From: a virus | Direction: 5' to 3' (one strand) | Length of the DNA: 33,752 bases | Virus record (IMG/VR): IMGVR_UViG_3300009149_000147 | Span: 1-33,752 of that record | Shown: piece by piece, positions 1 through 33,752 of the stretch | Layout of the letters: each line of letters starts with the position of its first letter | How positions within the stretch are numbered: the first letter of the stretch is position 1 | Translations under genes and position numbers: made by a program | The notes under the pieces: generated by a model | What the model was told of the DNA's origin: nothing | The model's database searches: none | What the model saw: only the letters and a program-made list of their open reading frames with translations

Positions 1-356
1 AGGTCTACGGTGTATCTGACCTTCGGAGGGTACACTTTAGCGTCGAATACTCTCTGACAAATTGTCATGTCTCCGAGCTTAATAATTAGGTTAAAATTCT
101 CAGGACCATCAGTAATTGACGTATTTAAAACGTCTGGGTTCTCTGAAATTTCATATTGATTGTCTAACATATAAGTTACCGATCTCATCTTTAAATCGTA
201 CTGTAACTCTCTGTAAAGACTTGAGATGTAGTCATAAAATTCTTCAGATTTGTGAGCGTTTCTGTTAAACCCACGAACATTAAAGAATCGTTGAACCACG
301 ATGTTGTCATTACACATTAACAAAAATTCAACTTTTGTTATTTCTTGATCTTTCAT
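1..356 (-). CDS. Hypothetical protein, 3' end outside window
   Basis: An open frame runs from an ATG at 356 leftward off the window edge, giving about 118 N-terminal residues without a stop. The protein starts MKDQEITKVEFLLMCND and is a mix of charged and hydrophobic residues with no membrane segment or signal peptide. I do not recognise a domain. It lies 15 bases downstream of the RNase H stop on the same strand, so it is probably the next gene of the replication and recombination transcript. Being in that cluster suggests a DNA-metabolism or accessory role, but this is position only. The stretch is too short for the standard list of long ORFs because it is cut by the edge. Confidence 0.7.
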   Translation of the reverse strand, partial: MKDQEITKVEFLLMCNDNIVVQRFFNVRGFNRNAHKSEEFYDYISSLYRELQYDLKMRSVTYMLDNQYEISENPDVLNTSITDGPENFNLIIKLGDMTICQRVFDAKVYPPKVRYTVD

Positions 357-371
357 AGTTTGTTTTGTTTT

Positions 372-1379
372 CTACTTTTTGTTTCTAAACTTACTTTTTT
401 CTTTTCTTGTTAACTTAAGAAATGGTTTCAAAAAACTTACCCAAGCGTCGTCACCCTTTGGTAGATATTTGAAGAACCCGTCCTCCATCATCATTCTAAT
501 TAGATTTCTATATCCTCTTCCGTCGGGATCCATCGACTCAGTGTAATATAATCCAACTAATTCTTTGTCTTCATCACTTAAAAGTGGTTCATCCAAGTCT
601 ACGAGTTTTTGGTTGATCACATAAAACTCATCACCAAAAATACCTTCTTTAGTTTTACCACTTAATAGATTTTGAAGTGCAACATTCCCCTTCTCCTCTT
701 TAAGTAATTTAGTACTCTTATCCAAAATATATGGTATTTGTACTAATTCTTCAAGTAGCTCAGGAAATAATTTAACCAAAGTTTTCTCACCGAGATAGAA
801 AATACCATCGATATTATCCGAACTATCACCAGTGAGAATCTTTACGGTCTTAACATTATAGTGGGGTATCTCAACATCGTTGATTTTAATTGTGTCCCCA
901 AGCTTATAATATTGTTTTGTGGATGGTGAATAAATTGATACTTTCTCCCCAATTAATTGGGTTAAATCCCTATCACTCGAGAATATTGTTTTTTCTTCGT
1001 CTAAGGAGATTTTACAATATTGTGCAATCAAGTCATCAGCTTCAGCGTGTTCCGTCTCTAATTGTCTCACAAACATCTCCTCGAGGTATTGTCTAACCCT
1101 TTGTTTTTGTTCGGCAAAAGATTCTTCTTTCGATTCTGAATCTGAAGATTTACGATTTAATTTATATTTTGGGTATATCAATCTTCTTTGTGAAGATGAG
1201 GTTTTAGAATCCCAAAACACAACAACCTTATTATAGTTGTGTTCCTCTAAGAATTTACGAAGAGTGTTTAGAAAGTGCCAAACACCGCCGACATGTTTTC
1301 CATTATGATAGAATTCTCTAACACCATGGAATCCAATTTTCAATAAATTATTTCCGTCTACTAATAATGTTTTGGACAC
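372..1379 (-). CDS. rnh: RNase H / FEN-family 5'-3' exonuclease (T4 Rnh-like)
   Basis: This is a 335-residue flap-endonuclease-superfamily protein. In T4 the homologue (305 aa) removes RNA primers and adjacent DNA from Okazaki fragments with gp32 and the clamp. Acidic metal-binding residues are visible in order: Asp8 in LLVDGNN, Asp57 in VVFWDSK, the Glu113/Asp115/Asp116 cluster in HAEADDLIA, Asp136 and Asp138 in SSDRDLT, and Asp185/Asp188 in the helix-hairpin-helix region GDSSDNI. The basic run after Asp57 (RRLIYPKYKLNRK) fits the helical arch. The start is GTG at 1379; no in-frame ATG lies nearby, and an AGGAAG-like sequence precedes it. It follows uvsX by 21 bases, so the two are probably cotranscribed. 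The family call is firm; exact orthology to T4 Rnh rests on context. Confidence 0.9.
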   Translation of the reverse strand: MSKTLLVDGNNLLKIGFHGVREFYHNGKHVGGVWHFLNTLRKFLEEHNYNKVVVFWDSKTSSSQRRLIYPKYKLNRKSSDSESKEESFAEQKQRVRQYLEEMFVRQLETEHAEADDLIAQYCKISLDEEKTIFSSDRDLTQLIGEKVSIYSPSTKQYYKLGDTIKINDVEIPHYNVKTVKILTGDSSDNIDGIFYLGEKTLVKLFPELLEELVQIPYILDKSTKLLKEEKGNVALQNLLSGKTKEGIFGDEFYVINQKLVDLDEPLLSDEDKELVGLYYTESMDPDGRGYRNLIRMMMEDGFFKYLPKGDDAWVSFLKPFLKLTRKEKSKFRNKK

Positions 1380-1400
1380 TTCCTAAAACTTAAATGATTT

Positions 1401-2408
1401 CTACTCTACTTCTTCTTTTTCTGCTTGTAAATCGAAGTCACCATCGACTCCGATTACGTCTTTCCAATAGTCGGCATATTCTTTCTTATACTTTTCTATT
1501 GATGATTTTTCTTCTGCGGTGTCTTTACCTGGTAAAAATCCGTGTGGTGTTACGATAATTCTCCCGTCTTCAAAACCAAGTCCGTTGATGTGGTTTTTCA
1601 TAACCGACACTTTAGTTCTTGATGCGAACTTAACGGTTCTCTTATCTTTTGTTGCAGTGATTTTAGTTGTACCAGCACCTTTTTGATTACCAAACAAGAA
1701 TACTAAAGAAGAGTTCAACCAAATCGCTTCACCACCTTTTGCTTTGATCTTAGGTTGACCAAATGGATTGTCAGGTAATTCTACCCAAGGTTGATTAACG
1801 ATAATCAAAGTATTTTCATACTTAGAGTCCGCCTTACGAGATCCTGAAATACGTTGGTTGATACCCATACCGATTTTGTCGGCTAATACAGAAGCGTTGT
1901 GTTGTTTACCACCTTTACCTTCATAAGTCATTTTACAAGGAACTGAACCTACTGAGTCCCACATAATACAAAGTGAATAATCTAATTCACCTTTCTCTTG
2001 AGCATCTAGTAAACTATTGATGTAATCTGTAATTTGTTCGATGTAACTGAAGTTATTATTGAAGAGAAAGAACCCGTCCCAATCTAACTCACCTGTTTCT
2101 TCATCAACAACTTCTTCACAATCAAAACCCATAAGTTTTGCGTGATCAAAAGACCATTTTTGTTCGGTAATAATAAACACGGGAAGTATACCTTTCTTTT
2201 GAGCGTCAACAGCAGTTTTAACTAAAGCAGTTGTTTTTCCTGTATCTGAGTGACCCAAATACATATTAAGGTGTCCGATTGCAGGACCAGGTAAACCAAC
2301 CGCATCTAAAAAGTTAGATCCTAAATCAAAAAATCTTTGTGGTTTATATTTTGCGTCCGATGAGAATTTTTTCTTTATCGAACTAAAGTCGTTTTTTTTG
2401 AGTGCCAT
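1401..2408 (-). CDS. uvsX: UvsX-like RecA-family recombinase
   Basis: This 335-residue RecA-fold strand-exchange protein is shorter than T4 UvsX (about 390 aa). The Walker A motif is GHSDTGKT at residues 52-59. The Walker B strand CIMWDSVGSVP ends in Asp151. Glu82 in FIITEQ is the likely catalytic glutamate, and the VNQPW strand near residue 204 is followed by the KAKGGEAIW loop typical of DNA-contact loop 2. The C-terminus is rich in Glu, as in many recombinases. In T4-type phages UvsX drives recombination-dependent replication and repair together with gp32. Its ATG shares one base with the stop of the upstream 73-residue gene (TAATG), which suggests translational coupling. The neighbouring SSB and RNase H support the assignment. 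Confidence 0.95.
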   Translation of the reverse strand: MALKKNDFSSIKKKFSSDAKYKPQRFFDLGSNFLDAVGLPGPAIGHLNMYLGHSDTGKTTALVKTAVDAQKKGILPVFIITEQKWSFDHAKLMGFDCEEVVDEETGELDWDGFFLFNNNFSYIEQITDYINSLLDAQEKGELDYSLCIMWDSVGSVPCKMTYEGKGGKQHNASVLADKIGMGINQRISGSRKADSKYENTLIIVNQPWVELPDNPFGQPKIKAKGGEAIWLNSSLVFLFGNQKGAGTTKITATKDKRTVKFASRTKVSVMKNHINGLGFEDGRIIVTPHGFLPGKDTAEEKSSIEKYKKEYADYWKDVIGVDGDFDLQAEKEEVE

Positions 2409-2629
2409 TATATTTCGTAAATTTTAAATTCGGTAATTGTTTTTAATTTGTCGTTAGCGTTTGTAAGTTGTTCAACTAAATTATCTATCTCCTCTGTGTG
2501 TTGTGGATGTTCACCTATCCCAACAGAATTTGTGAAATAAATGTATAATCTTGCCTCAGCATCTGCAATTTCAGCTTCGTATTTTTTTATTAAAGCCTCT
2601 TTAAGTTTTTCTGCAATAAATGGTTTCAT
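2408..2629 (-). CDS. Small helical protein between ssb and uvsX
   Basis: A 73-residue protein with two helical, charged segments (KLKEALIKKYEAEIADAEARL and the C-terminal NLVEQLTNANDKLK region) separated by a short polar stretch with HPQH. The pattern suggests a helical hairpin or coiled coil. I do not recognise a family. It begins just after the SSB terminator, and its stop overlaps the uvsX ATG in a TAATG junction, so it is probably translated together with uvsX. That placement suggests a recombination accessory role such as loading or mediation, but no sequence motif shows it. T4 UvsY (137 aa) does the mediator job, and no clear UvsY similarity is visible here. Confidence 0.75.
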   Translation of the reverse strand: MKPFIAEKLKEALIKKYEAEIADAEARLYIYFTNSVGIGEHPQHTEEIDNLVEQLTNANDKLKTITEFKIYEI

Positions 2630-2645
2630 AGTTTCTTTTTATATA

Positions 2646-2651
2646 ATTATA
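2646..2651 (-). promoter_or_regulatory. Possible -10 box for the 73-aa gene and uvsX
   Basis: On the minus strand a TATAAT hexamer lies 16 bases before the ATG at 2629. The hexamer 17 bases further upstream is TTTATT, a poor -35, and lies inside the SSB terminator. It is a weak candidate for restarting transcription after the terminator. Confidence 0.35.
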
Positions 2652-2654
2652 GAC

Positions 2655-2684
2655 AAAAAAACGGGAACAATAAACTGCTCCCGT
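2655..2684 (-). terminator. Rho-independent terminator after ssb
   Basis: On the minus strand a 9-bp stem (ACGGGAGCA pairing with TGTTCCCGT, one G-T wobble) encloses a 6-base loop and is followed by seven T residues. It lies 22 bases past the SSB stop. This is a strong intrinsic terminator that would separate high-level SSB expression from uvsX. Confidence 0.9.
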
Positions 2685-2705
2685 TAGTTTTATTTTCAAT
2701 AAAAA

Positions 2706-3578
2706 TTAGAAAGGTAACTCTTCGTCCACTTCATCGTTTGCTTGTGGATCAGCAACTTCGTTGATTGATTTTATTTCTACTTTTGGTGTTCCTCCCATAG
2801 AAAACTCTTCAGTCTCTGTGTTTGAATAAACAAATCCACCTTTTTCAGAGTCCCAACGTGGAGTCTCGCCACGAGCGATTGCCTCAAGATATTCAACAGG
2901 TTTTTTAGAGTATACATCTTCCCAAGTCAATTCGTCTGCAACCCACTCAGACATTTGAGTTTCGTCGTTAGAGATTGGCGATGGGTCATCGTACATAACC
3001 GTTTGGATTACTGTGTAAGTTGCTCCTTTCGGAGTTTTTGCCTTTGTTAACTCAAGGATCAAATCACGACCTTTATCAGGATCTGTCACGTCACCTTTTG
3101 CTTTCCAAATTGGAATGATTTTATCAAGTATTCCTTCTTGTTTGTAATTGTGTTTAAATCGCCAAAATTTAACTCCGTCTTGTTCGTTGTCACGATCAAT
3201 TACTTTCACGATATAAAACTTACGTGATCTATATTGTGTTGCTAATTGTTTGTCAGTTTCTTTACCTGTTGACATAAGTTCTTCATAAACTTCATTCAAA
3301 GGTGAACGCTCGTTATCATTCTTTCCTGGATCGTAAAATTTCTGCCATTTACCGTCCACAAGTATCTCGTGGAACCATACCTCTTTGAACGGTGAGGATC
3401 CGTCTGTTGTAGGTAGAATACGTAATCGTCTCTGACCTTGTTTCTCGTTGTCTTTCAGAATCGCTGCGAAGTATTTCTTCATTCGATCTTCAGAAGACAT
3501 TTTAGATGAGGAGTTTGTACTACTCTGTGTTGATTTTTCGTACTGTGAAAGTACTGCGTCTAAAACATTTGTCGCCAT
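2706..3578 (-). CDS. ssb: gp32-like single-stranded DNA-binding protein
   Basis: A 290-residue protein with the T4 gp32 layout: a polar, Ser-rich N-terminal segment, a core beginning near residue 50 (RRLRILPTTDGSSPFKEVWFHE, comparable to the gp32 strand AVIRFLPS followed by a partner strand), and an acidic tail. The WEDVYSKK-like segment near residue 220 resembles the end of the gp32 core. Two features differ from T4. No Cys/His zinc-binding cluster is present where gp32 has one. The C-terminus ends DEVDEELPF, an acidic tip closed by Pro-Phe like bacterial SSB tips and the Phe-ended tail of T7 gp2.5. It would coat replication and recombination intermediates and recruit partners through the tip. 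It has its own sigma70-type promoter and its own terminator. Confidence 0.8.
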   Translation of the reverse strand: MATNVLDAVLSQYEKSTQSSTNSSSKMSSEDRMKKYFAAILKDNEKQGQRRLRILPTTDGSSPFKEVWFHEILVDGKWQKFYDPGKNDNERSPLNEVYEELMSTGKETDKQLATQYRSRKFYIVKVIDRDNEQDGVKFWRFKHNYKQEGILDKIIPIWKAKGDVTDPDKGRDLILELTKAKTPKGATYTVIQTVMYDDPSPISNDETQMSEWVADELTWEDVYSKKPVEYLEAIARGETPRWDSEKGGFVYSNTETEEFSMGGTPKVEIKSINEVADPQANDEVDEELPF

Positions 3579-3609
3579 GTGTAAATAAAAATTAAAGGTT
3601 TATATTAAA

Positions 3610-3638
3610 ATTATAGTTGTATAAAAAGTGATAGTCAA
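3610..3638 (-). promoter_or_regulatory. Sigma70-type promoter for ssb
   Basis: On the minus strand TTGACT (3638-3633) is followed after exactly 17 bases by TATAAT (3615-3610), one mismatch from the full bacterial sigma70 consensus. The predicted start leaves about 25 bases of leader before the SSB ATG at 3578. This promoter has no TATTTATA box, unlike the structural genes, so it probably serves early or middle expression by host polymerase. Confidence 0.75.
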
Positions 3639-3650
3639 ATGGTGTCGCCG

Positions 3651-3688
3651 AAAAAAAGTTAAAGTCGAAATTAATCGACCTTTTAACT
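3651..3688 (-). terminator. Terminator after the Pro/Ala-rich protein gene
   Basis: On the minus strand AGTTAAAAG...CTTTAACT forms an outer AT stem continuing into GGTCGA/TCGAC with a 2-base bulge, followed by TTTTTTTC. The outer stem touches the TAA stop at 3690-3688. It closes the long tail operon. Confidence 0.75.
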
Positions 3689-4374
3689 TATGAATTATAT
3701 CTGTTTAGTAAAATGTCGTCTTCATCTTCCATCGGTTCGTTGAATGTTTTCTCAATTTCTGATGGACTAAAGTTTTCTACTTCGTCTCTTGTTAGAACGT
3801 ATTCGTTCTTACCTGTCATTTCCATTTCGTCTTCTTTATCTTTGAAGAAATCCGCTAAGTTTTGTTTGAATGGTCCTGAATCCAACGAACGTAGTTCTAA
3901 TTTTTCTTGTGCCGTTTTAGGTCTGTATTTCTCAAACTTAACTTCTAAACTGTCTATTTTGGAAACTAAATTATCCATTTCAGATAATTTATCTTCCATA
4001 GTTTTAATTTGATTAAACAAGTTTTCAAAGTATTCTTCTTGTTTGTCCGCCATAGTTTTTTGTGAGTCAACTAAATCGGTAATATCTAATTCCTCAACTT
4101 CTCCTTCACCTTCAGCACCAATTTCCTCAACGTCAGGATCTGTAGCAACATCAACAGGTGTTGTTTCACCTTCAGGAGCTGCTGGTGGTGCAGGTGCTGC
4201 AGGATCTGCGGGTACTTCACCCGGAAGTGGTGGGATTGCTCCTGCCGCAGGATCTGCTGCGGGATCCAATGCTGGATCTGCTGGTGGTGGAGGTGGAACC
4301 TCTTGTTCAGAAATGTAATTGTTAATCGAATTATATCGTTTAATCTCGTTTAATATTTTTTCGTCTATACTCAT
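3688..4374 (-). CDS. Pro/Ala-rich, coiled-coil acidic protein
   Basis: A 228-residue protein of unknown function. After a short basic N-terminal helix (about 20 residues, with YISEQE) comes a low-complexity segment at roughly residues 26-75 made of PPPPP, ADPA and PAAP repeats. An acidic Glu-rich stretch follows, then a heptad-patterned helix around residues 108-152 (MADKQEEYFENLF onward), and a polar C-terminus ending NRYNS. There is no signal peptide or membrane segment. It is the last gene of the tail operon, one base from the 74-residue gene and followed by a terminator, so a structural or assembly role is likely. The ISE near residue 23 resembles the IxE/LxE sites cut by T4-type prohead protease, leaving open that it is a processed virion protein. 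Confidence 0.75.
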   Translation of the reverse strand: MSIDEKILNEIKRYNSINNYISEQEVPPPPPADPALDPAADPAAGAIPPLPGEVPADPAAPAPPAAPEGETTPVDVATDPDVEEIGAEGEGEVEELDITDLVDSQKTMADKQEEYFENLFNQIKTMEDKLSEMDNLVSKIDSLEVKFEKYRPKTAQEKLELRSLDSGPFKQNLADFFKDKEDEMEMTGKNEYVLTRDEVENFSPSEIEKTFNEPMEDEDDILLNRYNS

Positions 4375-4375
4375 C

Positions 4376-4600
4376 TTATCCGTTAAGTAATGTTTTTATA
4401 CCTTTATTGGTCTCAACTTGAACTTTTTTAAAGGTTCTCATAGTGTTATCAACTCTTTCAATTAAGCCGTCTTTCATTCGTACAGTATAACAATCTCCTG
4501 TGTCTAAATCACAAACTTGTTTAGTACCATCCCCCATATCTTTTTCAGAAACTCTTGTGTTTTTACCCAAGTAGTTATCTAATAATAATTTTGTATTCAT
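4376..4600 (-). CDS. Small hypothetical protein downstream of the tail giant
   Basis: A 74-residue protein starting MNTKLLLDNYLGKNTRV with a central CDLDTGDCYTVRMKDGLIERVD segment that looks like a beta hairpin with two Cys seven residues apart. I do not recognise it. It has its own TATTTATA box 13 bases ahead of the ATG, immediately after the stop of the 2349-residue gene, and its stop is one base from the start of the Pro/Ala-rich gene, so the two form a small late unit. Confidence 0.75.
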   Translation of the reverse strand: MNTKLLLDNYLGKNTRVSEKDMGDGTKQVCDLDTGDCYTVRMKDGLIERVDNTMRTFKKVQVETNKGIKTLLNG

Positions 4601-4613
4601 AGTTGTTTTTTAT

Positions 4614-4621
4614 TATAAATA
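4614..4621 (-). promoter_or_regulatory. Candidate late promoter box TATTTATA
   Basis: TATTTATA on the minus strand ends 13 bases before the ATG at 4600, in the context GATATTTATAATAAA. It falls in the short gap directly after the TGA of the giant gene, one of ten similarly placed boxes in the window. Confidence 0.5.
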
Positions 4622-7600
4622 TCAATTAATTGTAAAAGTTTGGATGCTTCGGTAAACTTGTAATGCTTTTGTGACTTCTTGTTCAACTATTTTTTTGTCC
4701 TGTTCGGTCATCGTTGTATACACATTATCAGGTTGTTGTACTGGATAACTTAGAATGTATTGTTTGGCTATTGATTGGTCAGTTGTAAGTCCGGACTTAA
4801 TATCTGATTCTAAACTAGCAAGGATGTTTTTTATTCTCAAAAATGCAAATTCTATAAAACTATCGAATGTTGTAAAACTTACAACTGGTAAATTATTTTC
4901 TGTTCCTCTTTTCACACAATAAAACTTACTATTTACAAAATTACTAAAAGAAGGACCATAGTTTTCTTTTAGATTTATTGTTGAGTAATTATTTTCGAAA
5001 CCTGTTATTTTAGAACTATTTCCCGTATCCATATATATAAAACTGAACAGTATACTAGTGTAGAGTTGGAAACTTTGATTTGTTTTTGGACCTACGTTTA
5101 ATTTGGTTAGTACATTAACGATTGTATCAAATAACTCCTTAGTTGTTTTAGATGTTGGAGTAGGAATCTCAATCGCAGTGTATTGTGAATATCTAGGATT
5201 CAAATTAGTTTGACAATCTTGTGATTTTGTAAGAGTTTCTTGTGCTTGTAAATTAGCTATAACGTTATTTTTTTGGAATAGTATATTATCGGAACCTTCT
5301 CTTAATTTTTGTTCTCTTTCTTGGATCTTAGTATTAATTGTCGATAATATCTTAACATTTAATGTTTGTATAAAATTGTCGATTCTTGGTAAACTATAGA
5401 ATGGTTGTCTTGTACCTTCAAAATGTGTTTCAAACCCATTTTCACTAACACTATGTGAAACTTTTGTAATCATATAAGGACCTGAGAACATAGGAATGTT
5501 TCTGATATTAAAATACATCATAGGTTGTATTAGGGCGTTACCCATCATATCCACACTACAAGTATAACTTCTATTTTTATATAGGTTATACAACGAAACT
5601 GATTGTGTTGTTGATCGTCTGTTTTTACCTAAATTTGCCATTTGATTTAACATCTCAAGTGATTCAGATGTTGGTTTACCTGGATCTTGAGAAACACTAA
5701 ATGATTTAAATATTTGTTGGTTTTGTCTTGTCATATCAACATTAAAACCAACCACCTTATTAGATTTTCCCCAATCTTGTTTATCAATTTGATTTTCAAT
5801 TAGAGGATTGTCGCTAGCTCTTCTTAAGTCAAACGCATCATCACGATACCTATAATCAATATTATCTTTCATATCTAAATGTTCACTTGGTTTGTTTACA
5901 TAATAACAAAGGAACTTAGGCGAACTATTTCTATAATCAACATTCAAAAATGTTCCAAATAACATATTACCAAATTCTAAACTACCGTCAGGTCTTGGTG
6001 TTGGGTTCTTTTGTGCGTCTTGTACATTATAAAAATTAACATACGCCGGTAACATAAAGTGTTGGAAGTTGTTTTGTACTAATATGGTGGTGACCATATC
6101 TAATAAAGTATTCTTATAATTGGCTCCGTCGATGAGGTCCATAATTTCAAAAATGTCAACCAATACTTTATCTCCAACATTTCGACTAGCTCTATCTACC
6201 AATAATACGTCTTCAAATAATGTTTTACTTTCAAAATCAAAACCTGCAATCCAACTATCATTAAGAGCTTTAAACGTTTCCCATAGTTCGGTTCTTGTTT
6301 GTTCGGTAAAACCAGCTTCTAAGTCGGCTCTATTTTGTGAATTATCTTCTTCAACAAACACATTAGGTAATTGTTTTCTTACCGCTGGTAACATAACATT
6401 TATAACGTTATTAATATAGTTGTCTGATTCTATAATATAGTCATCCATTAAACTATAAAAACTCGTGTAATTTAAATTAGGGTTAGTCAATTTTTGGGTT
6501 GCATATATCTTAATCAACGGGGCAAATTCTTGGACGTTCTTTTCGTTAAATAAAACATTTAGATCAACAAAGAAGTCTGTTATATAAGAACCACTATCTT
6601 TGTAGGCCAATTCAGGGATACTTGATTTACCAACATAGTATTCGAGAGCTTCCCATGATTTCGGGTTTTGTTGTTTAGATTGAGCTAAAGTAACACCACC
6701 ACCTTGTGTTGGTAATGATCCTTGAAAATATGGTCCGTATATAATTGGGTCCTCAATAAATCTAGTTGAGAACGTATAGAACAACCTTTTGTCAAAGTCT
6801 GATGGATTACCGTATTTGAACACCACATCATAATTCATAAATGATGTTAATATATTTTGGAATGTTTCATTTTGATTGGTTATCAGGCTTGAAAGTTTTG
6901 TTTCTGGTGATGTACCAGTTGGGACTTTCGCTTTAAACAATTGTCTCGCTAAGGTTTGGAAGTTTTTAAATGTCTGATCACTAACTTCATTTGCGTTGGT
7001 TTCAGTTTCAGTTGTATTTAAGTTACTTGCGGTTTGTGATGATGGTAAGGTATCAATAAAATCGTAAATTGATCTACTGAAATTTAAAAACTCAGACTCA
7101 AAATAATCTAATGTTTTGGTATTAAACGTTGTAAATAATTCTTGGAAATCTGTATAATCATTTTTATCTCCGCTTATAATGAAGTTTTGTTGATCCTTTT
7201 GTTCATTAAGTATTTTCTTAAGATATGTTTCAGGATCATTTTTAATTACTTTCGAATTGTCAAACCATCCGTATTGAGGTGCATTCCAAAATAATCTGAC
7301 AGAACCATTAAACATCGCTTCGTTACCTGAAAGTTCGGTACGCATAACACCATTCTTAAATGCTTCATCTTTTGTTTGATTTATATTGGTACCGAAAGAC
7401 GGCATTACATAACAAAAACTTGGTTCCGTAGATGATGAAACAACAACAGACCATGGAGACACTCTCATCGTTCTTGCAGGATTTGATGGGTCAAAACCTG
7501 GTGTTTCATAAATGGTTGAGTTTGTCGTATTCATCATTATTAAATTTCCACTATCCAAGTTGTTTTGGATTGAGGATGATGGAATACCTTGTATAAAACT

Positions 7601-10600
7601 ATTTTGGACGACGAACGCTGATGTTGTTGGTGTTTGACCTGTACCAATAATATAAAGACCAACACCACCTGTTGTTCCTGATATCTGACTTTGTATTGTA
7701 ACATTCCCATTTAAAAGAGGACCATTAATTATGGATCCATTAACTAACACATTACCATCAATACTATTGATTTGTAATGGTGGGTTAAGTGCGATAAAAT
7801 TTGATGTAAAAGCAGAAACGTTGTTAACTTTATACAAACCGTTTGAGTTTGTATCTCCACTAATTTGATTTACCACTGTTAATGGATATGGAAATGAAGA
7901 TCCCGTCAATATTAAACCATTCGATATTGACGCTAAACTAACGTTTGATAATTGAGCAAAACTTCCGATCGTAAAATCGAACGATGGTATCGTCGAAACA
8001 AATGTTGGTGTTGTGGTATAAACACCTGCACCTCCCGCAGTTCCTGAAACTTGACCAGTTACAACCAAGTTAACACCTACAGATGGTATTGTTATGGTAG
8101 TACCTGTTTGAATTAAGTTATTAGTAATTGAATTTACAGTGATGGTTGTACCATTACCACTACAACTACCGGTAACTTCAAATGCTGTGGTATTACCACT
8201 AATTTCTTGTACCGTACAATTACCTCCCGTTTGAGTTTTACCGCTAAACAATTTTAAACCTTGTAAGAAGACATTAAAGTCATCAACTAACTGAGGATAA
8301 AACCCTGTGTTGATATCGGTAAATGGTTGTGTTCCTGTTGTTGTATCTAAAACTAAATTTCTTGGTGTTCCATCAATTACTAAGTCGTAATTTTTGGTTG
8401 CCGCGGAATTTGCAGGATCCCAATTTTCTAAATAATTAAAGTCTTTCCAAACACTATCAAGGTAATCTACACCGGTGTCTCTATATGTTTTATATCTATT
8501 CCAAATTGATCCGTATTTTAATATCCAAGCATAAGGTAACTTATGAACCGCCCCGAATTTTTTCATCGTCGCCAAAATGTAACTCAAATCAGTTGTGGAT
8601 TCACCATTTTTGGTAACATATTTTTCTCTTAAGGTTGCTAAAGGTAAACTATTCAAGAATAGGTACGACGCAGTTTTATACGGATATGGATCGTTTTGTT
8701 TGTATCTAAAATTAAATACACCCTGTTGTACCGCATTAATAAAATACGGTGTATTCAACATCGATGTAGTTTGTGTTTCGGTTAAGTGATTTGTATAACC
8801 AGTATATTTTAAATTACCTTCGGTAACTAATTGGTTTTTATATGTTCTTGTATTATAAAAAGTTTTTAAGTTTGTAGTATCAGGAGTTACTGATAAGTTT
8901 TCAAAGTTAAAATAAGTGTAGGGTCTCTTCGTAGTTTCGTTATCATCGTTTTCGAAATTGGTTACCGTCTTATGAGTGTCATTATATTCCAAAACGTCTT
9001 TGGTATCAAAGGCTTCGTTTGCATTATTTAGACTTTTACCATTTGCCAAATTATCTCTATCCCATTTTAAATTTGTAATTGGGTAAACATCGGTAAAGTC
9101 AAAAGTATTACTACTAGATGATGAGGTTAAGTATTTCTCTAAGTTCGTAAGGTTTCTTGGGTTAGATAATGAAACATTTGGTTGTGATTTTGTAGAACTT
9201 AAGATGTCAGAATTATATACAACATTTGGGTTTTCTACGTCATTTCTAATATATGGTGTCACGAATGTACCTTTAATAAAAGTTTGCCAACTATCTCCTT
9301 GTCCTTGATTAGATATGTGTCTTAAGAATGGTAAATAATTATTACTATCTAAAAGATATTCTTTAATTTTTTTTGTTAGGAATGGATTATCTGCACCCAA
9401 ACTTTTTATTACGTTTACAGCTTCATCATCACCTTCGGCTTCATATATGGATAAATCATAACCAGATGTTCTGTTGAATTTACTATAATATGAATTCAAC
9501 ATGAGTCTTTCATATATTTCAAAAAAGTATTTTGATTCTTCTTTGTTTTGGAATACTTCGTTTGTTACTGGGAACTCAATCGCATTTAATGTTGCTCTTG
9601 ATGGTTGGTTATCTAAATCATTAAATTCTGCACCAACCTTATCATCAGTTTTTGTACGTTCTGTATATCCTTTAATGAATTGTTCTACAAACTCCACCTC
9701 AGGCCAAACTTCAGGACTATAAGCCCTATATGATGACGCAACATTTTGTGCTCCAGGATAAATTAATTCAAATTTTTCTTTCCCATCATCACCTACAGTT
9801 TCTTGGATAACTTGAGGCCAAGGATATATTGGTTCATTATTTTGTGTTGAGGATTTTATATCGACGCTTGGTGCTGTTGTTTGATTACCAAATATTGCGG
9901 CTCGTCTATAATCATTTTCTCTTTGTTCCCAAGCCTTCTTGTGAACATCATCTAACAATCTCAAAAATGCTTCACCCTGACAATAAAATACCGCCAAAAT
10001 ATTTCTAACCGAAGGAACAAACCCAAGACCTCCACTACCTCTTGCATTAAACTTTTCCGCCAAACTTGTTGTGATTTGTTGTTCTATTTTGGTTCTTAAT
10101 GTTGCCGCTTGTTTAGACATTCCGTCTGTTATTTCCATAAAAGATTTTAGTCCTTCGAAGTAATTGAATGTTGAGTTATTGGCAATAAAGGTAGTTTGTA
10201 AAGTAGTTATGAAGTTGTTATAAGCTATATCAACTTTTGTCTGTGCAGCAGGTGGTGTTCCAACTGGTGATAACTGTCCTTTTGGCGAATTCTCTTGAGC
10301 CTGAAACGTTTTATTAAAATCAACTTGATCTGTGTTTACCGAAACTCTAAAGGTTCCTGTTGTGATGTTAAATGGAATTTGTGTTTGTTCGGTAATGTTA
10401 CCGATAGTATAACTACCACCAACACCAAAAACCTTATTTTCATTTAGTCGAGCATTATATTCTTTTATAATTCCATCTAATTCAGTAAGAGCAGTTTCCC
10501 TTTGTTCGGGCGAATACTTTTTAAGGAAGTCATAAACCTTTTGACCACTCTTGAGTATTATTGGGTTTTTAATATCCATATAGGTATTAAACCATGATGT

Positions 10601-11671
10601 CGTAAATAAAAATACTTTTTGTTGGTATGATAACAACGTATTAGTATAGTCGGTCATAGTTGTCATGACACCCATATTTTCTTTGGTGAAGTCCGCTAAG
10701 ACCTCATCAATAAATCTTTGTAATCGGTATTTTAATTGATTAAGAGTTATCTCAGGAAAATCGTCAGGAATTAATCCTTTTGATTTATAGTTAGAGTAAA
10801 TCTCTTTCATCTTTTGATAACCCCTACTTACAACTGTAGGTGATGTTGCTGTTGTAGCGTCTGATGATGTACCTTGTTCTACCGTTGCAGGTGCTTGTGT
10901 TACCGTGTTGTTATACATATGTGGAACCGCCATCAAAGCCCCAAAGTTCACATAAGATAACAAAGTATATTTGTATCCGTAGAACTTTAAACTTATTATA
11001 AAGTTATGTGATGATGGATCAAATTTAGATGTAAATGACTGCAACATTATTGGGAACTTGATTGCCTTACCATAATAACCCTTTAATGTTAATGTAAATT
11101 GTGGGTATGGTAATTGGAAGAACGCAGCATATGGTGAATTGTTTCCACCTTCGAATAATGCTCGACCCTTTACGTCCTCAAGTTCAACCGTAATTACGGG
11201 TAAAAAATCTAAACCTATTGATACGTTAATACTTTTCATCCCCAAGAAACCATTATCCACAGCTCCCGGTGTTCCGTTTGAATTTAAGTTTTGTGTTATA
11301 TAAAAGTCGTCGGACTTATTAGGATTTTTAACCGCAGTTAAATTTACTTGGTTTACTCCCTTCCCCTGAACACTGTCTTTACCTGTGATCTCATCAGACC
11401 AAGCGGTATCCATAAAAGTTTTATGGCCTGGATTTAAGAAATTAATCTTACCAACCGAAATTGTTCGTTGTTGGTCATTCATGGCGGACCCTACCGCCAA
11501 CTTAGTTCGAGGTAATACATTACACTCAAGATTGGCATAATATACCAAATCTTCTTGTTTGACTAATCTTTCTTTTACATTACCATCTTGGTCTACTAAT
11601 TTATTTGGATCAATAAGGGTAATGTTGTCATAATCAAACTCAACTAAAATATTTTCCCCGTTATCTGCCAT
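4622..11671 (-). CDS. Giant baseplate hub-like structural protein (2349 aa)
   Basis: This is the largest gene here. Residues about 140-245 (INVSIGLDFLP, then LPYPQFTLTLKGYYGKAIKF) form a conserved beta-rich block that I associate from memory with phage baseplate proteins. Residues about 2035-2095 (SYTCSVDMMGNALIQP, then GPYMITKVSHSVSENGFET) match the pattern of the contractile-tail hub family (gpD/gp27/XkdQ type), where a metric-like beta domain ends with 'G-Y-x-V-x-x-V-x-H' and 'Gy-x-T'. Residues about 1150-1360 hold Gly/Thr-rich repeats (SGTAGGAGVY, SGDTNSNGLY, SGTTGGVGLY) spaced about 60 residues apart. The ATG overlaps the gp53-like gene by 11 bases, so translation is probably coupled. 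Assignment as a hub is inferred from the C-terminal pattern and location; the size far exceeds T4 gp27 (391 aa). Confidence 0.7.
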   Translation of the reverse strand: MADNGENILVEFDYDNITLIDPNKLVDQDGNVKERLVKQEDLVYYANLECNVLPRTKLAVGSAMNDQQRTISVGKINFLNPGHKTFMDTAWSDEITGKDSVQGKGVNQVNLTAVKNPNKSDDFYITQNLNSNGTPGAVDNGFLGMKSINVSIGLDFLPVITVELEDVKGRALFEGGNNSPYAAFFQLPYPQFTLTLKGYYGKAIKFPIMLQSFTSKFDPSSHNFIISLKFYGYKYTLLSYVNFGALMAVPHMYNNTVTQAPATVEQGTSSDATTATSPTVVSRGYQKMKEIYSNYKSKGLIPDDFPEITLNQLKYRLQRFIDEVLADFTKENMGVMTTMTDYTNTLLSYQQKVFLFTTSWFNTYMDIKNPIILKSGQKVYDFLKKYSPEQRETALTELDGIIKEYNARLNENKVFGVGGSYTIGNITEQTQIPFNITTGTFRVSVNTDQVDFNKTFQAQENSPKGQLSPVGTPPAAQTKVDIAYNNFITTLQTTFIANNSTFNYFEGLKSFMEITDGMSKQAATLRTKIEQQITTSLAEKFNARGSGGLGFVPSVRNILAVFYCQGEAFLRLLDDVHKKAWEQRENDYRRAAIFGNQTTAPSVDIKSSTQNNEPIYPWPQVIQETVGDDGKEKFELIYPGAQNVASSYRAYSPEVWPEVEFVEQFIKGYTERTKTDDKVGAEFNDLDNQPSRATLNAIEFPVTNEVFQNKEESKYFFEIYERLMLNSYYSKFNRTSGYDLSIYEAEGDDEAVNVIKSLGADNPFLTKKIKEYLLDSNNYLPFLRHISNQGQGDSWQTFIKGTFVTPYIRNDVENPNVVYNSDILSSTKSQPNVSLSNPRNLTNLEKYLTSSSSSNTFDFTDVYPITNLKWDRDNLANGKSLNNANEAFDTKDVLEYNDTHKTVTNFENDDNETTKRPYTYFNFENLSVTPDTTNLKTFYNTRTYKNQLVTEGNLKYTGYTNHLTETQTTSMLNTPYFINAVQQGVFNFRYKQNDPYPYKTASYLFLNSLPLATLREKYVTKNGESTTDLSYILATMKKFGAVHKLPYAWILKYGSIWNRYKTYRDTGVDYLDSVWKDFNYLENWDPANSAATKNYDLVIDGTPRNLVLDTTTGTQPFTDINTGFYPQLVDDFNVFLQGLKLFSGKTQTGGNCTVQEISGNTTAFEVTGSCSGNGTTITVNSITNNLIQTGTTITIPSVGVNLVVTGQVSGTAGGAGVYTTTPTFVSTIPSFDFTIGSFAQLSNVSLASISNGLILTGSSFPYPLTVVNQISGDTNSNGLYKVNNVSAFTSNFIALNPPLQINSIDGNVLVNGSIINGPLLNGNVTIQSQISGTTGGVGLYIIGTGQTPTTSAFVVQNSFIQGIPSSSIQNNLDSGNLIMMNTTNSTIYETPGFDPSNPARTMRVSPWSVVVSSSTEPSFCYVMPSFGTNINQTKDEAFKNGVMRTELSGNEAMFNGSVRLFWNAPQYGWFDNSKVIKNDPETYLKKILNEQKDQQNFIISGDKNDYTDFQELFTTFNTKTLDYFESEFLNFSRSIYDFIDTLPSSQTASNLNTTETETNANEVSDQTFKNFQTLARQLFKAKVPTGTSPETKLSSLITNQNETFQNILTSFMNYDVVFKYGNPSDFDKRLFYTFSTRFIEDPIIYGPYFQGSLPTQGGGVTLAQSKQQNPKSWEALEYYVGKSSIPELAYKDSGSYITDFFVDLNVLFNEKNVQEFAPLIKIYATQKLTNPNLNYTSFYSLMDDYIIESDNYINNVINVMLPAVRKQLPNVFVEEDNSQNRADLEAGFTEQTRTELWETFKALNDSWIAGFDFESKTLFEDVLLVDRASRNVGDKVLVDIFEIMDLIDGANYKNTLLDMVTTILVQNNFQHFMLPAYVNFYNVQDAQKNPTPRPDGSLEFGNMLFGTFLNVDYRNSSPKFLCYYVNKPSEHLDMKDNIDYRYRDDAFDLRRASDNPLIENQIDKQDWGKSNKVVGFNVDMTRQNQQIFKSFSVSQDPGKPTSESLEMLNQMANLGKNRRSTTQSVSLYNLYKNRSYTCSVDMMGNALIQPMMYFNIRNIPMFSGPYMITKVSHSVSENGFETHFEGTRQPFYSLPRIDNFIQTLNVKILSTINTKIQEREQKLREGSDNILFQKNNVIANLQAQETLTKSQDCQTNLNPRYSQYTAIEIPTPTSKTTKELFDTIVNVLTKLNVGPKTNQSFQLYTSILFSFIYMDTGNSSKITGFENNYSTINLKENYGPSFSNFVNSKFYCVKRGTENNLPVVSFTTFDSFIEFAFLRIKNILASLESDIKSGLTTDQSIAKQYILSYPVQQPDNVYTTMTEQDKKIVEQEVTKALQVYRSIQTFTIN

Positions 11672-11984
11672 AGTAGAAGTAGTAATTGTCTAATGAATTT
11701 TTATAATCTTGTAATGAAGCTACTAACGGAAATGGAATAGTCAATACAGCACCATCAGGTATTGAGAATTCATCACCTGTATATTGGGGATTTGCTTGTA
11801 AAATTAACCAACCAAAGTATGGGGTTCCATAAAATTGTTGTGATGTTTTATCCAATCGTGATTGACCAACTTTATAAATAAAGTTTTTATCTGAAGTTTT
11901 AGTTGGTAACGCAACACCAGGTACAACAGTCTGTTGTCCGTTAAGTAAAAAGTCCGTATATCTATTCCAATATTGTAATGCCAT
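11661..11984 (-). CDS. gp53-like baseplate wedge protein with LysM-like domain
   Basis: A 107-residue protein whose core (YKVGQSRLDKTSQQFYGTPYFGWLILQANP, in two pieces, then FSIPDGAVLTIPFP) is a LysM-like fold: a 'Y-K-V' strand, a helix with the 'YG-x-P-x-x-xW-x-I-l-x-A-N' signature, and a closing 'I-P-x-G-x-x-L-x-I-P' strand. T4 gp53 (196 aa) carries such a domain and joins baseplate wedges; small LysM proteins sit at the hub of other contractile tails. It starts one base after the 1695-residue gene and overlaps the start of the giant by 11 bases, so the three are one operon. Calling it gp53-like rather than a generic LysM baseplate protein is inference. Confidence 0.75.
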   Translation of the reverse strand: MALQYWNRYTDFLLNGQQTVVPGVALPTKTSDKNFIYKVGQSRLDKTSQQFYGTPYFGWLILQANPQYTGDEFSIPDGAVLTIPFPLVASLQDYKNSLDNYYFYYGR

Positions 11985-11985
11985 T

Positions 11986-14900
11986 TTAATTAAATGTTAC
12001 TTTCCCGTTAAAGGTGTCTTTTTTATTATTCAAATTGTTATTTGAATATAGGTCTTCTATTATTTTATTTTTATCGTTCACGTTTTGTGTTACGTTAGTG
12101 TTATACTTACAAGTCTTAACTGTATTATCAGGTAATGTAAATGTTGTTACCGTTTTAAATCTTGGTCCGTATATTGTATCGGTTTCGGTTTTCGTAAATT
12201 GTCCGTTAAAAGATGTATTTGTATTAGTACAGAAAACTCCATAATTTTCACAAACCGTTTGTACTTGTGCAACCAACGCCGGATTTTTCATCACTTCTTC
12301 ACCACTTGTTAAATCAATTATTACCGATGTTAACAAACTTGGGTCAGTAAATAATGGTGACATCGCAATATAAAATCTATTGTTAGGACAACTATCACCA
12401 AAAACACTTGTACCCCCAAATTTAAAGTTACACCCATCACCACTATTTAAACTGGATGTACTAGGGTCGAAGTAATTTATCACTATCTTGAGTTCAGTCA
12501 TTATATCTTCAAACTCTTTGATTGCTTCAGGGACTTTAACCGTAAACACATTTGATAATGAACCTTCGGTTGTTGCCGGAGCAAAGAATGTATCACCACT
12601 CAAGTCATAAAGTTTTGGCTTGTTGTTTGTATTCAATTCGCCATCAAGTTTAAAAGCAACAACATCTAATTGTCTGAAAATGTAATTTAATTCAGTTTGA
12701 TTTTGTATGATGTTATTTGTGTTAGCATTTAAAACATCTAAGATTGCCCCTTGTCTTTGATCCACAAGAGTTTTTAACTTGTCTTGTATTTCTCTTTTTT
12801 GTTTGTTTGTTATACCTTGACCATCTTGTACCAAAGTATATATAATAGGTGAATCTTCATCATCAATATCCTTTTTAACTTTTTTGATGAGGTTTTCAAC
12901 ATAATCTTGGTATTTGTTGTTTTTACCAAATAAAGTCGTTTCTTTTTTATCGTTTGTATAAACCGAAACATTACCTTTAACATATGATCTATCTTTCAAA
13001 TACAATTGTAATACACCATAATTATAATCAGTACTGATCTTTTCTAAAGAATCATAATACGTAGTGAAGTAACCTCGTAAACCATCTTGTAATGATGTTA
13101 ATAGAGGTGCGTAATCCATATCAGTATCACTCGCAATAATACCTACAGTACTTCCTCCCCTTTTAGGTTGTACACTATTAATTTGTGCCTGATCCGAAGT
13201 TGTTATTGGTGGTAAACCATTTGTTATTTTTTCAACAACATACTTATCTAACTTACTCGTATCTTCAGTTGGTGTTGCTCTTTCGTCGTATATTTCAGTA
13301 TTTGCATAATAGTTAAATGATAGAGCGTTTTGTAATTCTTGTACGGGTTCTTTTATACCCATACCACCGATTATATTAAAACTTAAAGTTATTTTTGCCA
13401 ACATAGGTTGTATACCAATACCTTCAGGGTTTAAATCTAAATGTAATGGATCATAAGAAATACCTAAACTTGTTGGTACTATTTTAGTATTGTAGAAGTC
13501 ACCAACTCTTAATACTAATATTGGAGGTGCACCAAATGAAGTATTTAAAGCATCATTATATTTTGGTCTACCGTCAGGTCCGATCACAGGTATTGTTTGA
13601 CCTGGTCTCATACACTGTTGTAAGAATGTTAATCTCGCATTTAAACCCTCAGGTGTCATGGAGTGGAACGCAGGACTAAAGAATTTGATTTTATCTTTGA
13701 TTGTATCATAAATCATAGGATCAGTCTCTTTAATCACTTGGAAATAATCACATTCTGTAAATAAGTTTCTTAGTATCTTTTTAGATATACCTTCCTTGAT
13801 TTTTTGTTCTATAGTTATTTTTGGTTCAGGTTTAATACTTTGAGTTTGACCTGTTAATATGTTCTGTGGGTTTGGTGTTGATCCATCATCAGGTTTTGGT
13901 ATTGGGTCAGGGTCTTTTACTATTTTTTCAGCTGGTTTTGTAGCCACGACCTTTTGGATCGAAACTCTTCTACATGCCATTGCGGGTATACTATACCACT
14001 GTGATTGTGAATTAACTTTATTAGGTGTTACAGTCAAGTCTACAATATCATCGGTACAATTTACTTGTGCTGAAAGAACATCTCCTCCAGTTGAAGTTGT
14101 GACGGAGATGTCGGTAGTGTCTTCAGTAGTTGCATCGGCATCTTTTTTTGTTTTAGGTATTACTAACTGTTCTCCACTAGCAGTCAAATTTATTTTAAAT
14201 TTGTCTGTTTCGAAGTATTCTTGTATTGTTTTGTCATTTGATAATTTGTATGACAGCATCCATTTTTTTACGGAATCGTTTCTTCTTTGAGATAGTTTCT
14301 GATTGTAACTAACTTTAGCAGGTGCAGACGCTGATCCGATCATATCCAAAGTTACTGATCCACCTTCGACCAACACATCACCTATTTTTTTCATAAATTC
14401 GTTTTGGATTACGTTAAAGTTACCAGTAATAACGTCGTTGAAAAATTGTGGTATTCCTCCTTTTTCAAAGGTCTGTCCTCCTGATGAAACTTCAGAGGGT
14501 GCCTTTTGATCATATGTTGTTTTATTACCAGATGAGGTATAACTATTGTACCAATAATCATATGGTTGACTTGCCACAACCTCATACGACGTTTTACACT
14601 CAGGACAGTCATTGTCAAAGTAAAATGCATAACCCACATAATCACTTAAATCAACATTGGTAGGTTTAGTATCCTCAGCTGTCTCAGTTCCTGTTTCTGT
14701 TGTACCTGGTGTTCCATCCCCACCAGTAGCTTTTTTCGCTTGATTTGTTGATGAATCTTGCGGTATACTTTCAAATACCTGTATTTGTTCCTCAGTTGTT
14801 AATCTTGGGTTATTTAAGATTTGTTGGTATGTAAATAAATCTTTTGTTGGTATCATATTAAATTTGATAGCCAAATCATATAAATCATACTTGGTACAAC

Positions 14901-17073
14901 CAGCAAAGAATGAGTCTACAACACTTTGTACTCGTTCTCTACCAACGCCTTTCATTTGTTTTTCAATTATTGTATTCAACATAGATGGGTTGTCAACAAT
15001 AATAGTCCAATTTAACTGTCCCGATCTACTTGTATTTTTATAAGTATAAATTGGTTCAGGTCTACCTAGAAAGAATGTTGAGTTAAAGTCAGGTTTTGCA
15101 TCGTCAGAGAATTTTAAATCATACGGTGGAAACCACATAATTCTACCACCATTAGGTCCTTTTTCACAAACAGGTAAATCATTATAAGTATAACCTGGTC
15201 TGTCTGAAGTTCTCCACGCTAAATTCTCAATAGAGAACATATACTTCTTAACTTTACCATCGACAATATTTGTTGATCCGGGATTTCTTAACGGAGCAAT
15301 GTTTAAGTTATAAGTGTTATCTAATACTGAGTAATCAACTCTTCTACCCTCTGTGGTAATACCTGCAGATTTTTGTAAGTCAGCATAGGTGTAGTAAGGT
15401 GTATCTTTTTGGAAAACTCTACAATATTCTAAGCCCGCTTGTGTCCCGTCAGCTTGATTGACATAAGAAAGAACCATAGAACCTTTTGTCATTTCTTTAT
15501 ATCCATCGTTAAATACTTTAGAAACTTGGTTAATTGCAGTACCTACATGTTTTAATCTCGCCTGACCTTGTACTTGATCTGCAGAATCAACAAGTCTTTG
15601 TGTTTCATATAAAATAGAACCAGGTCTAAACGGAATATCAACAGATTGGTATCTTAAATAATCAGCTGATATTTGATTAAAGTCGTCGTCTAAACTACCA
15701 GCACCACCACCCTGTGTTGCTCTAAAACCTGCATTACCTTTATACTTAGGTGATGTCCAAACTAATTGACCTGAGGTTCCTCCACCGTCACTAAAAGATT
15801 TACCCGCTAAACCGAAATTGAGTAAAGTTTCGTTTCCTTCATAAAGAATTGCTAATTCTTGTGGTCCGTAAACAATACTTTGTTGTTGAACTCCGAATTG
15901 ATTAACAGGAACCTGGTTTGGTGGTCCATCGATTTGAGATGGTTCTGCATTTTCATTACCAACATAATATCCTGAAGATTGAGTTTTGTCTTGGTCAAAT
16001 AACCTATTAACTGCGGCAGAAGCACCGGCAATTAATCCACCGATTAATCCTCTATTATACGCTGGTCTATAGAGGTTATAATCTAACGCGGAAAATAATG
16101 CTGATCTCGTACCATTACCTGTATTTGCAACAAAAACTTCAGATGGACTTCTATATTTGTTTAAGACTGGTGCTAATAAACCACCTGTCAAATTATTTGC
16201 AACACCAAGAGCGGCGGCGGTTTGTGGTCCATTTATTGGGTTATCATCATCAAAATAATCACCAGGTATAAATGAAACAGGAAAATAAGTACCTGTAAGT
16301 CTGTTTGCTAAAGATACTGCCGCCAAAGCAGGATTTTCAGGTACAGTAATTCTCCAATCTCTAATAAAGAATGGTTGTTGACCTGTCGCTAATAAACTAG
16401 CAGAAAACGGATCTGAAATAGTGTCGAGATTGATAACACCTATTGTAGCTTGTTGTAGTTCTTGAGCAACTCTTTCTTCGAAAGCAAACTTTAGTTGTGA
16501 TGCTCCAATTTTAGCTAAGAAGCTATCCGATGATAGTGGTCCATTTGATCCAATTGGATCGTCTTGGAATACTATGTTAAATGTTGGGTAGGACGAATAA
16601 CTGTAATATCCTGGATCCCAATATGGTTGGTATATATTACCAGCATTTTGGATGTCGGTAATAACGATTAGATCTTTATAACCACCGCTTGGTCCCCACT
16701 TATTTGTCACATAAGCAGATTCGATATAAAATTCATTTACAATATCTAAAACTGTATCAATTGGGTCGTAAGGACCTTGATTGGTTCCTTCTGGATTGTT
16801 TGTTGACGCAACAGAATTAATCCCAATCGGGTTACTAAAACCACCCTCAGGACCGTATTCATTTAAAGGATAAAGATCTTGGGCAAATAAATTAGTGGAT
16901 ACAAAATTATTCGGTGAGTCAATAACATTATTCACTGAAAGCACAACTTCATAATCAACAGGATCACCTGGTGATGTGTATGTTCCAGGAACATTATATG
17001 GTGTTAAATTCTTAACTAATAATTGTTTCCTAAAAGCATCTGAGTTACCAAACGATAAAAAACTTTCAGACAT
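11986..17073 (-). CDS. Giant baseplate/tail protein with embedded OmpA-like domain (1695 aa)
   Basis: A large, Gly/Tyr/Asn-rich N-terminal half (for example repeated YGP and PGDY turns) is followed by a block around residues 630-760 (STFFLGRPEPIYTYKNTSRSG onward) that looks like a conserved virion domain. Residues about 805-975 contain an OmpA-like fold: a first strand YAFYFDND, then VTLDMIGSASAPAKVSYNQK and LSQRRNDSVKKWML, closely resembling the 'G-x-x-D...YN-x-x-LS-x-RR-x-x-xV' helix-loop of peptidoglycan-binding OmpA domains. Residues about 1190-1270 (LHLDLNPEGIGIQPM, ALSFNYYANTEIYDERA) form another conserved block. It follows the tape measure and precedes the gp53-like gene, so a baseplate or tail-tip role is likely. 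The OmpA-like part may touch the cell wall. A TATTTATA box precedes it. Confidence 0.7.
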   Translation of the reverse strand: MSESFLSFGNSDAFRKQLLVKNLTPYNVPGTYTSPGDPVDYEVVLSVNNVIDSPNNFVSTNLFAQDLYPLNEYGPEGGFSNPIGINSVASTNNPEGTNQGPYDPIDTVLDIVNEFYIESAYVTNKWGPSGGYKDLIVITDIQNAGNIYQPYWDPGYYSYSSYPTFNIVFQDDPIGSNGPLSSDSFLAKIGASQLKFAFEERVAQELQQATIGVINLDTISDPFSASLLATGQQPFFIRDWRITVPENPALAAVSLANRLTGTYFPVSFIPGDYFDDDNPINGPQTAAALGVANNLTGGLLAPVLNKYRSPSEVFVANTGNGTRSALFSALDYNLYRPAYNRGLIGGLIAGASAAVNRLFDQDKTQSSGYYVGNENAEPSQIDGPPNQVPVNQFGVQQQSIVYGPQELAILYEGNETLLNFGLAGKSFSDGGGTSGQLVWTSPKYKGNAGFRATQGGGAGSLDDDFNQISADYLRYQSVDIPFRPGSILYETQRLVDSADQVQGQARLKHVGTAINQVSKVFNDGYKEMTKGSMVLSYVNQADGTQAGLEYCRVFQKDTPYYTYADLQKSAGITTEGRRVDYSVLDNTYNLNIAPLRNPGSTNIVDGKVKKYMFSIENLAWRTSDRPGYTYNDLPVCEKGPNGGRIMWFPPYDLKFSDDAKPDFNSTFFLGRPEPIYTYKNTSRSGQLNWTIIVDNPSMLNTIIEKQMKGVGRERVQSVVDSFFAGCTKYDLYDLAIKFNMIPTKDLFTYQQILNNPRLTTEEQIQVFESIPQDSSTNQAKKATGGDGTPGTTETGTETAEDTKPTNVDLSDYVGYAFYFDNDCPECKTSYEVVASQPYDYWYNSYTSSGNKTTYDQKAPSEVSSGGQTFEKGGIPQFFNDVITGNFNVIQNEFMKKIGDVLVEGGSVTLDMIGSASAPAKVSYNQKLSQRRNDSVKKWMLSYKLSNDKTIQEYFETDKFKINLTASGEQLVIPKTKKDADATTEDTTDISVTTSTGGDVLSAQVNCTDDIVDLTVTPNKVNSQSQWYSIPAMACRRVSIQKVVATKPAEKIVKDPDPIPKPDDGSTPNPQNILTGQTQSIKPEPKITIEQKIKEGISKKILRNLFTECDYFQVIKETDPMIYDTIKDKIKFFSPAFHSMTPEGLNARLTFLQQCMRPGQTIPVIGPDGRPKYNDALNTSFGAPPILVLRVGDFYNTKIVPTSLGISYDPLHLDLNPEGIGIQPMLAKITLSFNIIGGMGIKEPVQELQNALSFNYYANTEIYDERATPTEDTSKLDKYVVEKITNGLPPITTSDQAQINSVQPKRGGSTVGIIASDTDMDYAPLLTSLQDGLRGYFTTYYDSLEKISTDYNYGVLQLYLKDRSYVKGNVSVYTNDKKETTLFGKNNKYQDYVENLIKKVKKDIDDEDSPIIYTLVQDGQGITNKQKREIQDKLKTLVDQRQGAILDVLNANTNNIIQNQTELNYIFRQLDVVAFKLDGELNTNNKPKLYDLSGDTFFAPATTEGSLSNVFTVKVPEAIKEFEDIMTELKIVINYFDPSTSSLNSGDGCNFKFGGTSVFGDSCPNNRFYIAMSPLFTDPSLLTSVIIDLTSGEEVMKNPALVAQVQTVCENYGVFCTNTNTSFNGQFTKTETDTIYGPRFKTVTTFTLPDNTVKTCKYNTNVTQNVNDKNKIIEDLYSNNNLNNKKDTFNGKVTFN

Positions 17074-17085
17074 ATTGTTTTATTT

Positions 17086-17093
17086 TATAAATA
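17086..17093 (-). promoter_or_regulatory. Candidate late promoter box TATTTATA
   Basis: TATTTATA on the minus strand ends 12 bases before the ATG at 17073, in the context CACCTATTTATAAAATAAAAC. It sits in the 41-base gap after the tape-measure gene. Confidence 0.5.
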
Positions 17094-17114
17094 GGTGTTT
17101 GGTATATTTTTTTA

Positions 17115-18947
17115 TTAGTTTTTTGATCCGACCATAGCACTTGGTGCATTTGGATTTTCTATTGCCTTCTTGAGTAAATCTTTACCTTCTGCGGTTTGAG
17201 TAAGATAATTAACAATATCGCCCCTTATAGAGTTTAAATCCATATCCTTAACGTTTTCATTACCATTTATGGTCATGTTAAAGTTTACATCCGATTTAGT
17301 TTCAATTTTTTGTGGTTGTGAATATGCCTCTTTGAATCTCGAAGCAATATCAGTTAAAGTTGTATTTATAAAATTTTCAGAGTTTTTAGTTAGATTTGAT
17401 TCGGCATCTATTAAAGCCTGCACAAAGTTTTTTTCTGCCGCTTGTTGTTTTGATTTATCACCTGTAATACCACCAGTTATATAATCCTCAACAGGTTGAC
17501 CAATACTAGTATATAGTTCTCTAGTTCCTTGAGTCGTTCCTTGTTTTGCTAAATTTTTTGTTATATCTACTTGAGCACCCATTATATTTGTATATAATTT
17601 TTCCAACGGTTCTGCAGTCGCCTTACCCATTTCAACTCCTTTTATAAAACCAGCCGTATTGAATGCGATTTGTTTTGAAACGCTAAGTTGTTCTTTAGCA
17701 ACTTCTTCTATTGACATACTATTCTTTTCTTGTTGTTTCTGAAGAGCTTCCATATCTGAGGCGGTAAGTTGATCTACTTGTTTTAATTCAACTTCACCTG
17801 TCTGTTCATTTTTAACATTAATAACTGCTTTACCATCTTTTAACTGAGCCATTCCTGCAATCATTTCTTTTGTTTCTTGATCTGTTGCCAAGGCTGGAAA
17901 TTGTATTTGTTTCATTTTCATATCAAAATCCGCAGCTTTGATTGACATAGATGCCAATTCTTCAGCAGGTATTCCCATTTCTTTTGCGATTTCTCTCAAC
18001 CTTCTTTTAGAACCTGGCATAATTTCAAATTTACCATTTGCCTCATTAAATTTAGTAAACTCTTTGGTAACATTTATAATCTCTTTTTGGAGTCCTTCGG
18101 GATCGTTTGCCGCTAAATCCATCGCCTTCAAAGGATCTAATAATCCACTTGCGGTGACACCAAGTCTTTGTAGTCCTGCCGCCATTTCAATTGCACCTTC
18201 TGGATTAAAGATTTTATCTGCAAAATTAAATACTGTATCCATACTTATACCTAATCTTTCTGAAGTAACTGCCATTTTTGCCAAACCTTTGACTCCCGTA
18301 TCAAAGTTATATAAGTTCATTTTATTTAAGTTTCCAACAACTTTATCAGAAACTCCCGCAACAGATACTCCAGCCCCTCTAGCAATGTCGGTCACTTCTT
18401 TCATTTGGTCACCAACATCATAGATTGACACACCAACTTCTCTGAAACTACTTGCAAGTTTTCCAATTTCTACTCTTGAGACATCGGCGGCTGCGGATAA
18501 TTCAGTGATTGCTTCAACACCTAATGTGGCCGAACTACCCATACTGTCCATAACTTTCGCCATGTTTTGTAGTGCGGTTTCTTCAGTAATACCCATTTTA
18601 ATTAATTCGGGTATTGTATCGGCAATACTTTGTTTGTATCCCTCGATACTTCCTTTAGTTGCGCCAAATTCTCGTTGTAATAGAGTTGCTCTTTCGTCTA
18701 ATTCTTGAAAGGCTGTCAAATTCGTTGGGTCTGCAGCATCTGCAAATGCATTTATAGTGTCTGTTACTGAATTTTTGAAGTCTGTCAGACTTAGTGTCCA
18801 TTTACCTAAACCTTCAGATTGATTGGCTAAAATATTATTAGAACTATTTTTTAATCTACCAGATTGATCACCTAATGCTTTATATTCCGCATTCTGTTTT
18901 TTTATTAACTCAAGTTCTTTTTCTAATTCCTTAATTCTATCAGTCAT
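17115..18947 (-). CDS. Tape-measure-like tail protein
   Basis: A 610-residue protein, mostly alpha-helical, beginning with a coiled coil (MTDRIKELEKELELIKKQNA) and continuing with Ala/Gly/Met-rich helices (residues about 100-300, for example AAADVSRVEIGKLASSFREV) typical of tape-measure and tail-lysozyme-free TMP cores. T4 gp29 has 590 residues, so a tail close to T4 length (roughly 100 nm) is predicted if this is the full ruler. Position supports the call: it follows the gp26-like chaperone and its small overlapping ORF and precedes the baseplate giants. A good AGGAT ribosome site lies just before the ATG, and a TATTTATG box lies 13 bases before it. No transmembrane helix is obvious. Membership is inferred from composition and context. 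Confidence 0.7.
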   Translation of the reverse strand: MTDRIKELEKELELIKKQNAEYKALGDQSGRLKNSSNNILANQSEGLGKWTLSLTDFKNSVTDTINAFADAADPTNLTAFQELDERATLLQREFGATKGSIEGYKQSIADTIPELIKMGITEETALQNMAKVMDSMGSSATLGVEAITELSAAADVSRVEIGKLASSFREVGVSIYDVGDQMKEVTDIARGAGVSVAGVSDKVVGNLNKMNLYNFDTGVKGLAKMAVTSERLGISMDTVFNFADKIFNPEGAIEMAAGLQRLGVTASGLLDPLKAMDLAANDPEGLQKEIINVTKEFTKFNEANGKFEIMPGSKRRLREIAKEMGIPAEELASMSIKAADFDMKMKQIQFPALATDQETKEMIAGMAQLKDGKAVINVKNEQTGEVELKQVDQLTASDMEALQKQQEKNSMSIEEVAKEQLSVSKQIAFNTAGFIKGVEMGKATAEPLEKLYTNIMGAQVDITKNLAKQGTTQGTRELYTSIGQPVEDYITGGITGDKSKQQAAEKNFVQALIDAESNLTKNSENFINTTLTDIASRFKEAYSQPQKIETKSDVNFNMTINGNENVKDMDLNSIRGDIVNYLTQTAEGKDLLKKAIENPNAPSAMVGSKN

Positions 18948-18960
18948 GATATCCTTTTAA

Positions 18961-18968
18961 CATAAATA
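18961..18968 (-). promoter_or_regulatory. Candidate late promoter box TATTTATG
   Basis: TATTTATG on the minus strand ends 13 bases before the tape-measure ATG at 18947, in the context AAATATTTATGTTAAAAGG. The last base differs from the common box. It overlaps the end of the 57-residue ORF by a few bases. Confidence 0.4.
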
Positions 18969-18969
18969 T

Positions 18970-19143
18970 TTACTTATTAGTTTTGGTTTCCTCAACGTGT
19001 TTTTGGATTAAATATTTACGGACATAAGTTGGCATATTCATAAACTCAGAGTATTGAGTTCTGAATAATCTAGAAAAATAATAAAACTCGTCTAATAAAA
19101 TAGCTTTATACTGATAAGAAAGGCCGAAAAAATTCCACCCCAA
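18970..19143 (-). CDS. Small tail-assembly protein overlapping the gp26-like gene (possible +1 frameshift product)
   Basis: A 57-residue frame, too short for a long-ORF list, runs from a TTG at 19143 to TAA at 18970. It overlaps the last 38 bases of the gp26-like gene in the +1 frame. The sequence reads GWNFFGLSYQYKAILLDEF, then YSEFMNMPTYVRKYLIQKHVEE; the 'MP-x-x-xRK-x-xI' helix resembles the small chaperone genes that accompany gp26-family proteins in other T4-like phages. Two TAG codons lie just upstream in this frame, so the only ordinary start is TTG. Alternatively ribosomes reach it from the gp26-like gene by a +1 slip at TTT TTT CGG C (19124-19132). It sits between the chaperone and the tape measure, as G/GT-type pairs do. 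I judge it real; how it is initiated is open. Confidence 0.7.
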   Translation of the reverse strand: MGWNFFGLSYQYKAILLDEFYYFSRLFRTQYSEFMNMPTYVRKYLIQKHVEETKTNK

Positions 19144-19876
19144 AAGTGATATCTACTACCACTTTTTCTCCTGACGGGGCTATAACTTCTTTTGATAGAT
19201 CTAATCTTGGTTCGTTATCAATTAAAAATCTTCTAATGTGTTTAGAGTCCGCAATAGGCATTTGTTCGACAAACATAGCAATTTTACTTTTGTCTTCATC
19301 ACCATCAATAGATACAATATTTTTTATCAACCTGGTTGTGATAATCGGTGCAGTTCTTTCTGAGGGATACGATTTAACAATTCTATCAACCTCTATTTTA
19401 TCACTCATACTTAATAACTTCAAAAGAACTTTCTTTTTTGATACAGGAAGTGTGGTTTCAAAAAATCCGTCTTCATTTGGTTCTACTTCTATTTTTTTAT
19501 AATTTAATTCGTCAAGTAAGATAGTCGATGTAAATCTCTCATCGGTTTGTGGATCAATTTGTGTAACTTTATACTCGGGACCAAAAGATGTATTACGTAA
19601 AAATAATAGAATGGCCTCAATATCACCATCTAAAAGTTCTTCAGGTCTTAAATCTCTTTCATAAATTTTGTTTCTTAATAAAGGTAATATAATACCCTCA
19701 TTAACATTTTTTCTAAAATCAACCTCAGCTAAAATATTTTCATCAACGGCGGTCAAGTAACCAACTTTAATAGATTTCTTTTTAGACTTGTAAAACTTAC
19801 CTTGTGTTGGTAATTGAATTACGTCATGTGGTAGGTTGAATTCCGCTTGTCCTGCTGTATATATATCTTGTTCCAT
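19106..19876 (-). CDS. T4 gp26-family baseplate hub/assembly protein
   Basis: A 256-residue protein resembling the T4_baseplate family (T4 gp26, 208 aa). Near the N-terminus it has the signature IQLPTQGKFYKSKKKSIKVG, then YLTAVDENILAE, matching the family pattern 'LPS-x-G-x-x-Y' followed by 'LTaxDE-x-iL'. The C-terminal part holds LLKLLSMSDKIEVDRIV and ends VEFFRPFLSV, comparable to the aromatic 'FF-x-P' ends of relatives. In T4, gp26 is needed for hub assembly. The gene lies directly before the tape measure, the place of tail-assembly chaperones in many phages. Its tail overlaps a 57-residue +1 frame that may be a frameshift extension. No exact TATTTATA box precedes it; it follows the tube terminator by 25 bases. 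Confidence 0.8.
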   Translation of the reverse strand: MEQDIYTAGQAEFNLPHDVIQLPTQGKFYKSKKKSIKVGYLTAVDENILAEVDFRKNVNEGIILPLLRNKIYERDLRPEELLDGDIEAILLFLRNTSFGPEYKVTQIDPQTDERFTSTILLDELNYKKIEVEPNEDGFFETTLPVSKKKVLLKLLSMSDKIEVDRIVKSYPSERTAPIITTRLIKNIVSIDGDEDKSKIAMFVEQMPIADSKHIRRFLIDNEPRLDLSKEVIAPSGEKVVVDITFGVEFFRPFLSV

Positions 19877-19900
19877 AAACTATCTTTTATAATTAAAAAT

Positions 19901-19933
19901 AAAAAAAGACCGTAACTAGTAAAGTATACGGTC
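19901..19933 (-). terminator. Rho-independent terminator after the tail tube gene
   Basis: On the minus strand GACCGTA pairs with TACGGTC, extended by ACT/AGT past a one-base bulge, with a 5-base loop, and is followed by seven T residues. It lies about 26 bases after the tail tube stop, so tube mRNA can be made in excess of the genes that follow, as its copy number requires. Confidence 0.9.
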
Positions 19934-19958
19934 TAATATAATTTGTATGTAATTTTTC

Positions 19959-20447
19959 TTAGTAAACCAAAATACAACGGTCCATTCTCATGTTTGTTGA
20001 TATTTTCGCAATACCATCACTTGAATAAGATAAAGATCCTCCATCATATCCTGTTAAGTATGTACCTTCTAAAATCCATTTCTCAACAACAACTCCTGTT
20101 GGATCTAACATCTCAAGGTCAACGTTCTTTTTGTAACCTGCAGCATAACCCATACGTCCTGTAACTGACTCAGCACACAATCTAATCCATTCCATAACCG
20201 CTTGTGAAGCAGAAGGACCAATCGGGTCACGGAAAGTAACAGGAAGTTCTTGCCATGTAAATCTACCTGCAACATATGTTGAGGTGTTTAGGAATTGGAT
20301 CTCTGTTGAACCAATTTGTAGTTTCGGTCTAGAGGTCGTCTCAACGTACCACTCATTAATACCAAGTGATGATGGAAATCTTAAAATCCATCGGTTCTCC
20401 CTTTTAGGTTCGTAAGGGATCGGCATTTTCATTAACAAATCAGCCAT
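19959..20447 (-). CDS. 19: Tail tube protein (gp19)
   Basis: A 162-residue protein, essentially the length of T4 gp19 (163 aa). It starts with a helix-poor leader (MADLLMKMPIPYEPKRENRW) and continues as a beta-rich tube fold: WYVETTSRPKL, then TWQELPVTFRDPIGPSASQAV with the 'P-v-t-f-r-D' strand and following helix VMEWIRLCAES characteristic of the family, and a final strand set ending DRCILVY. It polymerises as stacked hexamers to form the inner tail tube, inside the sheath encoded nearby. It has its own late box 33 bases upstream and its own strong terminator, which fits a highly expressed structural gene. Confidence 0.9.
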   Translation of the reverse strand: MADLLMKMPIPYEPKRENRWILRFPSSLGINEWYVETTSRPKLQIGSTEIQFLNTSTYVAGRFTWQELPVTFRDPIGPSASQAVMEWIRLCAESVTGRMGYAAGYKKNVDLEMLDPTGVVVEKWILEGTYLTGYDGGSLSYSSDGIAKISTNMRMDRCILVY

Positions 20448-20480
20448 ATCTTATTTTTTTCTTTTGTCTTTTATTTTTAT

Positions 20481-20488
20481 TATAAATA
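20481..20488 (-). promoter_or_regulatory. Candidate late promoter box TATTTATA before tail tube
   Basis: TATTTATA on the minus strand ends 33 bases before the ATG at 20447, in the context CACTATTTATAATAAAAAT. The 111-base gap between the HAD gene and the tube gene otherwise holds only a weak 7-bp AT hairpin without a T run. Confidence 0.5.
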
Positions 20489-20558
20489 GTGTGAAATAAA
20501 AAATTTTCTATTTACTTCAAATATTTTTCAAGTTATACATTTACTAGGCTAAACTAAA

Positions 20559-21386
20559 TCAATATTTAGTCTTCTTTCCTCCTCCTGTATGATATATTTC
20601 TAATCCAGTTTTATCATCAAAATGTTTCTTCATTGCTTGCACATTTCTTAAATCATCATCTGAAAAACCAATATAAGGAACAAAATAATTACTTATCTTA
20701 TTTTTCATAAACGCTTTTTCCTGTAAACGTCTTGAAAGGTTATTAACATATGTCATAAATTCTTTCATTGCATCAACTTTAAGTTGTTCAGGGTTGGCAG
20801 CTGATCCTTGTCCGAAACTTACAGGGTGATAACGGTTCATATCTAAATAAGATCTTAAAAGTTCTTCATCAGATAAATCATCTTCATCAGCTAATTCTCT
20901 ATATTTTTTTAGATTTTTAATTAATTCTTTTTGGTTTAGACCGTGTTTGTTTTTCTTAATTAGGTTATAAACCGCATTTTTAAGAACTGAAGGAGTGTGT
21001 CCCCTTGCTGTGATGATCGAAAAAACAGATCCATTATTGACCGCCTCAACAAAATCGTCCCAAGCAGGTCCTGTAGGTGCTTTCATAGCATCTTTTAAAA
21101 AACCTTCATCACCTGGTACATTAAAATCTCTAAACGGGTTTTCATCAAAACCTACTATGGTGTGTCCCTCATATTCGAAAGGTTCTTTACCGATTTCAGT
21201 TCTGTATTCCGCAAAATCTTCTGTTGACATACCAACAACCTTACCTTTATCATCTTTGGTATAGATCTTTGTTGGCATATACATTAGGTTATCATCCCAG
21301 TCAAAAGCATAATACTTCATCGTAGGTTTCATTTGATCGTGAATGATCTCTGAAATAATCTGTTTGACAACTTTTTTGTAATTCAT
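20559..21386 (-). CDS. HAD-superfamily phosphatase between sheath and tube genes
   Basis: A 275-residue protein from the ATG at 21386; a GTG five codons earlier (21401) is also open but would fall on the promoter box. HAD motifs are in order: motif I DWDDN with Asp29 and Asp31 (nucleophile and general acid/base), motif II IITARG with Thr126, a plausible motif III lysine at Lys203, and motif IV GFSDDD with Asp243-Asp245. The long stretch between motifs I and II suggests a cap. The substrate is unknown; phage HAD proteins include 3'-phosphatases and nucleotide phosphatases. A 22-residue leader precedes the core and contains QIISEI, similar to IxE prohead-protease sites. The position between two tail structural genes is odd for an enzyme. 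It has its own TATTTATA box. Confidence 0.8.
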   Translation of the reverse strand: MNYKKVVKQIISEIIHDQMKPTMKYYAFDWDDNLMYMPTKIYTKDDKGKVVGMSTEDFAEYRTEIGKEPFEYEGHTIVGFDENPFRDFNVPGDEGFLKDAMKAPTGPAWDDFVEAVNNGSVFSIITARGHTPSVLKNAVYNLIKKNKHGLNQKELIKNLKKYRELADEDDLSDEELLRSYLDMNRYHPVSFGQGSAANPEQLKVDAMKEFMTYVNNLSRRLQEKAFMKNKISNYFVPYIGFSDDDLRNVQAMKKHFDDKTGLEIYHTGGGKKTKY

Positions 21387-21401
21387 ATAAATAAATATCA
21401 C

Positions 21402-21409
21402 TATAAATA
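21402..21409 (-). promoter_or_regulatory. Candidate late promoter box TATTTATA
   Basis: TATTTATA on the minus strand ends 15 bases before the ATG at 21386. It directly continues the T run of the sheath terminator, so stop and restart signals are fused. Confidence 0.5.
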
Positions 21410-21438
21410 AAAAAGGGGAAACTTTCGTCTCCCCTTTT
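21409..21438 (-). terminator. Strong terminator after the tail sheath gene
   Basis: On the minus strand AAAAGGGGAGAC pairs with GTTTCCCCTTTT (12 bp, one G-T pair) around a GAAA tetraloop, then six T residues. It lies about 20 bases past the sheath stop. The A run on the other side means it could also stop plus-strand transcription. Confidence 0.92.
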
Positions 21439-21457
21439 CATATGAATATAAACCAAC

Positions 21458-24400
21458 TTATATATTCTCAAACGATGCTCCTGTCGGAGTAATGTAGAAT
21501 GTGATGTCGATGAATTCAAGTGACCTTGTAGGTTTGATGTAAATCTTACCTGTCAATTGGTTTCTGTCAATATCCTCAGGATCTGACGAAACTGTCACAC
21601 GGAAGTCAAATATACCACGATCTCTTCTGATCGCATCTAAGATTGGGTTAACCGCATTTAAGAAGTCTTGTCTAACTTGTGCGTCGTTTTGTTCAAACAA
21701 TAGTCTTACAGATACTGCTGAAATCAATTTACGAGTTTGTAATAACAATCTTCTTACGTTGATTCTGTCAAGAGCAGACTCTCTAACTTGTAGAGTTTTG
21801 TTACCCCAAATTACCGTACCTACATCTGAGAAGGTTGCAATTGGGTTAATTCTACCTACATAAAGAATGTCTCTATCTTCTTGAGTCAACTTCTTACGAG
21901 CTTTAACACAGTTAACAATACCACGAGTGTAACCAGCCGCTGCGAACCATGGGAACGCAATGTTATCTGTCAACGCCAAGTTTCTTGTTACCTCAGCCGT
22001 CGGTGGGATATAGATTTGAGTATTGTTTACACTATCTCTTGTTAATACCCATGGGTAATAAGTTGCCGTGTAGTTAGAGTCAATTCCTGTATTTTCTAAG
22101 TTATCAACCGCTTCAGTTGGGTAGATTAAGAAATCTTGACCATTTAAGTTAGGAACATACATATCCACGTCAGGTGTTGTACACACGTAAAGTGAATCCG
22201 CTCTGTTAAACTCGATCATCTCAACCGCCGCTTCTACAAGGTTACTGTTATTTACATAATCAATACCAGGTGTAACAAATACGTTGATGTTTGTTGCTTC
22301 AGGGTTTGCAAATGTTTGTTGACCTAACAAGTATGCGTAGTAGTCAGAGTTCGCAAAGTTTTGAGTTCCGTCACCAAGAGAAATCTCTTTGAATGCTCCC
22401 CATCCTGTGGCGTTAGGGTATCTTGTAGAAGGACAAGCCCCTCTTAAGAATCCACTTCTACCAATTTGGAATTGATCTGTATTTGTTCTAAACTCTCTAT
22501 AGATGTCCCAACCATCGAAACCACCTTGTACTAAGAATGTGAACTTACGAGCGAACAATCTGTAGTAAGCATTTGTTGGTGATTCAGGATCTGTAATGAA
22601 CGGTGAGTTTCCACAGATAAATCTTGGGTCTCCCGATGTTGAGAACTCAGGACCGATTGTTAGACCACTTGCATTTACATCCATGTGGAAACCAGCAGAT
22701 CTGTAATTAAATGGTAAACCATCGATATCACAAGAGTTGATTGGATTTCTCTTACCAACATATTCGAAGTAAGCAGGGTCCCAACCTAAACTATTGGATA
22801 TACCTAAGTAAGTTCTTCTTACATTATCTCCTGGGCTAACCAAAGCGTTATCATTACCTGAAGATAAACCAAACGGTGGGTTGTAAATAACTTCACCAGG
22901 GAAGTCATACTTACCTTTGATAATCGGGAATGGTGAACTAGCACCTGCATAATTTCTAAAGTTGAATCCGTTGAATCCGCAAGGTAAAGCATCTATCGGT
23001 GCATCCTCACTCATTTCAACCATTACATACTTAGAGTTTAACAAGTATTCTCCGTCTAATGTACCAATTTTGTTACCGATAAAGTTGTTTTGTCCTGGAT
23101 CCATAGTACAGTTTGTAAATTTCTCAAGTACTACAGGATTTGCATCTGTATCAAAATAATCACGGATCAATACGTCAAACGTTAAATTGTTGTATGTTTG
23201 ATTGATAATTGAAACTTTAATTAATGTGTTTGCTCCGTCACCATCAGAAACTGTGTAGAATCTAAACAAGTCATAAACTTTGTTACCTCTTAATTCAGAA
23301 ACAACGTATGGTGATGCTGGTGTTTGCCATTTGTCTAAGTACCAACCAATTGAGTCAGGATCTCCGCTTTGTGCTGAGTCTAAAGCAATTAGGTTAGGGT
23401 TAAGACCTTTGATATAACCTTTTCTCCAAGAGTAGTTCAAGAATGATTGGAATACTTCCTCAGCAAAAACAGGAACCTCGATTCGTGGTTTTTGGAAGTT
23501 AGTAATACCAAATACTTTAGTGAAATATTCGGGATCGTTTTGTGTAAGTGACGTCTCAAAGTTGTAAGCCGTACCGAACTTATCAACCACATTTACTGCG
23601 AATGTTAAATAAGGGTTTTTAAGAACTCCAGCGTATTGACCTGTCATATCTAAAGTCACATCTGATGTCCCTGTTACTGAGTAAGTTGGGTTAGTATCAG
23701 TTGTGTAAGTAGAAATACCTCTTGATCTTAAAGTACCAACAACAACATTATCATAATCAACATAAGAAGTACCTGTGTAATAGTAGATCTTACCAACGAT
23801 AGTATCTGAATAACAGTCGATGTTAACTGGTGTAGGAGTTGGTGTGGGTGATGTGAAAGGTGATGGTGTAATACAAGGATTTACAAATGAAGGTGTAGGA
23901 GTTGGTGATGCCGTAACCCCTGGTGTTGGTGTAGGGTTAGGGAAGTAAGCTGTCAATCCTGATACATAAGTAAAGAATGAGAAACCTGAATAATTTGTAT
24001 TACCATTATTGTTAAATAATGCGTAGTACCAAGAGTCATTAAATGCTGAATTCAAATCAGTATCGTCGAAAGAAACTGAAGGAACCTCAAATACGTTAGT
24101 TTCAGCACTAAATCCTGAACCACTTAATACATCATAATCGTCAGTCGCAATAGAACCGAAGTAAGCGATTTGTTCGTCTTCTGCGGTATATGGGTTAGTA
24201 CTTGTAATTACGTTAAATACTAAGTTTTGGATTTGGTCGTTAAGAGTTGAGGTGTCACCATTAAACTCTTCATATTGAGATAATAATAGATCCTCGATTT
24301 CTGACGGGAATGAAGTTAAATACTCGATTGTTCCTGAGTCATTTGTACAACCTGTAAATTGTACCGTAAATGTTAATTCTTTTGGTGTTACACAAGTAGT

Positions 24401-24808
24401 TACACAAGTTGTAAAATCTGTTACAGAACTCAAACACCATACATCGATAGTGGTTGGGTCTACGTTTGCAACCGTTGTGATTGACCAAGATGGTCCTGCA
24501 TCATACCCTGATAGACCAAGAATTCTAGTTACAAACAATTGGTTAGATTGTTGTAAATATGCTTTTGCGATATACGCGGCTTCGTACTTTGGAATCTGTG
24601 TATTAACAAATTTTTCAGGTGAAGTTCCCCCAAATACGGTTTGGAATTCATTAAAACTTGTAATAAAGATTGGTTCAAAAGCCGGTCCTATCAGAGTCTC
24701 TCCAGCAATACCCAAAGTTGTTACCCCAACACTTTGTGCTACAAAGCTTAAGTCAACCTCTGAAGTATAGACACCTGGTGAAACAAAAACCTTACTGTTT
24801 GTTGCCAT
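21458..24808 (-). CDS. 18: Tail sheath protein (gp18), enlarged
   Basis: A 1116-residue contractile sheath subunit. The ATG at 24808 (MATNSKVFVSPGVYTSEVD) is chosen over one 16 codons upstream because the 'SPGVY-x-x-E' start is the family norm and the late box lies before it. The N-terminal domain includes IAGETLIGPAFEP and FGGTSPEKF. The C-terminal domain is typical: GIVNCVKARKKLTQEDRDILY, INPIATFSDVGTVIWGNKTL, RRLLLQTRKLISAVS, and a closing LEFIDITFYITPTGASFENI. T4 gp18 has 659 residues, so about 450 extra residues sit in the middle, including a Pro/Thr-rich linker at residues about 288-328 with PTPTP repeats. These extra parts probably face outward on the tail surface. A strong terminator follows, matching a high-copy protein. 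Confidence 0.93.
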   Translation of the reverse strand: MATNSKVFVSPGVYTSEVDLSFVAQSVGVTTLGIAGETLIGPAFEPIFITSFNEFQTVFGGTSPEKFVNTQIPKYEAAYIAKAYLQQSNQLFVTRILGLSGYDAGPSWSITTVANVDPTTIDVWCLSSVTDFTTCVTTCVTPKELTFTVQFTGCTNDSGTIEYLTSFPSEIEDLLLSQYEEFNGDTSTLNDQIQNLVFNVITSTNPYTAEDEQIAYFGSIATDDYDVLSGSGFSAETNVFEVPSVSFDDTDLNSAFNDSWYYALFNNNGNTNYSGFSFFTYVSGLTAYFPNPTPTPGVTASPTPTPSFVNPCITPSPFTSPTPTPTPVNIDCYSDTIVGKIYYYTGTSYVDYDNVVVGTLRSRGISTYTTDTNPTYSVTGTSDVTLDMTGQYAGVLKNPYLTFAVNVVDKFGTAYNFETSLTQNDPEYFTKVFGITNFQKPRIEVPVFAEEVFQSFLNYSWRKGYIKGLNPNLIALDSAQSGDPDSIGWYLDKWQTPASPYVVSELRGNKVYDLFRFYTVSDGDGANTLIKVSIINQTYNNLTFDVLIRDYFDTDANPVVLEKFTNCTMDPGQNNFIGNKIGTLDGEYLLNSKYVMVEMSEDAPIDALPCGFNGFNFRNYAGASSPFPIIKGKYDFPGEVIYNPPFGLSSGNDNALVSPGDNVRRTYLGISNSLGWDPAYFEYVGKRNPINSCDIDGLPFNYRSAGFHMDVNASGLTIGPEFSTSGDPRFICGNSPFITDPESPTNAYYRLFARKFTFLVQGGFDGWDIYREFRTNTDQFQIGRSGFLRGACPSTRYPNATGWGAFKEISLGDGTQNFANSDYYAYLLGQQTFANPEATNINVFVTPGIDYVNNSNLVEAAVEMIEFNRADSLYVCTTPDVDMYVPNLNGQDFLIYPTEAVDNLENTGIDSNYTATYYPWVLTRDSVNNTQIYIPPTAEVTRNLALTDNIAFPWFAAAGYTRGIVNCVKARKKLTQEDRDILYVGRINPIATFSDVGTVIWGNKTLQVRESALDRINVRRLLLQTRKLISAVSVRLLFEQNDAQVRQDFLNAVNPILDAIRRDRGIFDFRVTVSSDPEDIDRNQLTGKIYIKPTRSLEFIDITFYITPTGASFENI
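23829..23907 (-). repeat. Short direct repeat coding for PTPTP linker in the sheath
   Basis: The 16-base sequence GGTGTAGGAGTTGGTG (plus-strand reading) occurs at 23829-23844 and 23892-23907, with looser GGTG units between and around. It encodes the Pro-Thr repeats of the sheath insertion and may expand or shrink by slippage. Confidence 0.7.
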
Positions 24809-24840
24809 ACTAAAAATTTCTTTTAATTTATTTATTTTCC

Positions 24841-24848
24841 TATAAATA
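24841..24848 (-). promoter_or_regulatory. 18: Candidate late promoter box TATTTATA before tail sheath
   Basis: TATTTATA on the minus strand ends 32 bases before the sheath ATG at 24808, in the context AGTATTTATAGGAAAAT. It lies 36 bases from a box of the same sequence reading the opposite way, so the region is a divergent promoter. Confidence 0.55.
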
Positions 24849-24884
24849 CTTCTCAAAACACGAAAAACTTTACATTATAGAAAG

Positions 24885-24892
24885 TATTTATA
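24885..24892 (+). promoter_or_regulatory. Candidate late promoter box TATTTATA before the regulator gene
   Basis: TATTTATA on the plus strand ends 37 bases before the ATG at 24930, in the context AAAGTATTTATATTTTGG. It reads away from the sheath box. Confidence 0.4.
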
Positions 24893-24907
24893 TTTTGGTA
24901 AGATTTT

Positions 24908-24926
24908 ATTCTGCCTTAATTCTGCC
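24908..24926 (+). repeat. Direct repeat ATTCTGCC x2, possible operator
   Basis: ATTCTGCC occurs at 24908-24915 and 24919-24926, start points 11 bases apart, about one helical turn. It ends three bases before the start of a ribbon-helix-helix gene. Such spacing suits dimers binding side by side on one DNA face, so autoregulation is a reasonable guess. Confidence 0.45.
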
Positions 24927-24929
24927 CCT

Positions 24930-25100
24930 ATGTCTAACGATAATAAAAAGATAAAAAACCTTAAGATTGACATCGAAGTTCACGGTGTCTTAAAGAAATA
25001 TTGCGATAAACGTGGTATTAAAATGTATAGGTTTTTAGAGAATCTAATTATGGAAAAATGTCAAGAAAAAAAGGACATTTACGGGGAACCGTTAAAGTAA
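24930..25100 (+). CDS. Small ribbon-helix-helix (Arc/MetJ-like) DNA-binding protein
   Basis: A 56-residue plus-strand gene, too short for a long-ORF list, flanked by minus-strand tail genes. The layout fits ribbon-helix-helix repressors: a basic leader (KKIKN), a short strand LKIDIEV, helix A from HGVLKKYCDKRG, a turn, and helix B IKMYRFLENLIMEKCQE, matching the common pattern 'V-x-x-E-V-x-x-x-L-K-x-Y-x-x-x-x-G-I-x-M-x-x-F-x-E-x-L-I'. Members form dimers that insert the paired strand into the major groove. It begins three bases after a direct repeat and shares a divergent promoter region with the sheath gene, so it could control itself, the sheath or both. Its 3' end overlaps the convergent gp15-like gene by 9 bases. 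Confidence 0.72.
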   Translation: MSNDNKKIKNLKIDIEVHGVLKKYCDKRGIKMYRFLENLIMEKCQEKKDIYGEPLK

Positions 25101-26129
25101 TTTTTGTGAAAAAGAAAGAGATGATTCTGTAGACTCATCAATTTTAACAATATCAATTCTTAAATTATCATCAGTATTGATTTGTATTTCTGTAACATCA
25201 TCACCATAATAATTGTCATTAATATAAACAGAGTAAGACTCAACGTTTGGTGACTGCTCAAAATAGAGATTACAAGTATAACTAAAGAAGTACTCTTGAG
25301 TTAACTCTCCTATTGGGTAATTTAGAGTGATTGTTTCTAATTGAACTGGTTCTTGTCTTTTTTGTGGTCGTTTTACAGGTCGTTGATCCACTTCATACAT
25401 CTGAAAAGTTCGTGAGATTGCGGGACTAACCTCAAATTCATTTTCGTCCATTAAGAATCCCATCATGGTAAACTCATATTTCTGAATATAATATTTTCGT
25501 TTTTCCAAATCTAAAGAAGACTCGTCAGTAAACCCATCATTAATAATCGGAATGTAATGACCTTTAATGACTTGGTATGCTTGTCTTGAAGCGAAGGTTT
25601 CCATAACTCTTTGGTTAAGAGTATTTGCTTCCCTCATTCTATTACAAATAATTGCAACGGTATATTTCAAATCAATTGGAACTGGTTGAGGGATTTTATA
25701 AATGTCGGCACCAACTCTATTACCATCCCACGTTGGGACTTCCATATAATAATACATTCGTCTATTAGGAATGTTATACATTACAGCGGGGTTGTTTCCA
25801 TATTTAACTTCAGGATTTCTAATTACCGTAATAAATGGGGGTTCGACATTCTTGTCAATATTTTGAAAGTCCCAAGTTTCAACAAACTGAGACCAGTTTT
25901 GAGTTGTTATTAAGATATCAACTACAGGAATTTTCTTACCCTCAGAAGTTATACTAAACTTTTCTTTAACAAAATCTAAGAACCCACCATCAAGATCGGC
26001 ATGAAGTAATGACTTAGGTAGGTAAGTTCCATCCTTAGTAATCATATCCTTTATCTGTTCCCTTCTCGGTAAAAGAGTTTTGGGATACGTTAAAGGTAAT
26101 GTTGGTTTAACTTGTTTTGGTAATGCCAT
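25092..26129 (-). CDS. gp15-like tail completion / sheath stabiliser protein
   Basis: A 345-residue protein. The N-terminal third includes LTYPKTLLPRREQIKDMI and PVVDILITTQNW. The central part matches the proximal tail protein gp15 pattern: PPFITVIRNPEV, YNIPNRRMYYYMEVPTW, and IPQPVPIDLKYTVAIICNRM followed by a helix TLNQRVMETFASRQ, comparable to T4 gp15 'P-x-x-x-x-YELSI-x-TR-x-x-d-x-x-Q-i-x-E-x-i-l-x-x-F'. The C-terminus has an extra beta-rich piece after residue 255 beyond the T4 length (272 aa). In T4, gp15 caps the tail tube and sheath and joins tail to head. The start overlaps the gp14-like stop (TAATG). Adjacent gp14 and the nearby sheath gene support the call. Confidence 0.62.
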   Translation of the reverse strand: MALPKQVKPTLPLTYPKTLLPRREQIKDMITKDGTYLPKSLLHADLDGGFLDFVKEKFSITSEGKKIPVVDILITTQNWSQFVETWDFQNIDKNVEPPFITVIRNPEVKYGNNPAVMYNIPNRRMYYYMEVPTWDGNRVGADIYKIPQPVPIDLKYTVAIICNRMREANTLNQRVMETFASRQAYQVIKGHYIPIINDGFTDESSLDLEKRKYYIQKYEFTMMGFLMDENEFEVSPAISRTFQMYEVDQRPVKRPQKRQEPVQLETITLNYPIGELTQEYFFSYTCNLYFEQSPNVESYSVYINDNYYGDDVTEIQINTDDNLRIDIVKIDESTESSLSFSQKLL

Positions 26130-26641
26130 TATAATCCTCTAAATTCGTTTGGTCCGACAGGTGCCGCAATTATTGTTCTATAAAAAGGTTTGAACCCTTT
26201 ATAAGTATGTTTTAAATCCGATACCACACGTCCATCATTAACAACCGTATAATACCTAACAAAGTTTTCACTATCATAATATCCTATGTAATCACCAAAA
26301 TCGATATCAATATCAAGATCGTCTAAGGTTTTAATGTAAACTGAAATGGTAATATTTCCAGGTTCGACTTGATCAATACGAGTAGACCCTAGCATTTTGT
26401 TTTCGGGTGATGCGATACCAACATAAGCATTAAACTCAACAGGTGGTAAAAACTTAATGCCATCCTCAACGACCTCACCATAGACATCGTCAGTTTTGAT
26501 TTTATTTTTATCCACTCTGTATAGTACACAAGTGAAGTTCATATCACCTATCAACCACTCTTGACCCATACTTACTTCAAGGTTAAAATCGTTGTCCCCA
26601 AAAAACTTTCCCAATCTACTTACAGGAACACTACTCTTCAT
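26129..26641 (-). CDS. gp14-like neck protein
   Basis: A 170-residue protein with DDVYGEVVEDGIKFLPPVEF, then an all-beta stretch (NITISVYIKTLDDLDIDIDF, GDYIGYYDSENFVRYYTVV). The 'l-Y-G-E' followed by beta-rich domains and a 'GDYI-x-y...y-Y-x-v' strand is what neck/connector proteins of the T4 gp14 type show. T4 gp14 (256 aa) and gp13 form the collar that seals the filled head. This copy is shorter. It is transcribed from a TATTTATC box 15 bases upstream and is coupled to the gp15-like gene by a one-base stop/start overlap. The family assignment is from pattern and neighbourhood rather than a full alignment. Confidence 0.55.
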   Translation of the reverse strand: MKSSVPVSRLGKFFGDNDFNLEVSMGQEWLIGDMNFTCVLYRVDKNKIKTDDVYGEVVEDGIKFLPPVEFNAYVGIASPENKMLGSTRIDQVEPGNITISVYIKTLDDLDIDIDFGDYIGYYDSENFVRYYTVVNDGRVVSDLKHTYKGFKPFYRTIIAAPVGPNEFRGL

Positions 26642-26654
26642 AATAGTCTATTTC

Positions 26655-26683
26655 TTGATAAATATTCTTTTTATTGTTATTTT
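26655..26683 (+). promoter_or_regulatory. Possible sigma70-type promoter for the helicase
   Basis: TTGATA (26655-26660), 17-base spacer, TATTTT (26678-26683). The predicted start leaves under 10 bases before the TTG at 26699. It overlaps the divergent gp14 late box on the other strand. Confidence 0.4.
26657..26664 (-). promoter_or_regulatory. Candidate late promoter box TATTTATC before gp14
   Basis: TATTTATC on the minus strand ends 15 bases before the ATG at 26641, in the context AGAATATTTATCAAGAAATAG. The final base is C rather than A. Confidence 0.45.
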
Positions 26684-26698
26684 TATTAAAAACATATT

Positions 26699-28468
26699 TT
26701 GGATAATACTAAAACACTTATAGAACATAAGGCTTTGGATTTGCTTGACTCGTATAGTGGTGCAAATAATTATATATTATACCTGAAAAACAAGAAGGAA
26801 GTCTCAAGTAAGTTTTACCCAACAAGAAATCAGGCAGAATATATTACAACTTATTATAACACCACACCAAAGGTGGCTCGTAAATGGGTTGAGTTAGACA
26901 CATACTTCGCTAAAAAGTTTGCAGAAGAAAGATATCTACTACAAGTTCCCGAACAAATATATATCGAAAAACTTTTGGTTGAAAAAGAAAAATCTTATCA
27001 CGTTTGGGGTAAGTTCTTTGAAAAAGATAAATTAAGTGAGTTTTGGGTTCCCAAGTCAGCACTTATTAAAACACATAAAGTTGAAAAGGTTGAAATTGAT
27101 TATTCAAAATATTCTCACCGACCGCCATTAGAACACCAAAAAATTGCTGTAGAAAAACTTGCAGGATCAAAAAGGTTTATATTAGCCGATGATATGGGTC
27201 TTGGTAAGACAACATCAACAATTCTTGCCGCTTTAGAGACAGGAGCAAAAAAGATTTTAATTGTTTGTCCGGCTTCTCTTAAGATCAACTGGCAGCGTGA
27301 GATTGAGAATTACTCGGATCGACCCGTGTTTATTGCCGAGGGTAAAAAATTTTCTACTGAACACGACTTTGTGATTGTGAATTATGATATTCTTAAAAAC
27401 TTCCACGACTCAGACCCAAAGAAAAAAGATGAGTCCCTATTATCACAAAGTGGGTTTGAGTTAGTTATATTAGACGAGGCTCACATGATCTCAAACGTCC
27501 AAGCACAAAGAACAAAGATTATTAATAGTTTTGCAAAGAAAGTTGATAGAGTTTGGTTGTTGACAGGAACACCTATGACTTCACGACCTATGAACTACTA
27601 CAACTTGCTAAACCTCATCGAAAGTCCCGTTGCTCAAAATTGGAAGGCGTACGCCATCCGTTATTGTCAAGGATTTCAGTTTACGGCAGGTAAAAGAAAG
27701 GTTTGGAATGTTATGGGTGCGTCAAACCTTGAGGAATTAAGAGACAGAACATCAAAACAAATTCTTCGTAGATTAAAAGAAGAGGTGTTAGATCTACCTG
27801 ATAAAATTATTACTCCTGTTTATTTGAGATTAAAATCAAAAGAATATGAAGATTTAATGGGTGAGTATTATGAATGGTATGATAAAAACCCCGATGAGTC
27901 ATCATCTCTTACGGTTCAGTTCTCTAAACTGATGAAAGTTAGAAAGGTAATAGCAAATGAAAAAACAAAACAAACAATCGACTTTGCCGAAAACATTTTA
28001 GAACAAGGTAAGAAAGTAATTATCTTCACGAACTTTACCGACACACTCCAAACAATCTACCAACACTTTGGTAAACAAGCGGTATATCTCGATGGTAGTT
28101 GTTCTAACTCAATGCGTCAACAGTCGGTTGACTCGTTTCAAAATGACGATAAGATCCGAGTATTTGTTGGGAACCTAAAGGCTGCTGGTGTTGGTTTAAC
28201 ATTAACCGCCGCTGAGGTTGTGATTATGAATGACCTATCATTTGTGCCTGCAGAACACGCACAAGCTGAAGACCGAGCATATCGTTATGGTCAAAAATCA
28301 AACGTATTGGTTTACTATCCCCTATTCGAAAATACCATCGAGGGCGCCATATATGACATACTAAACAAAAAGAAAAGGATCATAAACACGGTTATGGGAG
28401 ATGGTATTATTGAGAACCCTGGTGACGTGGCAGAGGAAATCCTTAAGCTAATCAATAAAAGGAGGTAA
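26699..28468 (+). CDS. SNF2-family helicase (UvsW/HARP-like)
   Basis: A 589-residue superfamily 2 helicase. Motifs: Walker A DDMGLGKTTS (Lys170), motif Ia IVCPASLKINWQRE, motif II DEAH at 259-262, motif III LLTGTP at 287-292, motif IV-like IIFTNF, motif V GVGLTLTAA, and motif VI QAEDRAYRYGQ at 522-532. DEAH plus 'R-x-x-R-x-GQ' is the SNF2 hallmark, close to SMARCAL1/HARP annealing helicases. T4 UvsW (503 aa) remodels forks and R-loops; this protein may fill that role with a different N-terminal domain (residues 1-135). The frame has no ATG near its beginning: the first usable start is TTG at 26699. The gene is on the plus strand, diverging from gp14. Confidence 0.9.
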   Translation: MDNTKTLIEHKALDLLDSYSGANNYILYLKNKKEVSSKFYPTRNQAEYITTYYNTTPKVARKWVELDTYFAKKFAEERYLLQVPEQIYIEKLLVEKEKSYHVWGKFFEKDKLSEFWVPKSALIKTHKVEKVEIDYSKYSHRPPLEHQKIAVEKLAGSKRFILADDMGLGKTTSTILAALETGAKKILIVCPASLKINWQREIENYSDRPVFIAEGKKFSTEHDFVIVNYDILKNFHDSDPKKKDESLLSQSGFELVILDEAHMISNVQAQRTKIINSFAKKVDRVWLLTGTPMTSRPMNYYNLLNLIESPVAQNWKAYAIRYCQGFQFTAGKRKVWNVMGASNLEELRDRTSKQILRRLKEEVLDLPDKIITPVYLRLKSKEYEDLMGEYYEWYDKNPDESSSLTVQFSKLMKVRKVIANEKTKQTIDFAENILEQGKKVIIFTNFTDTLQTIYQHFGKQAVYLDGSCSNSMRQQSVDSFQNDDKIRVFVGNLKAAGVGLTLTAAEVVIMNDLSFVPAEHAQAEDRAYRYGQKSNVLVYYPLFENTIEGAIYDILNKKKRIINTVMGDGIIENPGDVAEEILKLINKRR

Positions 28469-28485
28469 TCTTTTTATGATTGGAA

Positions 28486-28493
28486 TATTTATC
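28486..28493 (+). promoter_or_regulatory. Possible late promoter box TATTTATC before the SOD fusion
   Basis: TATTTATC ends only 4 bases before the ATG at 28498, closer than the other boxes. If active, transcription would start within or after the start codon region, so a leaderless message or a chance match are both possible. Confidence 0.25.
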
Positions 28494-28497
28494 AAAG

Positions 28498-30693
28498 ATG
28501 AAACTTTCAATCAAATACGAAAATCAAGATATTAAAGAACACAAAGACTTTGTGAGTGAGTTCATAAAACTCCTACAAAAAGAATATCCCTTAAAACAAG
28601 ATCTAAAAATTATCTTTATGGATGGTAAGAGGGGGGAGATGTCTACAGGTAGTAGACGTGGTGATAATCTTATTAAAGTTTTAGCAAAAGGTAGATTAAA
28701 TAGGGATATCATGAGGACTCTCGCACATGAGTGGGTTCATGAATATCAAATGACAATTTTAAATAGAAAACCTGGACCAAACATCGGTGGAAAAAATGAA
28801 GACGAAGCGAACGCATTTGCAGGTCGTTTGGTTAAGATGTTTGAAAAAGAACATCCTGAATTGGAAAAAATCATGTATGAAAGTAAAAGTATAAAAAGTC
28901 GGATCAATCTTTTATCCGAGCAAATACTTTTGACTGAGAAAAAAACTATTAAGGAAAGTTTGTTGGTTGAAATGAAAAAAATTGGTATTGAAAAACTACC
29001 GTACTCATATTCCGCATTACAAAGATTTATCGACTCTAGAACTATGAACATTCATTACAACAAACACTATAAGGGTTATGTTGATAAACTGAATAAGGCG
29101 ATTAAAGATAAAAAAGGTGATATGGATTTAGAAGAAATTATTAAATCCATTAGTAAGTTTGACGATAAAGTTAGAAATAATGCGGGGGGTGCTTTTAACC
29201 ACGCTTTGTTTTGGAAAATGTTATCACCAAAAAAACAATTACCAAAAGGTGAGATCTTAAAAAAGATTAGAGAAGATTTTGGTAACATCAAAAAACTAAA
29301 AGATGAATTTAACAAAGCGGCTCAGGATCGTTTTGGTTCAGGTTGGGCTTGGTTGTATTTGGCAAAAGATGGTAAATTAAAAATTATGTCCACACCTAAT
29401 CAGGACAATCCCCTAATGAATATTGTTAAGGGGGGTGGTTATCCATTACTTGGTCTTGATGTTTGGGAACACGCTTATTATCTGAAATACCAAAATAAAA
29501 GAGACGAATATATTTCTAAGTTTTGGGACGTGGTAAATTGGGAATTTGTTAATGACTTATTAATTAGTAGGACTTCTAAGAAAAAACTTAACGAGTCAAA
29601 TGAAATAAATGAAATAGCACTTAAACGAGATTCCAAAATAGATTATTTATGTCGACAATCAAAATCAAAAGAATCACCTTATTGTCAATTAAAAAATTTC
29701 AGAGATGGTTTAGAAGATGATTATTTGGTTACCGAATTAGAGCGTTCTATTTTTATATTAGACCAATTCTTTGCGATGAAAAATGTTGGTACGTTTCCCG
29801 TAATCATAAAATTAGCCCTCCAAGACACAAATAGAACTGTAAACTTTTTAGAGTTGGTTTCAGACTTTATTGTAGATAAAAAATATGATGACGACCAAGT
29901 AAAAAAAATATTAACCAAACAAAGATATTCCACCTCAATACCTAAAGATATTGAGGGGTTATTGGCTTATGCAAGACAAAAAGAACACAGTAAATATGAA
30001 GATAGATTTTCAGGTGAGTACTTTGAGAAAAAACCGACAAAATTACAATTGGATTATAAATGTTCTGATGACGCGAAAGAAACATTAATAGATGTGTTAA
30101 AACAAGTTCATTCTGGCACAGAGACTTTGGATTACACATTCTTTCAGATAACATCTTGTTTATCTAAATCATTTAAAAAAGGTAGTTATTATATAAAGGC
30201 CGATTTAATTACTAAACAAGATTTAAAAGATGAAAACGGTAAAGTTATATTTCCGAGTGGATCATTCTTTGAGGTTAAAAAAATGGACCCATTCATAGAT
30301 AGTTATTTATCAGAGTTCTTTTCCATTTTTAAACAAAGCTCACTATCAAGTGAAAAACCAATATATCTAAATCTATACAACGAATTAATTGATAAAATAT
30401 TTGTTTGGTTAAACACTAAACCTTCGGCTCAGGAATATCTCGATAAAGTTAGAAGTCAAATGTCGGGTATAATCTATGAGGGCGATTTAATTGTCCCTAT
30501 TAAATATATTGATTTATATTGGTCCAACAAAGGTCAAAGAGGTTGTGATGAAAAAAGACTATCAATAAGGTTTAGAATAAAACCCGAATATAGTAAAATT
30601 GATGGTTTCTTCTTTAGAGATAAAGATACTTTAGAATCAGTCACTTTGAATGTAAAATCAAAGGACAGAGAAAAGATCGTTTGTACTAACTAA
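28498..30693 (+). CDS. Metalloprotease-like / Fe-Mn superoxide dismutase / unknown-domain fusion protein
   Basis: A 731-residue protein from the ATG at 28498; a TTG six codons earlier is also open. Residues 1-135 look like a zincin: HEWVH at 77-81 and a downstream NEDEANAFAGR with Glu103 as possible third ligand. Residues 136-160 form a linker with LSE, LTE and LVE. Residues about 165-357 are a complete Fe/Mn superoxide dismutase: LPYSYSALQRFIDSRTMNIH with His186, GGAFNHALFW with His235, GSGWAWL, NQDNPL with Gln302 as in Mn-type enzymes, and LDVWEHAYYLKYQN with Asp321 and His325, then the closing NWEF. Residues 358-731 are unrecognised and rich in Lys, Asp and aromatic residues. The dismutase should convert superoxide to peroxide and oxygen. 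It is plus strand, between the helicase and a neck gene. No signal peptide is seen. Confidence 0.9.
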   Translation: MKLSIKYENQDIKEHKDFVSEFIKLLQKEYPLKQDLKIIFMDGKRGEMSTGSRRGDNLIKVLAKGRLNRDIMRTLAHEWVHEYQMTILNRKPGPNIGGKNEDEANAFAGRLVKMFEKEHPELEKIMYESKSIKSRINLLSEQILLTEKKTIKESLLVEMKKIGIEKLPYSYSALQRFIDSRTMNIHYNKHYKGYVDKLNKAIKDKKGDMDLEEIIKSISKFDDKVRNNAGGAFNHALFWKMLSPKKQLPKGEILKKIREDFGNIKKLKDEFNKAAQDRFGSGWAWLYLAKDGKLKIMSTPNQDNPLMNIVKGGGYPLLGLDVWEHAYYLKYQNKRDEYISKFWDVVNWEFVNDLLISRTSKKKLNESNEINEIALKRDSKIDYLCRQSKSKESPYCQLKNFRDGLEDDYLVTELERSIFILDQFFAMKNVGTFPVIIKLALQDTNRTVNFLELVSDFIVDKKYDDDQVKKILTKQRYSTSIPKDIEGLLAYARQKEHSKYEDRFSGEYFEKKPTKLQLDYKCSDDAKETLIDVLKQVHSGTETLDYTFFQITSCLSKSFKKGSYYIKADLITKQDLKDENGKVIFPSGSFFEVKKMDPFIDSYLSEFFSIFKQSSLSSEKPIYLNLYNELIDKIFVWLNTKPSAQEYLDKVRSQMSGIIYEGDLIVPIKYIDLYWSNKGQRGCDEKRLSIRFRIKPEYSKIDGFFFRDKDTLESVTLNVKSKDREKIVCTN

Positions 30694-30713
30694 CACAAAC
30701 TAATTATTAAAGA

Positions 30714-30721
30714 TATTTATA
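30714..30721 (+). promoter_or_regulatory. Candidate late promoter box TATTTATA before gp13
   Basis: TATTTATA on the plus strand ends 13 bases before the ATG at 30735, in the context AGATATTTATAGAGAAAAAAC. This is the cleanest plus-strand example, showing that the box follows gene direction rather than genome strand. Confidence 0.55.
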
Positions 30722-30734
30722 GAGAAAAAACTCT

Positions 30735-31859
30735 ATGGCAATTATCAACGAACCAGAAAGAAGTGAATTCTACCAAAAAGTAAGACACCTTTTGGGTGCT
30801 CCTTTGAGATCGGTAGAATTAGAAGACGAGATGATGGATACTCTTTTAGAGTACTCTATTGATGATTATTCACAATACGTACAAGATTGGTTAATTGAAT
30901 CTCAGTGGACTTCTCTCTACAACTTAAACTTAGATACACAATCTTTAGCAAGAGCTTTCGTAACCAAGAGTTTAGATTTTGAAACGAGGTATACTTACGC
31001 GTATTCTAAGATCGTTGGTTTACAAGCTGGTGGTGATTGGGTAATCAAAAAAGATTACGTACAATTAGTACCCAACCAACAAATATATGAAATACCTGCG
31101 GGTAGAGAAATCAACGAAGTACTTTGGTTTTCACCCACAGAAATGAATAACATGTTTATCGACCCATGGTCTTTTGGTGGTATTGCCGGTGGTGGTATCG
31201 GAGGTACAGGTGGATTCGCTCAAATGGGTAATATGGCTGGTAGTTACTTCTTAATGCCGGCATTTGATATGTTATTGAGAATGCAAGAGATTAACATCCA
31301 AAGAAGAATTATTTCACCTGATTTAACTTATTATATCACCGCATTACCTGATGGTAAAAAAGCATTACACCTCTTAAATGTACCTGGTGGTAAATTTGAC
31401 TTCGGTAATGCAGAAATGGCACAACAAAGAGTTTGGTATTGGTATTATGATGTTGGTCAAGGAGATAGAGATAAGTGTTTGGCAGATAATCCTGACATCG
31501 TACTCTTACCATCTGATGTACCATTCAATAAAATAAGTTGGTATAAACTTAATAATCCAGCACAGATTTGGGTTAGAAGGTGGTTTACCGCATATTGTAA
31601 AGAAACTTTGGCAAGAGTTCGTGGTAAATTTAGTGGTAATCTTAAAGCACCTGACGGTGATTTAACTATGGATTACGCATCGTTATCTACTGAAGCTAAA
31701 GATGAAAAGACAAAATTGATTGACGAGTTGATAGGACCTGAAGGTAGGTTAACAAGATTACGTCCTGAAAAAATTATGGAGAGAGAAGCATTACTAGCGG
31801 AAAACTTAAACAAACAACTTAAGTTTAGAGCCATGCCTCGTCAAATATATGTAATATAA
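30735..31859 (+). CDS. gp13-like neck protein
   Basis: A 374-residue protein (T4 gp13 is 309 aa). The start, EFYQKVRHLLGAPLRSVELEDEMMDTLLE, has the 'hLG-x-P-x-x-VEL-x-D-x-q-x-x-x-x-i' helical pattern of gp13-type neck proteins. The middle holds an unusual Gly-rich insertion near residues 148-170 (GGIAGGGIGGTGG). The end, WVRRWFTAYCKETLARVRGK followed by LKAPDGDLTMDYASLSTEAK, is a conserved helical block that I associate with head-tail neck proteins. It would form the collar with the gp14-like protein, which is encoded 4 kb away on the opposite strand; in T4 the two genes are adjacent. The 116-residue gene follows after 4 bases. Confidence 0.72.
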   Translation: MAIINEPERSEFYQKVRHLLGAPLRSVELEDEMMDTLLEYSIDDYSQYVQDWLIESQWTSLYNLNLDTQSLARAFVTKSLDFETRYTYAYSKIVGLQAGGDWVIKKDYVQLVPNQQIYEIPAGREINEVLWFSPTEMNNMFIDPWSFGGIAGGGIGGTGGFAQMGNMAGSYFLMPAFDMLLRMQEINIQRRIISPDLTYYITALPDGKKALHLLNVPGGKFDFGNAEMAQQRVWYWYYDVGQGDRDKCLADNPDIVLLPSDVPFNKISWYKLNNPAQIWVRRWFTAYCKETLARVRGKFSGNLKAPDGDLTMDYASLSTEAKDEKTKLIDELIGPEGRLTRLRPEKIMEREALLAENLNKQLKFRAMPRQIYVI

Positions 31860-31863
31860 TTTT

Positions 31864-32214
31864 ATGGCAATCATTAGAGAAAAACCGGTAAGAAAGACTG
31901 TAATAAAAGGAGATAGAACTTTAAATTTAGATACCTATGATACCATAGTTGTTAGTGATGAGTTTTATTCCACAAATGGAGAATCGTTAATAATTGTTAG
32001 AGATGTTGATAGTTGTACCATAAAATTAGACTCAACCACAACACCAGATAAGATTGTAATTAAAACTTTAACTAATTGTCTAATCTTACCTGATGTTGGT
32101 CGAATTGACGACGATTGGGATGAGATATCCGTAGTTCGTGGTGCTTGTGTTGAGTTAAAGAACGTCAAAGGTGTCTGGTACATTCTCTCCTCCGATGGGC
32201 TCAAGATCGAATAA
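31864..32214 (+). CDS. Small beta-rich virion-type protein
   Basis: A 116-residue protein made almost only of alternating strand-like segments (TIVVSDEFY, LIIVRDVDSCTIKLD, IVIKTLTNCLILPD) and ending ACVELKNVKGVWYILSSDG. The last piece resembles the common end of phage fibre and decoration domains, 'a-x-v-x-L-x-x-x-x-g-x-W-x-i-x-S-x-D-G'. No enzyme motif is visible. It starts 4 bases after the gp13-like stop without its own box, so it is cotranscribed with it and probably encodes a minor virion or neck-attached part. Its last 60 bases overlap the 3' end of the DNA polymerase gene on the other strand. Confidence 0.72.
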   Translation: MAIIREKPVRKTVIKGDRTLNLDTYDTIVVSDEFYSTNGESLIIVRDVDSCTIKLDSTTTPDKIVIKTLTNCLILPDVGRIDDDWDEISVVRGACVELKNVKGVWYILSSDGLKIE

Positions 32215-33752
32215 GTTTTGATTTGGTAGATATTTCCACATATAGGAGTCTGAATCCTTGTACATGTGGTAAGGAGTTTCACCAACCCTATTCCAAAAAG
32301 ACATTTCCTCATTAGAGATCTCCATCACATCCTCTAATTTATCTTGGTCACCCTCATCAAATGGTTGTCCGTTAATTAACTCACACTGAACTTTAGTAAA
32401 GAAAGGTCTATCTTCAGGATTTTTAACCAATAAACCATTTCTAACTTCTTGTTGGAACACAACCAATAAAGGCTCAACTCTTTTGTTGAAAGTCGCTATC
32501 GCTCTTTGGATGTTATACTCACCTGTCATAGTCGGGTTATCTTCAAGGTCAGATGGATCAATACGATAACAGTTCAACTGAATAATTGATTCTGCAGATT
32601 CAGGTATTGATGTTCCGTAGTTTTTCATATAAGTGTCGATGTGTTCTTGTGTCCACCCTTTCTTTGGTTTGTTAACTTTCTGAACGTCACCATGAGATGC
32701 TTTGGTTCCGTTATTTACATAAAAGATTACCTCACCAAGATTTGCATTTAACTTATCTCTAATTGCCAACTCCATATGTGCTTGTCGAGACATCAACGCC
32801 CCCGCCTTAGTTTTGGTTTTACTTCGTGCAATATAATCATCAATACTTTGTTTGATCTTAGCTTTGTTCGCAATATCCATTAACGGAATCTTTTGATCAA
32901 AGATCTTTTGTACGTATTCATAATACCACTCAACAAACTCTTGTCCTTTACCATCAAGTAATAACTTAATTCCCTTATCCAAAAACTTCTCAATATAGAT
33001 CGGCATTTTCTTAGACTTAATTGAGTTTCCTGTAAGTTTGATCTTACCTTTAGCGGTGATAAGTGCGTAGTTCTTACGAGCTAAGTTAATACACGCTGGC
33101 CATTGTCCGTCAGTGTCAAGTGCCATCTCACCTCTCATTGCAAGATCATTAAACTCCATTACATCCGCTTCTTCACCAACATATTCTTTACCATCAACAA
33201 CTTTCCAATTCAAACCCTTACCGACGTATCTTCTTGTCTCAACACCTTCAGGGACTGAGAAGTTAATACCATCCGTATCCATTACGAGTGGTGTATATCC
33301 ACGATCCATAAAGAAGTGAATCATCATACGAAGATACTGACGACCTGTACAAGTAATCATCTCACCCTTATCCATGTCACCCCAATGGAATACCTGTGGA
33401 GCAGACAAGGCGCCGAACATCGAGTTGATAAAAATCTTAATAGGTAATTGTTTACGATCGTAAGATGTTGATTTCTTTTTATCAATACTCGCATATTCCT
33501 CAGCAAGTTGTTTGTATTTGATACGAGTATTACGGAAGTAAGATAATAAACCTTTCATCGCACCTGTGACATCACACTCGGGGAATACATCGTGTACCAA
33601 CTGAATAGATGGATATAGAGACGAGTAGTCAAGTTTTAATACGTTTCTTGAGTATCCTGTTCGGATCAGACGAGAAAGTCCTCCTACGAAGTTTCCTTTA
33701 TCATTCTTAGCAGGAATTGCAAGTCCGTGTTTGTAAGACCAAGCCAACATTA
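32155..33752 (-). CDS. 43: DNA polymerase family B, C-terminal part (gp43-like)
   Basis: The frame is open to the right edge, so the exonuclease and N-terminal domains lie outside. Counting from the first in-window Met: motif A DYSSLYPSI at 41-49 with the metal-binding Asp41, motif B KIFINSMFG at 105-113, and motif C MDTDG at 157-161. These are the three catalytic motifs of family B polymerases such as T4 gp43. Two differ from the usual form: motif B has Phe where Tyr is common (NS-x-YG), and motif C is DTDG instead of DTDS, though both catalytic Asp residues remain. The C-terminal end is FDVL; T4 polymerase uses its extreme C-terminus to bind the sliding clamp. It is the only replication gene at this end and converges on the 116-residue gene with a 60-base overlap. 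Confidence 0.95.
   Translation of the reverse strand, partial: MLAWSYKHGLAIPAKNDKGNFVGGLSRLIRTGYSRNVLKLDYSSLYPSIQLVHDVFPECDVTGAMKGLLSYFRNTRIKYKQLAEEYASIDKKKSTSYDRKQLPIKIFINSMFGALSAPQVFHWGDMDKGEMITCTGRQYLRMMIHFFMDRGYTPLVMDTDGINFSVPEGVETRRYVGKGLNWKVVDGKEYVGEEADVMEFNDLAMRGEMALDTDGQWPACINLARKNYALITAKGKIKLTGNSIKSKKMPIYIEKFLDKGIKLLLDGKGQEFVEWYYEYVQKIFDQKIPLMDIANKAKIKQSIDDYIARSKTKTKAGALMSRQAHMELAIRDKLNANLGEVIFYVNNGTKASHGDVQKVNKPKKGWTQEHIDTYMKNYGTSIPESAESIIQLNCYRIDPSDLEDNPTMTGEYNIQRAIATFNKRVEPLLVVFQQEVRNGLLVKNPEDRPFFTKVQCELINGQPFDEGDQDKLEDVMEISNEEMSFWNRVGETPYHMYKDSDSYMWKYLPNQNLFDLEPIGGENVPDTFDVL

Follow-up and report, generated by a model that had tools for sequence, protein, structure and literature searches.

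The TATTTATA box before virion genes of a T4-like phage fragment, a probable late promoter of a divergent gp55-type system

The 8-bp box TATTTATA is, with a probability of roughly 85%, the late promoter used by a large T4-like clade of phages of Bacteroidota-type hosts, as part of a divergent gp55-type system. The box was studied in a window of 33,752 nucleotides (the whole stretch of DNA analyzed). Its PHROG gene content marks it as a 33.7-kb piece of a contractile phage related to T4, with genes for a tail tube, sheath, baseplate, head-tail adaptor, ssb, UvsX, exonuclease, helicase and polymerase. The closest cultured relative of the window was Flavobacterium phage immuto (44% identity of UvsX). 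In the viral collection, relatives of the head-tail adaptor were encoded in no fewer than 597 stretches, and this protein had no match among the named phages. Judging from immuto and from the style of the promoters, the hosts of the clade are probably Bacteroidota of the flavobacterial type. A literature search combining motif, phage and promoter returned no relevant paper (subscription papers lay outside its coverage).

According to the mechanism proposed here, TATTTATA would act as a -10-like element without a -35 element. A gp55-type sigma factor of the phage, encoded elsewhere in the genomes, would bind the host RNA polymerase and recognize the box in its normal orientation on the non-template strand; A-12 and A-8 are those of T4, and T replaces A at -10 and -9. 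Transcription would start about 11–13 bases after the first T of the box. With the box 4–5 nt before the ATG the mRNA would then begin at the start codon, with the box at 13–15 nt it would carry a leader of about 8–9 nt that opens with an A-run, and with the box at 31–38 nt a leader of about 25–30 nt.

Boxes in the window and in related phages

The sequence-only reading had placed boxes before ten genes, following the direction of the gene on both strands, and all ten were found at those places and strands in the window (Table 1). Some details were revised: the start codon of the sheath gene is ATG 24808, hence its box lies 33 bases upstream, and the gene behind the box at 28486 starts at ATG 28498, 5 bases downstream. 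Before ATG 21386 there are overlapping boxes (TATTTATA at 21402-21409 and TATTTATTTAT at 21387-21397), and the copy kept by the relatives is that at 21391-21397, not the one originally listed.

Table 1. Late-promoter-like boxes of the window, with the genes behind them and their recurrence in orthologous leaders. Distances run from the end of TATTTAT to the ATG.
Box	Position	Strand	Distance (nt)	ATG and product	Orthologous leaders with box
TATTTATA	4614..4621	-	14	4600, 74-aa protein	3/3
TATTTATA	17086..17093	-	13	17073, 1695-aa unannotated protein	3/3
TATTTAT	18962..18968	-	14	18947, 610-aa protein	1/1
TATTTATA	20481..20488	-	34	20447, tail tube (phrog_4542)	7/7, gap mostly 32-35
TATTTAT	21391..21397	-	4 (leaderless geometry)	21386, 275-aa protein	31/33, gap 4 in 25
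Extra box-like copies	21387-21393 and 21402-21409	-		near 21386	
TATTTATA	24841..24848	-	33	24808, tail sheath (phrog_23)	46/46, gaps 31-35
TATTTATA (divergent to the sheath box)	24885..24892	+	38	24930, 56-aa Arc-like regulator	45/45, gaps mostly 35-38
TATTTAT	26658..26664	-	16	26641, 170-aa protein	47/50
TATTTAT	28486..28492	+	5 (leaderless geometry)	28498, 731-aa protein with Fe/Mn superoxide dismutase domains	47/52, gap 5 in 43
TATTTATA	30714..30721	+	14	30735, gp13-like head-tail adaptor	54/54 distinct leaders

A sense TATTTAT was present within 50 nt upstream of the start in 10 of the 22 window genes, while 0.78 genes (sd 0.85, maximum 5) were expected when these upstream regions were simulated 5000 times with a first-order Markov model. 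The exact TATTTATA occurred in these regions seven times in sense and never in antisense orientation, and the T4 consensus TATAAATA was found in sense orientation in none of the 22. The window holds five other TATTTAT matches, four inside genes (11873 on the minus strand; 17363, 29644 and 30304 on the plus strand) and one intergenic (24829, plus strand), which look like background.

When every window gene was examined in the related phages, all ten boxes recurred in the orthologous leaders, with the distance from box to ATG kept gene by gene. The adaptor leader carried TATTTATA in 77 of 80 relatives and TATTTATT in the remaining 3, with variable flanks. No box was found in the orthologous leaders of ssb, uvsX, rnh and the hub gene, which bore out the absence that had been noticed before the first three. 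Operon-internal genes were likewise nearly all without a box in their orthologous leaders (2/52 for the gene at 26129 and 1/2 for that at 2629). The count for the divergent helicase gene at 26699 (18/47) is ambiguous, because its upstream region holds the box of the neighboring gene. By gene annotation, the box precedes virion genes and not replication genes, which suggests late expression.

The preference for the sense orientation just upstream of genes was also evident in three large relatives, in which the box occurred at 2.6–3.9 per kb in that position, at 0.6–1.2 per kb in antisense orientation upstream and at 0.05–0.10 per kb within genes in either orientation; the claim of a sense box thus withstood a comparison in which equal rates would have counted against it. 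Over 1203 distinct upstream regions, ATATTTAT was counted 338 times in sense and 34 times in antisense orientation. The box was present in 60–68% of the genes with 10–100 nt of same-strand upstream space, and in 3% of those with less than 10 nt. Exact genome-wide counts of TATTTATA against its reversed control were dropped as uninformative, since ATATTTAT overlaps the true motif.

Anatomy and spacing of the box

In a profile of 219 non-redundant boxes, the motif was a near-invariant TATTTAT, usually with A or G before it and an A/T-rich stretch after it. Farther upstream there was no clear conservation, and no -35 signal appeared. The sole single change clearly tolerated was in the first T, at position -13 (GATTTAT, 33 sense and 7 antisense).

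A count made without gene calls revealed ATG peaks at 4–5, 13–15 and about 31–38 nt after TATTTAT, the last peaking near 36 nt, and such peaks were absent for six control words. In the 13–15 nt class, positions -11 to -7 before the ATG were A in 77–90% of cases, and this A-run is where transcription would start. The 4–5 nt geometry, seen in 45 of the 219 boxes, would imply leaderless late mRNAs. Under T4 spacing the start in this class would fall 1–2 nt inside the ATG, i.e., it needs a start nearer to the box; the ATG at 4–5 nt limits how far the start can lie from the box, provided that translation begins at that ATG.

The sequence-only reading had also offered an mRNA leader element, and such a role, in which the RNA form UAUUUAUA would enhance translation, bind a protein or affect stability, was weighed against these spacings. 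Most boxes lie less than 20 nt from the ATG. Furthermore, Shine-Dalgarno sequences are not used in hosts of this kind (PMC6847099), and SD-like words were found in only 6 of 465 boxed leaders, which leaves room for another signal. Nevertheless, a leader element does not account for three separate ATG spacings, nor for the near absence of the box before tightly packed genes, which are also translated, and its absence before ssb, uvsX and rnh. Visual inspection of the adaptor leaders had suggested a hairpin around the box (AGA...TCT, GTGA...TCAC), and the adaptor leader alone did show a weak pairing excess (z 2.2). However, pairing did not exceed that of shuffled sequences in 115 leaders (z -0.97), and no excess around the box was found in two other gene sets. 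Finally, Microcystis phage Mel-JY01 carries the same box 27–33 nt from the ATG, with SD-like words visible before several ATGs. The distance from box to ATG is thus not fixed while the box stays the same, which favors a promoter. A leader element was consequently considered very unlikely.

Relation to the T4 late promoter

Late transcription in T4 is a textbook case. Its box lies about one turn of the helix ahead of the transcription start and differs little among the relatives of T4. When TATTTATA and the T4 box TATAAATA were aligned in the same direction, only the two central bases differed: the T4 register T-13 A-12 T-11 A-10 A-9 A-8 T-7 A-6 becomes T A T T T A T A. The adenines that occupy deep pockets in T4, A-12 and A-8, are kept, and A is changed to T at -10 and -9. 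The position that varies in the new box, -13, is also the one at which T4 late promoters vary the most (PMC2988020). Variants of the T4 late promoter have also been described in S-PM2, KVP40, 44RR and Aeh1 (PMC2988020, PMC7892883).

The two elements resemble each other further in being 8-bp TATA boxes located before virion genes on both strands, in lacking a -35 element and in having an A/T-rich downstream side, as seen in the 219-box profile and as described for T4 (PMC2988020). They also share A-12 and A-8, a tolerant -13 and a sigma region 2 of the gp55 type. They differ in the center, TT instead of AA, so that the clade box departs from the consensus TATAAATA, and in the leaders, which would be short or absent in the clade and carry Shine-Dalgarno sequences in T4. 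The same pipeline recovered TATAAAT in T4 and in the cyanophage P-SSM4, and TTATTTAA in the Rhodothermus phage RM378.

The box had been proposed to be a reversed T4 late promoter, on the grounds that it is the exact reverse complement of TATAAATA. The word does match, because the outer TAT and ATA are reverse complements of each other and the central AA becomes TT, and the apparent reversal is a coincidence of this outer palindrome. A truly reversed promoter, in which the sigma factor would read the opposite strand and transcribe away from the gene behind the box, would for most boxes yield only antisense RNA, since these lie between co-directional genes. The conserved A-rich side and the peaks of ATG spacing both face the gene, and two base changes suffice in the same-direction alignment. 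What stood of the original proposal was thus a late-promoter-like element before virion genes, which is well supported; its reversal is almost certainly wrong.

The gp55-like sigma factor and a second promoter class

The sigma gene is not in the window, which is a fragment. In relatives, the late sigma family phrog_234 matched a protein of about 250 aa, whose members within the clade (family A1) were 71–90% identical to the family reference. A tblastn search with this protein against the named phages gave no match, and a profile search was therefore needed. The profile found gp118 of Flavobacterium phage immuto (E 1.4e-17) and proteins of Mel-JY01 and LR756508, and its sole match in T4 was gp55. 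Profile-profile comparison (hhalign) with gp55 of T4 and P-SSM4 gave an E-value of 6e-6 over 116 columns, and the best match by sequence among solved structures was again gp55 (E 0.007). An AlphaFold model (pLDDT 74.7, pTM 0.44) had T4 gp55 (7d7c_F) as its top structural match, with Z 9.8 and 3.5 A over 102 residues. PHROG and Pfam scans alone stayed below the cut-off (the top Pfam match of one member was Sigma70_r2, E 0.02), and Foldseek alone gave only weak sigma matches. These comparisons point to a region 2 fold related to that of T4 gp55.

In the T4 open complex, gp55 Y97 forms the A-12 pocket, N13 and H95 form the A-9 pocket, and T99 contacts A-8 (PMC7892883). The equivalent of Y97 was invariant in the sigma family. 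Those of N13 and T99 were replaced in all of the phages with the TT box and kept in P-SSM4, which has the TATAAATA box, although few sequences enter this comparison. H95 was discarded as a diagnostic residue, as P-SSM4, with its AA box, has F at this position. Unlike T4 gp55, the clade protein has an additional helical C-terminal part that aligns to sigma4 of two-domain sigma factors. For this reason it was filed as gp55-like and not as gp55 proper, and this extra part makes the missing -35 motif less expected.

The gp55-type sigma was found in the boxed phages immuto, Mel-JY01, G001 and G004. No sigma match was obtained in the long relatives G002, G003 and G005, possibly because these records are fragments, and LR756508 has the sigma without a clear TATTTATA box. 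The T4-type sliding clamp gp45 (phrog_223) was not found in the six records of relatives and immuto searched; these phages may use a divergent clamp or that of the host.

The incomplete distribution of the sigma, whose pairing with the box is predicted, leaves some room for a late promoter read by the host primary sigma or by another phage factor. The primary promoter of Bacteroidota has a -33 TTG and a -7 TAnnTTTG (PMC9723704), and the late box has TA at -12/-11 and T at -8 in common with this -7 box; it also has T, not A, at the corresponding central position. However, the late box differs from the sigma A promoter in its strict heptamer TATTTAT and in the lack of a -33 TTG partner in the logo, and sigma A-type promoters serve the other gene set of the same phages. 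TTG-N17-22-TAnnTTTG occurred before the unboxed genes of the clade 14 times in sense and once in antisense orientation, whereas the 465 boxed leaders had TTG-N-TAnnTTTG 5 times in sense and 18 in antisense orientation and so do not resemble sigma A promoters. In immuto, TATTTATA precedes terL, gp20, sheath, tube and tape measure, and the region 60.9-75.0 kb contains 22 host-type promoters TTG-N-TATnTTTAG (TTG-N-TATnTTTAGnTAT) resembling the host consensus. Together with the gp55-type sigma in four boxed phages, this makes reading by the host sigma or another factor unlikely.

The late promoter may have switched clade-wide from TATAAATA to TATTTATA, box and sigma having changed together. The sigma would have acquired or retained a domain resembling region 4 and might function without the T4 sliding clamp, and a sizeable share of the late mRNAs would be leaderless in hosts in which such mRNAs are rare; we hold this extended scenario tentatively, at a little less than even odds. 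A clade with a flipped box center and a recognizable partner sigma would be a natural experiment in specificity change, testable on the cultured immuto. The box would further serve as a simple criterion by which late genes could be recognized in many phage contigs from the environment.

Leaderless mRNAs amount to only 5.5% in F. psychrophilum (PMC9723704), which speaks against the leaderless reading. The box is a possible source of such mRNAs in Bacteroidota. As a phage box with predicted start sites, for which the short geometry is one of three spacing classes, it differs from the leaderless promoters of mycobacteria. In these the -10 element is fixed a few bases before the ATG, and the box resembles them in its fixed short distance to the ATG, with a minimum of 4 nt.

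Leaders around the proposed late box

Pairing of inverted repeats around the TATTTAT-type box, the proposed late promoter, was scored at z 2.2, a value confined to the leaders of the gp13-like head-tail adaptor gene. In leaders of the class with 13-15 nt between box and ATG, a run of A was observed (77-90% A at -11 to -7) that coincides with the expected start site, where slippage and 5' poly(A) leaders would be permitted.

Features in the window
Feature	Position	Strand	Observation
Adaptor leader	30690-30735		short inverted repeats either side of the box; likewise in many orthologous leaders
Tail sheath, 1116 aa	21458-24808	-	sheath C-terminus conserved
731-aa protein	28498-30693	+	both Fe/Mn superoxide dismutase domains, residues 165-353

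Proteins behind the boxes

The gene for the 731-aa protein carried the box at the predicted leaderless position (gap of 5 nt) in 43 of its 47 boxed orthologues. The C-terminal Fe/Mn superoxide dismutase domain was matched in Pfam with an E value of 1e-40, and a metalloprotease-like motif, HEWVHE, was found close to the N-terminus. The long insert of the tail sheath includes a TPTPTP-rich linker.

Many leaderless-class proteins of three relatives (G001, G003, and G004) open with a similar motif, MK-II-SE-QY-like, and are otherwise unlike one another. By analogy with the internal head proteins of T4, this motif might be a capsid-targeting sequence.

Upstream motifs in other phages

The commonest upstream 8-mer in Rhodothermus phage RM378 (L234-L240) was TTATTTAA(A), with 27 sense against 11 antisense occurrences; it is possibly a third form of the late box, with TATTTA in common. 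In the cultured Flavobacterium phage immuto (L207), an array of 22 similar promoters, GTTG-N16-22-TATnTTTAGnTAT, was found ahead of small genes at 60.9-75.0 kb, and most of those read were followed by caataATTAAAA.

Follow-up and report, generated by a model that had tools for sequence, protein, structure and literature searches.

The locus described here raises the question of why a tailed phage should encode a superoxide dismutase (SOD) as one part of a longer protein, and where such a protein would act. The locus lies in the window, a term used here for the whole stretch of DNA analysed (33,752 nucleotides, positions 1 to 33,752 of the IMG/VR virus record IMGVR_UViG_3300009149_000147). The gene and its SOD domain are as follows.

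28498..30693, + strand: fusion gene of 731 aa, in the order zincin, linker 1, SOD, linker 2 and tail A; a single open frame with a conserved ATG, and relatives with the same architecture.
28972..29571, + strand: Mn-type Fe/Mn SOD domain, residues 159-358 (H186, H190, Y194, H235, W283, Q302, D321, E324, H325, Y328).

The true start is ATG 28498, which is common to the relatives; the ORF caller begins the frame (28480-30693, + strand) at a TTG six codons upstream. The residue numbering of the first-pass annotation fits the ATG. Its placing of the SOD at residues of about 165-357 (28990-29568) is correct when counted from there, except that the SOD part begins at about residue 159.

Membership of the Fe/Mn SOD family is borne out by both Pfam profiles, Sod_Fe_N (9.3e-22; 77.7 bits against a cut-off of 27) and Sod_Fe_C (1.3e-40; 137.9 bits against 20.9). 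Both lie far over the curated cut-offs, and the matches span residues 171-359 in the TTG-start numbering. Structure prediction agrees, since the SOD part of the model aligns with solved SODs at Z scores of 18-19; when the full model was submitted to VIA-align, the alignment covered the SOD region only. The nearest PDB sequence found by phmmer is the MnSOD of Sphingobacterium sp. T2 (6gsc, 5e-68), with which the phage domain shares about half of its residues, the fold, the four ligands, the Gln in NQDNPL and the active-site Tyr, His and Trp. It differs in being one domain of a putative phage polyprotein, and in belonging to a single, long-branched phage clade.

The metal ligands named in the first pass (His186, His235, Asp321 and His325, with Gln302) are where they were said to be and are invariant in 41 relatives. 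The second-sphere and dimer-bridge residues Y194, H190, Q302, W283, E324 and Y328 are invariant as well. In eight pairs, the dN/dS of the SOD domain ranges from 0.028 to 0.063, which is lower than that of the tail in all eight and lower than that of the zincin in all but one. The invariant ligands and the low ratios together indicate strong purifying selection, as the earlier reading of the domain as selected had supposed, and they rule out a degraded SOD. Given the Pfam, PDB and model matches, the invariant active site and the low dN/dS, the domain is intact and selected. It would probably act as a dismutase, and it may protect the host cell during infection or the DNA on its entry.

The fusion is not a product of assembly. 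Metagenomes contain the same gene many times over: a first scan of IMG/VR gave 172 matching stretches, from which 79 loci were kept, and at least 571 IMG/VR stretches encode relatives. Since relatives at 60-100% identity occur on many independent contigs in the same gene order, an assembly chimera is ruled out. The flanking genes in the window are as follows.

26699..28468, + strand: SNF2-type helicase (phage DNA helicase), upstream of the fusion gene (Pfam SNF2-rel_dom 2e-31, phrog_62 3e-110); syntenic in relatives.
30735..31859, + strand: neck or head-tail adaptor protein, downstream, with a TATTTAT of its own (phrog_211 head-tail adaptor, 9e-10); syntenic in relatives.

The common order is sheath, two tail-region genes, SNF2 helicase, fusion, neck, a small gene and DNA polymerase, with occasional extra small ORFs. 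The T4-like virion-gene neighbourhood recognised in the first pass is thus confirmed, with the neck gene directly downstream and the sheath upstream. The slot between helicase and neck is filled in a graded series: nothing, a leader with SOD, zincin-linker-SOD, or zincin-linker-SOD-linker-tail. In a 292-kb relative it holds a short leader and a SOD without the zincin, the SOD being immediately preceded by IISE. In a 281-kb relative the helicase and neck genes adjoin, the slot is empty, and a SOD match is absent. The fusion protein belongs to a widespread family whose architecture varies, and its gene is a regular one throughout the phage group.

This position, immediately upstream of the neck gene or nearly so in the loci that extend far enough, would suit a structural protein of the neck or capsid whose SOD is a moonlighting dimerisation module. 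Such a role is very improbable. The 281-kb relative has a helicase and a neck with nothing between them, some other relatives do without the zincin or the tail, and the catalytic residues are strictly conserved.

Several neighbouring genes have peculiarities of their own. Some relatives have an SNF2 helicase that is interrupted at its Walker A lysine, where an intein-like insertion contains a homing endonuclease of the LAGLIDADG type (LAGLIDADG_3, 3e-11; L047:3567-5969, L021:3192-5561, and also L412); the window copy is uninterrupted. The tail sheath ORF of the window (21458-24856, - strand) has 1132 aa, of which only residues 844-1130 are recognisable as sheath, leaving a large N-terminal extension or insertion. 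A 2349-aa ORF in the tail/baseplate region (4622-11671, - strand) has no Pfam match. In one relative (L056) the fusion gene is present as two ORFs of 190 and 506 aa, which may reflect a frameshift, a sequencing error or a true split.

The first-pass annotation regarded SODs as rare in tailed phages, and as not known to be fused into a larger T4-like virion-region protein. The first half of this needs qualification, since standalone SODs are known from PA5oct-like jumbo phages and Vibrio phage 2.275.O. The second half stands: the zincin/SOD fusion is absent from 50,697 isolated-phage records and from the literature searched. The same collection yielded standalone SODs and one zincin-only match in a cyanophage. 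In PHROGs, the fusion protein and tail A match no family, and the other tails give only weak hits. The enzyme family is a known one, but its architecture at this locus is new. The jumbo-phage proteins (PA5oct EST35_0261 and Vibrio phage 2.275.O NVP2275O_049) are likewise Fe/Mn SODs with the four ligands, but they stand alone, are about 28-30% identical to the window SOD and belong to other phage lineages. Among the auxiliary genes listed for putative viruses of Microcystis there is also an Fe/Mn SOD (PMC12542629).

The phage SODs that were sampled fall into a single clade (100/100 support); its branch is long, and its neighbour is a SOD of the Bacteroidota. This makes a single acquisition likely; recent or repeated acquisition from bacteria is not supported. 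Because the nearest bacterial SODs are of this phylum, and Flavobacterium phages are among the nearest isolates by terminase, the hosts of this group of large T4-like phages are probably members of the Bacteroidota.

The remaining folded parts of the protein lie on either side of the SOD.

28498..28881, + strand: predicted HExxH zincin metallopeptidase domain, residues 1-128 (H77, E78, H81; E101/E103).
29623..30690, + strand: tail A, a C-terminal domain whose fold has no PDB match; absent or replaced in relatives.

Residues 1-128 are predicted to be a zincin metallopeptidase. The HExxH motif, here HEWxH, is followed by an ExE that offers a candidate third ligand (E101 or E103), and all five residues (H77, E78, H81, E101, E103) are invariant in the 41 relatives. 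By profile, the domain matches standalone zincins of cyanophages (hhalign 99.1%, 1.5e-18). The standalone homologue ends where linker 1 begins, which fixes the domain boundaries. Matches to named Pfam families are below the cut-offs (M78 15.7 bits against 22; SprT-like and DUF6055 also weak).

The C-terminal part is far less uniform. Clustering of the tails in 154 locus copies, some of them from the same contig, gave 50 of type A, 43 of type B and 22 of type C, with 39 short or absent; in the tailless copies (38 of 154) the chain ends 10-16 residues beyond the SOD. This scheme is a poor fit for a few tails of other kinds (L075, L299). In L075, the fusion has an unusual 177-aa tail and is followed by three successive 147-aa ORFs before the neck gene, possibly a tandem duplication. 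When types A, B and C were compared, no convincing homology was found past the linker. For tail A modelled alone, no fold in the PDB matched at E below 0.001; its one structural match is to a protein of 385 aa from an uncultured marine phage (E 2e-14). Tails A and C had no match in the isolated-phage collection, and tails B and C have no Pfam or PDB sequence match. Tail B has motif-like invariant residues (E, D, QVK), as does tail C (E, D, SxK), and on a reading of these motifs both resemble PD-(D/E)XK nucleases.

The protein thus unites several unrelated domains in one phage chain, namely the zincin, the SOD and one of several unrelated tails, as is typical of polyvalent proteins (PMC5512222). 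Several domains per chain, a zincin hub and interchangeable partners are common to both; the differences are that the survey mentions no SOD, and that the zincin family of the fusion may be another than theirs. It is conceivable that the product is an injected conflict effector of this type, whose zincin and variable tail attack the host at entry, while the SOD counters a host oxidative response or is mainly a stable dimer scaffold. Zincin-like peptidases are the commonest polyvalent-protein domains in phages and plasmids, and may process these proteins (PMC5512222). A fixed core with varying tails, two of them PD-(D/E)XK-like by motif, would fit as well. However, conservation of all the active-site residues of the SOD makes a pure scaffold unlikely, and a quarter of the locus copies carry no tail. 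This explanation is improbable as a whole.

The sequence just upstream of the gene bears on the time of its expression.

28486..28492, + strand: TATTTAT, late-promoter-like, just 5' of the start codon.

In the window, TATTTAT occurs at most 45 nt upstream of 7 out of 12 virion-type genes, as against none of the six replication genes (p 0.04). It is found at -12 in the fusion genes of 131 of the 154 relatives. In the head regions of four relatives, it precedes 32 of 62 genes, compared to about 0.02 expected per gene, and it also stands before the portal, terminase, protease and neck genes. The late sequence of T4 itself is TATAAAT (PMC3037559). TATTTAT may serve as a late promoter in this group.

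A late-type motif would also fit the main rival explanation, in which the product is neither cleaved nor packaged. It would then be a multi-domain enzyme present late in the infected cell, with the SOD limiting oxidative damage during replication and lysis, as the product of an auxiliary metabolic gene would, and with host or phage proteins as the targets of the zincin and tail. That the SOD is intact and selected agrees with this as well. What it leaves unexplained are the features of the two linkers.

28882..28971, + strand: linker 1, residues 129-158, with four L/I-x-E sites (LSE141, LTE147, IKE153, LVE158); low model confidence.
29572..29622, + strand: linker 2, residues 359-375, with LNE366 and INE372; low model confidence.

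In T4, the prohead protease gp21 cleaves after L/I-x-E, and the capsid-targeting propeptides have 10-19 residues (PMC9026906). The pLDDT is below 50 over residues 129-169 and 361-377. The ratio of observed to expected L/I-x-E is 1.78 in linker 1 and 2.71 in linker 2, against 0.37 in the zincin, 0.92 in the SOD and 0.90 in the tail; the expectation comes from shuffles, which ignore the shared ancestry of the sequences. Linker 1 has at least two such sites in all 26 representatives. Directly N-terminal to the SOD Met, [LI]xE is present in 87 of 92 unique cores, the remaining five having [MVF]xE, and every one of the 66 unique tailed forms has L/I-x-E at the SOD/tail junction. The motif is short, and linkers that are helical and rich in L and E favour it by composition. 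The large relatives encode Peptidase_S77 (gp21), a Gp23 capsid protein whose N-terminus bears a LINE-A site, and Portal_T4. The peptidase was found in 4 of the 11 large records of the group, a count that does not include the window record, a 33.7-kb fragment. One prohead protease gene of a relative lies at L085:10047-10775 on the - strand. This suggests that the linkers could be cut by the phage's own prohead protease.

Similar sites occur at the start of other proteins in these phages. In a 290-kb relative, 55% of the genes bearing the upstream motif have L/I-x-E in residues 5-30, versus 24% in residues 31-56 (p 5e-5). Short N-terminal leaders (MKIIITESQY, MxxLxxIIKKVIKES) are common to many unrelated late-type proteins (L371:4393-6829, L374:4606-6834, L377:5875-6444, and G002, the 290-kb record), which may make up a large group of cargo proteins targeted to the capsid. 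Related jumbo phages encode tail C and a tail B homologue as standalone near-neighbour genes, with L/I-x-E-like N-termini, and a lysozyme gene with an MRIIITES leader lies near them.

An uncleaved, unpackaged enzyme accounts neither for the concentration of L/I-x-E in two linkers, kept before the SOD where the zincin is missing, nor for the swapping of tails with standalone leader-bearing proteins. It is thus a possible but rather unlikely explanation. With its late-type motif and gp21-type linkers, the gene looks more like one whose product travels in the virion than like an ordinary auxiliary metabolic gene.

The preferred reading is that of a head-targeted polyprotein. It draws on TATTTAT, on gp21 in the large relatives, on the confinement of L/I-x-E to the linkers, on the IISE that is kept without the zincin, and on the leader-bearing standalone homologues of the tails. 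The polyprotein would be expressed late, and its L/I-x-E linkers would lead it into the prohead core, where a gp21-type prohead protease would cut it into zincin, SOD and, where present, the tail domain. The pieces would remain inside the capsid and pass into the next host together with the DNA. Superoxide would be removed by the SOD, either within the particle or as infection begins, and the targets of the zincin and tail would be those of the host. Late timing, packaging, cutting, delivery, dismutase activity and host are each what we infer. The core of this scheme, a late, head-targeted polyprotein cut by gp21 with its SOD loaded in the capsid and probably carried into the next host, could equally well prove right or wrong.

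A close parallel is with the internal proteins of T4, IPI-III and Alt (PMC9026906), which likewise combine a virion-type expression signal, L/I-x-E sites and a gp21-type protease in the same phage; those listed in that source include no SOD. In contrast to them, the fusion is a candidate for packaging, and its candidate sites are between domains. The N-terminal propeptide ending in L/I-x-E that marks T4 internal proteins was not found in the fusion protein, which begins with the zincin; the relatives do not share the IKE that it has at residues 12-14. That its own N-terminus is a folded zincin rather than a capsid-targeting leader counts against the polyprotein, as does the position of the standalone cyanophage zincins among replication genes.

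Other viral SODs offer limited guidance. The PA5oct SOD-like protein EST35_0261 (MK797984.1; L401:1453-2001) is annotated as hypothetical, keeps the four ligands and is marked ESI-MS/MS in its record, a distant hint of virion association. The hint is weakened because the same note is attached not only to structural proteins, but also to ribonucleotide reductase and thymidylate synthase. A precedent for a virus particle with a SOD is given by the virion-packaged Cu,Zn SODs of giant viruses (Megavirus SOD, cited in the review PMC9405923). These differ in their unrelated enzyme family, their eukaryotic hosts and the lack of a polyprotein.

In its fullest form, the proposal is that a tailed phage packages an active SOD as one piece of a polyprotein cleaved by the prohead protease, and delivers this SOD, a protease and a swappable third effector to its host. 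This is put forward tentatively, as something a little short of an even prospect. The phage group in question is known from hundreds of metagenomic contigs. If the domains are in the virion, prohead maturation would be a general route for loading cargo, and a single gene with internal cut sites could supply several enzymes, including an antioxidant. It would then become possible to test whether phage DNA meets oxidative stress as it enters, or whether the host responds oxidatively to infection. The linkers could then serve as a tool for loading proteins into capsids, and the family as a whole would represent a natural modular cargo system.
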